Part shown: piece after piece, positions 1 through 64,000 of the stretch
How positions within the stretch are numbered: position 1 is the first letter of the stretch
Layout of the letters: every line of letters starts with the position of its first letter
Source: Sipunculus nudus
Lineage: Eukaryota > Annelida > Sipuncula > Golfingiida > Sipunculidae
Length of the DNA stretch: 64,000 nucleotides
NCBI GenBank assembly: GCA_026874595.1
Contig: CM049309.1
Span: 67,686,926 to 67,750,925 of the forward strand
Direction of reading: 5' to 3'
The notes under the pieces: model-generated
Seen by the model: the letters and a program-made list of their open reading frames with translations, nothing else
The model's database searches: none
Told to the model about the DNA's origin: nothing
Made by a program: the position numbers and the translations under genes

Positions 1-633
1 GGTGTGTGTGTTAGAGAACTTATAGTATGAAAATGACACTGTCATTGAATCAGTTATTGTTGTTTCTGTGTTTCAATTTTATGGTCTGAATTGTGTTTGT
101 TGTCAATTTTACATGTTCTTCTCATAGATATTTTGAGGGTCGTGGCCTAAGTTCCTTCATTTAAAAATTTAATAAATTTTACACTTAAAATTATAAGTAA
201 ATGTATAGCCACATTTTCACTAGAAATATTTTCTTGTTGTAAATAAAAATACAGCCTATGTTAGTTCCATTTTACACACAAGTGATGTCATTGTCTGTCC
301 AGTTCCAATCCTTTGAAATAAAATTATTTATGTTAGTGTATGCCATCCTGAATGACCTATAAATGGATAATGCAATAACAAGAGTTATGCCAGAACAAAC
401 CTATCAGAAAACTGTGTGTAAATATGCTTATTTAAATGAGTTTTATGCAGCAGTTACTGGTTATAAACAAAAGTTGTTTGCAAACACACAGTCTGTTCTT
501 GTTCTCCTAACTGGAATGTGCTTTTGTGCTCTTGGAACACTTTCCTTTTCCTAACCACAAAAAGTGTAACCAGGAATGTGTTCCTGTTCCATCACAAAAA
601 CACTAGAACAGTACTGATTTTCTGTATAAAATA
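1..633. other. AT-rich sequence without recognised features
   Basis: I see no gene, exon or repeat that can be supported here. A 63-codon open frame at 363-554 has no recognisable motif and looks like chance. If the DIPP gene's first exon lies outside the window, this is part of its intron 1. Confidence 0.5.
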
Positions 634-1997
634 CAGTGGAACCCCGCCTTGCGACCACCCCACAATTGCGACCACCCCACAATTACGACCACTTTGCTTG
701 GTCCCGATTTTTTTAGTTTATTTATGTTTATAAATGACTCAGAACTACGACCACCCCTGAATTCAGAATTACAACCACATTTCCAGGCCCTAGCACTAAC
801 GCGACCCCGCTAATGCGACCACCGCCGAGAAGTACCGAAACAACATTTGTCACGAGTCAATGGCTGCGCCTTGTCACAGGCGCCTTAACGATAGATCAAA
901 GAGGGTAACAAGGTTTCCCAGCCCGAGTGTTAATCTGGTCCCGCATATAGTCCTGACTCGGTGTCTGCGCCGAGACTCATTGAAGCGTACGTTAAAGATC
1001 AAAGAGGGTAACCATAGGACTGATTACTTAATGAGCCGGTCTGCCTGGCTAACTGCCCTGGCGTCTTGGGCAAGCGATGCTAATTACCCCTCAGTGATCA
1101 CCTGTATCACTGCTACCCTAAGTGCGGGGGTGAGAACTTATTTTCTACTCATCACATATTGTTTGATCCTCATTGGTCCAATTAACGACCTAGTTAATCC
1201 TAAATGTGCTCATACCTTACTTACACTGAGTATTGAGCAGTCAGTATAATGTATAAATAAAGCTTGCATGGAGGCAAAGAACACAACATTTCTGGCCTAA
1301 CCAGATAAATCTCTGACAGTTTATATCTATACAGGTTCAGGTTGCGTTTAAATTGCTTGCTGTTGTGCGACAATGCCTCGGAAAGAGCTCTCCTTGAAGG
1401 AGAAAGTAGCTTTAATCAAGGCGGCAACACCAGGACGCAGTCAGCGCCAACTGGCTCAGCAGTTTGGCGTCGGTAAAACTCAAGTGCACGCCATACTCAA
1501 GCGGAAGGCTGAATATATGACAGCCTATGAGGACAACGTACAAGGAGACAGGAAAAGGACATGTTATGCTGGTAATTTCGAACACATCGACTCGGCGACC
1601 TGGTCTTGGTTCCAGCGGGCACGAGCATTGAGCATCCCTATCTGGGGCCCGATGATTAAGTCTAAGGCTACGCAGTTCGCCACGGAGCTTAGAGTGAGTG
1701 ACTTCAAAGCATCTAATGGGTGGCTTAACCGCTTCAAACAACGCCACAATATTTCACAGGCCAGCATCTGTGGTGAGCGCGGTGCCGTCAGCGATACGAC
1801 TGTAGAGGAGTGGAAAGAAAAGTTACCGTCGCTGATAGAGGGCTACGCCGCACGTGATCTGTTCAACATGGACGAGGCCGGCGTGTTTTACCGTGCCTTA
1901 CCTGACCGGACGCTGCATAAACAAGGTGATGCGTGCAGGATGAATTACGACCACTTTTCTCGGTCCCCAGGGTGGTCGTAATTGTGGGGTTCCACTG
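634..1997 (+). mobile_element. Tigger/pogo-type DNA transposon, internally deleted
   Basis: The element is bounded by terminal inverted repeats that begin CAGTGGAACCCC on the left and end GGGGTTCCACTG on the right. A TA dinucleotide flanks each side (632-633 and 1998-1999), which is the Tc1/mariner/pogo target duplication. The motif GCGACCAC, or the variant ACGACCAC, recurs about six times in the two subterminal regions, as expected of transposase binding sites. At 1364 bp it is much shorter than an autonomous Tigger (usually above 2.5 kb). It carries a 5' leader of about 740 bp and the front part of a transposase gene that runs directly into the right terminal repeat. It therefore cannot mobilise itself but could be moved by a full-length relative. 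Confidence 0.9.
1373..1981 (+). pseudogene. Truncated Tigger/pogo transposase (DNA-binding half plus start of DDE domain)
   Basis: The open frame has 202 codons. Residues 1-55 match the CENP-B/pogo N-terminal helix-turn-helix (SLKEKVALI, RQLAQQFGVGKTQV, ILKRKAE). Residues about 75-128 match the second CENP-B-type helix-turn-helix (TWSWFQRARA, FKASNGWLNRFKQRHNI). Residues 162-187 carry the start of the DDE_1 catalytic domain, with the first catalytic Asp in NMDEAG at about D167. After residue 189 the frame reads into the right terminal repeat and stops. The remaining DDE residues, usually 300 or more amino acids in this family, are absent. The start ATG follows a long non-coding leader. The product could bind terminal repeats but not catalyse transposition. 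The family assignment is secure; expression is unknown. Confidence 0.85.
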
Positions 1998-2866
1998 TAT
2001 GTCCAGGTCATGACATAAAAAAAACAGCTTTTTTTTTATGATATTGATTCTGGGTGATAATCAGATCCAGCTATGGCTCAGTGTAAACATTGAATTTTCA
2101 CAATGTTAACAACAGCTGAGTCCAAGTGATAATACACAGATATAACAAACTCATTGACCGGTGAAAGTGATTTTATAAATATGAAACAAACTCATTCAAG
2201 TTACATTCATACAAGTTAAGGAAACTTAGAACTATAACAAATGTTATCAAAGTTTCAATAAACTGATTTCAATTAAAATGTTTTATATATATATATATAT
2301 GCGCCCTCTCCCAAGCATGGTTCACTTTTTCTTAACCAAGGGCCAGGAAATACCATGAAAATGACCTCTGTTAGGAACAACAGCTGGAATAGTAACATGT
2401 CCTGAGCACGAAAACACACCCCAGGTCATATTGCCATGTTTTCCCTTCTGGGTAGCTGAAACAACTCTGGACTAATATCCTGGGCAGATGAGGCAATCAT
2501 ACATTTAGTGAAATAAGGTTGGACTATATTAGTGCTGGTTACCAGTCATTATTTATTCTAACTGCCAGTCTGAAAGGGGAGGACTTTTTCTTAATGAGCA
2601 CGCTCAAACAACTGCTAATGCTTGAAACAAGCTAGTAAATGTTAACTCCATTTAACCTTGGCTACTACTTTACATTCCCCCCCTACCACACACTTTCAAA
2701 GAGAAGATTATTTGAAAAGATGACTCTTTCATCAAAAATAGTGTTGGAAAAGAGAGGAGGTATTTCATTATGTTCATCTACTCAGTGCAATATTCAATCA
2801 CTGAAAAAAATTACAACTAAACAATTTGATCAGGAATACAACCACAGTGCTAGCTCTATATTAGCA
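1998..2866. other. No gene; short (AT)n microsatellite near 2283-2301
   Basis: Apart from a short TA run, I see no recognisable coding or repeat structure in this stretch. Confidence 0.45.
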
Positions 2867-3060
2867 GTAAGGGTAGACTGTAGCCCAGTGGTTAAGGCAT
2901 TTGACCTTGGAGCCCCAGTTCGAACCCAACCAGTGCCTCAGTGGCATAATAGTGAATTGTTGTTACAGAACCACAGATATTGGCTTTGTCTTTATGAGAG
3001 TTTGCAAATTCTGGATTATTCTAGCCCAGTGGATAATAAAAAAATATTATTCTTATCATA
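2867..3060 (+). mobile_element. tRNA-derived SINE
   Basis: An A-box-like segment (TAGCCCAGTGGTTAAGG, from about 2881) is followed about 45 bp later by a B-box-like segment (AGTTCGAACCC, about 2928). This is the internal RNA polymerase III promoter layout of a tRNA head. No full cloverleaf or 3' acceptor arm forms. A tRNA-unrelated body follows and ends in an A/T-rich tail with simple repeats near 3040-3060. This fits a SINE rather than a tRNA gene. The boundaries are approximate and I did not identify a target duplication. Confidence 0.6.
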
Positions 3061-3874
3061 GGGATACCTTCATTGGCATTCTGCACTCAGTTTCAATAAC
3101 AATCCATGGACTTCCATGGTCACAAAAAAGCTTTATGTTGGGTTGAATTATGTATGAATTAAACTTCAGTTTATGTCATGACTTGTAGGCTCCAGTCAGT
3201 AGATACCACTGCCTGTTATTGTAAGTCATGTTTTTATGGCTAATGACAGTCCATTTTTGCAGAGTGGCAGATAGTGAGATCTATACAGACCTGTATATCT
3301 TATGACAAAGACAACCAAGGTTCTTAATGTAACCTCTGCTTAACTGATTTACTTCTAGACTTTATTAAATTGAAACAATGGCTATATTTAGGTTTTAAAA
3401 AAATCTTGATATTTGTGACAAAACATTGTGGCAAGCAACTCTATGTTGCTGTGTATTTTAATTTAACATCAGTTCTATAAAAGACACATTTGAAAGTGTG
3501 GTTTAGGATGTGGTCATGCCAGTACCCTACTGTTAGTCACATCCTGACACCAGCTCAGCCTCTATTGATTGACTGGAGCTGGTTTGCTCTGGCTGGCCCA
3601 GTGCTGAGAGCCCGCAGCCAGACAGTCAGACATAGACTGATGAACTAGGTCCACTAATGTTATTTATAAAGCTTGTCTAGTGTTTGTATCTGGTGTTTTT
3701 CTATATACTCCAGGGAGAGAATGTGCTCTGTTTAATCTGGCCTATGTCATAATAATCTTTTATATGAATACTTAGTGTGTTTATGTCTTGCTTCATTGGC
3801 ACACTGATTTCACTGACCATGAGTGTACACATATATTTCTCTGTTCCTTTGCCTACATGTTTTTGAGATTCCTC
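3061..3874. other. No recognised feature
   Basis: Ordinary AT-rich non-coding sequence. No open frame with recognisable motifs is present. Confidence 0.45.
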
Positions 3875-4090
3875 TTTTATTGTCCCCAGCTTCTGCGGAA
3901 TGGGGACATTGATTTGGGTTTGTCTGGCCTTCTGTTTGTCTGCCCTTCTGTCTGTCCATCCGTCAGGCTTTTGTTTCAGTGTAATAACTTTCCTAAATAT
4001 TATCCAATTTCATTCAAATTTTGGTCAGTGATTGCTCTCATGCTTACCTTGGTTGGGACTGATTTTGGGGTGTCTCTCTGAAAATTTATG
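3875..4090 (+). mobile_element. 5' end fragment of a Helentron-like element (family VIII)
   Basis: After a T-run there is a hairpin, TGTCCCC (3881-3887) with GGGGACA (3902-3908), followed by a tract rich in GTCTGTCC and CCATCCGTC. This matches the 5' plan of the other Helentron-like families here. No matching 3' box, hairpin and CTAG end was found, so the right border is uncertain and the copy looks truncated. Confidence 0.4.
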
Positions 4091-4615
4091 ATCAGCAGCT
4101 CAAAAACAAAACAAAAAATACCCATTTGGTTCCCTATTCACAACCAAGAATTGTGAGATGTGGAGACTTCTTCAGGGGACAATTAAAACTAAAACACATC
4201 CACTATGACATGTGGAGCCATCTTGAGGGGAAAATAAAAAACAAAAACATATTCATAGCCCTAGCCAGAGGCTCATGCAAAGACATAAATTCCACATATT
4301 TGCTCGTTATTAAAAACCTAGGTCCCACAATAAAGTTGGAAGGGGGTTTTATTTTCTTTGATTTTTTATGCAATTATCTCATTCTGTGTGTCCTTTTGTC
4401 TGTGTCAGCTTATATTAATTAACAATATACCAAACATATATACTTTAAATATCCCATTTTACATAATCATCAAAAAAACTTGTTGTGTCAAAGTCAAAGG
4501 AATCTACAGAACACAATGACATACCCAAGGTTTGATGCAAGCAGGCTTTTGTGGGAAAGGATTTAACCGGAAGTCATGGAAACTTTTAACATAAAATTAT
4601 AATACAAGCTTGGTT

Positions 4616-6251
4616 ATTGTATCCCCAGACAAAGTCGGGGGATACTATGTTTTCATACCGGTGCCGCCGCCGCCACTGCCGCCGCATATAAATCTATTTG
4701 GCACTATAACTCAAAAAATATTTCACGGATCTTTACCAAACTTGGTATATGTATAGATATGGGTGAGAGGAAAAAGCCTATTTAAAATGAGGTCATGACC
4801 TTCTCTAGGAGAGTGTCCTTGACCATGAATAGGTCCAAATTTGGGAAAAATCACACAAATTCTTAAATATCTCAAGAAATCTTGCATGGATTGATCCCAA
4901 AATCAAGTTGATCAAAGATCATGGATTGGGTTGTCATGTTCCAGAAACTGGTGGTACCACCTGTTATTCTTTACTTGTTTTCTTGCCTTTTAATACCCCC
5001 AAAATTGCCACTTGACAGTACTGTGAGCATTATAAGTAAAAAACTAATGGACAGATTTCTTTTATTTTATGCATATACATAGATATGGGTTATGGGATGA
5101 TGTTTATTTAAATTGGGGTCATGACCTTTCCTATGAGAGTGGCCTTGACCTTGAATATTCCCATATTTGGTGAAATTCACACAAAATCTTTAATATCTCA
5201 GTAAGGGATACATGGTGTGATCCAAAAATCAAATTGACCAAAGATCTTGGTTAGCTTTGTCTTTTGCAGAAGACAGGTGGCGCCACCTTGTGTCATTTTC
5301 TCGTTCAAATGATGTTAAAGCATAACTTTGTAAGAATTTGAGGTACAGTCACAAAACCCACAGGTTTGATGCATCTTATCAACGGCTAGCTATAGTTCGA
5401 ACATGGATGACTTTGATGCATTTTTTCAAGGTCACAGCAGCGTTTATGCTAATACAGGTAGCCCACCTTGTGTCGTTTTCTTGATTTTGCGCCTGTTAAT
5501 ACCTCACCATTGCCACTTGACAGCACTGTTAGCATGATAAATTTAAAACTTAAGGACAGATTTCTTTTATATCATGCATAGATATATATATTTATAAGTT
5601 TAAAAAAATTCTTTTAAAATTTTAATTTAATTTTTTTGATTAAATCTTGGACTTTTTTCTTTTATGCAGAATACAGGTGGCGCCCCCTTGTGTCGTTTTC
5701 TTGCTTTTGCACCTGTTAATACCCCACCATTGCCACTTGACAGCACTGTTACCAGATAAATTGAAAACTAAAGGACAGATTTCTTTCATATCATGCATAT
5801 ATATATTTTTAAGTTAAAAAAAAATTTTTTTTTAAATTTTAATTTAATTTTTTTTTTAATCTTGGATTTTTTTTTCTTTTCTGCAGAATACAGGTGGCGC
5901 CACCTTGTGTCGTTTTCTTGCTTTCGCACCTTGTAATTCCCCACCATTGCCACTTCACAGCACTGTGAGCATGATAAGTTGAAAACTAATGGACGGATTT
6001 CTTTCATATCATGTATAGAGATATGGGTTATGGAATGAGATATATTTCAATTTGGATCATGACCTCTCCTATGAGAGTGACCTTTACCTTCATTATGCCT
6101 ATACTTGTAAGAAACCATGGTGGCTTGCCAAGTGTCAGTCTCTGCATCTGAATTCAAGATGGGATCCTATTCTTTGAGGCTGAGGTGGGGGGGGGGGGGG
6201 GGTTAATTGTTTGGGGATACTATGGCACCTGCAGTGCCAAGAAATATCTAG
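4616..6251 (+). mobile_element. Helentron-like non-autonomous element, family II
   Basis: The left end has GTATCCCC pairing with GGGGGATAC in a hairpin (about 4619-4647), followed by a GCC-rich tract. The body consists of divergent monomers of about 180-200 bp. Several of them carry CAGGTGGCGCCACCTTGTGTC or variants (exact GGTGGCGCCACC at 5276 and 5893). At the right end the box is repeated inverted as GGGGATAC (6213-6220). A hairpin TGGCAC-CTGCA-GTGCCA (6223-6239) follows, and the element ends CTAG (6248-6251) before TTT. The order subterminal inverted repeat, tandem core, inverted box, hairpin and CTAG is the Helentron/HINE layout. No Rep/helicase coding remains. A poly-G run lies at about 6187-6202. 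Confidence 0.65.
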
Positions 6252-6882
6252 TTTCATTTGGTTTTTACATGATGAGGTTTTACTCTATATATTTAGGAGA
6301 TTATAATTTATTTTTTTTTGTCTTTTCACATGGATTTCACATGTTCTTTAGATATCATTTGATTTACACGAACAACAGTCTGTTTTAGCAAAAAATCTGA
6401 TTTTTTGTATCCCTTATCTAACTGAAGCAGTATAACAATGAGTCATTAAGGCCTGCTGTGTTAAAATATCACTTCTCATCAAGATTTCAGTCAAATATTA
6501 AAGAAGTCCACTGGTGTTCTATAAGACAATGAAAATGTGACTAAATTTAGTCTGTACTTTATCCAGACATGGATGCAACATTAAAATTCTCATCTCCTAT
6601 TGCTACCACCTGGTGCAGGAATTTGGTACTGCATGTTCAGAAAGTGTCTCTGAAGACCAGGAAGAGTAGATGATAAAGTTCCAGATGTGCTGCTGTCTGG
6701 TGGGAGAAATTAGTACTATTAGAGGAGAAGGTTCTTCAGGCCAGGAAGAGTTCATTTAATGCAATGCAAGACAATCTGATTGATGTCATGTTCATGTCTT
6801 GTTTCAATGGGACACTGGTTTCTGTGAATATAAACATTCTTGTTACGGTGAATGAATTAGTGAGTCATGGCATTTGGCAATC
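6252..6882. other. No recognised feature
   Basis: Unremarkable AT-rich sequence up to the hAT-type element. Confidence 0.4.
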
Positions 6883-6890
6883 ATTAGCAG

Positions 6891-7287
6891 CAGGGTTGGG
6901 GTCATATACAGTGTGCCAAATACAAATACAAATATAAATACAGTAGCTGGTCCCGTCCAAATACAGATATGAGTGACTAAGATAAATACAAATACAAATT
7001 CGCAAATGTATTGGTTATACAGAAAATTTATCAATTTTCAGCACCATAAATATTCATCATATCTCAAGGAGAAGTGAAACACTATAATTGATGCTGTCTT
7101 TTGGGTTGTTCAGAAGTTAGGTAGTAGTTAATTTTTTAAATTTATGGCAGATATGAATATTATATACATATGTATTTGTATAGTATTTGATCAAATACAT
7201 GAAATATTGAGATCAAATACAAATACAAATATTAACATTTTGCGCAAAACAAATATAAATACAAATACGTATTTTACCCCAACCCTG
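6891..7287. mobile_element. Non-autonomous hAT-type element (MITE), 397 bp
   Basis: Terminal inverted repeats begin CAGGGTTGGGGT and end ACCCCAACCCTG. The 8-bp flanks ATTAGCAG (6883-6890) and ATTAACAG (7288-7295) match at 7 of 8 bases, the length hAT elements duplicate. The interior is rich in AATACAAATAC-type repeats in both arms. It has no coding capacity. Confidence 0.8.
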
Positions 7288-7466
7288 ATTAACAGTGGCT
7301 GTGATTACTAGCTTTAGTCAAGCCCACCAGTACTAGTAGTCCTTATTGCATATAGCCCTCTCCCACCTTACTGTATAAATTGCTACTCTGTGAACATTAC
7401 TCTTCTCGACTGTGTAGTGATCTTATATGGACAACAGATTGACACTCATACCTTGGTGAGTGTGAT

Positions 7467-8121
7467 CACAGGCGCTTGAATCGCTATTTGTGTTGATATT
7501 GGCTTAAATCGTGTTCAATTTACCTTAACAACAGTCCCCTACCGTTTAATGAGCTGTAAACCATGTTATATCGCTTGCCGGTACTTGTTTATATAATAGA
7601 TACACAAGGCCGGCATCCAAGTCTGCGGTGGGTTGGCGATAATACAAGAAATCAATTCAAATTCCCGAATATTTCAAAGATTTTCGAGGGAAGAAATTAC
7701 AGTCGTTAAATGGCCAGTTCTTCTTTCTATAAAAGCATTAACAATTCCAATACACACAGTGTACCACTTGTAATGAGCTCTTATTTGTAACTAGTCTGCA
7801 TCCATTAAGCAGATGTTACCCCAAACGAGGAAATCCCCATTTATCTTGGTCAGCAGTAAGGATTCCCCCCTGGAACCTAACACCTGATTGGTTGATAACG
7901 ATGGAAATAGTGATCTGGGTTAAATCTGTCTGCTCGTCGCTTAATGGATACAGACTCGTCCGCAGACTTGGATGCCGGCCTTGTGAATCTTTTATATAAA
8001 CAAGTACCGGCAAGCGATATAACATGGTTTACAGCTCATTGAACGGTAGGGGATTGTTGTTAAGGTAAATTGAACACGATTTAAGCCAATATCAACACAA
8101 ATAGCGATTCAAGTGCCTGTG
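7467..8121. mobile_element. MITE with ~165-bp inverted arms and 7-bp target duplication
   Basis: The left arm begins CACAGGCGCTTGAATCGC and the right arm ends GCGATTCAAGTGCCTGTG. The arms stay similar for about 165 bp, to about 7630 on the left and from about 7966 on the right. GTGTGAT flanks both sides exactly (7460-7466 and 8122-8128). A 7- or 8-bp duplication suggests hAT or a P-like group, but the superfamily is not decided. It has no coding capacity. A related terminus appears inside the foldback element near 56167. Confidence 0.75.
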
Positions 8122-8128
8122 GTGTGAT

Positions 8129-10955
8129 GTTATATTGCATTTTTAATCTGTGAAATTCTTCCATTTAATTCTTTGGCCTTATATAGGTGTCATATATATG
8201 TGAGCACTCTAGCACTCAAACTGTGACTCATTGAACTTAGTTGTCTTTGTGTGAGATAAATCAACCAATCTCAGAGGACCTTGGGGAAAGATTCAATAAC
8301 ATACTGTGAAGCTTTGATAATGTATTTGTTACAAACGTTCTGAGGCCAAATCCCACATCCCAGCCCAGAATAAAAAGTCATCTGACTACAGTTGCTCCAG
8401 GGAACAGTAAAGACAGGAGCAAAATAAGAAATGACTCAACGTTTAATCTGAATCTTTTCAGAAAGTGATTTTTTTCTCTGAACAATGCAGCATGAATCAA
8501 GGGATATCTCAAATGTATTGTGCCACAAACTGATTAAATTCCTCTTTTCATGTAATAAATTTAATTGAGTTAAAAAGTCCACTCACAGGTACATATAAAT
8601 GTTGTCTTTTTAATATATGTGTGTTTCCTATAAATACAGCCATAGAGTGCATAGTTCCCCTGCCCTTAAAATTCAAACCTTAAATCAGCTTTTTAACTAA
8701 ATTTTGTAGCGCAGTTTTCCCTTTAACTGCCCTCACAACTCAAAGTAGCTCATGTCAGTCAAGTTAAATATAAATAACTACTGAGTATACTGAGTCATGT
8801 ATAAGGCTCCCCATTGCCCAAAGCCCCCTTTGTAAATCTTTTGGAATCAAATAAAAACTGCTCAATTGTCTTAGATATATTGATATCAGAATAGATCTCT
8901 GCCATAAAATAGTGATACCCATGCCCTCTTGAGGGTGACCATGCGGTCTACAAGCCTAGTTGTAAGACACTTGTTATTCAGATGTAGATATATGTACCAG
9001 AACCATACAATGGTGACAGTCATCAATACCTGATCAGTAACTGGTCTATGCAAAGTGATCAGTGATTGATCAGTAATCTGTTTAGACTAAGGAGTGTTTT
9101 GCAGGTATTATTCCTTTCTCCATTTTTCTGTCAGTTTTCTTTTGTAGGGAGTCAGCAGAGTAATACATAGTAACACCAAAGGAAGGATGACAATAGAAAC
9201 AATAATGGTCTCTTGTGTAGCTTTTAGTCCGTACATATGGGGGTTATATATCTTACTTAAAACTCCGACCCCTAGCAAGAAAAAAAAACAATTTTATCAG
9301 AAAAATTTTAAGTTTGAACTTCAGATTTAAACTTAATATATTTATTTGCAGCCTTTAATCAATAAGCTACTTGTAATCAGGTTGGTGAATTACAAGGTCA
9401 ATATGAAGTGCAAATTTTCCTCTTTACCTATCTTGTATTGACCACACCCTTCTAGAGAAATTTACACTAATGGTAGTTCATTGCTAGGAATTTGATAAAT
9501 GAATATACTTTGTGGTAAAAAAATAAGTCAGCATATCACTGACCAAGTGGTTTAGTTTCTTCTTTTTTTCTAAGACACTTTCATTTTAGATAATAACAAG
9601 TATATTAGATTTATGTGGTTTATGTTGAGGTTACAAGACACAGACTAACTAAGGGCGGTGTGAGGAATTCAAGAAAAGGGAGTGTGGTATGTGATATCTA
9701 CTGGTGTGTATGAAATGGGCTTAAGGTGACAGTAAGGTCAAGAATGTCCTCAGCATGGTCTTTGGCTGAAATAGAAACAGAGTCCTGGCATACACTTGAT
9801 GAAGTATACTGCAGATTGTCAGGACAATGCACTTGATGACCCAGAATGACCGACAAAGATTAAAATGATCACATGTAACACTGCACTCAGATAACCCAGA
9901 ATTTATATTAAGTACTCAGGAGATGTCATATATTAATGTTATTACATGAGATGATAATCTTGTTGACCTGCAGATGTGATATAGATGAGGATGATCTTAC
10001 ACTCCGACCTGACCTCTGACCCTGGTACTTGACCTGGTCATTTGCTGAGGAGTTTATAGATGTGTTTCATGAGTGATGAAAGGTACACCCATGTGACAAT
10101 GAGTAAGGTGACCATATCAACAAGGTTGCTGACCTTGAACATAAATAACCTCCATATTCTAGCAATAGTTGTATGTATGTGATAACTTACACAGAGGATG
10201 AAGGAGTGGAATGAGTGATATCATATGACAGTGTTGGAGATCCCAGTCTTTTTCTCAGTCTCAAAGCAAAATGGTTAAGATCTGTTTCCTAGTCAAGCAG
10301 ATATTCAGGATTCATATAAAAACCAAGGTGACATACAATACACTACACATGTGATTGGATTGGCTCTCAGTTTAATGTTTTTCTTCAATAAAGGAGGTTA
10401 TATTTTGTTTATCATTGTGGTAGCAGCATGACACCAACAGCCTGTTCATTGTTCAGGTATGTTTTTGTGGGAACATTGACTCAAATATAAGGGAGTTGAT
10501 GACTGTTTGGGCAAACAATATAGTCTCTAGGTCCCAGATCCTGTGGTTTTTGTCTTAAATCCTGTGTGCTCAGCCAGGGATTGGCCAGTCTCAACATCAC
10601 CCCTAAGATCTTTGATGACAGTGAAAAGGCGTCTCTGGCTTACCACATCAATATCAAGTAGGCTTGAATGGAAAAATAGGTGCATGAGGCAGGTGTGATA
10701 AAAAAACATGTTTGATGGAGAAGGTCACATACCCCATTTAAATGTTAAGGAACAACACCGCCGTTCACTAGACCTTCCTCGCCATTTGGGATTTAATATG
10801 CTGTAAATTATATGTTGGCAGAATTAAAATGTATCATGAATCCTTGATAGTGATCAGATCATTCAATCATTCAAAATTTCCAGTACTTGCTCTGGCAGAA
10901 GGACTTATCCAAGAAATAGAGAATCACCAAAATTTTTATGTTGGCACAGCAAAGA
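8129..10955. other. Long stretch without recognised genes or repeats
   Basis: I read this region on both strands and found no exon, element terminus or tandem array that I can support. It is probably intron 1 of the DIPP gene. Confidence 0.45.
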
Positions 10956-11100
10956 TAGGTGAATGAGATCAAGCAAAAGATTATTGGTAAACAAGATAAT
11001 TAAGGGAGATTATTGTTGAAGAAGATCATTGTTGAGGGAGATGATTTGTTAAGAAGATCATTGTTGAGGGAGATTATTGTTGAACAAAGTCATTGTTGAG
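10956..11100. repeat. Minisatellite, ~30-35 bp unit (left part)
   Basis: Imperfect tandem copies of a unit built on GTTGAGGGAGATTATTG and GAAGAAGATCATT. The array continues at 12000-12210 and was split by insertion of the hAT-type element at 11101-11997. Confidence 0.7.
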
Positions 11101-11997
11101 TAGTGGTGGGCCGATCGAGTTTTATCGAAAGTCAGTCGGTTTGCTGCCACTTTCAAGTGCTTGATTACCAAAGGCAACTATTGATTACATCATAATAATG
11201 ATTGTATTCTTTCGAGAATGCCTTTATGTTATAGACAAAATTTATTCTTCAGTTTTTTACTACATTCCGTGCTTCATATAATGAGTCTGTGTTCCCAAAT
11301 AACTTCCGTATGTAATTGAGTATGACACGGTAGATGCGAGAACGGAAGACTTATTAAACTTATTATTTGTGAACTCACAGGGAGCTGCAGAATTAGCAGA
11401 GAGTTTTCTAACGAGATATATAGCAAAATATGGGCGGGAAGGCGTTAAAATACTCCATAAATTCTCCAGTTTTGCCAATTTTGCGAGATTCTCTTAGAAA
11501 TAATCTATTCAATCGAAGCCAGGTGCCGCTGATAGTGCCGTCCATAAAAAATCTTTGTTGGGGCTAATCCGGCCGGTTGAGTATTTGGATATTTCAGCTG
11601 GAATTTTTTTTTGACTAGTTTGCAATTTTTTTTTTTGGTATGATCTGCCCCAAGCGCACCTTGGCCTGTAAAATCTGCCTTCATGTGCTAGAAAAACAGC
11701 CCTTCTATAGGCCTAACATTCTTAGACTCTCTTATTTTCCACAATGAAAGATATTACCCGTCGTTTAATTTGATCCTTAAATAAGTCTGATTGTGTCTTT
11801 TTACGTGGAAGGATTGTTACACTCGTGCGCGAGAGGAGAATACCTGCCGGGGAAACGCAGGTACAGTTTCACAGATAATTGCATATTTCTTTGATAATTG
11901 CATATATTTGTCTGAACCGAATAATATTTAATCAATCATCAGTCGGTTTGCTCAAACCAATGATCGACTATGAAAAAGGAACCGACTCCCACCACTA
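11101..11997. mobile_element. Non-autonomous hAT-type element, 897 bp, inserted in a minisatellite
   Basis: Short terminal inverted repeats TAGTGGTGGG and CCCACCACTA are flanked by identical 8-bp TTGTTGAG on both sides (11093-11100 and 11998-12005). Because TTGTTGAG is part of the minisatellite unit, the duplication alone is not decisive, but the clean interruption of the array confirms insertion. CAGTCGGTTTGCT occurs near both ends (about 11133 and 11940). No transposase frame is present. Confidence 0.75.
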
Positions 11998-12212
11998 TTG
12001 TTGAGGGAGGTTATTGGTGAAGAAGATCATTGTTGAGGGAGGTTATGTTGAACAAGATTGTTGTTGAGGGAGATTGTTTTTGAACAAGATAATTGTTGAA
12101 GGATATTAATGTTGAACAATATCATTGTTGAGGGAGATTGTTGTTGAACGAGATAATTGTTGAAGGATATTAATGATTAATGATGAGATTATTGTTGAAC
12201 AAGATCATTAAG
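11998..12212. repeat. Minisatellite, ~30-35 bp unit (right part)
   Basis: Continuation of the array at 10956-11100, with units such as TTGTTGAGGGAGATTG and GAACAAGATAATTG that drift gradually. Confidence 0.7.
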
Positions 12213-12216
12213 GGAT

Positions 12217-12702
12217 CTCGGCATGCATATACATCCTGGATAGCTTTCTTGATTTTATGACAGGTGGCGCCACCTACATTCATGTTCACGCTGCAGACAT
12301 TAATGCTTATATCTTCGGAACCATTTGACCTATCAGGAAAACATTTTTACACAAATGTAGCCCTTGGATAGCTTTATAACATACACAAAAATGGTGGCGC
12401 TACCTGCAGCCATTTTTGCACAGCATCCATCTGTTTGTCTGCTGTGGGATAAAATTACTCATATCTCTGCAGTGGTTTGACTTTTCCACATGAAATTTTA
12501 CATGTGTATACATCTTGGATAGTTTCTCGTTCAAATAACAAGTGGCGCCACCTACAATCATGTTTATGTGGCAGGGATCCATTCTAATATGTAACACATG
12601 TAACTCTATATCCCCTTGCCACTCAATCCATGCCTCACTTCACCCATCCTTCTCTGATTTTGGCGGATACATGTAGTTGCTTGTCGACTACCCGTATTCT
12701 AG
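12217..12702 (+). mobile_element. Helentron-like element, family I (pearl-like), copy A, 5'-truncated
   Basis: Tandem monomers carry GGTGGCGCCACC (exact at 12263) and diverged variants. The right end has the box GGCGGATAC, the hairpin GTAGTTGC-TT-GTCGACTAC, then CCGTATT and CTAG (12699-12702) before TT. The 5' inverted box found in complete copies is missing. Orientation is given with the CTAG end as 3'. Confidence 0.65.
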
Positions 12703-12874
12703 TTGTTGAAGGCAGGGATCGGACATTAGCAGAAATGTAGCACCCACCTGTAGGACAAGTTAAGCCAGAATTCCCAGAAACTCGCTGGTCTTCAGAGGAA
12801 AACAAGAAGTCCTCAATATTAATTTATTTATTTATAAATTCTAACAAAGGAAAGGCAAAATTAGTGAAAACCTG

Positions 12875-13994
12875 TTTTAGCTCAGCTGACTGTAAGTCAT
12901 CTGAGCTATAGCGCTCACTCTTTGTCCGTTGTCCATCCGGCAGTCTGGCCATGCGGCCATCCGGCCGTCTGTATGTTAACAAGACACAAACTGTAACCAC
13001 TGGACCTGGAATCTTCTAAGTACCCTCCAGAACAATGAAAAATTTGATACAAAAGCTCAAATATCTAAACAACTTATGCTTTGATCACCATGATTTTTTT
13101 GCATGGATATTAATCATGGAGTGTTTCATCAGTTTCTGCAGACTGGTAGCACCACCTGTATTTTTTCGATTTTTTACGGGTTTTTTTTTTCTATTTTTGA
13201 GACCTCAAAAGATGCTGTCATCTGTTAACAGGGCACAAATGGTAACCACTGGACCTAGAATCTTCTCACTTTACATCCAGAGAGGTCCATGAAAAGTCTT
13301 CTTGGAAACCTGGAATTAGGTATCTGTTACCCATATTCTTCAAGCTATTGGGCTCCGAAGTACCACCCCCCCCCCCCCAGAATAATGAAAAATTTGATAC
13401 AAAAGCTCAAATATCTGAACAACTAATGCATTGATCACCATGATTCTTTGCATGGATATTGATCATGGAGTGTTCCATCAATTTCTGCAGACTTTTCTTT
13501 AGAATTTTCTTTCTTGACATGCTGGGAGGCCCTTGAAAATTCTCCTTGGAAACCTGAAATTAGGTCTCTGTCACCATATTGTCTAAGCTATGGGGCTAGG
13601 AAGTAACCCCCCCCCCCCCGGCCCCCAGAATAATTGAAAATTTGATACCAAAGTAGGGCACAAATCATAACCATATGGCCCAGAATCTTCTACCTTTACA
13701 TCCTGAGAGTTCCTCAAAAGTTGTCCCTAGAAACCTGAAATTGGGTTACAGTGACCTATATTCTCAGAGTTTTGGGGTATGTTTGAGCACCCCAGAAATA
13801 ATGCAAAATACACACAAATTGCCAGATTCCTCATGAAAGGCTGGTTGGATTGTCATCAGATTTGTTGTGCTTATGGGTCTTGATAAACTTAAGCTAATAT
13901 GCATGAACAATGATGCCACCTATCTTAATTGTCTGTGCAAGGACATATTATCAACATGTCAGGCGGCTGAGTGTCATGACCCATGGGTCACTTG
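12875..13994 (+). mobile_element. Helentron-like element, family III, copy 1
   Basis: The left end is TTTTAGCTCAGCTGACTG followed by TAAGTCATCTGAGCT, forming a long hairpin. GTCCGTTGTCCATCCGG-type sequence and a GTTAAC site follow. The core holds repeated copies of a unit with TAATGAAAAATTTGATAC, interrupted by poly-C runs near 13364 and 13608. The right end has the box GGCTGAG, the palindrome GACCCATGGGTC and CTTGTT (about 13991). A GGTAGCACCACC variant of the shared palindrome lies near 13146. Confidence 0.6.
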
Positions 13995-14642
13995 TTATAC
14001 AGACTATGTACACAGTTTCGTGGTAAGATGTCATATAGGTGGTCTTAATTTATTATTTCATTCTTGTTATATTTAGCGTACCTGATGTCCTGAACATATA
14101 TGCTGAATGGCAAGAATCACTTCTCAGATTGAATCATTGTACCCTTAGCAATTCATGAGCCTGTTCAAGAAATATACCTATTGTTTATCAAAACCAGCTT
14201 GTAGAAGAGGAGACTTGGATAAGAACTGAAATATAAATATGATATATGCAGTAAATCAATGGTTCGACCACCTTTGGGGAAATCATTGCAACATGTCCTA
14301 ATTAATCATGTATATGAGACATAATTGAATGCAGATATCTCCTGGGAGATATTGATTCAAATGACGGTATCCTCCCACTGGACCTCATATGTTATGTAAG
14401 TGAATCTATGTAACTGTACACATGATGCTGTACACTGTTGTGATAGATTGGATCACTTATGGATGATGGACTTGATGTTACATTTGCCTCCCCGTGTGTA
14501 TAATACTATGCATGATGTATGTATTATTTATTAGTAGTGCTCAGAGTTCATAAAGGGTCAGTAAAGTTAGAAAGTCATGGAATTTGCTTTTATGTGTCCC
14601 ATTTGTTTAAACAATATTGAATGGAAAACAATATTTATTTTG

Positions 14643-17240
14643 GTTTTTTGCTCAGCTGACTATAAATCATCTGAGCTATAGTCCTGGTCCGTCGTCCGTC
14701 GTCCGTCCGTAGATGTGGCATGTTTTGAAACTGTAAGACCTAGGAATCCAAAATTTGGCATAATGTTAGATGTCCCCAAGATCTCCTACCAAACTGAAAA
14801 CTGGGTCTTTGCAACTTTATTCCTTTGAGAAATTAAGGAAAAACCTCAATTTTTTATTAAAAACCTATTTTCACTTTTCAGGACCGCCTAATATCAAAAC
14901 TACTCATCTGTTTTTCCTCATATTTACCTTAAATATTCCCCTATATTTTTCCTATGTACATGCCAGAAATTATGTCTGTATTACATAATTTAAAAAAGTT
15001 ATGGGCCCAAACATAATGCATTTTGTAAAAAATCAGGAAAGATATTTGATCACTTAACACAAAACATGTTAAAGCTATGGACTTTTTTTCCAGTAATATA
15101 ACTTTAATTAATCAAAATTAAATTGTATACCCAAAGTTAGATCAAAATCTTTTAAATTTTTTGAAATATTAACAAAAATAAAAAACTCATACCTTAAATT
15201 TTGCCAAACTTTTACCATGGTACGTTTTTTTCCTCTAAGTACTGTGGATTTAATTTTCACAGCAGGTTTTTTTTAGCTTTTTGTCTGTTAACACCAAAAA
15301 TTTGAAACCAGTTGATCAAAAACTGTAGATTTTATTCAAGTTTTCAAGCACCATGTAACATATTGTTTACATCAAGCTAGTGTTATGCAGTTTACAAGAG
15401 CTCAGCTCCCCAGCTTCAGCTCTCAGTTCCTAAAATTTGGCATACAATTTGGAGTCTCCAAAATCCCCTACCATGCCAAGAATTGGTCACTAGGACTTAA
15501 TACCTTTCGGATATTAATGAAAAACTTCATTTTTCCATTAAAAACCCATTGTTACACTTCAAGACTGCCTAATATCAAAACCACTGGTCTGACTTAAATC
15601 ATATATAATATACTTATTTTTCTATACATTCTGTATGCACATGCCAAAAATGATGTCAGTATTGCGTAATTGTTTTAAGTTATGGGCCCAAACATAATGC
15701 ACTTTGTAAAAAATCGAGAAATATATTTACTCCCTTAACAAGAGGATTGCTGAAGCTAGAGATTTTTTGTCAGGGATGTAACATTATTTTATCAAGATTC
15801 AATTGAATGCCCAAAATTAGTTCTGAATTTTTCAAATTTTATAAGTTATTAGTATAAATATAAAATTAGTACCTTAAATTTTGCCAAACTTTGACCATGG
15901 CACGTTTGTTTCCTGTGAGCACAGTTGATATAATTTTCATATCATGCACACATAAGGATTTCAGCTTTTTAGTTTAGAAAGCTGAAAGAAATTGGCCAAA
16001 AATTGTAGCTTTTATTAATGTTTTTTTGAGACCTTAGCTCTCCCCAGTCCCTCTTGAGTTACCTGTATGTTGACCTTGTTGACCTTTCATCAGATTATGC
16101 ACGCTTGACACGAAGCATACACTGGGGCAGCCAGGCAGCTTATGGCCAGCCACAGTTGATCCAGGTGTCCAACCCAACTCATCTAGTAGTTTTAACTAAC
16201 AACATAACAATAAATTAATAAATTTTTATTGGTTTTTATTATCAAATTAAAGAAAAATGGAAAAGGAATTTGTTAGTTGATAATAACAGGAATCTAACTT
16301 GCAGTTACTGATGATATAAGAATCTTGTATGGATTGATAGAATGTCACGTATTCCAAATAACACCATGCAGTCACCTATGGAATTTTTTCAGTTCAATTT
16401 TAATGATAAAAAAATAAATCATATTATTCATTACTAATCATTAGGGATCATATGAAGGAAATTAATGATAGACAAAGATGCAGTTGATAATATTATTCTA
16501 GATTCCTGCTGTGTCTAGTGTGTACACTGATGTGAAATTAGTCCAAAATGAATATATTACATTTACTTTTTTTAATATGAATAAAAGCCATAAAACCAGA
16601 AACTTGTGATCATTATTTAAATGTGTGAATTTTGTATATTCTAGATTCTCAACATCATTGTTGGGTGAAAACTGAATAAATACCAGACATGGTGCGAATA
16701 CTTTGCAAATGTATTTGAATACGAATATGAATATGTACTCCATTATAAAATTTCTTGCATGAGAATGGGAATTCAGGTAAAAATGAAAGTATATGAATAC
16801 CAGTGCAAATACTTTCAAAATGTATTCATGAATGCATTCATGAATATATTCTTTGATATTATTTTAATAAACATTTCAGTTTTATTTTATTTTAAAAAAT
16901 CATACGATTCTTTTATTATTTTTAATAAAAATTATATTTGGGACAATTTGAAATTATTTAAAAAAATAGTTAAACTCTTATATTATATGTTCTGCTTATA
17001 AATAATATGGCCAAGTCAAAATCTGTGTGACAATAGCACTCCATTTGTTAATAAAATAAATGAAATAAATCCTCTTCCCCTTCTCCAAAATACTATCAAA
17101 ATCATACATAAGCTCAACACCTACAACTCATAATACAGCTTATATTTATTTCCACACAAAACAAGCATGTTCCTCATTTCTAAATCATATTTTTTTATCA
17201 TATATATCAGCTGAGCGCCGTGACCCTTGGGTCCCTTGTT
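14643..17240 (+). mobile_element. Helentron-like element, family III, copy 2, carrying an internal insertion
   Basis: It begins GCTCAGCTGACTATAAATCA with the paired CATCTGAGCTATAG and a (GTCCGTC)n tract, and ends CAGCTGAGC, then GACCCTTGGGTCCCTTGTT (17222-17240). Two long diverged monomers start near 14720 and 15420; both include AAAATTTGGCATA, CCTACCA and CCTAATATCAAAAC. The segment at about 16490-17190 belongs to another family and explains why this copy is longer than copy 3. No coding sequence. Confidence 0.6.
16490..17190 (-). mobile_element. Partial copy of the long-arm element family seen at 46231-48255
   Basis: Read on the reverse strand, this segment matches the interior of the 46231-48255 element in order. 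Shared landmarks are TTTTGTGTGG and TAAGCTG, then TTTTGACTTGGCCATAT, then TATGGAGTACATATTCATA, then TCTGGTTTTATGGCTT. The GATC-rich terminal arms are absent. It lies inside family III copy 2. Boundaries are approximate. Confidence 0.55.
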
Positions 17241-18149
17241 CTTGAAAGTCATGGAATTTTGCATAAATTTTTTTCTTGAGACCTTGAAAAACATGGCATT
17301 TTTATTTTTTTATTTCCCAGTCATTGAATTTTTTAGATTGTGTCTCAGGCCATGAAAGCTATATAAGTTTGCTTATATATTTTTGAACCCTGAGAGTCCT
17401 CAAATTGTGCTTGTTTATTTCCAAGGAATTGAAAGTCATTGGAATTAAGAAGATTTGAACTTCAGTTTATTTTAAATTGCTTTTACTTAGTATAACCCTT
17501 TAAAGATTTACATTACCATAATTCTTAAAAGCTAAAATAAACCCATATGTGTCAGAAGACACTGTTAACAAATTGATATGGTTACCATCATCGATCAGTT
17601 TAAAAGCAAAATTACCAATAGTAGAATACAAACCATGGTGCTTATCCTTGCAAATAAAAAAAATCCAGACTGATGTTTATAGCCAGGGCAGTAATGTGGT
17701 TCAGTGTCATTGTGGTTAAATAATATTTTGTGTTACTTGAGTGTGGGTTTACTTGAGAGAAAAAAAATCTGCAAATCCTGTATATTGCTCCTCCTGACCA
17801 TGTTTGTGGCTTTTGACACTATTTTTGTGGCTTTTGACATGATTTTTGTGGCAGTTGTTATGATATCAGAGTTGGTATTAGTGTGTGCCTGAAAGAGTTA
17901 TGTGGTCACCCATATCTTTACCAGGTGTCAGCCACCTCTGATAGTGGAAGGTGGAAAAGATGACAGATGATGATTTTCCTGGCTACATCTGGCTAAAATT
18001 AATATTCTGACAGAGGTCATTAAGTTTGTTATAAGTCAGTGAATGAAATAGGAAAATTATATTTCTTTTTAACACATATGGCAAAAATGTATATATTCTT
18101 GTTTAATAACCATGTCTCAGCATGGTAGTAAAAAGAATCTAATTACATA
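17241..18149. other. No gene; short ~21-bp tandem repeat at 17801-17860
   Basis: Three imperfect copies of TTTGTGGCTTTTGACA-type sequence occur near 17801-17860. Nothing else is recognisable. Confidence 0.4.
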
Positions 18150-18607
18150 CAGAAGAGTGTCGTTTATCCGAAAGCTTCGGGGGGACAAGTTTTTTGTTTG
18201 GATGAATGATCGTTGGGATAAACGATTTCACATGAAATTCTGTGAATTTATCACACCTACAACCTGCAGTCGGCTACTCAGTTATTGTCTGTTGTAATAT
18301 TTTATTTGTACAGGTTAATTATCCCGGCCTGGGCATTCTGATTAAAGCAAGGACAACCCCGGCCCGCGTGGCGTTGTTTTCCCACCTAATGCCTACGCTC
18401 GGGTGCACTGATCAGTCGGTAATATGTATCATCGCTGATGTGGCTACTTTTGTTTTGAATCAGACAATCTTTAGTATCATTTTTATTCTGATTTTTTTGT
18501 CATTGTTCAGATTTCAGGTAAATGGTCAAAATTTTGGTTCTCTATTTTTTTATTTCGGATGAACGATTTTTCGGATAAATGGTGTTCGGATATTCGACGT
18601 TCTACTG
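18150..18607. mobile_element. Tigger/pogo-type MITE, ~458 bp
   Basis: The left end reads CAGAAGAGTGTCGTTTATCC. On the reverse strand the right end reads CAGTAGAACGTCGAATATCC. Both resemble the pogo/Tigger terminus (CAGTAGAACCTCGATTATCC type). ATCCGAA or its complement recurs near both ends. A TA precedes the left end; the right TA is degraded. No transposase is present. Confidence 0.7.
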
Positions 18608-19885
18608 TTTATATCTATTTTGATATATACATCTTATGCCTTTTCAGAGGCAAAGCCATTATGGCTTGCTATTCTAGTCAGTGCATGTTTCAGAGCATGT
18701 TTATTGTTATATTGTCACAGGGAACAAGCCCACAAGCAATACCACTTAGCGGTATAGAACCAATGATATTATGTCTCCACTGGTATTGAAAAAGTAGTAG
18801 GATTATCATATTAGCAGTGTGTAACGGTCCTTTCACAGAATACAACTGGCTGTATATTCAGCCCAGTCCCAGCAATGTTACAAGTTATAAAACATGCCAG
18901 TTACAATGCAGCAAAGTATTAGTTTTATTAGGTAAATGTTTAGATTAAGTAGCATTACAAATCTGCTCTGCTTCATCTGTAAGCCTTCTTTTAATGTGGT
19001 ATTGAATGGGTTTTCATCCTACATGAAGTCTAGCCTCATAGGGAAGTACTATATATATTGGAATGATTCGATTATTCAGCAGATTCCTTGGAAAGTAACT
19101 GTAAGGTGATAGAGCTCTTGTGATTATATTTGTAAGACAGAGATCACATTTCTAATGGACATATGTGTCTTGAATATAGAGTCATTAATGACGATATACT
19201 ATGGGAATGGATCTTAGGTTCATGGGGTACATTTTTCCTTCAAGGGCTCTACGTTTGGTATTAATCACTGAGAAATAATGATCTTCTCAGGTATCCCTTA
19301 TCAAGTGAGATAATGAAGTCAGATAATAAACCGCTATAAATCATCAGTGATTCCAAGATGTGATATTAATGACCAAGAGGTAGTGTTTCTTTTAAGTTTT
19401 CCTGGCTTGTAAGATAATAATGTTATTGAACCTTGACTGCTAAAAGAAATTATAATTATGCACGTGATTAAGGGAATGCCAATGTTGGGTCCATTAGCTA
19501 ATCTGAATAATTTACATTACAGAGCATTTAACTAATAGCTTTCTTTCAATCATATGATTTGAGAATTAATGACACAAAAGAGAAGAGCTGGCCTTGCATT
19601 AGATTCATGATTTAGATGGAAACTACTTGTAATGGTACTATATCCATAGGTTTCAGGGTCTCTTGGGATTAAACTATTTTTTCCTGGATAATATTAATTG
19701 ATGCTTCTTTAGAGTATAAAATGTTTTGCAAAATAAAGATTTATTCTCGTTCAGTTATTTACAGTAAATGAACATGTTACATATATATATATACTGGTAT
19801 TATGGAGGGATATAGGAGTAGATTATAGGATTAGTTGTTTATTTGTATGAAGAACTGGTATGTGTTTGGCTAATATATTTCAGAA
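18608..19885. other. No recognised feature
   Basis: AT-rich non-coding sequence with a short TA run near 19783. No gene or terminus is seen. Confidence 0.4.
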
Positions 19886-20710
19886 CTAGAATACAGGTAG
19901 TCGACAAGCGACTACGTGTATCCGCCTAAATCAGAGTGGAACGGGTGAAGTAAGGCATGGATTAAGTGGCAAGGGGAAATAGAGTGAAGTGTTGCATATT
20001 AGCATGGATGTCTGCAGCCAAATTGTGTATGAAGGTTGCCCCCCCACCACAAAATCCAGAAAGCCGTCCAAGTATACATATGCAAAATTTAAGGCAGATA
20101 AGTCAAACCACTACATGTATATGAGTGATTTTAGCCCGTGGCAGCCAATCAGATGGAAGCTGAGCAAAAATGGTTGCAGGTGACGCCACCAGTTTTGCGT
20201 ATGATAAAGAGCTATGTGAGAACTATACACATGCAAAACTTTGGCCTAATCGGTCAAACGGTTCCCAAGATATGAGCTTGGATGTCTGCTGCATAAACTA
20301 GAATGCAGGTGGCGCCACCTGTCATAAAATAAGAAAAGCTATCCAGGATGTATACGCATGCCGAATTTCAGGTGAATTAGTCAAGTCACTGCAGAGATAT
20401 GAGTGATTTTAACCCAAGGCAGACAAACAGATGGACACTGTGCAAACATGGTTGCAGGTGGCGCCACCATTTTTTGTGTATGTTATAAAGCTCTCCAAGA
20501 GCTACGTTTGTGCAAAAAAAATTTTCCTGATCCGTCAAACGGTTCCCGAGATATGTGGGTTTATGTGTAGAAACAGACGCACAAACGGACGCAGAGCGCA
20601 GAGGAAAGGTCAGAGGTCAAAACAAAATTGGGGTGCAGCAATTCACATGTGACCCGAACATAATCCCGGGTTTCGTAAAATTCCGCCCAGCGGTTACGGA
20701 GAAGTTCACA
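19886..20710 (-). mobile_element. Helentron-like element, family I, copy B
   Basis: The CTAG end lies at 19886-19889, followed inwards by the hairpin GTAGTCG-ACAAG-CGACTAC and the box GTATCCGCC. Monomers carry GGTGGCGCCACC (exact at 20308 and 20457). The unique segment with GACGCAGAGCGCAGAGG and CAGCGGTTACGGAGAAGTTC is present. The sequence then diverges from complete copies at about 20710, so the opposite inverted box is missing. Confidence 0.65.
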
Positions 20711-22813
20711 GAAACACAGAATGAGAAAGCCAACCAACCAATCTTACATGTTATAAGTCCCCTGCTGTAGGAGGGACCAATACTAAAAAAGTAAAATGGT
20801 TTGCGTCTGTCTGACCATCTGTCCACGTGTCCTTCCATCCTTCGGTCCTGCCCAATTCTTTTAACACGTATATCTTAGGCCCTTGTTGCCTTCTTCACCA
20901 AATTTTACAGACCTACTCAGCTCATGACTGACATGTGATTATAACCTGCAGGTGTTGCCACCTAGGTTTAATGACTTTCTGCACTCCAAAAGGTCTTTTT
21001 CATGTTCCTTCAGATATATCAATAAATAAGAAAACCTTACGCTCTTTACACAGCGCTTTACCCATAGGCCAACTACCTATACCGTAAGCGCTGTTTGTTA
21101 TGACCTAGACACTAGAGGGGAGCACTGTATTTTGGTCCAATCAGATGAGACCCTGTGCTGGAGACAACACAGCTTACCAGCCAAGTGAGGTATACACGGA
21201 GACAATGTTGTTCATATCAGTTTGAGTGACAGCTCATCTCCCCGGCGACCATTTGAACAGGCCACAGGCTCATAGAGAATTGCCCCACACATGGTTTCTG
21301 GGCGGAGCCTGATGCCTGTCGAGTGTTTGTTGACTTGCATTTGGTTGGCTGCTTGTCACATCAGCGTTTTTTTTTTTTTTTTCAGCAGACAGGCCCATGT
21401 GCACCACCTGGTGTTTAAGTGCATCATAAATGGTCAAAGCAGGCACGCAAAAATCTGCAGCTTCTTTAGAAGCGCAAGATTTCCACTGCCTCGGGAGCTT
21501 AAGAAAACCTTAGCCTTCACATGATATGCAAGGATTCCTTTGAGTTAGAGTTTTTCATTAAAATACCATATTGAATAGAATTTTTTTCAGACCGGTGTTC
21601 CAACATGAGTTCAAATTTTGCTGATTGCAAAATTTTTCTGATTTCCCTTCCGTCCTTCCTTCCTTTTCCCTTATTTTCCCACCTATCTGCTGCATTATCA
21701 AAGCTGTACAGCATATATACAGGTCAGGAAAGCCATTATATTAGGATTTCCATTGAGAAGAATCTGACACTAAATCTGTCAAAGCTTAACACGTCAAATA
21801 GATAGATAATTTTTGTTTTTGCAGAAATTCAATCAGTGTTATGGAAATGAATTTGAATGTGATTGAGAAAGGTTAATTACAGCAGATCCTTGGCTTTTGT
21901 TCCAGCATAGATGAAAAGCAATCGTGTTATGATTAATTTTGAGAAAAAAATGTGGTTCTGTGAATAGTCAAGGAATTTTTTTTTTCAAAATCTTTGGATC
22001 TTTGGCCTTTTTTATCTCATCTCATGCCTCAACCTGTTTTATCATGATGAATTTGATGTTTTACTAGGGATACATTGTGTGTGAATGGATAATAATAATA
22101 TAATAAACTTAAAAATTAGGCATTTTTGAGGTGAAATTAAAACTGAAGTTAACAAGTTTATATCAAATTTGTCATAAGCTTTGAGAAACAGAATTCAATT
22201 ATATCTGATTTTAAGTTTAAATCTGGCCTCACATGATGCTGTTTTGTTTCCTACAATTACCTATGCTTCATTGTGCTCTGATTTCCTACTGGACTTTAGA
22301 CCCTTGATCCTAGCATTTTGAGAATTATTCCTTTGATATCAAGTCGGCCATAATAATGGTATCATATAAGTATATAGGTGTCAATATATCCATGCTAGGT
22401 GCTGTTAGATCATAAGATGGACAGTGACCTCCAACATTTAATAATGTTCAGTCTCTCGGTGCAATATATTTATATTAGTTTTTCAGTGCAGTAAGTAAGG
22501 TGAGATGTCAGAACAGAATTTCGTAGTTAGTTCCCTGTGTGGAAATATTTTTAGAATGTTCCTGAACTTTATTTATAATTAGAAAGCAATTTCATGGGAA
22601 GATTTGTTATAGTTATATTAACAAGGTAAAACTGTATCTTGGAACCTATGCATATTTTTTCATACTATAACTTGTATAAGCACGTATGATAGATCATGAG
22701 CAAATTACAATGGTCTGTGTGGTATTATGTGAAAATGTTCAGTATAACTGTCTGTTTTGCATATAACTGTCACACACCCTTTGTCATTGATGACAAACAT
22801 GAAACATGCAGTA
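20711..22813. other. No gene; one 19-bp-arm hairpin at 21050-21094
   Basis: A pyrimidine-rich stretch at 20800-20850 resembles the tract near the 5' ends of Helentron-like elements, but no element ends were found. The hairpin has ACAGCGCTT paired with AAGCGCTGT and continues with few mismatches around a 7-nt loop. A T-run lies at 21366-21382. No coding sequence is supported. Confidence 0.4.
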
Positions 22814-24199
22814 CTGTAAAATCTCCACTTAAAACCGCGATTTAATCAAGAAATTCAAATTCTTGAAATCAGGTTGATTTCCTGAAAGCACTGTGCGGTT
22901 TATACTAGAAGGGTTTCCTGAATATCTTCCTGACAGACATCGTTTTGGGGCCGGCAAGTGGGCGATAATATTGCAACTTTCGAAGGCTGTTCCTAGCAGC
23001 AGTCTCGCATGCATGGGAGCAGTGTGTAAATGTATTATTTACGATATTTTGTTATTTATAAATTAAATATTGCTGATTAGTTTTCGTGTGATATATAACT
23101 TGTTTTAAAATTTTGGTAATTGTCACCAAATAACACGTTTACAACAACCCTGCTGTAACACACAGCGGCCCACTTCGTTGGGCATGGTCAAGCAAAATTT
23201 AAATAAAAGCCTACTTTAAACCAATTTGCGGCATTATTTAGCAATGATTATTTGTTTAAAACGTAAAATGAATAAAAAGCTGACATCGTTTAGGAGTCAC
23301 ACAATAGCTTTTAAAATCAAATTTGAGTGCCACCATGTGCTGAAATGCCCCGGTATTCTGCTAAGAATATTTTGAACGGCTGTACGCGGTGGGTGGTAAA
23401 CAGAACAGCCACCTATTTCGTCCCAGCGTGCCTTGCGTGAACACTGCCTTGACAAAATGGCTCCCGAAACGAAAACTTTCTTCAGGAAAAAAAAACTTGC
23501 TTACCCCGACTGGCCACTTTAATTTTACCTTAAATTCACTCGTTATCAAGCGTCATGTTTTCTATATGTGTGTATCTCGACAAGGTAATTTCAATTACTT
23601 TGATATTTAGTTAAGTTGACCAGCGATGTTTTCAAACGCGCCAGCAAATTGTGACATGGAGCGATGTCAAATTACGATGTGACGATGATAATACCGTAGT
23701 AACCGGTATGAAAATGATTTGAATCTTCCGAGTAATTCCAGAAAATGGAAATTCATCAAATTTTTTTAGAATTAAAATATACAGTGACTTGAAATGGATC
23801 AGCAGAAATTTTTTTTCAAAATATAATGACAAATCAGTAGCAAACAAGAATACGGCACGGAATATAAAATCTGTATAAACAGGCAGAGGTTCACCGGCCC
23901 TTACGTCTTCCCAAACTTCATGCTTGAGTGACCCTGCAAAAAAGTGTTATGATGTGTTTAAATAAAATTCCCATAGAATTTAAAAGTGGACAAGAATGAC
24001 CGAGTTGCAACCTACGCGTGTTCATTTCTAGATGATAGCTTGATTCTGTCTTTTGTCAAATCATTCCGTAGCGAAAGTTGGTTTGGTTTTAAAGGGGGGT
24101 TCTTAGTATTTGAGCCCCTCGCGATGTCTCACCTGGAATTTCAGCGAAGTCTGGGTGCAGTTTTAATCGGAAGTGCGGTTTTAAGTGGATATTTTACGG
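22814..24199. mobile_element. TA-flanked DNA transposon, non-autonomous, 1386 bp
   Basis: Terminal inverted repeats of about 25 bp: the left begins CTGTAAAATCTCCACTTAAA and the right, on the reverse strand, begins CCGTAAAATATCCACTTAAA. TA flanks each side (22812-22813 and 24200-24201), consistent with the Tc1/mariner superfamily. The interior is more CpG-rich than the surroundings and has no transposase frame. A short frame beginning ATGGCTCCCGAAACG at about 23457 is unassigned. Confidence 0.65.
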
Positions 24200-24201
24200 T
24201 A

Positions 24202-25473
24202 GTTGTGTATTGATTGACTTACATGAGCTGGTATTTCAGATTAGCAACATTTAACGGTTCTTTGTAAGGTTAACAATATACAGGGGCATCTTTCACAAGA
24301 ACCTACAATGACCATTGTGTTTGCCATGATTGATTTTTAGATGGGTCTTGCTAGGAATATAATACAGTCAGGGGCACCAGACGGTCTGACCTATACATGA
24401 AGTGGCCTGAATTGGTTGCTGTCTGGCACCTTATGAAGTGTTCAGACTCTGGCCCAACAGTTGATCAAACCACCAGTTGGCAGACACATACTTATACTCA
24501 GGAAATAAATAACTTTAACTCCCTCTTTTACAGTTAGTTTTTTGTTGGTATTTGAATCTTATTAATGATAAAAAGTTAAGGGCAACCACTGGCTCAACTG
24601 ATTTATATCTCTTGAAATTTGTTTTTCTTTTGGTAATAAAATTTAATATAATGAAGTTACTGGATATATTTGCTGTAAAGCAGCAAAGTTTTCAAGCAAA
24701 ACTTGAAAACAAAATCAATTTTTAAAAATGAAAAAAATATGAAAGTTGTTGTTGCGGTATTTAGTTATGATTTGGAAATATTTTTTTCACATGATATTTT
24801 ATGGTACAGAGGCACTAACCTAAGAAGTAATGAACCTTTTAGATATTTGTATGCAGTATTAAACTTAAATCTTTTGATAAATTCCTGTGTTACTTGTGGA
24901 TAATAAAGTTATGGTTGAGGAGCTTTGGTATAACCAGTCTCTGTAAGTCCCTCTAAAATTATTGTCATATTTAAGCAGCTTTTCTGTCATTTAGAGATTA
25001 TTGTCATATAAGCAGCTTATCTGTCAATTATTTTCTTAGCTTAGACAAATCTGTTAAAATCTAACAAAATTCACTGAACATAGTATATGGAAGGTTGAAA
25101 TCATGGGAGGGTTATGACATTTTGCCACAGGACTGAACAGCACAACCGGAACACAGGATTGCTCAATAGGTGAAGCAGTCCTTGAGAGAGATCATGAGAG
25201 CAACTCATGAATATTAAACAGATGCAAATATGACAGTCACAGATCACATGGATGATAGGATCATGAATTCAATGTGAAATTATAGCATTCCTGAAACTAC
25301 GTACTGATCCACACTTTATATATTGTTTTGGCAGTGCTGTTCCTCAGATGGACTGGCCCTTCTTTCTAAAGTAAACATTTCTTTTGTGTTGTGTCTGGAA
25401 CAGTTCTGGTTTCCAAAGTAAACTGTCTCAGAGTTGTCTGGATCAATTTTAGAAATGGAAAGAAATTTGGTCT
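24202..25473. other. No recognised feature
   Basis: Only a short local duplication containing ATTATTGTCATAT and AAGCAGCTT (about 24959-25033) stands out. No gene is seen. Confidence 0.4.
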
Positions 25474-27402
25474 GTTTTTAGCTCAGCTGACTATAAGTCA
25501 TCTGAGCTATAGTCGTGGTCCATTGTCCGTCGTCCGTCCGTCTGTCCGTCCGTCCGTCCGTCCGTCCGTAGATGTGGCACGTTTTGAAACCGTAAGACCT
25601 AGGATTCCAAAATTCAGCATAATGTTAGATGTCCCCAAGATCTCCTACCAAGCCGAAAACTGGGTCTTTGCGACTTCGTTCCTTTGAGAAATTAAGGAAA
25701 AACCTCAATTTTTTTATTAAAATCCTATTTTCACACTTCAGGACTGCCTAATATCAAAACCACTCATCTGTTTTTCCTCATATTTACCATAAATATTCTT
25801 CCATATAGTTCCTATGTACATGCCAGAAATTAAGTCTGTTAAGTATAAATTCTTTAAGTTATGGGCCCAAACATAATGGACTTTGTAAAAAATCAGGAAA
25901 AATATTTACTCACTTAACATGAAAAATTTTGAAACTAGAGTCTATTTTCCCAAGTATATAACTATGTTTAATTAAGATTCAATTGCTTACCAAAAATTAG
26001 ATCTGAATTTTGTAAATTTTTTAAGTAATTAGCATAAAAATAAAATCAGTACCTTAAATTTTGCCCAACTTTGACCATGGCACGTTTTTTTCCTGTAAGT
26101 ACCATTGATTTAATTTTCACAGCATGTAAACATAAATATTTAATTTGTTTAAATCTGAAATTTGGAAATAAAAGCTTGAAAATTAAGCTAGTTATTGATT
26201 TTTTTCTTGAGGCTCTATTGTAGTCATTTGCTTTGATTAGAGGTTACAGATGCAGGGTCCCACTCCAGGTCACTGGAAGTCAGCTATGCCAGGGTTTCTG
26301 ATTTGTTACAGTCACTGGGGGAGATCCCCTGCTGTGACAGGTGTACAGTTATTCTCATATCACCACCCCCAATATCACCCCCCCCCCCCCCCCCCCCCCC
26401 CCGCAAACCCAACCCACCAAGTGTTATGCAGTATTGTTATTGTTTTCACTGTATCTCCTTAATTGTATTGCTGTTTCCACTCTAATATGCAAAAACTTTC
26501 CTTGAAAAAGTAATTCAAAGTGTTATCCAGAAGATGCAATGTTGTGTAATGTAGCATTTTTAAAGAAATCATTTTTCTTTTAAATCATTTTACCAATCAT
26601 AATGGAACCCATCAGTATGCTTAAATTATGATAAAATATGAAGCACATTATGGATAAATAAAGACACAATTAAAAATTGTGAAATCTTAATCAAGTATTT
26701 TTTTTAGATCTTTATTGTTTTGCAGATTTAAAAGATATATTTTTGTGGTAAAAAATAAATAAACATTTGTATGCATGATGTGGTGTTATCTGACAAGATT
26801 GAGATTTATGATGATGCAATTGAGAATTATGAATCAACTTTTATATTCAGATATATATGTTATATTGAAAATGTATAGATATATAAACTTAAATTTAAAA
26901 AAAAAATTGATGTGATAAAAAAATGAGGATTTATTACAAACATTTGTTCATTATTTTCCTGCATCAGCAGAATTTGAGATCAGGCTTTGTTTGCCATGTT
27001 TTATGTTGTTAATTAGTTATATTTCAACTGTATACATTTCATAAAAAAAAACATATATTTAATAATATATATTATACAAAAAAAAGATTCGATTGAACAA
27101 ATGTTTAAACTACTGAAATGTCAACAGTTAATCGAAAAGCCAACTAATGATCATGGTAATTGTACAGATCATTTGTTCACAAACTGCTCACATGCTTCAG
27201 TTTCAACATTAGGAAACACATGGTCAGGTCACAAAATATTATTTGCAACAATTTCTTGCTCATCAATACAAACCAATCATATAAACCAACCATGGCCTTT
27301 ATTACCTCTTCCTCTTACACTTTATCTCCATTTGATTTTATTTTAGATTTTTACCTTCAAGGTTAACGTCAGCTGAGCACAGTGACCCATAGGTCCCTTG
27401 TT
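25474..27402 (+). mobile_element. Helentron-like element, family III, copy 3
   Basis: It starts TTTTAGCTCAGCTGACTATA with paired AAGTCATCTGAGCTATAG, then a (GTCCGTC)n run at about 25520-25569. It ends TCAGCTGAGC (27369-27378), then GACCCATAGGTCCCTTGTT (to 27402). The first monomer closely matches copy 2 (CCCCAAGATCTCCTACCAA; CCTAATATCAAAACCACTCA). A poly-C run lies at 26379-26402. The 3' part, about 26240-27360, has no counterpart in copy 2 and contains the endonuclease-like relic described separately. Confidence 0.65.
27101..27346 (+). pseudogene. Possible relic of an EEP-type endonuclease (LINE or Helentron C-terminal domain)
   Basis: An 81-codon frame contains QQLIEKPTNDHGNCTDHLFTN followed by WSGHKILFATI, split here only for description. 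This resembles the C-terminal part of endonuclease/exonuclease/phosphatase domains of non-LTR retroelements and of Helentrons: a QLI-x-x-PT motif, a D-H/L-hydrophobic-TN motif, then S-D-H. The final SDH reads SGH here, so a catalytic position looks lost. Stops lie upstream of the first ATG and the remainder is not similar. It sits just inside the 3' end of the family III element, where a Helentron endonuclease domain would be expected. It could equally be an unrelated LINE fragment. Confidence 0.35.
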
Positions 27403-28003
27403 TTGGTCTGGAGTTATTCTTGTGTACCTGAAATACCTACACATGCTGTGAAACTGTATCTGGAGCAATCTGAATTTAAACTGGTAATTCTTCTTAGGTT
27501 GATCATTTCATTGGGTTCCATTTGTCAGCACCTTGTCTGACCATTAGCCTGTTTGTCTGTGGTACAAAATCTGACCAGTGAGGTAAGGTGTGGATAAAAT
27601 CTGTTTGGATCTGGAATATTGAAAGGCATAGAACCAATTTGATTTACCAGCAGTAATTTTTCATAACTAATTGAATATATGCTGTATTTTACGTGCATCT
27701 TAATATTCTTATAAAAGCTTTTGGATACTTGCACTCTTTGTTTTCACGTATATTATATATTATTGTAATCCAGAAAACATGAGTCTTGTGATCATTGTTT
27801 TCACTCAGATCTGGGTAATTATGTGTGTGTTGGTGTGCAAACCATATGAAGATTTTGATTGCAACTCCCCTGTGTGTTGGTGCATAGAATATGTGACCTA
27901 GGATGACATCTGCCTGTCATTAAGCAGGTTTGTTTATTGCTTGTGCAGCAGAGGGCAATGTGGCACTCTCATTGTGATGTCTCAACATGGGTTACAGTAT
28001 AAA
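27403..28003. other. No recognised feature
   Basis: Non-coding, with no element ends or motifs that I can support. Confidence 0.4.
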
Positions 28004-28900
28004 CTAGAATACAGGTAGTCGACAAGCGACTACATGTATCCACCAAAATCAGAGTGGAACGGGTGAAGTGAGGCATGGATTGAGTGGCAATGGGAAATAG
28101 AGTGAAGTGTTGCATGTAAGCATGGATGTCTGCAGCCGAAATGTGTATGTAGGTTGCGCCACCTATCACAAAATCCAGAAAGCTGTCCAAGTGGTGTACA
28201 TATGCAAAATTTAAGGCAGATAAGTCAAACCACTGCCGAGATATGAGTGGTTTTATCCCACGGCAGACAAACAAACTGACGCTGTGCAAAAATGGCTGCA
28301 GGTGGCGCCACTAGTTTTGCGTATGATAAAGAGCTATGTGAGATCTATACACATGCAAACTTTTGGCCCAATCGATCAAACGGTTCTCGAGATTTGAGCT
28401 TGGATGTCTGCAGCATAAACGTGAATGTAGGTGGCGCCACCTGTCATAAAATCAAGAAAGCTGTCAAGGATGTATAAACCTGCAGAATTTCAGGTGAATT
28501 AGTCAAACCACTGCAGAGATGCAAGTGATTTTAACCCAAGGCAGACGAACAGATGGACACTGTGAAAACATGGTTGCAGGTGGCGCCACCATTTTTGTGT
28601 ATGTTATAAAGCTATCCAAGGGCTACATTTGTACAATTTTTTTTTCCTGATCGGTGAAACGGTTCCCAAGATATGTGGGTTTATGTGTGGAAACAGACGC
28701 ACAAATGGACGCAGAGCGCAGAGGAAAGGTCAGAGGTCAAAACAAAATCGGGGTGCAGCAGTTCACATGTGACCCGAACATAACCCCGGGTTTCGTAAAA
28801 TTCCGCCCAGCGGTTACGGAGAAGTTCTCCGGACACCTACGCGGCGGCAGCAGTGGGCTGAAAACATAGTATCTGCAAGACTCTGTTTTGGCGGATACAA
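28004..28900 (-). mobile_element. Helentron-like element, family I, copy C, apparently complete
   Basis: The CTAG end at 28004-28007 is followed by the GTAGTCG-ACAAG-CGACTAC hairpin and TGTATCCACC-A-AAATCAGAG. The other end carries the same box inverted, CTCTGTTTTGGCGGATACA (28881-28899). Monomers contain GGTGGCGCCACC at 28430 and 28579 and the variant GGTGGCGCCACT near 28302. The unique segment GACGCAGAGCGCAGAGG to GGTTACGGAGAAGTTC lies near the 5' end. Length is about 0.9 kb; no protein-coding content. Confidence 0.75.
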
Positions 28901-29078
28901 TTATAATCATGCAGCGTGATGTGTGACATCATAACAGTTGATGATGTCATATGCACAAAACTTAATGACAGACTACATCAATGTTAATAAATTAACATAC
29001 AGCATGATTATTTGGAAAGACAGTTGTACTTAAATTAGGTTTCACAGTGCAGAATTTCAAATTCTTTTTGTCAAATCT

Positions 29079-32000
29079 TTTTAGCGAACCTGTGAGCTTA
29101 TGCGATGGGGTCGTCGGTCGTCTGTACGTTAACCTATACTATCTTAAAAACGGCAAGAGTTAGCATCACGAAATTTTATGCAAAAAATTAGTCATCTAAA
29201 AAACTATCGGATTTTACTTATTTTTTGGCTAACTTCATTTTCTTAGATTTTTTAGGGAAAAGTTAAAAAAGCTAAAAAATCTTCTTCTCCGAAACTGTTC
29301 AGCCAAATTGTCCAATATTTCACAGAAATGATCCCTGGAACAATCTCTCTCAAGTTTGTTTGAATGGTTTAAGTTCGGTGATTTTTGGCCTAGTTACAGA
29401 TAGTTGAACTTAGTCATCTGTCCAAAAAAGCATACTAAAATTACAATCTTAGAAACAGCTGGAGCTATCATCACCAAATTTTATGCTAATGTTGGTCACA
29501 TGAGTCATATCTGAAATTGAGGTATTGGTGGCGCCACCTGCATCGCCCTTTTTTGTACAGGGGTCATCAGTGCCAATATCATACTGACAGCAACAAAAAA
29601 CTTCTTCTCTGAAACCATATGGCCAAATTGTTTAATATTGCACAAAAATGATCCTAGGGTAGTGCTTTCTGAAGTTTGTTCAAATGGTCTCAGTTCAGTG
29701 ACTTTTGGGTGAGTTATGGGAAGCTGAATTTAGTAATATGCCATAACAGCCCATATTAGCTCAGTGGCTACAAAGATCTTCTTCTCAAGAACCACTGGGC
29801 CAAATTCTTAAATCTCACACATAAATTATCCTTAGATGTTGATAATTCAAGTTTGTTCAAATGGTTTTGGTTCAGTGATTTTTGGCTGAGTTATGGGAAG
29901 CTTAACTTGGCCATTTTGCTTTATTTTCCCATTTTTTGACTGATGCCAGAGGCCAATTTGTTTAATATTTTACAAGAATAATCCCCTGAATAATTCTTAT
30001 AATAATTAATTGTCTTTTATGGTTCCGAAGAATGAATTTTGGCTGAATAATAAAGATTGACTTGAGTCATTTTACCATATATGTTAGCTGTGTGAAGCAG
30101 ATATATCTAGCCTGGAACCAGTTATATCAGCATCCGTTACATCATGCCTCCAGACATTTAGATTTCAGGTTATCTTTGGTTAATATTGACAAGAATGTTT
30201 TTTAAAAACTTTAAAAAAATGTAGATTTATGATTTTAGATATTCCTCATGCCAGGCAATGTTTACAATCACAGGTATACATTAACTCATACTATTGGATT
30301 GACTGGAGCTAGCATCATGAAATTTAATGCAAAAAATTAGCCATCTGAAAAAATCTGCATTTTCTCAGATTTTATAGAGAAAAAGCTAAAAAACCTTAAA
30401 AAATCTTCTCCTCCAAAACGGTCAAGCCAATTTGTTCAATATTTCACAGAAATAATCTTTTATTTCATCTCTCTCAAGTTTGTTCAAATGGTTCAAGTTC
30501 AGTGAATTTTTGCCAAATTACAGGAAGTTGAACCTAGTCATCTGTCCAAAAAAGCATACTAAAATGACAATCTCAGAAACGGCCGGAGCTATCATCACCA
30601 AATTTTCTGCAAGTGTTGGTCACATGAGCCATATATGAAATTCAGGTATTGGTGGTCACCTGCATTGACCTTTTTTTTGTACGGGGATCATTGGTCATCT
30701 GTACATTAACCCATAATTTCTCAGAATAGCAGGAACTACCATCCCCAGATTTTATGCAATAATCTGTCATATATCAAATGTTGTGGGATTCAGCTTATTT
30801 ATGAAAAAACTGCATCTTTTATTATTCTAGATATTTTGATAAAAAGTTTATGAATATGTCAGCATGAAAAAATGCATTTTAGCCAAAGTCTTTCAGTATG
30901 TGTAAACAGTTTTGCCAACAGGCTAAGATTGTGTCTGTATATTTAAATAGGTTAAGAAACTGCCAACTGTTTCAGATTTGGCAATAGATCAAGAGTTCAT
31001 TCAGTGCAGCCAGATATAGGTCAAAAGTTCAGTCAGTGCAGCCAAGCACAAGGCATGTGATCCCTTCATGGGTGACATGTGAACACCTCATGGGCACCAT
31101 GTGATCACCTCATGGGTGTCATGCCTCTCTGGGCTGCATGTGGAGCCAATCTATTTTTTAGCTTTGGCAGACTGCCAACTGTATCAGATTAGGCAACAGG
31201 TCAAGAGTTCACTCAGTGCAGCCAGGTACAGGTCAAAAGTTCACCAAGTCTAGCCAGGTGCAGGTCATGAGTTCACTCAGTGCAGTAGCCTGAGCAAGCA
31301 AATTTGTCACAGTTCAACTGCCTTTCTCACCTAAGCGTGGTCAGCCCCATGCATCAGACTTAAGGTAAGTTTGATGTATTGGCCTGATATTTTGACCTGT
31401 CTATTCATCTTTGATGGGTTTCTCGTTCACAAGACAGGTGTCACCACCTACAATGACTTTTGCACAGTGTGTGACTTTTGTGCCTGCTTATTTCTATAGC
31501 GGAATTTGATATATTATCCTGAAATTGGGCCTATTTATACCTATCGAATAGCTTTGTCATATACAAGACTGGTGGTGCCACCTACAATAATTTTTGCACA
31601 GTGTGTGTCCCTGCTTATTTCTCAGGAGGGGTTTGATATATCAGTCTGAACTTGGGCATATGTATATATCTCTGATAGCTTTGTTGTATACAAGACTGGT
31701 GGTGCCAGCTACAGTCAATTTTAGCTCAGCTGAGGTGTAGGAATGGCGCTTTGTCCGTTGCCATACGGATGTCCGGCTGTCCGTTAGCAGGGCACAAATC
31801 GTAACAGCTGGTCCTAGAAACTTCTACGTGATAATCCAGGTAGGTCAATAAAAAATCCCCCTGGAAACCTGAAATTAGGTAACTGCGACCTATATTCTTT
31901 GAGCTACGGGGCTTAAAAGTACCCCCCAGAATAGTAAGAAATTTGATACAAAACCTCCAATTACTTGATAATTAATGCATGGTTTGTCTTGAATCTTGCC

Positions 32001-32690
32001 TTGAATATTGACTATGACTAGTTTTGTCAGTTCCTGAAACGTGGTGGCGCCACCTGTATTTTTTCTATTTTAACAAATATTTTTCTATTTATTTACTAAA
32101 AATAAACTGGCTTCAAACTTGATTTAATAATGACCAACCACATAAGTAAATTCATTTTGATTACCAGGGTCCAGCCATCTTAAGTTGAAGGTCACAGGAG
32201 CCACATCTTTAAAAAGATTGTGGATGCACTGTAAATCAAACTTTTCATCCTGAACTTTCCAACGTTCACACATGGCTTACTTGCCTAAAGTGAGGAAACC
32301 TGTAGAATTTGAGGTTATCTGGTCAGAGGTCAAGGTCACTTTTTAAAAGATTGTTACAATAATCCTAATGCTGCAAGTTCAAGGATATTAAGTTCTAAGA
32401 TTTTTTGGTCACAAGGTCATTGGTTAAGGTCACAGGACTGTCAGTCTGAAAAATTTCTTTAAAAATATCCTTATAGACAAATTCAGCTGAGCATTGAGAC
32501 CCATGGGTCCCTAGTTGTGTTGTGTGCACCCATGCCAGAATTTCAGCAGTGATGTTTGTGTAATTGTTTCTTATTCAAAATGTTTAGTACCTGCATTGTT
32601 CATATACATGAGAAGTAATGTTCCAGCATTGAAGCATTATACCTGGTGTATTTCCCAATGCACAGGTTAGCATTAGGCCTGTAGGCCTTG
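29079..32690 (+). mobile_element. Helentron-like element, family IV, copy 1 (hosts a family III insertion)
   Basis: The 5' end is TTTTTAGCGAACCTGTGAGC, then GGTCGTCGGTCGTCTG and GTTAACC. The 3' end carries the box inverted as CACAGGTTAGC (32661 onward), then the hairpin AGGCCT-GT-AGGCCT and CTTG before TTT (32690). The core has diverged repeats with CTTCTTCTCC and CCAAATTGT-type motifs and GTATTGGTGGCGCCACC (29523). A smaller internal array reads AAGAGTTCACTCAGTGCAGC (about 30990-31290). Family III copy 4 is inserted at about 31718-32514. The assignment of both ends to one element rests on the matching boxes and on the same pairing in copy 2. Confidence 0.55.
31718..32514 (+). mobile_element. 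Helentron-like element, family III, copy 4, nested in family IV
   Basis: It begins TTTTAGCTCAGCTGAGGTG with GTCCGTTGCC and GTCCGGCTGTCCG, and carries GTGGTGGCGCCACCTG (box at 32043). It ends TTCAGCTGAGC, then GACCCATGGGTCC and CTAGTT (CTAG at 32511-32514). The internal region resembles copy 1 (GAATCTTCT/GAAACTTCTACG, GATACAAAA). Part of the 5' hairpin is missing. Confidence 0.6.
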
Positions 32691-32939
32691 TTTCATACCA
32701 AATTTAGGTGAAGATTAATACAAGGTTTATGCCATTTATTTGAAGTTTCTACCTTTAACAATAAAATAGTAATGATCACCTGAATTTCCCTTAAAATGAG
32801 CCCGAAATGGGGTCATTTTGCAGATAAGAACAGATTGCAGTTTCAAGAATAAGTTATATAAGTTAAATATTATCTTGCAGACTTTGTTTCATTGCATTAT
32901 AAGATTGCCATACATTGACTGGGTTTGATCATGTTTTAG
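32691..32939. other. Intronic sequence before DIPP exon 2
   Basis: A short non-repeat stretch between the 3' end of the family IV element and the splice acceptor TGTTTTAG at 32932-32939. Confidence 0.5.
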
Positions 32940-33095
32940 GTGCTGTTAGTGACAGCCAGTAAGAAGCAGGACCGCTGGGTGGTGCCTGGGGGCGGGGTAG
33001 AGCCAGCTGAGGGTACAGAGGAGGCGGCCATCAGGGAAGCGTTAGAGGAGGCGGGAGTACGAGGAGGATTGACTCGATCACTTGGCATTTTTGAG
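32940..33095 (+). CDS. NUDT3: DIPP (NUDT3-type Nudix hydrolase), exon with complete Nudix box
   Basis: This exon encodes 52 residues, VLLVTASKKQDRWVVPGGG onward to SLGIFE. The Nudix signature G-x5-E-x7-R-E-U-x-E-E-x-G-U is complete, ending REALEEAGV, with Ala where a larger aliphatic is usual. The glutamates bind the divalent metals used to hydrolyse the diphosphate. DIPPs remove the beta-phosphate from PP-InsP5 and bis-PP-InsP4 and also cleave diadenosine polyphosphates; they are mostly cytoplasmic. The acceptor ATGTTTTAG precedes 32940 and the donor GAG|GTGAGG follows 33095; phase is 0 at both ends. The boundaries coincide with those of vertebrate NUDT3 exon 2. The exon is clearly more GC-rich than its introns. 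The N-terminal exon (RTYD...AACLC in vertebrates) was not found in the window. Confidence 0.92.
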
Positions 33096-34826
33096 GTGAG
33101 GCAGATTCATCTTCAGTGAGTCTCACCTGATTGTCTGTGTGACATAGGTGAGATGTGTTATGATAAAGTTTTTGTGAAAATGATATTTACAGATAAAATT
33201 GTAACTGCATTCTCAAATATAAACAATTTTCACACCGCAAATTAAAACCACTGTCAAACCATTTTGAATGCGAATTGAGCATTCATAAGGCAGTCAAAGC
33301 ATTTTCAAACTGTTTTGGCCAAAATGTTTTGGATCAAGCTCAGGAGGCGGTGTCAAACTGTTTTGAATGTGAAATTGTTTTATCCGTTTTGCTAAAGTTT
33401 TGTGTGAAAGCACAATTTGCATTCAATCCAGTTTAAACCTAGTTTGCAAGCAGAAACTAGGGCACAGGGCAAGTGTGAATGCTTGTGTCAGCATGTTGTA
33501 ACATTGTTCTACATGTGAAATGTACACCTCATGTATTGGTGTTAGATGCCCATGTGAACATACAACACTGATTCAAATAGATTTACATCATTTTAAAAAC
33601 ATTATGTGCATTAAAGGGGTAAATGCTAGTTTAAATTTGTCAGCTTTGTCCTTTAAAAAAAATGTGGCACTACTGTACGTTTTGTCATATTTAATCTTCA
33701 GTTCATCATATCAAATCAAGTAAAGGTAGAGTTATAATTTGCTGCCATATAACCACAATTCTTTTCTGTTTCCCCAGGGAGCTTTAGTCCATTTTTGACA
33801 GATTATTGAGATAAAAAGAATAGGGGGACAGTGTTAGTGGAAAAGAGAATGAATGTGCAGGAAAAGGACCTCTACTCAGAAGTGTTCTCTTATCCACGCA
33901 AAGACCAATCAGATGGCAAAGCAGATGATATCAGTAAAAAACCATTGATGCATTATTAACAAAACCAAGTGTTATTTCTAGATTATTGATGCCCGAACAT
34001 CATCAGTCAATCAGATAATGGCTTTGATATTTCCTCAATGTGCCATGTATCTTACATGGAACAATACAAGGTTAAATGTTTGTGAATGAATCTCAGGTAT
34101 GCTGGATTAAATATATTGTTTTGATTTTTCCCGCTGCTTCATGCAACCAGCATGGTTCTAGAAATTCACAGTTTTCCTGCTCTCCAAACCAATGCCTGAT
34201 TATTGCTCCAGAAGTAAGCTATCCCCTTGGGTGTCATGGCAATGGGATGACAATAAAGAACCAGTAACCCTTGGCGATGAAAGATTGATATTCTACTTGC
34301 AGACTATTTTAAACTGGCAGACACACCATATTCTTTCTAATATTTCCTTTTGCTAATGCATAATTCATGATGTGGACAGCTTGGCCACTTTTTGAATCAA
34401 GGAGTATTGCTCCAGAAGAAAGTGACCACCTTGAGTGTTACAAATATAAAATAACATAAAACAGGAGATATAGCCTGACTGATCTATGTTCAGTTGTCCA
34501 GGACACAACTTACTCTTGATGAGTTCTGGTTTATGAGTCATATAAAAGCACTGCTGTTGTCTGTACAATCTTCTTCAGCATGGAACCTTAAGGGCCATTT
34601 TTGTGTCAGTTTTTATTCCACACTTCTGTGGTTGTAGGTCAATAAAACTCTGGAGACAGTGCAAGTACTGGGGGTTTAATGTTTGATGAGAGTTTCCCCA
34701 GTTGAAGGTGATAAAATATTGACACTACTTTCTGAGAAAACCATAAACCTTGGCACATCCTTTTGAAGGTATATAACATGAACTGGTACTTGCTTGTACT
34801 GTAATGCTGCATTTATTGGATATTTT
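33096..34826. other. DIPP intron, first part, without recognised repeats
   Basis: AT-rich intronic sequence. Short open frames near 33520, 34076 and 34365 carry no recognisable motifs. Confidence 0.5.
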
Positions 34827-37303
34827 TAGCGAACCTGTGAGCTTATGCGAAGGTGCGGTGTCGAGCGTCGTCTGTCATGCGTCGTGCGTCGTCTGTACGT
34901 TAACCATAGCTATCTCAAAAATGGCAGGAGCTAGCATCACCAATTTTTTTGCAAATAATTAGTCATCTGAAAAACTCTATCGGATTTTTATGCCCCCGCC
35001 ACAAAGTGGCCGGGGCATATAGTTTTACCCATGTCCGTCATTCCGTCCTTCCGTCATTCCTAAATTAAACAGTTGTACGGACTTTTTTTTCGCAATGCCT
35101 GCAGATATTGGCCTAATTTTTGGTGTGTGGGCAGATATAGACCAGTTACAGATCGAGTTCGCGTTTCGTCCTGGTTGACCTACTTTTGACCGTTTTACGG
35201 CTCCTGAACATAGAAAATTTCATGAAAAATATGAAATTTCATGACAAATACACATGTACGGACTTTTTTTCGCAGTGCCTGCAGATATTGGCCTGATTTT
35301 TGGTGTGTGCACAGATATAGACCAGTTACAGATCGAGTTCGCGTTTCGTCCCGGTTGACCTACTTTTGACCGTTGTACAAACATAGAAAATTTCATGAAA
35401 AATAGAAATATTCATGAAAGATACACATGTACAGACATTTTTTCGCAATGCCTGCAGATATTGGCCTGATTTTTGGTGTTGGGGCAGATTTAGACCTGTT
35501 ACAGATCGAGTTCACGTTTCGTCCTGGTTGACCTACTTTTGACTGTTTTACGGCTCCTGAACATAGAAAATTTTTATGAAAAATATGAAATATCATGACA
35601 AATACACATGTACGGACTTTTTTTCGCAATGCCTGCAGATATTGGCCTGATTTTTGGTGTGTGGCCAGATATTGACCAGTTACAGATTGAGTTCGCATTT
35701 CGTCCTGGTTGACCTACTTTTGACTGTTTTACGGCTCCTGAACATAGAAAATTTCATGTAAAACATAAATTTTCATGACAAATACACTTTTACAGACTTT
35801 TCATCACAATACCTGCAGATATTGGCCTGATTTTTGGTGTGTGGGCAGATAATGACCAGTTACAGATCAAGTTCACGTTTTGTCCCAGTTGACCTATTTT
35901 TGACCGTTTGACGGTGCTCTAACAAAGAAAATTTCATAAAAAGGTGCATATGTATGGACTTTTTTTCGCAGTGCCTGCAGATACGGGCCTGATTTTTGGT
36001 GTGTAGGCAGATAATGACCAGTTACAGATCGAGTTCTTGTTTTCTCTCAGTTGACCTACTTTTGACCATTTGACTGCTCCTGAACATAGAAAGTTTCATG
36101 AAAAATATAAATTTTCATAACAAATGCATATGTACTTACTTTTTTTCCTCAATGCCTGCAGATACCACCCTGATTTTTTATGTGTGGGCAGATAATGACA
36201 GTTACAGATCGAGTTCGCGTTTCATCCCGGTTGACCTACTTTTGATTGTTTTACGGCTCCTAAACATAGAAAATTTCATGAAAGACAGAAATTTTTATGG
36301 AAAATGCACATGTATGGACTTTTTTTCACAATGCCTGCATATACTGGCATGATTTTTGGTGTGTTGCTTGATAATGACCCGTTACAGATCGAGTTTGCAT
36401 TTTGCCCTTGTTGACCTACTTTTGACCATACGACACCTCCTGAACTTAAAAAAATTTTCAAAATTTTACAAATGTTTCTAATTTGCCCAAGGCGGGGGCA
36501 TTCGTGTTGTTCCGACACATCTAGTGTTTATTTTTTTTCTAACTGCATTTTCTTAGATTTTATAGGGAAAAAGCTAAAAAAGCTTTAAAAATCTTCTTCT
36601 CCAAAACTGTCCAGCCAAATTGTCCAATATTTCACAGAAATGATCCGTGGAATAATCTCTCTCAAGTTTGTTTGAATGGTTCCAGTTTGGAGATTTTTGG
36701 CTGAGTTACAGGAGGTTGAACTTAGTCATCTGTCCAAAAAAGCACACTAAATTAAAATCTCAGAAACAGCTAGAGCTATAATCACCAAATTTTATACCAA
36801 TGTTTGTCACATATGTCATATCTGAAATTGAGGTATTGGTGGCGCCACCTACATTGATCTTTTTTTTACAAGCGAAAATGTAATTTTAAACTTTTCTAGC
36901 TTATACACTGATTTATGATGAAATTGTTAAGCTGATTGGTTTAAACTTTACAAGAATTATTCTATGGTAGGGTTCTGCCAGTTTTATAAGAATAGATAGG
37001 GTAAATAAAGCTTTAAAAAAGCATTGTAGCCAATTGAAAAAGGCTTTCTGTGTTTGAAAACAGATTTGACAACATGCTGAGTTTCAGCAGCTAAGTCAAG
37101 AGGTCACTCAGTACAACCAGGTGGGGTCCAGACATCACCATGGCAACTGACCTGGCTCTGGCGCATGTCTAGACAATGTGTATGGACATCTAGACACAGC
37201 GTCTAGACGTCTAGACACAATTTCTAGCACAGAATTCCCAGATTATTGGAACTATATCTTTCAGCTGTTTGAAAAAAGATTTGTCATCTAAAAAATTATT
37301 GGA
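34827..37303 (+). mobile_element. Helentron-like element, family IV, copy 3, split by a family V insertion
   Basis: The 5' end, TTTTTAGCGAACCTGTGAGC (34827 on), is followed by GTCGTGCGTCGTCTGTACG and GTTAACC. Sequence matching copy 1 then breaks at about 34988 and resumes at about 36525. It runs through CTTCTTCTCCAAAACTGTCC and the box GGTGGCGCCACC (36838) to a CACTCAGTACAACCAGG segment like that of copy 1. The 3' inverted box and hairpin are not seen before copy 2 starts, so this copy is 3'-truncated or was overwritten. Confidence 0.55.
34989..36524 (+). mobile_element. Helentron-like element, family V, copy 1, nested in family IV
   Basis: The left end is a 14-bp-stem hairpin, TATGCCCCCGCCAC-AAA with its complement (34989-35019, one mismatch), then GTCCGTCATTCCGTCC. 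The core has about eight tandem monomers of about 180 bp, recognised by CGCAATGCCTGCAGATA and GTTGACCTACTTTTGA, starting near 35075, 35254, 35427, 35606, 35786, 35948, 36128 and 36309. The right end has the inverted box GGCGGGGGCAT, the hairpin GTGTTGTTCCGACAC and AT-CTAG (36521-36524). Both flanks continue as family IV sequence. Confidence 0.72.
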
Positions 37304-39055
37304 TTTTTAGCGAACCTGTGAGCTTATGCAATGTTGCTGCATCGTCCATCACGTGTCAGTGCATCGTTCTTCGTCTCTAGTTAACCATACCTATCTCAAA
37401 AATGGCAGGAGCTAGCATCACCAAATTTTTTGCAAATAATCAGTCATCATTTGTTTATTTTTTTTTCTAACTGCATTTTCTTAGATTTTTGCACAGCGTC
37501 CATCTGTTCATCTGCCTTGGGATAAAAACACTCATATCTCTGCATTGGTTGGACTTGTCGACTTGAAATTTTGCATATGTTTACATCTTGGACAGCTTTC
37601 TTGATTTTATGACAGGTGGGGCCACCTACATCATGTTTAAGCTGCGTCAGACATCCAAGCTCCTATCTTGGGAACCGTTTGACCAGTTGGGTCAAAATTT
37701 TGCATGTATATAGATCTCCCATAGCTCTTTATCATACGCAAAACTGGTGGCACCACCTGCAACAATTTTTGCACAGCGTCTATCTGTTCATCTGCCTTGG
37801 GATAAAATCACTCATATCTCGGCAGTGGTTTGACTTATCCACCTTAAATTTTGCAGGTTTATACATCCTTGACAGCTTTCTTGAATTTATGGCAGGTGGC
37901 GCAACCTACATTCAAATTTACACTGCAGACATCCAAGCTCATATCTCTGGAACCATATGACCGATTGGGCAAAAATTTTGCATGTTTATAGATCTCACAT
38001 AGCTCTTTATCATACGCAAAACTGTTGGCGCCACCTGCAATCATTTTTGCACAGTGTCCGTCTGTTTATTTGCCATGGGATAAAATCACTCATATGTCGG
38101 CAATGGTTTGACATTTCTGCCTAAAATTTCTTGATTTTGTGGCAGGTGGCACCACCTACATTTATGTATGCGCTGCAAACATTCAGGCTTATATCTCAGG
38201 ACTGGTTTGACATATCCGCCTGAAATTTCTCTTGTGTATAGATCTCACATAGCTCTTAATCATACACAAAATTGTTGGCGCCACCTGCCACAATTTTTGC
38301 ACAGCATCCGTATGTTTTTCTGCCGTAGGCTAAAATCACTCATGTCTCAGTAGTGGTTTTACTTATCTGCCTAAAATTTTGCATGTTTATACATTTTGGA
38401 TAGCTTTCTCGATTTTGTGGCAGGTGGCGCCACCTACATTTATGTATAAGCTGCAGACATTCAGACTTATATTTCAGGACTGGTTTGACATAACCCCCTG
38501 AAATTTTGCATGTGTATAGATCTCACATAGCTCCTAATCTTACACAAAAGTGATGGCGCCAACTGCCAACATTTTTGCACAGCGTCCGTCTGTTTGTCTG
38601 CCAAGGGCTAAAATCACTCATATCTCGTTAGTGGTTTGAATTGTCTGCCTAAAATTTTTCATGTTTATACATCTGGGACAGTTTTCTGGATTTTGTGGTA
38701 GGTGGCGCAACCTACATACACATTTCGGCTGAAGATATTCAGGCTAATATGCAACACACTTCACTCTATTTCCCCTTGCCACTCAATCCATGCCTCACTT
38801 CACCCGTCCCACTCTGATTTTGGTGGATACAAGTAGTCACTTGTTGACTACCCGTATTCTAGATTTTGTGTTGTGTGCACCCATGGTAGATTTTCAGCAG
38901 TGATGTTTGTTTAATTGTTTCTTGTTCTAAGTGTTTAGTTCTTGCATTGTTCATATACATGTTACACATGTTCTTGAAAAGTAATGGTCCAGCATTGAAG
39001 CATTATACCTGGTGTAATCTCATTGCACAGGTTCGCATTAGGCCTGTAGGCCTTG
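37304..39055 (+). mobile_element. Helentron-like element, family IV, copy 2, hosting family I copy D
   Basis: It starts TTTTTAGCGAACCTGTGAGC and ends with CACAGGTTCGC (39027 on), the hairpin AGGCCT-GT-AGGCCT and CTTG before TT (39055). The last 190 bp match 32515-32690 (GTGTTGTGTGCACCCATG; GTGATGTTTG; GAAGCATTATACCTGGTGTA). Most of its length is the family I insertion at about 37486-38862, so little of its own core remains. Confidence 0.6.
37486..38862 (+). mobile_element. Helentron-like element, family I, copy D, nested in family IV
   Basis: It contains about nine monomers whose GGTGGCGCCACC-type boxes alternate at spacings of about 130 and 149 bp (37615, 37746, 37895, 38024, 38145 and on; exact box at 38423). 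The right end has CACTCTGATTTTGGTGGATAC, the hairpin GTAGTCAC-TT-GTTGACTAC, CCGTATT and CTAG (38859-38862). The 5' inverted box and unique segment of complete copies are absent. It is the longest array of this family here. Confidence 0.65.
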
Positions 39056-39358
39056 TTCTCTTTCTCAGAACTGTATACTTTGGTTGTCTTTTTGTTCGCG
39101 AGGGTTTAAAAAATAGGATCAACGAAAGGAAACCCATCAGAATCGCAAAAATGAAACCATTGTGAATAATATAGGCATAGGCAAAATACTGAAAATGTGA
39201 AAATGAGAAATGATAACCCCGAGAAAAAGAGACAATCTTTGACAAGTTGATGAGGACTTTGGACATAAGTGCACAGAATATGGTGTCTCAAATACAGTTT
39301 ATAAAATTGTCCCCTGAAATATTGGTTGTTAACCAAATATTGTTTCTGGAATCTTTTT
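39056..39358. other. Short intronic spacer between elements
   Basis: No element ends or coding motifs were recognised. Open frames on both strands here look like chance. Confidence 0.4.
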
Positions 39359-40388
39359 ATGCCCCCGCCACAAAGTGGCCGGGGCATATAGTTTTACCCA
39401 TGTCCGTCCTTCCGTCATTCCGGAATCAAACAGTTGTACGGACTTTTTTTCGCAATGCCTGCAGATATTGGCCTGATTTTTGGTATGTGGGCAGATATAG
39501 ACCAGTTACAGATCGAGTTGGCATTTTTTTCCCCAGGTTGACCTACTTTTGATTTTTTACGGCTCCTAAACATAGAAAATTTCAAGAAAAATATAAATTT
39601 TCATGACAAATGTACATGTACAGCCGTTTTAGCCCTCAGCTCATAGGCTGATGGGCTACTGTCGTCACCCAAGCTGTCCATCTGTCCGTCCGTCTGTCTG
39701 TCCATCCGGAGTCTGTCCATCCTGCATCTGTTAACTTTTACCTTGTGAGCGGGATATATATATCTCTAAAAGGATTCACCGTTGCAATTTTATTTCATCA
39801 GTGAATATGTATATCGTTAAAATCTCGGCCAAGTTCGAAGATGGGTAGCCTTGACCCATTTTTCTACATTTTAGAGCTGATTATACAAAAACACTCAAAA
39901 GCTTATATCTCAAGAACCATATGGTGGATTGTTATGAAACATGGTACATACCTCTCCAATTTAAATTTATAACTGATTATCAGCTTTTGCTAATATCCTA
40001 GTTTTGCAATGCAGTGCTTACAGATACTGGCCTAATGTTTGGTCTGTGGGCGCATAATGACCACTTACAGATCAAGGTCGTGTTTTGTCCCAGTTGACTG
40101 TTTTTATGACCATATGACAGATCCTGGACATAGAAAATTTCATGAAAGACAGAAATTTTTATGAAAAATGCACATGTATGGACTTTTTTTCACAATGCCT
40201 GCAGATACTGGCCTGATTTTAGGTGTGTTGCTTGATAATGACCCATTACAGATCGTGTTTGCATTTTGCCCTTGTTGACCTACTTTTGACTATACGACAC
40301 CTCCTTAATTTAAAAAAATTTTAAAAATTTAGCAAATGTTTCTAACTTGCCCAAGGCAGGGGCATTCGTGTCGTTCCGACACATCTAG
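39359..40388 (+). mobile_element. Helentron-like element, family V, copy 2, hosting a family VI insertion
   Basis: The left hairpin matches copy 1 (TATGCCCCCGCCAC and complement, 39359-39389), as does GTCCGTCCTTCCGTCATTCC. The core is shorter than in copy 1. The right end has GGCAGGGGCAT, the perfect hairpin GTGTCG-TTC-CGACAC (40368-40382) and AT-CTAG (40385-40388) before TTT. The core is interrupted at about 39626-40001 by another element. Confidence 0.72.
39626..40001 (+). mobile_element. Short Helentron-like element, family VI, nested in family V copy 2
   Basis: It begins TTTTAGCCCTCAGCTCATAG, which folds with GCTGATGGGCT, followed by GTCCGTCCGTCTGTCTGTCC and GTTAAC. It carries ATATCTCAAGAACC, a motif shared in diverged form with other families. 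It ends with a weak hairpin around CAGCTTTTGCT and CTAG (39998-40001) before TTT. Family V sequence resumes immediately after. At about 375 bp it has a single monomer. Confidence 0.5.
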
Positions 40389-40807
40389 TTTCACTGGTAA
40401 AGTATCCTAAAAAAAAAACCCTATGCATTGTGATATTGCTGTCCTATATGATACACACAAAGATCATTGTTCATGACCATGCTGAATGTTAAGTTAGTGC
40501 CAAATTTCTAGTAAACCTTTAGCATGACATCATTCCCCCTTGTGATGTCATAATTCATGCTCAACAGATGGACACATTAGACAAGTCCTAGTTGTAAACA
40601 GTGCTGTCAAACCCCATAAAATGCTCATCCTATTGTTATTTCTACTAATAATTACACCAAATTCGATAAGTAGGAGATTTTTACATTCTTGACCTATTGT
40701 TCAAATTTAATAAAATCTATAAAACTTTTCCTTAGATATCTTGCAGTTAACCTACACACGGAATCAAGTGAAATCATACCTTTCACTTCACACGATCATT
40801 AATACAA
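40389..40807. other. No recognised feature
   Basis: DIPP intronic sequence between two elements; nothing identifiable. Confidence 0.4.
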
Positions 40808-41993
40808 CTAGAATACGGGTAGTCGACAAGCGACTACCTGTATCCACCTAAATCAGAGTGGAATGGGTGAAGTGAGGCATGGATTGAGTGGCAAGGGGAA
40901 ATAGAGTGAAGTGTTGCATATTAGCATGGATGTCTGCAGCCAAATTGTGTATGTAGGTTGCGCCACCTACAACAAAATCCAGAAAGCCGTCCAAGTTGTA
41001 TACATATGCAAAATTTAAGGCAGATAAGTCAAACCACTACATGTATATGAGTGATTTTTGCCCTTGGCAGACAAACAGATGGACGCTGTGCAAAAATGGT
41101 TGCAGGTGGCGCCACCAGTTTTGCGTATGATAAAGAGCTATGTGAGAACTAAACACATGCAAAACTTTGGCCCAATCGGTCAAACGGTTCCCAAGATATG
41201 AGCTTGGATATCTGCTGCATAAACTAGAATGTAGGTGGTGCCACCTGTCTTAAAATCAAGAGAGCTGTCGGGGATGTATAAACCTGCAAAATTTTAGGCA
41301 GATATGTCAAACCAGTGCCGAGATATGAGTGATTTTATCCCATGGCAGACAAATAGACGGGAGCTGTGCAAAAATGGCTGCAGGTGGCGCCACCAGTTTT
41401 GTGTATGATAAAGAGATATGTGAGATCTATACACATGCAAAATTTTGGCCTAATCGGTCAAACGGTTCCCGAGATGAGCTTGGATGTGAGCAGCATAAAA
41501 CGTGAATGTAGGTGGCACCACCTGTCATAAAATCAGAAAAGCTCTCCAGGATGTATACGCATGCCGAATTTCAGGTGAATTAGTCAAACCACTACAGAGA
41601 TATGAGTGATTTTAACCCAAGGCAGACGAACAGATGGACACTGTGCAAACATGGTTGCAGGTGGTGCCACCATTTTTTGTGTATGTTATAAAGCTCTCCA
41701 AGGGCTACATTTGTGCAAAAAAAATTTTCCTAATCAGTCAAACGGTTCCCGAGATATGTGGGTTTATGTGTGGAAACAGACGCACAAACGGACGCAGAGC
41801 GCAGAGGAAAGGTCAGAGGTCAAAACAAAATCGGGGCGCAGCAGTTCACATGTGACCCGAACAAAATCCCGGGTTTCGTAAAATTCCACCCAGCGGTTAC
41901 GGAGGAGTTCTCCGGACACCTAAGCGGCCGCGGCGGCGGCGGCGGTGGGCTGAAAACATAGAATCTGCAAAACTCTTGTTTTGGCGGATACAA
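40808..41993 (-). mobile_element. Helentron-like element, family I, copy E, apparently complete
   Basis: The CTAG end at 40808-40811 is followed by the hairpin GTAGTCG-ACAAG-CGACTAC and TGTATCCACC-TAAATCAGAG. The other end carries CTCTTGTTTTGGCGGATACA (to about 41992). Boxes GGTGGCGCCACC lie at 41105 and 41383, and single-base variants at 41234, 41511 and 41660. The unique segment with GACGCAGAGCGCAGAGG and CAGCGGTTACGGAGGAGTTC precedes a GGC/CGG triplet run at about 41925-41946. No coding content. Confidence 0.75.
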
Positions 41994-44819
41994 ATATACA
42001 TTCTAATTTACGATGACTGGCTGCACTTATGGCAAAAATTTAATCAAATAGAAGCACTACTTTACTCAGACACAGCACATGTTGCTGTGACCAACCTGTT
42101 ATGTTGTAAATGGCCATATGTTTAAAAAAGGGCATTTATTAGATACTCACATGATTGCTGTTTTGGAGAAAAAATGAAGTGTCATCTGATGTTTATTTTA
42201 TTGACCTAAAACGATAATAGAGCAGGATTAAAGTCCTATGATAATGAAAAAATACAAAATATCTGTAGGTTTGCTAGTATATGCAAATCATACATGAATA
42301 CTCAATTCCAAATTTGGGATTAAAGTATTCAGTTTAATTAACTTAGTACATTAGTAAAACCACATTATTTGAGTATATGAGGAAACAGGTTTAGTGGTAT
42401 ATTCAAAAGATGTGTTTTCTTTATATTTCCTGGATATTCTGTATTTGTGTTCTTTTTGTTAATATGTCATGGTATTCCTTTAACATTCACACTGATAGAC
42501 ATTCCATCCAGCACTTCTTCCAGTCAAGCTGGTAATCTTCCCACACTGGCAGCTGTGAGTGTTCTTTCCTGCGGCTTTCATCTTGATCACCACAGGGCTG
42601 TTTGGCTACTTTGCTGTCTGCAGAGCTCCCTGAAGCTCAGCAGCCCAGCCGTGATCGATGGTACACATTTTCATCTTCTTTTTCATCTTTCACCAGTCCC
42701 TCATCTGTCTTGCTTTCTTTCCTCAATCTCCTCTTCCTTCTAATATGATCTCATTTAATACTCAGACTATCCTCATTACAGTAGGCTTCTACATAAAAGA
42801 GATTTTTACCGGTAATTATAGGATGATGGTCCTTGGGCTTAAATTAGAAGGAGCCTCAAGGCTGGATGCTTATATTTGATTTGACATTTACTGCTCCGTG
42901 GGCTTGTAGGTAAAGTAGATCACTCTTGTTAGGTTACTTTTAATAACAAGTGTAGGTAATAAGGCTACCGCCTGTAAGGTATAGACTTTGTACTTGGTTA
43001 ATAATTGATTCCATTTAGGCGTTGCATCTTTGATAATGTTAAATAAAGCCTTTGTGGTTTGAATTAAATTAAAGGTGTTCTGTTTTTATTTTTCTTGCTC
43101 CCACATGGGCTTTATTTGATTATTCCATCAAATTGCACCTAATTTATAAGATCCATATAAAAATAGACAACATCAAAGTTGATTCAAAAGAAAACTTGGT
43201 ATGAGCAAAGTCAGTTTGTTTGCTGGTCACCCATAATGCACTTTTACTGATTAATGCATGATGCAGACATGCATAACTTTTATACTATTCATGCCAGAAG
43301 CATAGAATTTTCAAGAATTGTTCAATACTAGTAGATTTCCAATTCTTTTAAAAAGTTGTCCCACAGTTGCATATTTACAAAGTTATGGCTTAATAGAGTC
43401 AGTTAGGAAAATTTTCTAAAATCTATTGGTTTCACATGGAATGACCCAAATACTGCAATGACATATATAATAGATGATGATTTGTCAAATGATCCAAGTT
43501 TTGGCTTCAAACCTTTGATGAAAGCTAAGATTCCTTATGTACAGAACGCGGCATGTGGGATGCAGAATGAGTGTTGAGAAATTTCAAATGTACCGGCATG
43601 ACAGCATTCATGTTTTCTAAGAGTTGCTCCTGGATACCATGTGGAAAAGGCAATAATTGTTACATGTAGCAATATGCCTTGCCGGATACACATTTCACAT
43701 ACTGGATCCATGCATAAGGAACATCACCTTATTTATTTCTTCAAAACCATTTTTTTTGCATGCCTCATTTCGCATTCTGTACATAAAGAATCCTAACTTT
43801 AGTCAGCATTTCATGGAGTTTTAGTCACATGGCCCAAAACACTGGTGTATCGGATATGTCAGTGGACCAGTGCTTGATGTCATGATGCAGTACTGGAAGT
43901 CTGGAAGCTTCTTCCATCAGTCCAGGATGTCTTGTACACAGACTGCACATTTATTTTGTCATTCAGGGATACCACATCCAACCTTTGATGTTGGGTCTGA
44001 TGCCACCAAGTCTGCCTATACTTCTTGTGACTGTTTATCATTATAAGCTGTCAGATCACACTTCACTGCAGAGTCCCCACAGACAAAAACTTGTCCCTTA
44101 AAGTGCAAGAAAAGAAAATTCTCCATGGTTGTCCTCAATCATGATTGGGCCTACATACAAGGGTCTTGTCTTTCTTTCTTCTTCAATATTTATTGGCATT
44201 CTAATCAAGGTTTGTATGTGCAAATGAAAGATTTTCATGGAAAATCCTGTTAAATGGACATAACCTGAGCAGAAGTTTTGTTCTAATAAAATAAGAAAGT
44301 CTGCAGAGATGTCACAGTGGATCCCCTTTAACACATAAAGCGTTTTTTTAAATGTCTTGAGCAAGGTGGATTGATCAAATTGTTTTAAAGTGTATTGTGC
44401 ATTCACTTGAACATCTAGCTGCAGTGCCTGAAGTGAACATTTCATATGTGAAAAAGCTAACAAAATCCTGACACAAGAATTTGTGCTTGCGCTGTGACCC
44501 ACTTGCTTCAAATTACCTTGTGAATGGTCAGTTTTCAATCAAACAGGTTGAAACCATTTTGCATTTGCCATGAGAAAGGGTAATTTTTCACAATAACTTG
44601 AAAAATTGTTGTTAATAGATTTTAAGAAACCTTGGGTGCTTTATTATTTGTCTAGATACCAGAAAGGGCACTTAAGAGTTATTGTAGCAATTCATTAATC
44701 CGTACATGGTATGTCATTGATTAATACATGGTAAATCAAATTTGTCTGCATAAGAAAGTATATTTTACTTTATATAAGTTTCCCCCTTTTTATGACCATA
44801 TAAATTGTAGTGTACAATT
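41994..44819. other. DIPP intron: one unidentified open frame and one inverted repeat
   Basis: A 146-codon frame on the - strand (44098-44538) has no motif I can name. An inverted repeat with about 35-bp arms and a 200-bp spacer lies at 43523-43560 and 43757-43803 (TTCTGTACATAA in one arm). A GC-richer patch at about 42495-42665 stands out from the AT-rich surroundings, without a clear exon. None of these is firmly assigned. Confidence 0.35.
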
Positions 44820-45478
44820 TATTAGGGCCCTACCTGACAGGCGGTACTCTACAGTGGTCACCATGTCAGTCAGTCCCTCCATACTTCCGTCCTTCGGATC
44901 TTCAGTCAGTGACACTTTCTTTCACACGCCATAACTCAACAACAACATATTTCAGCTTTCCCAAATTCACAGGGATGATTGGTACATATAAGGGCTCCAG
45001 ACCTATTGAATTACAGACATGTTGGCCACCAATATGGCCACCACAGCCCAATGGCTGATTTTCTTTCACACACGATAACTCAACAGCAACACTCTTCAGC
45101 TTTGCCAAATTCACAGGGATGATTGGTACCTATGAGGATACTATCCCTATTGTATAACACATTCCAATGTGGCCACAAGAGCACAGTAAGTGATTTATTT
45201 TTTGCACCCTCCATCTCAACAAGAACATGCTTGTTCTTTATCATTTACAGAGAGATGATTGGTACCGTTAAGGTCTCCATCTTTATCGAATTGCAGCCCT
45301 GTCAGAATTCTGATACGGCCACCAGAGCACAATCGTTGATTTTCTTTCGCGCGCAATATCTCAACAAGAACATGCTTGATCTTTCTCAAATTAACAGGGA
45401 TCATTGGTGTCTTCGAGGGCTTCTGACCAATTGAATTACAGACTTGTTCAAAATCAAATATGGTTAAGAGAGCAAAAC
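44820..45478 (+). mobile_element. Helentron-like element, family VII, copy 1, 3'-truncated
   Basis: It starts TTAGGGCCCTACCTGACAGG, which folds on itself as in copy 2, followed by GTCAGTCCCTCCATACTTCC. About four monomers of about 150 bp follow (CACAGGGATGATTGGTACC; GATAACTCAACA). No 3' box, hairpin or CTAG end is present. Confidence 0.6.
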
Positions 45479-46221
45479 TGTGAATTTGTATAGATGATCA
45501 GGTTGTGCATCCTCTGGTGTCTGTACAGTGATGTTTGTGTAAGTGCTTTCTAGTTATCCTGGTGGAGTGCTTTGGCTGTCTATGGCCATGTAATGCAGTC
45601 ACATAATGAGTTCATCATAGGTCCAGTCATTTGTGGCAGGTAATAAAAACCCTACAGCAGACAGTTTGCCAATATTCTGTGATGAATTACACAGCAGTCT
45701 GCTTGTGTGACATGACAGAATACCAATCAAGTTATAAACTGTCAGAGAGTCGCAGTATACTAGATGTAAAGTCATATCACAGTCACTCATTTAGCATGAT
45801 GCTCTCTCTGCAACAACCTTTGCTGGCATTTCCATCTTTAATCAGCCAGATCCCTATTTCTGTATTCCCGAATGAGAAATATGTTGGCATGCTTGCTTCA
45901 CATAAATATGCCTCAATTGTAAGCAGGTTTATAATATGAAAACATTAGAAAGACTACTGTATAGATTATGGGCTGATGTGATCATTGATGTAAAGGTTTG
46001 CAGATTTAAACTCAGTGGCACTGATTACACTTGAACACAATTTAAATGGACATTTTGGTTTCACCATTGTATATCAGTTACCCAATGTTTTGTACAGATT
46101 TGCATAAAAAGAATGTATGACCATTGGGCCTTTCGTTGGCAATGACAGAATACCATGACAACTTTTGGTGTGATACTTCCCATAGAAAAATCATAACCAA
46201 CAGACCTAGGAGGTTCACCTA
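45479..46221. other. No recognised feature
   Basis: DIPP intronic sequence without identifiable repeats or exons. Confidence 0.4.
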
Positions 46222-46230
46222 TATATATAT

Positions 46231-48255
46231 GTCAAGGCCCAGATCGCGATCTGGACGGATCTTAGATCTGTCCAGCCCAAAGTGCGATCGCAGTTCAGGC
46301 CGGTCCAAACTGCGATCGCAATCCAGGCTGGCCAGATCTTAGATCCGTCCAGCCTAGATTGCGATCGCAGTTTAGTCCGGCCCAGACTGAGATCCTGTCT
46401 TTCTTGCTTCAGGATTGCAATCTGGTCTGGACAGATCTAAGATCAGTCCAGCCGAGATTGCGATCCTAAACTTGACCAGCCCATATTGCGATCCATGCTT
46501 TTACGATCACAGGAGTGAAACATTGGTTGTTTTACCAACTCATTTGGTATTGCATTGTACCATTTTCCCATTATAAATACAATTATAATACAGAAAGGCA
46601 ATTTCACTCCTTCATATCACAGGAGTGAAACATGGGATGTTTCACCAACTCATTTAGTATTGCATGGTTGTTGAAAAAAGGTAACAAGGAAGCCATGGGT
46701 TTTAAATGCTCACAAAATATGATTTGGAAGAGGAGGTAGGCAAGTGCAGGTTTTGTGTGGTAATATAAGCTGCATTATGGGCTGATGGTGTAAACTTTAA
46801 CTCAAGTTATGTAAGATTATGATCATATCCTTGGAGACAGGGAAGAGGATTGATGTCATTTATATTACTGTAATATTTATTATATACAGTTGGAAATGGT
46901 GTGCTGTTTTCACATAGGTTTTGACTTGGCCATATAACTTTATCTACATTGCAGTAGAATTATTTGAAAAAAAAAACCTGTCCATTATCAGTCATGGTAA
47001 TTCTGATTTTTACAAATGAGAACTTATTTAATAATTACTGGTTATTCCTATCCAAGAATAAAACTTAAATAATATAACTATTTATTATAAATTAATAACA
47101 ATATTGTGTCAAATATAATTTAAATTAAAAAGAATAACAGCATCATATGAAAAGACCTTTTAATAATATAACTGAAATAAATGATTATTAAAATAATATT
47201 ATAGAATATATTCATGAATACATTCATGATTACATTTTGAAAGTATTTGCAATTGTATTCAAATATTTTCATTTATAACTGTATTCCTATTTTTATGCAT
47301 GAAATTATGGAGTACATATATTCATATTTGTATTCAAATATATTTGCAAAGTATTCTTATCAAGTCTGGTATTTATTCAGTTTCAGCATAACAAAGTTCT
47401 TGAGAATCCAGATTTTACAAATTTCACAAATTGATCATAAGTATGATCATAATGATCATAAGTATCTGGTTTTATGGCTTTAATTTATATTTAAACATAA
47501 AACTATTATATTCACTTTCACATACTTCACATCAATCTAAGCACTAGACATAGCAAAAGTCTTATGACAATTATCAACATTACAGAAATCATAACGAGAA
47601 CTTGTCTAAGATCTGATTTTTTATCATATTTAAATATATTTTTTTTCAAATGTAAAAAAAAATTAAAAGCAATCTCAGCTATGAAACCATTATAAGAATA
47701 AAAAATAACTCAAGCATAAGAACACCCTATAAATTGTACAAGGAGAAAACTATAGATGGGGAAGTTTAATTTTATTAACATAAATTGAGGAACCAGCAAT
47801 ACAGATTTTGATTTTTTACATAGTTGTGTGACAGCTGATACAGCCACGAGTCTTAATATTATTAATGAAACATATTGACATATTTAATCAGTACTTGTCT
47901 GAGTAAAATTTTACAATTTTGACATATTTTATTTTTTTTTTTTAATTTTAAAATAACTATAAATTAACAAGCTGAAACACTTGGATCGCATGGATCGCAA
48001 TATGGGCTGGTCAAGTTTAGGATCGCAATCTTGACTGGACAGATCTAAGATTTGTCCAGTCCAGATTGCGATCCTGAAGCAAGAAAGACAAGATCGCAAT
48101 CTGGGCCGGACTAAACTGCGATCGCAATATAGGCTGGACGGATCTAAGATCTGGCCAGCCTGGATTGCGATCGCAGTTTGGGCCGGCCTGAACTGCGATC
48201 ACAATTTGGGCTGGACAGATCTAAGATCCATCCAGATCGCAATCTGGGCCTTGAC
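46231..48255. mobile_element. 2.0-kb element with ~270-bp GATC-rich inverted arms
   Basis: The left arm (46231-about 46505) begins GTCAAGGCCCAGATCGCGAT; the right arm (about 47985-48255) ends with its complement. The arms are closely similar, and many differences are C/T or G/A at CpG. Each arm is built of subrepeats around the palindromes GCGATCGC and AGATCTTAGATC joined by TCCAGCC and GGCCGG-type links. Flanks are ATATATAT on both sides, so a TA-rich target duplication of 8-9 bp is possible but ambiguous. The AT-rich middle has no transposase. A small inverted pair, AGGAGTGAAAC and TTTCACTCCT (about 46511-46607), and a partial second copy lie inside. Superfamily not determined. Confidence 0.7.
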
Positions 48256-48600
48256 ATATATATACAGATAGATTCTGGTAATTTCTACATGCAAACCATA
48301 AATTAGGTTACTGTGACATATATATTTTTGGGCTATGGCTGAGGGGCAGTAAGTCAGATCCAGCTGAGAATCAAGATTTAGCACCGCTTATTCAGGATTG
48401 TCCCCACTGGTTTTCATGGTTACAGAAATTAAACATAATCACATATGCTTGTTTCCCCAATACTGGAGTGCAAAACTGCATTACATAAAATATATCTTGA
48501 ATATCATTTCAGATACAGATTCAAATTTTAATAAAAATAATCAACTGAAATTACAGCCAGTCGTGTATTCACCATTAATGTTCATTTTTGTGTGTTTCAG
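48256..48600. other. DIPP intron end, with polypyrimidine acceptor
   Basis: Non-repeat intronic sequence ending in the acceptor TTTTTGTGTGTTTCAG at 48585-48600. Confidence 0.6.
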
Positions 48601-48685
48601 AACCAAGTCAAGAAGACCAGGACATCAGTGTATGTGTTAATAGTATCAGAATTTATTGATGTATGGGAAGAGGCACAAAGCATGG
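48601..48685 (+). CDS. NUDT3: DIPP (NUDT3-type) exon 3
   Basis: The exon encodes NQVKKTRTSVYVLIVSEF and on to WEEAQSMG, the Gly codon being split over the next junction. It aligns with the vertebrate NUDT3 segment NQERKHRTYVYVLIVTEV...WEDSVNIG, including the beta-strand core VYVLIV and the conserved Trp. It enters in phase 0 from the previous exon (…GIFE|NQ) and leaves after one base of the codon, with donor G|GTAAGA. The preceding intron is about 15.5 kb and is filled with nested repeats. There are no internal stops and both splice sites fit the consensus, so the gene looks functional at this point. Confidence 0.92.
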
Positions 48686-49049
48686 GTAAGAGTTTTATAT
48701 GATCATCTCAAGTAATTCACTCTTGTTTCACCACCGCTTGTCCACTGATGTTATGCCTCTACATTTCCATTGAGGAAACAGCAAACTTACCTTCTAGGGG
48801 ATGTAAATGATAGAGTATAATGAGTATAAACTGCAAAATTCATGACAGTGATCCCAAGGAAAAAAATAAGCATATATATTATATAAGCCCTGTTTACAAA
48901 AATATATGATACATGTAGTATTTGTCTTGCATTTATTATTTAGTATTTTATTATCACCAAATAGCAAGGCTATTTCCTCTTAGCTTTTCAAATGCTAATA
49001 TGTAAAAAAATTGAAATAAATACATTCTACATCTGCTTAAATTTAAAAA
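48686..49049. other. Start of the last DIPP intron
   Basis: AT-rich, with no recognised feature before the family III fragment. Confidence 0.45.
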
Positions 49050-49086
49050 AGTTCAGCTGAGCGTCGTGACCCATGGGTCCCTTGTT
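49050..49086 (+). mobile_element. 3' end fragment of a family III Helentron-like element
   Basis: TTCAGCTGAGC is followed by GACCCATGGGTCC and CTTGTT, identical in layout to the 3' ends of copies 1-4. No matching 5' end was found upstream, so this appears to be a terminal relic; the body may be too diverged to see. Confidence 0.55.
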
Positions 49087-51418
49087 TTCACTAGCAATCC
49101 CATTGCTGATTAGCTGCAAGTTGCCATTTAGCCTTGGACTGCACTGAATGGAAAATGCTGTAGATTTGTTATCCTTGCTGATCATCACTGGGAGAGAGCT
49201 TTTGGCCATAATAGCGTAGGGTACCAGCAGGAGTTTTGGTAACAGGTACATTTGGGGACACCTGTGGGACTGCTAAATCATTTAGCAATATTTTTTTAGG
49301 GCAGATCTCATGTCAGCCTTGGTTCGGTTGTGAAAAATACACTGCTGACCCTGTGCCTTAATTGCCAGGTTAAACAGACCTGGCACATGACGGGTTGGGA
49401 ACTACGCCAGAAGACAACCGGTGGCGCAGGACATGAATAATGAAATCAGAGCGACCTTTTCAAAACCTACCATATTTATCCCAGTGCAATCACACACAAC
49501 TGTAGTGAATGCGGACACTAACTGTTGTGCAAGGTTCACTGGGAACCATGCTAAATATCAACCTGGAATGCCTTCTATGAATATTAAAAACAGGTCGATG
49601 TGCCACATTTGCAGGCTAAAATTGTCAACTAACACAGTGGAATGTATGTAACAAATTTATCTTGTATTAAATAATTTATGGAGTACTAACAGCATACAAA
49701 GGTCCACAGACATGTTATTCACAGATACAGAACAAAGTACATGGAAATGAAACAATGTAAGGTAGATCTTTTTATCGCTCACTCACAAATCTGGTAGATC
49801 AAATATCCAAGCAACAACAAAAACTATTTAATGATTTTTTATTGTTTAAATTCCAAGTTCAGAGCTAGTAATTATTTAATTCTTTTCGAATTAATTAAGA
49901 GTGTACAGTAGTCTAAATTAACTGACAGTTATGGGTGGGTCTACATTCTAGCTAGCAGTCAGGGAACATTGAATTTTACATGTAAATAGAATTTGGGTGA
50001 ATGTGCTCAATCTGGAGAGACCCCCTCAAGATTAGGCGCGGTCCAGCACTACTTGCTACTACTACAACTACTACATATGCTCAGTTCATATTACCATGTG
50101 TAAATGTGATGTGAGATCTTGATAGAGCTTGACAAACACAGCCTAACGCAAAAGTTTAGAGCAGTTTATATGGTCACTTGGTCCAGCCCAGTGTGAATAC
50201 CATATGAAATATAGAGCAAGCAAGGTTTTGTCAGATCATGCCAGATCTTTCTAGTGTAAATGGAGCTGTTGTAGACACAGATCAGCTGCTCTGCCTTCTG
50301 AACAGTCTGAAATCAGTAATCAGTTCAAGCAAAATGGCTTTCCATGTGAGGAGACCTTTCACTTCACAGGAAACAGTCTAGACGTTATATATAAATATAG
50401 ATTATGTGATCATTTTTATGCCAGTTCTGGTTGTTACATCAATGTTTTTCTGCTGTTAAATTTGAGGAATTGGTAAGCTTTCTCTTATTGATAACAGAAT
50501 CACCAGACACAAGCAGGGCACTGGATCATTTAAACAAAGAGGATATTATAATTCTGTTCTATTGTAAGTGTCACAGCTTGGATCCAAAGCTAAATATAAA
50601 CGCAAACTAGAAATCTGCATTCTAAAGAATGCAAGCCTCTGCCTAGTCTGCCATGGGGGGGGGGGGGGGTTCCCTTTTTTGGGATCCTTCCAAAAGGGTT
50701 TTTGCGTTCACATATTTGGCCCATATTCGCAAGTTCATTCACGCATAAGTGACTGTACATTTGTGAATATTCCTCTATGACATTCCTGAATCTGGATCAT
50801 GTGCCAGGTCCACACCAAAATCTAATCGATTCTTCATTAGCCCATTCCCGTAATACCCTGAAAATTATATGAGATTGCATTCATGATTGCATGTGTTAGG
50901 TTGAGAACAAATGCATGCATGAACAAGGATGGCAACATACCCTCATGGTTAAGGCAGTAAATGTTGGTTCAGTTTACAATGTGAGGTAATCCAGGACAGT
51001 TGATGGTGACCTTTCATGCAGTGCTAGTCTTTTCATGAGATATATCATCTATATAATTAGGATTCGCTGAAAAGGGTATAATACACTTTAGTTATAAGAG
51101 GTAAGGTGGTGTTAAAATTTCCAAGGTAAAATTAAAAATTTTCTAGCTCTGTCAACCAGTCCCTCCAAATATACCTGTAGAAGAACTTCTTAATGGAAAT
51201 TCCTATGCAAACCACACCAGAATTGAAGAAATTTTTTAGTCAGTATCTTCATACACAGAAGATGAAAAGGTTCAAAATATAATATTCCCAACCATGTTTT
51301 CCCATAAAAGTGATATTCTTAATTTCAAAGTCCCAATATACTAGGACTTGAAACACATGGAATAAAACAATTTTAAATATTTGTCTTCCAACAAATTAAT
51401 TAAAAAATAAATGAATAA
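49087..51418. other. DIPP intron without recognised genes
   Basis: A poly-G run lies at 50656-50669. Two short frames (49027-49251 on -, 49421-49651 on +) are unassigned. A repeat relic is possible but no termini were found. Confidence 0.4.
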
Positions 51419-52855
51419 TTAGGGCCCTGCTTGACAAGCGGTGCCCTATAGTGATCAACGTGTCAGTCCGTCCATCCGTCCTTCCGTCAGTGACACTTTC
51501 TTTCGCGTGCAATAACTCAACAACAACATACTGCTGCATTCTTAAATTCACAGGGATGGTTGGTACCAATGAGGGCTCAAGACCAATTGAATTACAGACC
51601 TGTCAGAATTTCAATATGGCTGCCACAGCCAGATCACTGATTTTCTTTCGCGCATGATAACTCAACATCAACATACTGCAGTTTTCAGAAATTCACAGGG
51701 ATGATTGGTACCTATGTGGGCTCCAGACCTATCGAATTACAGACTTTTCGTAATTCCAATATGGCTGCCACAGACCGATCGCTTATTTTTTTCGCGCATG
51801 ATAACTCAACAACAACATACTGCAGCTTTCCCAAAATCACAGGGATGGTCAATACCAATGAGGGCTCCAGACCTATCGAATTACAGACTTTTCGTAATTC
51901 CAAAATGGCTGCCACAGACCGATCGCTTATTTTTTTCGCGCACGATAACTCAACAACAACATACTGCAGCTTTCCCAAAATCACAGGGATGGTCAATACC
52001 AATGAGGGCTCAAGACCAATTGAATTACAGACCTGTCGGAATTCCAATACGGCCGCCATAGCCCGATCACTGAATTTCTTTCGCGCGCGATAACTCAACA
52101 ACAACATACTGCAGTTTTCCCAAATTCACAGGGATGATTGGTACCTTTGAGAGCTCCAGACCAAATGAATAACAGATCTGTCTGAATTACAATAAGGCCG
52201 CCAAAGGATGATCGCTGATTTTCTTTTGCGCTCAATAACTCAACAACAACCTACTGCAGTTTTCCCAAATTCACAGGGATGATTAGTACCTATCAGGGCT
52301 CAAGACCAATTAAATGACAGACCTGTTGGAATTCCAATATGGCGGCCATAGCCCGATTGCTGATTTTTTTTTGTGCGCGATAACTCAACAACAACCGTCA
52401 GCAGCTTTCCCCAATTGACAGGGATGGCTGGTACCAATAAGGGCTCAAAACCAATTAAATTACAGACCTGTTGGAATTCATATATGGCAGCCACAGCCTG
52501 ATTGCTTATTTTCTTTTGCACACGATAACTCAACAACAACCCACTGCAACTTTCCCAGTTTCACAGGGATCATTGGTGCCTATGAGGGCTCCAGACCTAT
52601 TGAATTTCAGACTTGCTCAAAATCAAATATGGCTAACAGACAACATTCGGTGATTTTCTATTGCACACATTATTTCAGACATATCTTTAATATCATTTGA
52701 TCCAGTACCATTTTTTCCCTCATGGATATTGATAAAAACCTGTTTCTATTTGTGATATTTTTAAAATTTTACTTAATTTTTCACCCATATGTAAACTAGT
52801 TCAGCACTAGCAGAAATGCGGGGCCCTCTGAGGACCATTGTCTGACCGCATCTAG
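51419..52855 (+). mobile_element. Helentron-like element, family VII, copy 2, complete
   Basis: The 5' end TTAGGGCCCTGCTTGACAAG folds with GCGGTGCCCT; GTCAGTCCGTCCATCCGTCC follows. About eight monomers of about 150 bp carry CACAGGGATGATTGGTACC, AATTACAGACCTGT, AATATGGCNGCCA and CGATAACTCAACAACAAC. The 3' end has GGGGCCCT, a long stem ATGCGG with CCGCAT, and CTAG (52852-52855) before TTT. Open frames run through the monomers on both strands and are not genes. Confidence 0.72.
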
Positions 52856-53061
52856 TTTCTTCCATTATTACTGAAAAAATTTAGAACTTGCCTTCACTTA
52901 CCCAACATCCATACCACCCTACCTAACCTACTCAATCACACCCAAACACTCTGAATACTGCCATCCTATAATGTTAGTGGAAACATTTGGGAGAGAGTCA
53001 AAGTAAACCTTAAGTAGCTTGCACTCAATCCCATTGATGCTTGTATTATTTGATATGTATG

Positions 53062-53115
<54 letters not shown>

Positions 53116-54136
53116 CATATTCAGTATCAATAAAATATTTCAAACAAACAAGTAAGCTAATATCAAGGCATCTGCTGGAAACCTGTTCAGTTATTCAGGG
53201 GATACCAGAATGTAATGCTTGGACAGGCCATGGAGCAAGAAGCAGGCCAAATACTATGGTCTCTCAATAATTGATCAGAAAGCCTGCCAGAAGAAACTTT
53301 TTATTACTGTTTTGGAGGCCATGCAGCTGAATGTCCCTTCCACAGGGAAGTCAGGAACTGGGTCAGACTGGCATAAGGTCTAATGATCATCAAACTACCT
53401 TGATTAAATTGAGTTTTAAACTCCATATTAAAATTAATTTTAGCCACAATGATATATACATATTTGGGATCCTTAGATTATTCTGTTAGATGAGATATAT
53501 TTATGAACAATGTCTTAGCTTTTGCTTTGAAGTTTTTAAACTTTAAATAATTTTTTAAAATATTTTTTTAAATGCGCTATATCCCACATTTGGCAAATGA
53601 AAATATAGTAAATATGTTTGTAAATATAGCATCATATGAAAGTACATACAAATATCTCCAGGTGTTTTTTCGATAATATATTTATAGTATTTTTTTATAT
53701 CGAATTTTAGATATTAAAAAATTGAATAATTCAATCAAATAAATATTGATTTAAAATGGTGTATAGCTGCTAAACATAACATATCGCAAATGGTAAAATT
53801 GCATTTTAGATTGCATGTCAACACATATATATGCAAAAGTTGAAAACTCTACATTCGGGTTTTTTTGAGAAATATTGCTCTGAATACCATGCAGTCTGTT
53901 GAATTGTCATTTTGAGAAAATTGTAAAAAAAAATATTGGGAAAAGTAATTTTGTTTTCAACTGGAAACAGGAATATCAGTGCAAGTGACGGTCAAATATT
54001 TTCATTATATATTCTGATCTGAATAGGTTTCTATATACAAAATTGAAAATGAAATAGTGAAAAAGACTAAATTTTTAATTTAAATTGACAACTCTAGAAC
54101 TGTCAAACAGAAGTAGCCAGAGCGTACTGCGTAGTC
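52856..54136. other. AT-rich intron with a (TA)n microsatellite at about 53060-53112
   Basis: Apart from the TA run, no recognised feature. The frames encoding alternating Ile-Tyr across the microsatellite are artefacts. Confidence 0.55.
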
Positions 54137-54395
54137 GACCAGATGGCTGAAACCCAGAATGCCGAAACCCAGAATACCGAACCCAAAATGCCGAAGCCCA
54201 TCTTGCCGAAAAAGAAAATAAATAATAGCAAATAATGTGATTATAGCACAGTAAAGTAATAGGTCCCTCGTTTTGCCGGTATAGTCAGACTAACTGATTT
54301 TCATGAAGAAAGTTATATCTTGTGTCACATTTATGCTTCTTTGTGAACTATTTTTTTTTTAAATTTACACATCGTTCAACTGCATATTAGCCAAG

Positions 54396-54512
54396 ATGGC
54401 GGCGGTCGCGTGGAGAACTCACGGCAGCGTGGCGACACACGGAAATCGGCAAGGAAACCCGCCGGACGACACTGGACCCGTAATCCCTCGTGGAAATAGC
54501 AAGGAAACCCCC
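54396..54512 (+). other. CpG-rich block with a short frame, duplicated in the opposite arm
   Basis: CAAGATGGCGGCGG opens a frame MAAVAWRTHGSVATHGNRQ and on. The opposite arm (about 57145-57262, - strand) has the corresponding frame starting MEAVVWGTHWSVVALGNRQ. Over about 39 residues roughly ten differ, so I see no sign of protein constraint. The AAGATGGCGGC context resembles YY1-type promoter and start-site motifs, which suggests captured promoter or first-exon DNA; this is inference. Confidence 0.4.
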
Positions 54513-55699
54513 GAGGGTTTTAGACCTGCCCCCTTGATTTGGAAGATTAAATACAAAACCTATCTTACAATACGCTATGATAAATACCGTTATGCATAAT
54601 TATTCGTATAATTAAAAATCGCCAACAGTTAAACCGATACCGTCCGCATTGCTTTGGAAATATGACGAAAATATTCAGTTAATTATGATGAAACTCGGGT
54701 CTTTTTGATATATTAACGAAATTTTATTTCCATAAATCAAAGATTTTTTAAAGTTAAAATTTTAGTGGGAGAATTTCAAAAGAACCAGACCTATGTGGGT
54801 CTAACAAAATTAACTTTGAAGAGAGCGAAGTCCAGTTTTGTTAATTAGCTTGTCAATTACGGGGGCCTCTACCGGGTGTGTGTATATTGTTGTAATAACC
54901 ATGTCCGGCTTTTGATTAGAGTGATGTTGTTGGTCATAGCTAATTGAGCAGGAGCATATAATAATCACATTTTCTCTAGTGAATAATCAATTTATACATC
55001 AGATTTGTTTATGTTCAAATTAATACATTTATCTGAACCTGATTTTATCTTTATTGTTTTTTAATATCTATGATATTTAATTGTCGTTATTCACATTTGT
55101 GTCGACAAGTTATGCTAATATTGCACTGATATATAAAAGAACATCAGATATCAAATATGAATGCATATTGTTTATCATTTATTCATGTTGAAAATAATGG
55201 AAGAACAAACAGTAAAACAGATTTAAAATAAAATATGAAGTATGAATTATATGAATATTCTATAATGATTGAGTCATAATACAAGAAAGTTACAAATATC
55301 CATATACACAAACACACACGTGCAAGTGCACTTTATACGTCGTTCATTTATAATTTGCATGTTTATTAACAAATAAGTTTTTTTTAAGTTCAAAGAGAAC
55401 TTTATATCAACGCCACTCGTATTTTAAAGTAAACTGTTTATGAAATGTAAAAAAAATCGCCGTTCCTATGTTAATGTATACCATTTTATCTGTTAACATA
55501 AAATTTATAATAGGCCTATATCTGTTTTACAAATAGAATTATGTTACACTTAATCCTGCACGAACACACACATATGTCATATCAATATTACATCTATATT
55601 TACATGTTACTCAAGGAGCCTGTGCATCGTTATCAAACATAGAGCAATTATTTTTATTTATCATGTACATACAATCGACAAACCAAAATATGTTTTTGT

Positions 55700-55740
55700 A
55701 ATAACGAGAGAGAGAGAGATAGAGTGAGAGAGAGGGATAA
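55700..55740. repeat. GA microsatellite
   Basis: A GAGAGAGA-type purine run inside the foldback element; similar runs recur at 56190-56365. Confidence 0.7.
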
Positions 55741-56004
55741 ATTTAAGGGAGAGACACTTGAGAATATTGATCGACAAGCCATATTTTTCATATAATCAAT
55801 TACAAACACTAGTGTATGCATATATACTTAGTATATAACATGACCGAAGGAACATGATACAAGAGGTACATGAAGAAATCGGTTAATGATCGATCTCCAG
55901 TAGATTTTAGTACTCAGTCACGAACCTAACTTCATTTTACAATTTATCTTTCAGTCATAAAACTTGATTTTACAACCAGGACCTAACTCTAATAAATATA
56001 TACG

Positions 56005-56083
56005 CACTATATGTTCCATCTCTTTATTATTTACGTAATATCTCAGATATTAAGTAAATAATAAAGAGATGGACCATATAGTG
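56005..56083. repeat. Near-perfect 38-bp-stem hairpin with 3-nt loop
   Basis: The left arm 56005-56042 (CACTATATGTTCCATCTC and on) pairs with the right arm 56046-56083 with two mismatches; the loop is TCA. It lies close to the centre of the foldback element. It may be a tiny MITE or a remnant of a replication or hairpin event. The sequence on both sides does not continue the pairing. Confidence 0.8.
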
Positions 56084-56189
56084 TGAAAAACGCAAAGAAA
56101 ATGTTAGATAAGTAATAGTTATAAGAAAATGACCCAGAAAAGTAACGAATTTAACCGAAATCTACGCTAATAGCAATTCAAGCGCCCGT

Positions 56190-56365
56190 GATGAGAGAGA
56201 CAGGCTGGGATGGAGGACGAGAGAGAGATCGATCTTATATATGGATAATAGAATACAGTGGAATAGTGGAGAGAGCGGGGGAGGGGTGGAGGGAGAGAGA
56301 GATAATTAATGGAAAGGGAGGGAGAGAGAGATAATTAATGGAGAGGGAGGGGGAGAGAGAGATTT
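56190..56365. repeat. Purine-rich GA/GGGA simple repeat
   Basis: Runs of GAGAGAGA and GGGAGGGAGAGAG alternate with repeated ATAATTAATGGA. Low-complexity DNA, probably non-coding. Confidence 0.7.
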
Positions 56366-57652
56366 TATGTGGATAAAGGGAACATTTAAGATAAAACTTA
56401 ACGTTCATTCTTTTTGCATTGCAAGCTAAAGGATGAATTAGTGGTCAAAAGTTACAAGATAATCCGTTTTTCATTGTGCATGGTTGGATTTATATTAATG
56501 TTCTGTTGATAAAGCTGTATAATTCTGCGGACTCGGGACTAAGTACAGAAAAATCATTCATGCAGTAAATACTCCATATAGTGCTTGCGGAATAATTATA
56601 AAACAAACACACAAATTTCACAAAGTATGCATTTATAAACATACGAAATCTTATATTAACTTTTTTATTCTTTGCAGAATATGTATAAGATTTTTATATA
56701 CCCGTTCTCAATTAACTGTGACCTGCTTCGTCACTCTAATCAAACGCCAGAATTAGTTATTTCAACAATACAAACACAAACGGTAACGGGCCCCCATAAT
56801 AGGCAAGCTAATTAGTAAAACAAACAGGAGTTCGCTCTCTTTGAAGTAATCCTGTCAGACTTCTCAGTTCTGGTTTTATTACACACGTTTATTTTTATGA
56901 AATTCTCCAACCGTTTTTATTTATAGAAATATTTTCTGATAGAATTCCGTAAAAATATCAATCAAGACCGAGAATTATCACTGGTAGTTTTTTGCCTGCA
57001 ATACAATGAACTAGTTATTGAGGCGTGTCATTGATCAACATATGTTAATGGTAACTAAGACAAAATGTGAAAAAAAGTGACTGTCATTACGAAAAGAAAG
57101 TTCAAATGAGAAATGGATGGGTGAATGGACGGTATGTACGAGGTTTCCTTGATATTTCCACGAGTGATTACGGGTCCAGTGCTGTCAGGCGGGTTTCCTT
57201 GCCGATTTCCGAGTGCCACTACGCTCCAATGAGTTCCCCACACGACCGCCTCCATCTTAGCTAATACGCAGTTGAACGATGTGTAAATTTTAAAAAAAAT
57301 AGTTCCTAAAGAGGCATGTGACACAAGATATAACTTTCTTCATGAAAAATCAGTTAGTCTGACTATACCTGCAGAATAAAGCCAGGGACATTTAGCGGGA
57401 CCGGGTTGCCATGCCGTCATTATCGTAGTGCCGCTGCCGACATGCCAAATAAATTACCGTTAATTATTTGAAAATATTAGAAGGATGGTATCAAATTTTG
57501 TTCAAGTACCTTAACAGATAAAGTACTTATAACTTTACTGCGCATTAATCACATTATTTCCTATTATTTATTTTCTTTTTCGGCAAGATGGGCTTCGGCA
57601 TTTTGGGTATGTGAAAATTTGTTTCGGCATTCTGGGTTTCGGCCATCTGGTC

Positions 57653-60377
57653 TACATTCAGCGCACTGCTCCAAGGGGCTGGTCTTCGGTAATTAGGTCA
57701 TAGGCCACCCTGCTGGGACACGCATCAGGTGTGAAGTGACTGTTTAGCAATGATTAAACTCTTCTCTCTGAACACACATTCGAACTGCCATTTACCCTAG
57801 ACCAATTAACAGCTTGCTTCCTCCACTCACTATCATTCATGTACACTTTAGACACTAAATAACTAGCAGCAACACGTTCTTCCATTCCTGATCACTCTCA
57901 TCATTATAACTTCTGCATGGTTCACTTTTCAAAATTTCTGAGCAGGGGATGTGTTATACGTTGATACTACATTCCTCTGACATAATTTGTTTGTACAATG
58001 CAGTCCTATGTTGCTGCACCACCCTCAACGTTTTTCTCCATCATTCACCAGATATTAAGTCAGTTTGTGGCAAATGGCTGCCGTAGCCATGCACAAAATC
58101 ATTGCTAGTTGGCACAGATGGTAAGTTGTTGACTCTGGAACTCCAGATTAACAATTAATTCGGTAATGGTTTTTTTAAGATGGAACTTAGGTGAAATAGT
58201 TATAAACCAAAGCAAGATATAAATTACTGAAACGACAAGCGGTAATTTCATATGTTTCATGGCCTGTAACTGTAGGGGGTGTCACTGACGTAATTTGGGG
58301 CAGTGACACAGGCCTAAACAAAATTCTACAATCTGCATTATATTTTAGGGGAAGAGTACAGGGGGAAGTGTTTGCAGTAATTACTGTCAATTATCAAGTG
58401 CCGGGAATAAAGATAAGCTTTAGTCCAGTGGCTGACTGACCAGCTGCTTCCGCATGCCTGTTTATCAATGATGTACCTTGAAGAGCAAATATTAGTTGAC
58501 CAATTAGCAATTGATTACTCTTTTGGTTCTTGCTGAGCCAATGTGTGGTCCTGTAAACACCACAGGTGGGGTTCACATATGAATTAAAATGTTATTTTTT
58601 TTTCCAACTGATACACTATAACATCAGAAACTTGTTTTTGTGACAAGATAGATATAATGAACAACTGTAAGGTCACGGTTTGTTTGGAATGTTTTGAACT
58701 ATAAATGGCTGAGAAATAAACTACAGGTACAGAGGTCACTGGGCCTGGTTAACACCTGGATAGGTTGTGCTACTACCCTGTCATGTAGTCTGAAACCAAA
58801 ATTTAATTTTACAGATGTACATACATATCTGAGCAATCATTAAAAAATGGAAGTGGTTACCTCCAACAAAAAATATTTAAAAAATGGACACTTCTTACAT
58901 CTGTATGTATTTAGGGGCAATTCTTTATCTGATTAGTAATATACAATGACAGCAGTAAAGCAAATAATAATATACTTATTTTTATACAAACCACAAACCA
59001 GCACAGGTAACTGCAGATAACCCTAACAGTACAGGTACACTTAACAATTGAAATCTAAATGTTAGTCACAATGAAGCTTTAGTTTAACGTTCTTGATTGT
59101 AAGTGGTGTAAAATTGATGCCCAAATTTTTGTCTACATAGTATGAGCAGTATTTTAGCAGTTAGTTATAGAACTTGTAAACAGAAAAGTACATTTTGTTA
59201 AATTTGTAATTTTAATTTAAAAAAGTGATATATACAGGTAAACAATAAATAGATACAGGAAGCTGATTTCCAGCTTATTTATATCAAAATTTCAGCAGAG
59301 GTATGGGCCATGAGCCACTTATTGAGTAGGAATGTGATAAAAGATGGCAGTTTTGTAGCTGTTGTAAATTCTCTGAATAAGCATGCAGCAGTATTATCAG
59401 CAGCTGTGTCAGCTTTGTGTAGTCACTGGTTAAGGAGGCAATTTTTCTGCCTGTACTATGGCCAAGTATGCTTCACTCCCTCTTCAAGCAGAATACAGCC
59501 AGTCATGTATGAGCACTCATTCCCTGAGGCTGCATTCTTTAAGGATCTGGTACACTTGCCTATTTATTTACTGGAACATTACTGGGGAAGATACTGACAA
59601 AAAACTAGATATACACGTAAAACATAATATAAACTTCCTCCGATCTTTGGCATTTTGAGATCCTCTGGGACATGGGTTCACCCAGTAACATTTTCAGAGA
59701 TTTTTCTGCAGGGATTTGCATGTTGAATATTCCCAGCCTTTTAACATCCCATCAGAGTCATTTTGGTCATGTTTATTATTATCAAAAAGCTTCAAGACTA
59801 CTGCTGTGGGATTATTCTTATGTTTGTTACTCATGAATGCTGTATATCTATATCATTTTAGCTAGATTTTATATGATATGAATAAAAAAAACATTTATTT
59901 GTTTATTATTGGACACCAAATGGCATTATTCAGAATTTGCAAATTCCTTTTGACTGGTATCCATGCAGTAAAAAGAGTCAGTCCATTAAACTTGAACTTA
60001 CTGTTGTGATCATTCACATACTCTTTGTGACAGATGTCAGGTGAAGGTTGCCATTGCAAGGTTGTCATTCAATGTAGAGGGTTTTAGAAATTTGTCAAGT
60101 TTAAAATTAAAAAGATTAAGTCAGATACCAGTATTCAATTATCAGTCTCAAGAACCACTGAGTGCTTCTACCATTCTGTCATTGTCATGTATTGGATGAT
60201 GTAGGAAGACGAATGAGCCCCCAATGGTAGGACAGGTTATAAATGAAGACCAGCAAAAATACTGATTTAAACACAGAAGTTGGGGGTCAACTTATTTTAT
60301 AATACAGTATATGCATTTGCTACGACATGAAGAAAATAATATAACATATAAGAGCAATTTATTCTTGTTCTTTTCAG
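57653..60377. other. End of the last DIPP intron, no supported gene
   Basis: A 95-codon frame at 59310-59597 (+) has no recognisable domain and lacks clear splice context. No repeat termini were recognised. The stretch ends in the acceptor TTGTTCTTTTCAG at 60365-60377. Confidence 0.45.
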
Positions 60378-60490
60378 GTCGCAAGAGAAAATGGTTTAGT
60401 CTTATAGATGCTGAAAATCAACTCTCTCTTCACAAACCAGTCCAAGTGACATATCTGGCAGCCCTCAAGAACCATGGGAAGGTCACATGA
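60378..60490 (+). CDS. NUDT3: DIPP (NUDT3-type) exon 4 with stop codon
   Basis: The exon completes the split Gly codon and encodes RKRKWFSLIDAENQLSLHKP and on to VQVTYLAALKNHGKVT, then TGA. It aligns with vertebrate NUDT3 GRKREWFKIEDAIKVL..HKPVQASYFETLRQ, so the Nudix fold is complete. The C-terminal tail ends soon after the HKPVQ helix and is about 23 residues shorter than the human tail, which is variable and outside the catalytic core. The acceptor is TTCTTTTCAG. Just before the stop the sequence reads GGGAAG|GTCACA, a weak possible donor that could give an alternative tail. Confidence 0.92.
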
Positions 60491-60504
60491 CAAAGCATAG
60501 CCAA

Positions 60505-60510
60505 TTAAAT
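60505..60510 (+). terminator. Candidate polyadenylation signal (ATTAAA)
   Basis: ATTAAA lies about 15 bp after the stop codon, with GT-rich sequence (ATATGTGTG, GTCTTGTGC) 15-60 bp further on. Its closeness to the stop makes it uncertain. AATAAA also occurs near 61860 and 62952. Confidence 0.25.
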
Positions 60511-63182
60511 CTTTTCATAATATGTGTGCCCCTCCAATGCATATTCATGTCTTGTGCATTTGCATATTCATTAGGTCTGTCACTTGTGCATTCTCTATCA
60601 TTGAAACAACATTATTTCATTTTGTGTACATAGAACATTTCTCATTTATCTTATTTTGATATTTTATCCCATAGAAGAAACTAAAGATAATCATAAGATA
60701 CAATATATCAGTATTTTCTTTATAGGTCAGTTGACAGTGATCTCAGTTATTTATTTTAATAGCTCTGAATAACAATGTCAGGTACAAACATGTTTAATGC
60801 TTTGTTTTGTGTTATTTGCCTCAATTGTAAATTATGTCAAGTACATGTTGTCATCTGCTGTACAGGTAGGGGCTTTATGTCTAATTATCCACCAAAGTTT
60901 GCAAGGACATGTTCACAGAGTCTTGGTTTGTGTGTACTCTTTACCTACATGGAATTGGAATTAATGAAATCAGAGTGTGCTGAAATTATCATACAATTTG
61001 CATCATACAAACATATATCCCCCATACTCATCATATAAGTTCAAATATTGTACTTCCAGATCAGGTTTCAACACATGTAATGCTAGTTTACAACATGGTC
61101 CAAAGTAACATATACTTAACGATGTACATCTTTAAAATTCTTAAGAGCTATTTTTGTCATAGACAGGTTCATCAGATCAAATGTAAACATTGTGTGTTGG
61201 AATAGGAGGAAACATCTGTGGTGCCACCTTGTGACATCTTTTGATACTAAAATTGTATTTTTCTTCATCATCATCTTTGGCACTGACTTCCATGATATTT
61301 TGATGTATAGGACCAATAGTAGGAAGAGTGTAAAAGAAAATCGAGAATGACTCATTGTAACAGCAACAAAAAATCCACACAAACAAAAATTATTGTTCTA
61401 CAGACTCTGAACAAAAAATATTGTGAGAGTAGTCAAATTTATTCCTTGTTTTAATTTACTAGTCAAAACACTATGTGAAATTTTGCAAGCTTGCCTAAAA
61501 AAAATACAAAAAATGCTTCAGTTCTGGAAATGTTGTGCATGCTCAACAAAATGTAGTCAATTTTCCATAGCACAAAATAACAACGTTACCAAGGATCTGG
61601 TCTTCATTTGCCAAAAAAATTGATCCACATAAATCGAAATTTGAAAAAGCGACAAATTGGTAGAACATTAATTTTTTTAAAGTATAAAGCTTTCCCCAGA
61701 GAGTTTTCCAGGCATCTTTTCTCTAGGATTTCTCCAAAGAATAATGTTGATTTCTAAGAATTTTAGTGAGCATTTGTTTTAGTGACCTAAAATTATTGTT
61801 TCATCTCAGAAACTGTGAATGAACAGATTATGTCTGCCAGAATATTCATACATTACCAGAATAAAAATCCACATTTCTTTTCCAAATTATTTGCAGTGTG
61901 CAGTGGAGAACTGGATTAAATTGGTTTATGGTCTTATTCATAAAAAGATTTAGGTTATAATCATTTTTGGAATTGAATTAAAGGAAAACCTAGTTTAATT
62001 AAATCTGACCTGTAATTTTGTCTCTGTATGTAAGTTTTCAAGAAAGATCTGTTAGTGTTATGTTTGTGTACACATGGCAGTATTTTGTTGTTTGGAAGAA
62101 CATTCGCTGTCATTGTGTTAAGGTTTTAAGTGATTATGTTTTTATATCAGAATCTTTTCCAAAAGAGGAGCCACATGTGGTTCTGTGTCAAGAGTCAAAT
62201 GCCAGAGGTCATTCATGTCAGAGGTCACATGATGCATAAAGGCTGCTGCCAATGTGCATACAAAGGTAGCTAGCTCAATCAGAAGTAAAAATAAAAGAAG
62301 TAGTTACATGCATATGAATATCAGTGTTTGTATAGAGTATGACATATACTGTGAGCTTGCATGCTATATATAGAATATTACTTTGCAGTGCTATGAGATT
62401 GTTTGCATCATTATTGGTTTCTTTTGTGTACATAAGTAGAAATTTCTTAACTTTATTTTAAGTCACCAAGGATATTCTACCTTTTGTATTATAATCAAGT
62501 CATTGTAGGAATGGACAATGCTTTAATGAGTCACATGGTGATGATGACTAATGCTTTATAGTTAATATGATAGTTATAATCATCATTACTGCTCAGCAGG
62601 GAGAGAGTATTAAAGGTTCAGTCACAATGTAGGAAAATGCTTTGTAAAGTCTGCAGAGGGGAATCATGAGATGGGATGTCAGGTAGTGACTCCTAGTAGC
62701 CAGTTTTGGAACTTTCAAGGAACAGATAACCTAGACTTTTTAAACTGTATTAGTACCCAGCAATCAGTATCTCCTAAGAGTAAATATATACTCTATATTT
62801 TATTTTTTTTCCATTATTTTGACAACATTTACGTAGGCATTTAAGATTAAAACACTGCCCTATCTTGATTTAAGTTCTGTAAAAAAAAGAGACAATACTG
62901 AATATTAGAAAAGTTGAACAGTCAATATTTTCATCACTCATACAACCCAAACAATAAAATAATGCAGCCTGTATAATATTTATCTTTCCTGAATGTCTTT
63001 TATATATAGGATGTGATATGGGTGACCTCTTTGATGTTACTGAAACAACACTCCATGAAACAGCCAGCTAAATGACAGCATTTAAAGAACTCTGTGAAAG
63101 ACAATATAATTATACAACAGGTAACAAGTCATGGTGTAAATATTCTTTACATTGCAGTTGGCTTGTGTACAAAAAGTATATA
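60511..63182. other. DIPP 3' UTR or downstream region
   Basis: No second gene is supported. A diverged GTGGTGCCACC box lies near 61219. A possible alternative last exon at 63010 is listed separately. Short frames at 61423 and 62018 carry no motif. Confidence 0.4.
63010..63075 (+). CDS. Possible alternative terminal exon of DIPP (weak)
   Basis: A pyrimidine-containing stretch and TATATATAG precede 63010. Phase 0 stays open for 21 codons to TGA, and another phase stays open for 18 full codons to TAA (CDMGDLFDVTETTLHETAS). If the weak donor after GGGAAG in exon 4 were used, phase 0 would apply. Nothing in the sequence proves usage and I do not recognise either peptide. Confidence 0.15.
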   Translation, partial: DVIWVTSLMLLKQHSMKQPAK

Positions 63183-63215
63183 CAGTGGAACCCGACTGAA
63201 CGACCACCTTTCTAA
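63183..63215 (+). mobile_element. Terminus of a Tigger/pogo-type element
   Basis: CAGTGGAACCCGACTGAACG, preceded by TA and followed by ACCACC, matches the terminal repeat type of the 634-1997 element. A possible decayed partner (GTGGTGGTCATTTTGACCA) lies at about 63606-63625, which would bound a MITE of roughly 450 bp. The right end is uncertain. Confidence 0.5.
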
Positions 63216-64000
63216 TATGAAACATTCATGATTTGTGGTGGTTATTATTTATTGATAGGAATTAGATATGTTGATGTCAGTATTATGAGAGGGGACATTT
63301 GAATGGTTGTGAGGCCAAGTGACAGAGATGTAGGAATTTGAGAAGAGTTGACACGGGGCCATTATTTTATTACAAAGGGAGTAAAAGACAAGATTTTTTT
63401 TATAATTCTGTGATTTTTATGACAATAAAATTGAAAATTTAATGACACATTAAGGTGAAATAGGGCATCATTGTTGAGAGACCAATTGATATGTTTATAT
63501 TCATTGAGAAAAATGGTATATCTTATAATTGTAATTGTTGATTGATATAATAGGATATTACACCTTTACATTTGCTGCAACATGATAATCAGAGCTTTTC
63601 AGAGTGGTGGTCATTTTGACCAATCAGTGATGCAGATAACAGGTAAGTAGCCAATTAGATTACAGCAAACAATCCCAGCTTCACAGAGGTTGGCTATAAT
63701 TTGACAAACCAGCATTGGAGATTAGGTTATAATGACAGATTTTCCAGTTAGTTTACAATATTGAATGTGCTTAATGTTTATGAGTAATATTTTATATATC
63801 ATGCCATACATAATAATTGCATGACAATTCATATGTTAATATATTTTAAGGATTTAGTTAATAAAGAGAACTGCAGCTTTAAAAGTCACCCCCAAACATT
63901 TGCACCTCATATTTATTGAAAGACGAAACATTGTCTTTGTTTATGCTCAGGTAATCTCAGATGGTTATGTCAGTTGATCCAAACATCTTAAGCTGTAGTC
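63216..64000. other. No recognised gene
   Basis: AT-rich sequence up to the window end, possibly including the body of the small pogo-type element. Confidence 0.4.

What the first reader, a model, noticed from the sequence alone, without database searches (positions are those of the whole stretch)
3875..52855. At least seven unrelated repeat families share one Helentron-type terminal plan
Seen: families II (4616-6251), I (five copies), III (four copies plus a 3' fragment), IV (three copies), V (two copies), VI and VII (two copies) have different sequences but the same order. That order is a T-rich start; a 7-12 bp box, usually in a hairpin; a tandem-repeat core; the same box inverted; a short hairpin; then CTAG or CTTG, usually followed by TT. 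Examples of 3' ends: TGGCAC/GTGCCA then CTAG at 6251; GTGTCG/CGACAC then CTAG at 40388; GACCCATGGGTC then CTAG at 32514. Known: HINE elements mobilised by Helentrons have subterminal inverted repeats, tandem cores and a 3' hairpin. Inference: one Helentron machinery has moved all of these, and the terminal plan rather than the sequence is what it recognises.
Basis: partly seen in the sequence, partly recalled or inferred. Interest (0 to 1): 0.8.

Follow-up and report, generated by a model that had tools for sequence, protein, structure and literature searches.

The report
Helitron2-type repeats sharing end hairpins
A stretch of animal-type DNA is packed with small rolling-circle jumping elements (HINEs) of several families that differ in sequence but keep much the same folded ends, a design already known from Helitron2/Helentron elements, here with an unusually uniform 5' hairpin in several families and a 14-letter palindrome shared by the middles of others.

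Summary
Mostly confirmed. Copies stop exactly at CTAG/CTTG; 15 of 17 3' ends are followed by TT, and all 15 confirmed 5' ends follow TT. The 5' box matches the inverted 3' box of its own family (true pairing best of 5040 permutations). Twelve of 13 complete elements lack a credible target duplication. This is the published Helitron2/Helentron-HINE plan (PMC3627910, PMC4067079, PMC7492417). The autonomous partner could not be sought: no genome is held.
Corrections: the families are not all unrelated. IV and V share ends but not cores; I, part of III and probably II and V share a core module around the palindrome AGGTGGCGCCACCT (39 hits, 0.62 expected). III lacks the 5' hairpin, VI a clear 3' hairpin, E9 the 3' box.
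New detail: five of seven end types have at least one copy with the same 5' hairpin design (one interruption, 3-4-nt loop): 7 of 15 5' ends. The 3-nt-loop form occurs 8 times in the window (6 element ends) against 4 in 60 shuffles. This fits shape recognition; it does not show one machinery. New members of a known kind.

The parts
4619..6251 (+). Family II element; 5' box GTATCCCC with 27-nt hairpin, 217-bp core repeats, 3' box, TGGCAC/GTGCCA hairpin, CTAG
12218..12702 (+). Family I copy without 5' end, ends CTAG|TT
19886..20707 (-). Family I copy without 5' end, ends CTAG|TT at 19886
28004..28898 (-). Family I copy, both ends
37485..38862 (+). Family I copy without 5' end, nested in III; ends CTAG|A, not TT
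40808..41991 (-). Family I copy, both ends
12879..13994 (+). Family V element (AGCTCAGCTGA ends, V core), ends CTTG|TT
31723..32514 (+). Family V element nested in III, 5' hairpin degenerate, ends CTAG|TT
14650..17238 (+). Family IV element (same ends as V, different core), ends CTTG|TT; pairing of these two ends is inferred from position
25480..27400 (+). Family IV element; 3' end found here (pairing inferred from position); flanks share a 9-bp word TTTGGTCTG
49053..49084 (+). Orphan IV/V 3' end (box, hairpin, CTTG|TTTT) with no 5' end found
29083..32690 (+). Family III (AGCGAACC) element, ends CTTG|TT; interrupted by V
34828..37300 (+). Family III copy with 5' end only, interrupted by E7; 3' limit approximate
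37309..39055 (+). Family III copy, both ends, interrupted by a truncated I copy
34990..36524 (+). ATGCCCC family (E7) element, ends CTAG|TG, nested in III
39359..40388 (+). ATGCCCC family (E7) element, ends CTAG|TT; interrupted by E9
39631..40001 (+). E9, 371-bp element nested in an E7 core repeat; 5' hairpin, CTAG|TTTT; 3' box not found
44824..45500 (+). Family VI copy with 5' end; 3' end not found, limit approximate
51421..52855 (+). Family VI element, 145-bp repeats, ends CTAG|TT; no clear 3' hairpin
3881..3930 (+). 5' end-like hairpin (TGTCCCC/GGGGACA), no 3' end found; unconfirmed
20757..20800 (+). 5' end-like hairpin (GTCCC/GGGAC), no 3' end found; unconfirmed

Best explanation
These are non-autonomous rolling-circle elements of the Helitron2/Helentron group (HINEs) in an animal-type genome. 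Shown: a T-rich start, a 5' box that in most families folds with its own downstream inverse, a tandem or repeated core in all but E9, the same box inverted, usually a 3' hairpin, then CTAG or CTTG, inserted in T-rich DNA without a typical duplication. Inferred: a Helentron Rep/helicase acting in trans nicks at the 5' T, displaces one strand, and stops when the 3' box meets the 5' box and the 3' hairpin/CTWG is reached; the single strand then enters a T run. Box, its inverse and 3' box change together between families, which fits a pairing role, as Bao and Jurka proposed for Helitron2. Cores and ends have been exchanged between families.
For: Copies break at CTWG; 15 of 17 3' ends followed by TT, 15 of 15 confirmed 5' ends preceded by TT; box/3' box pairing best of 5040 permutations; box/own inverse reached by 6 of 5040; 5' hairpins; 12 of 13 elements without a credible duplication; empty sites for E9 and E7 without a duplication beyond T bases. 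Same plan in PMC3627910 (section 9 and passages), PMC4067079 (section 6 and passages) and PMC7492417 (sections 7, 8 and passages). GTCY-type microsatellite near the 5' end as in oyster HINEs: 10 of 17 5' ends (two unconfirmed among the 10) are in the top 5% of background; I, II and E7 are not.
Against: No Rep/helicase seen: 8 of 16 frames of 110 or more residues were scanned and no genome is held. III lacks a 5' hairpin, VI a clear 3' hairpin, E9 the 3' box. Two 3' ends are not followed by TT. One element (25480-27400) has a 9-bp word in both flanks. E9's empty-site comparison leaves about five or six bases beside the T run unmatched. Of eight 3' ends folded, only E7 is clearly more stable than its shuffles.
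Confidence: 0.92

Rival explanations
1. One Helentron machinery moves all families and recognises end shape (5' hairpin design, 3' hairpin, CTWG) rather than box sequence.
For: E7 and IV have the same 31-nt dot-bracket with 10 of 13 pairs changed on both sides and none broken; 8 stable single-interruption, 3-nt-loop hairpins in the window, 6 of them element 5' ends, against 4 in 60 shuffles; all 7 hairpins of this kind with a 3-4-nt loop and a following TAG/TATG/CTG word are element 5' ends, shuffles 0.
Against: Only 7 of 15 confirmed 5' ends pass; III has no such hairpin, I an imperfect one; box sequences differ by family; published HINEs share sequence with their own partner (PMC4067079, PMC7492417, passages). 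The descriptor was chosen after seeing the elements.
Confidence: 0.3
2. Each family has, or had, its own autonomous Helentron with matching boxes; the common plan reflects common descent of the machinery.
For: Box sequence is family-specific at both ends; partner-specific sequence is the published pattern in mite, mosquito and fly (PMC4067079, PMC7492417, passages).
Against: In the oyster, 10 autonomous elements could not be tied to any Cg_HINE (PMC7492417 passage); the shared hairpin design is not required by this model.
Confidence: 0.55
3. The families are ordinary terminal-inverted-repeat miniature transposons.
For: Inverted boxes near both ends; one element with a 9-bp shared flank word.
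Against: Boxes are asymmetrically placed, at the 5' end but 19-32 nt inside the 3' end; 12 of 13 elements have no credible duplication.
Confidence: 0.03
4. Segmental duplication or satellite spread produced the repeats without transposition.
For: Tandem cores; related flanks after 32514 and 38862.
Against: Those flanks are family III sequence into which V and I are nested; elsewhere aligned copies lie in unrelated flanks with sharp ends.
Confidence: 0.04

Closest known systems
Helitron2 group (Bao and Jurka 2013, PMC3627910)
   Different: No coding element is seen here; cores are tandem repeats; 3' ends are CTAG/CTTG; three of their families (CRe-1 to 3) carry 7-19-bp target duplications
Cg_HINE elements of Crassostrea gigas (PMC7492417)
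   Same: Eleven elements in one genome; subTIR, complementary IR, GTCY microsatellite, tandem core, 3' subTIR, palindrome; related ends with unrelated cores; T-rich sites, no duplication
   Different: Sequences could not be compared (figures and supplementary tables not available); no AGGTGGCGCCACCT palindrome in the sections and passages read
DINE-1 and HINE-Mo (PMC4067079)
   Same: subTIRs, IR near or within the 5' subTIR, 3' palindrome, TT targets, no target modification, variable T number
   Different: subTIR 38-60 bp from the 3' end in the mite against 19-32 nt here
FoHeli1/FoHeli2 of Fusarium oxysporum (PMC5148889)
   Same: 5' hairpins with a 3-nt loop, asymmetric inverted repeats
   Different: Shorter stems, different 3' ends and target; coding elements

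Membership tests
Helitron2/Helentron HINE | Asymmetric inverted boxes: at the 5' terminus and subterminal at the 3' end | tested here: met
   6 of 7 end types, true pairing best of 5040 permutations; 3' box ends 19-32 nt from the end; E9 not met
Helitron2/Helentron HINE | 5' hairpin or IR involving the box | tested here: met
   II, IV, V12, E7, VI, E9 clear; I imperfect; III not met, V31 lost
Helitron2/Helentron HINE | 3' palindrome close to the 3' end | tested here: met
   II, I, E7, III, IV/V by sequence symmetry; VI not, E9 weak; stability clearly above shuffles only in E7
Helitron2/Helentron HINE | Insertion in T-rich target, no typical target duplication | tested here: met
   15 of 15 5' and 15 of 17 3' flanks; 12 of 13 without duplication; two empty sites
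Helitron2/Helentron HINE | Shared ends with an autonomous Rep/helicase(/endonuclease) element | not testable with these tools
   no genome held; 8 of 16 long window frames scanned without a helicase
Cg_HINE subtype | GTCY-type microsatellite after the 5' IR | tested here: inconclusive
   enriched in IV, V, III (2 of 3), VI (1 of 2), E9 and the two unconfirmed ends; not in I, II, E7
Canonical Helitron (Helitron1) | 5' TC, insertion between A and T, no 5' hairpin | tested here: not met
   none of the tabulated 5' boxes begins TC, T flanks, 5' hairpins

The most novel reading that the evidence does not exclude
A single Helentron-type Rep in this genome recognises the shape of the 5' end (an imperfect 27-31-nt hairpin with one interruption and a 3-4-nt loop, after a T run and before a TAG-like word), while box sequence is free to drift as long as the 5' box, its inverse and the 3' box change together; this would let new cores be captured and new families arise without a new transposase.
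Probability: 0.22. Interest if true: 0.65.

Novelty: new member of a known kind. Interest (0 to 1): 0.42.

Why it matters
As far as I know (not searched exhaustively), what a Helentron Rep recognises is not established, and in the oyster no autonomous partner could be assigned to the HINE families (PMC7492417). Families with different boxes but one hairpin design in one genome give ready-made substrates to test shape against sequence recognition. The shared core palindrome, which contains the fly CTCF consensus AGGTGGCG on both strands, shows that such elements can spread many copies of one short motif.

Tried and rejected
Looking for relatives in IMG/VR: a 14-base pattern gave what I take for chance matches (120 stretches, 80 listed, none read) and three longer patterns found nothing. 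Own-genome search: none held. Strict automatic scan of the whole plan: excess over shuffles but low sensitivity and partly wrong pairings. 3' hairpin stability: only E7 is clearly better than its 200 shuffles (0 as good); II 12, III 24, I 33, VI 42, E9 61, IV 132, V 145, so the other 3' hairpins rest on sequence symmetry and agreement of copies. CTCF idea: the palindrome contains the fly consensus quoted in PMC5462476 (one passage), and all 28 AGGTGGCG octamers of the window (both strands) lie in the intervals I assign to elements, about 22 kb. But the octamer is only a core, there is no binding evidence, and the palindrome may simply be inherited with the core or serve DNA folding; left as a lead. 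A paper search for GGTGGCGCCACC found one paper, on a bacterial chitinase; the searches gave nothing on it. Figures and supplementary tables of the oyster paper could not be read.
Full report
What was checked. No whole genome is held for the window. It contains an exon of a diphosphoinositol polyphosphate phosphohydrolase (NUDT3) homologue at about 32940-33095 (Pfam NUDIX 8.8e-12; best solved-structure matches are that enzyme) and probably another at 48601-48687 (no Pfam match for this short piece; assigned by eye). Many of the repeats therefore probably lie in an intron of an animal gene. The organism is unknown; that it looks molluscan is my recollection of such repeats, not a result.

Ends. 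Self-BLAST and alignments fix the ends. Family I: five 3' ends alike up to CTAG and unlike each other after it. The ATGCCCC family (called E7 here) and III behave the same way, and the five IV/V 3' ends agree up to CTTG/CTAG. I count 17 3' ends (11 CTAG, 6 CTTG): I 5, IV/V 5, III 2, E7 2, II 1, VI 1, E9 1. Fifteen of 17 are followed by TT; the exceptions are 38862 (A) and 36524 (TG). In the window 100 of 836 CTWG words are followed by TT. Fifteen confirmed 5' ends all follow at least two T. Two further hairpins, at about 3881 (which also follows TT if the stem is counted from 3882) and 20757 (which does not), have no 3' end; I leave them unconfirmed. New against the finding: the 3' end at 27400, which completes the 25480 copy, the orphan 3' end at 49084, and E9 (39631-40001), a 371-bp element inside an E7 core repeat. 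Four 3' ends lack a 5' end (three of I, and 49084); two confirmed 5' ends lack a 3' end (III at 34828, VI at 44824).

Boxes. For one representative of each of seven end types (II, I, E7, V31, III, VI, E9), the first 14 nt were compared with the reverse complement of the 3' segment. The true pairings score 61.0 in sum and no other of 5040 pairings reaches that. Six of seven are clear; E9 scores 4.5 with itself and 7.0 and 6.0 with V and VI, so its 3' box is not established. For the box against its own downstream inverse, 6 of 5040 pairings reach the observed sum; this test used the V copy at 31723, whose hairpin is degenerate, and III, which has none.

5' hairpin design. Folding as DNA gives the same structure for E7 and for IV/V (copies 25480 and 12879): counted with the terminal T, eight pairs, a 1x1 mismatch, five pairs, a 3-nt loop. 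Between E7 and IV 10 of 13 pairs differ on both sides and none is broken. II (27 nt, 1x1 mismatch, 3-nt loop) and VI (27 nt, one unpaired base on each side, 3-nt loop) have the same design; E9 has a 1-nt bulge and a 4-nt loop. I then folded every TT-preceded position on both strands. Stable hairpins of at least ten pairs number 23 in the window and 204 in 60 shuffles. Those with one interruption and a 3-nt loop number 8 of 23 against 4 of 204. Of the 8, six are element 5' ends (4619, 12878, 25479, 34989, 39358, 51421) and two are one palindrome near 56 kb read on both strands. Hairpins with one interruption, a loop of 3-4 and a TAG/TATG/CTG-like word after them: 7 in the window, all element ends, 0 in the shuffles. 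So 7 of the 15 confirmed 5' ends pass, from five of seven end types; the two of I, the three of III, IV at 14650, V31 and VI at 44824 do not. The descriptor was made after seeing the elements, so this shows rarity, not a blind prediction. In PMC5148889 (passages) two Fusarium Helitron2-type elements also have 3-nt loops.

3' hairpins. They are visible in II, I, E7, III and IV/V, but only E7 folds clearly better than its shuffles (0 of 200; II 12, III 24, I 33, VI 42, E9 61, IV 132, V 145 of 200 as good or better). VI has no clear hairpin.

Targets. Of 13 complete elements, 12 have no shared flank word beyond what mismatched flank pairs give; one (25480-27400) shares TTTGGTCTG, 5 nt and 1 nt from the ends. 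In 156 mismatched pairs the longest word reached 10 once (T-rich), otherwise at most 8. Removing E9 gives 8 T against mostly 7 in uninterrupted repeats (8 in one, 4 in another of 7), with about five or six bases beside them unmatched; removing E7 from III gives 6 T against 3 and 4. So no duplication beyond a few T is seen; these could belong to the element or the target. PMC4067079 (section 6) reports the same ambiguity. PMC3627910 (passages) reports duplications as rare in one Helitron2 family (one of 200) and usual in three others (CRe-1 to 3).

Related, not unrelated. IV and V have nearly the same ends; BLAST finds no similarity between their cores. I and II share much of the 5' end (GTATCC...GATAC TATGTTTTC). 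The core palindrome AGGTGGCGCCACCT occurs 39 times with up to 3 mismatches (0.62 expected). I assign 37: II 4, I 25, III 5, V 2, and one beside the unconfirmed hairpin at 20757; I dropped two 3-mismatch hits (4210, 61216). The 60 nt before the palindrome were compared in register (103,560 overlapping background windows). Trained on I: III-B 3 of 3 above all background; II rank fractions 0.0006, 0.001, 0.033, 0.15; V 0.004 and 0.013; III-A 0.023 and 0.013; the 20950 site 0.22. Trained on V: II 0.00001, 0.0002, 0.005, 0.076, and one of two alternating monomer types of I mostly scores high, but the other type, III-A and III-B do not. Trained on II: V 0.004 and 0.0008, the same monomer type of I mostly high, III-A not. 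The 30 nt after the palindrome show the relation only for two of three III-B sites, with weak signals in III-A. So I and III-B share a core module, II and V probably do, III-A is uncertain; no palindrome hit falls in the cores of E7, IV, VI or E9. Within family I the palindrome is among the most conserved blocks (0.946 and 0.945 against 0.67-0.86 for 60-nt flanks). Its centre mostly decays from CG to TG or CA (12 of 13 changes at those two positions), as methylated CpG does (inference).

What it works like and what it is. The anatomy is that of Helitron2/Helentron HINEs. PMC3627910 (section 9) describes the same order and proposes that pairing of the two boxes undoes the 5' hairpin and sets the end of rolling-circle replication. 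PMC7492417 (sections 7 and 8 and passages) describes 11 HINE elements in one oyster genome with the same order, related ends with unrelated cores, and no identifiable autonomous partner. The plan and its coexistence in many families are therefore known. What I add is the common hairpin design, the concerted change of three segments across families of one locus, and the shared core palindrome. Searches for the palindrome in print: GGTGGCGCCACC is held by one paper, on a bacterial chitinase. Searches bearing on Helentron ends: none of the titles or abstract openings listed claims a common hairpin geometry, but I read parts of only seven papers (PMC4067079, PMC7492417, PMC7992393, PMC3627910, PMC5148889, PMC8268682, PMC5462476), none whole.

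Judgement on the inference. One machinery is possible, not shown. Shape recognition predicts the design found in about half of the ends; family-specific partners predict the family-specific boxes found. Only the autonomous elements of the same genome can decide.

Noticed in passing
32940-33095 and about 48601-48687: Exons of a NUDT3-type (diphosphoinositol polyphosphate phosphohydrolase) gene, the second by eye only; a dense element cluster lies between them, probably in an intron.
   Followed up: partly
core repeats of I, II, III, V: Palindrome AGGTGGCGCCACCT, 39 hits against 0.62 expected; contains the fly CTCF consensus AGGTGGCG on both strands.
   Followed up: partly
1352-1981 +: Open frame with Tc5-type and CENP-B N-terminal DNA-binding domains, probably a pogo-like transposase fragment.
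   Followed up: no
46219-48267: About 280-bp inverted repeats, 94% identical, bounding a 2-kb stretch between TA-rich flanks; part of its interior matches 16507-17204 in reverse.
   Followed up: no
7467-8121: 162-bp inverted repeats, 97% identical, perhaps a miniature inverted-repeat element.
   Followed up: no
54134-57655: Inverted pairs of about 131-240 bp spanning 3.5 kb, a foldback-like element.
   Followed up: no
25480-27400: HINE whose flanks share TTTGGTCTG, a possible rare target duplication.
   Followed up: partly
49053-49084: Orphan HINE 3' end a few hundred bases after the probable exon at 48601, with no 5' end found; compare one-ended insertions of Helitron2.
   Followed up: partly
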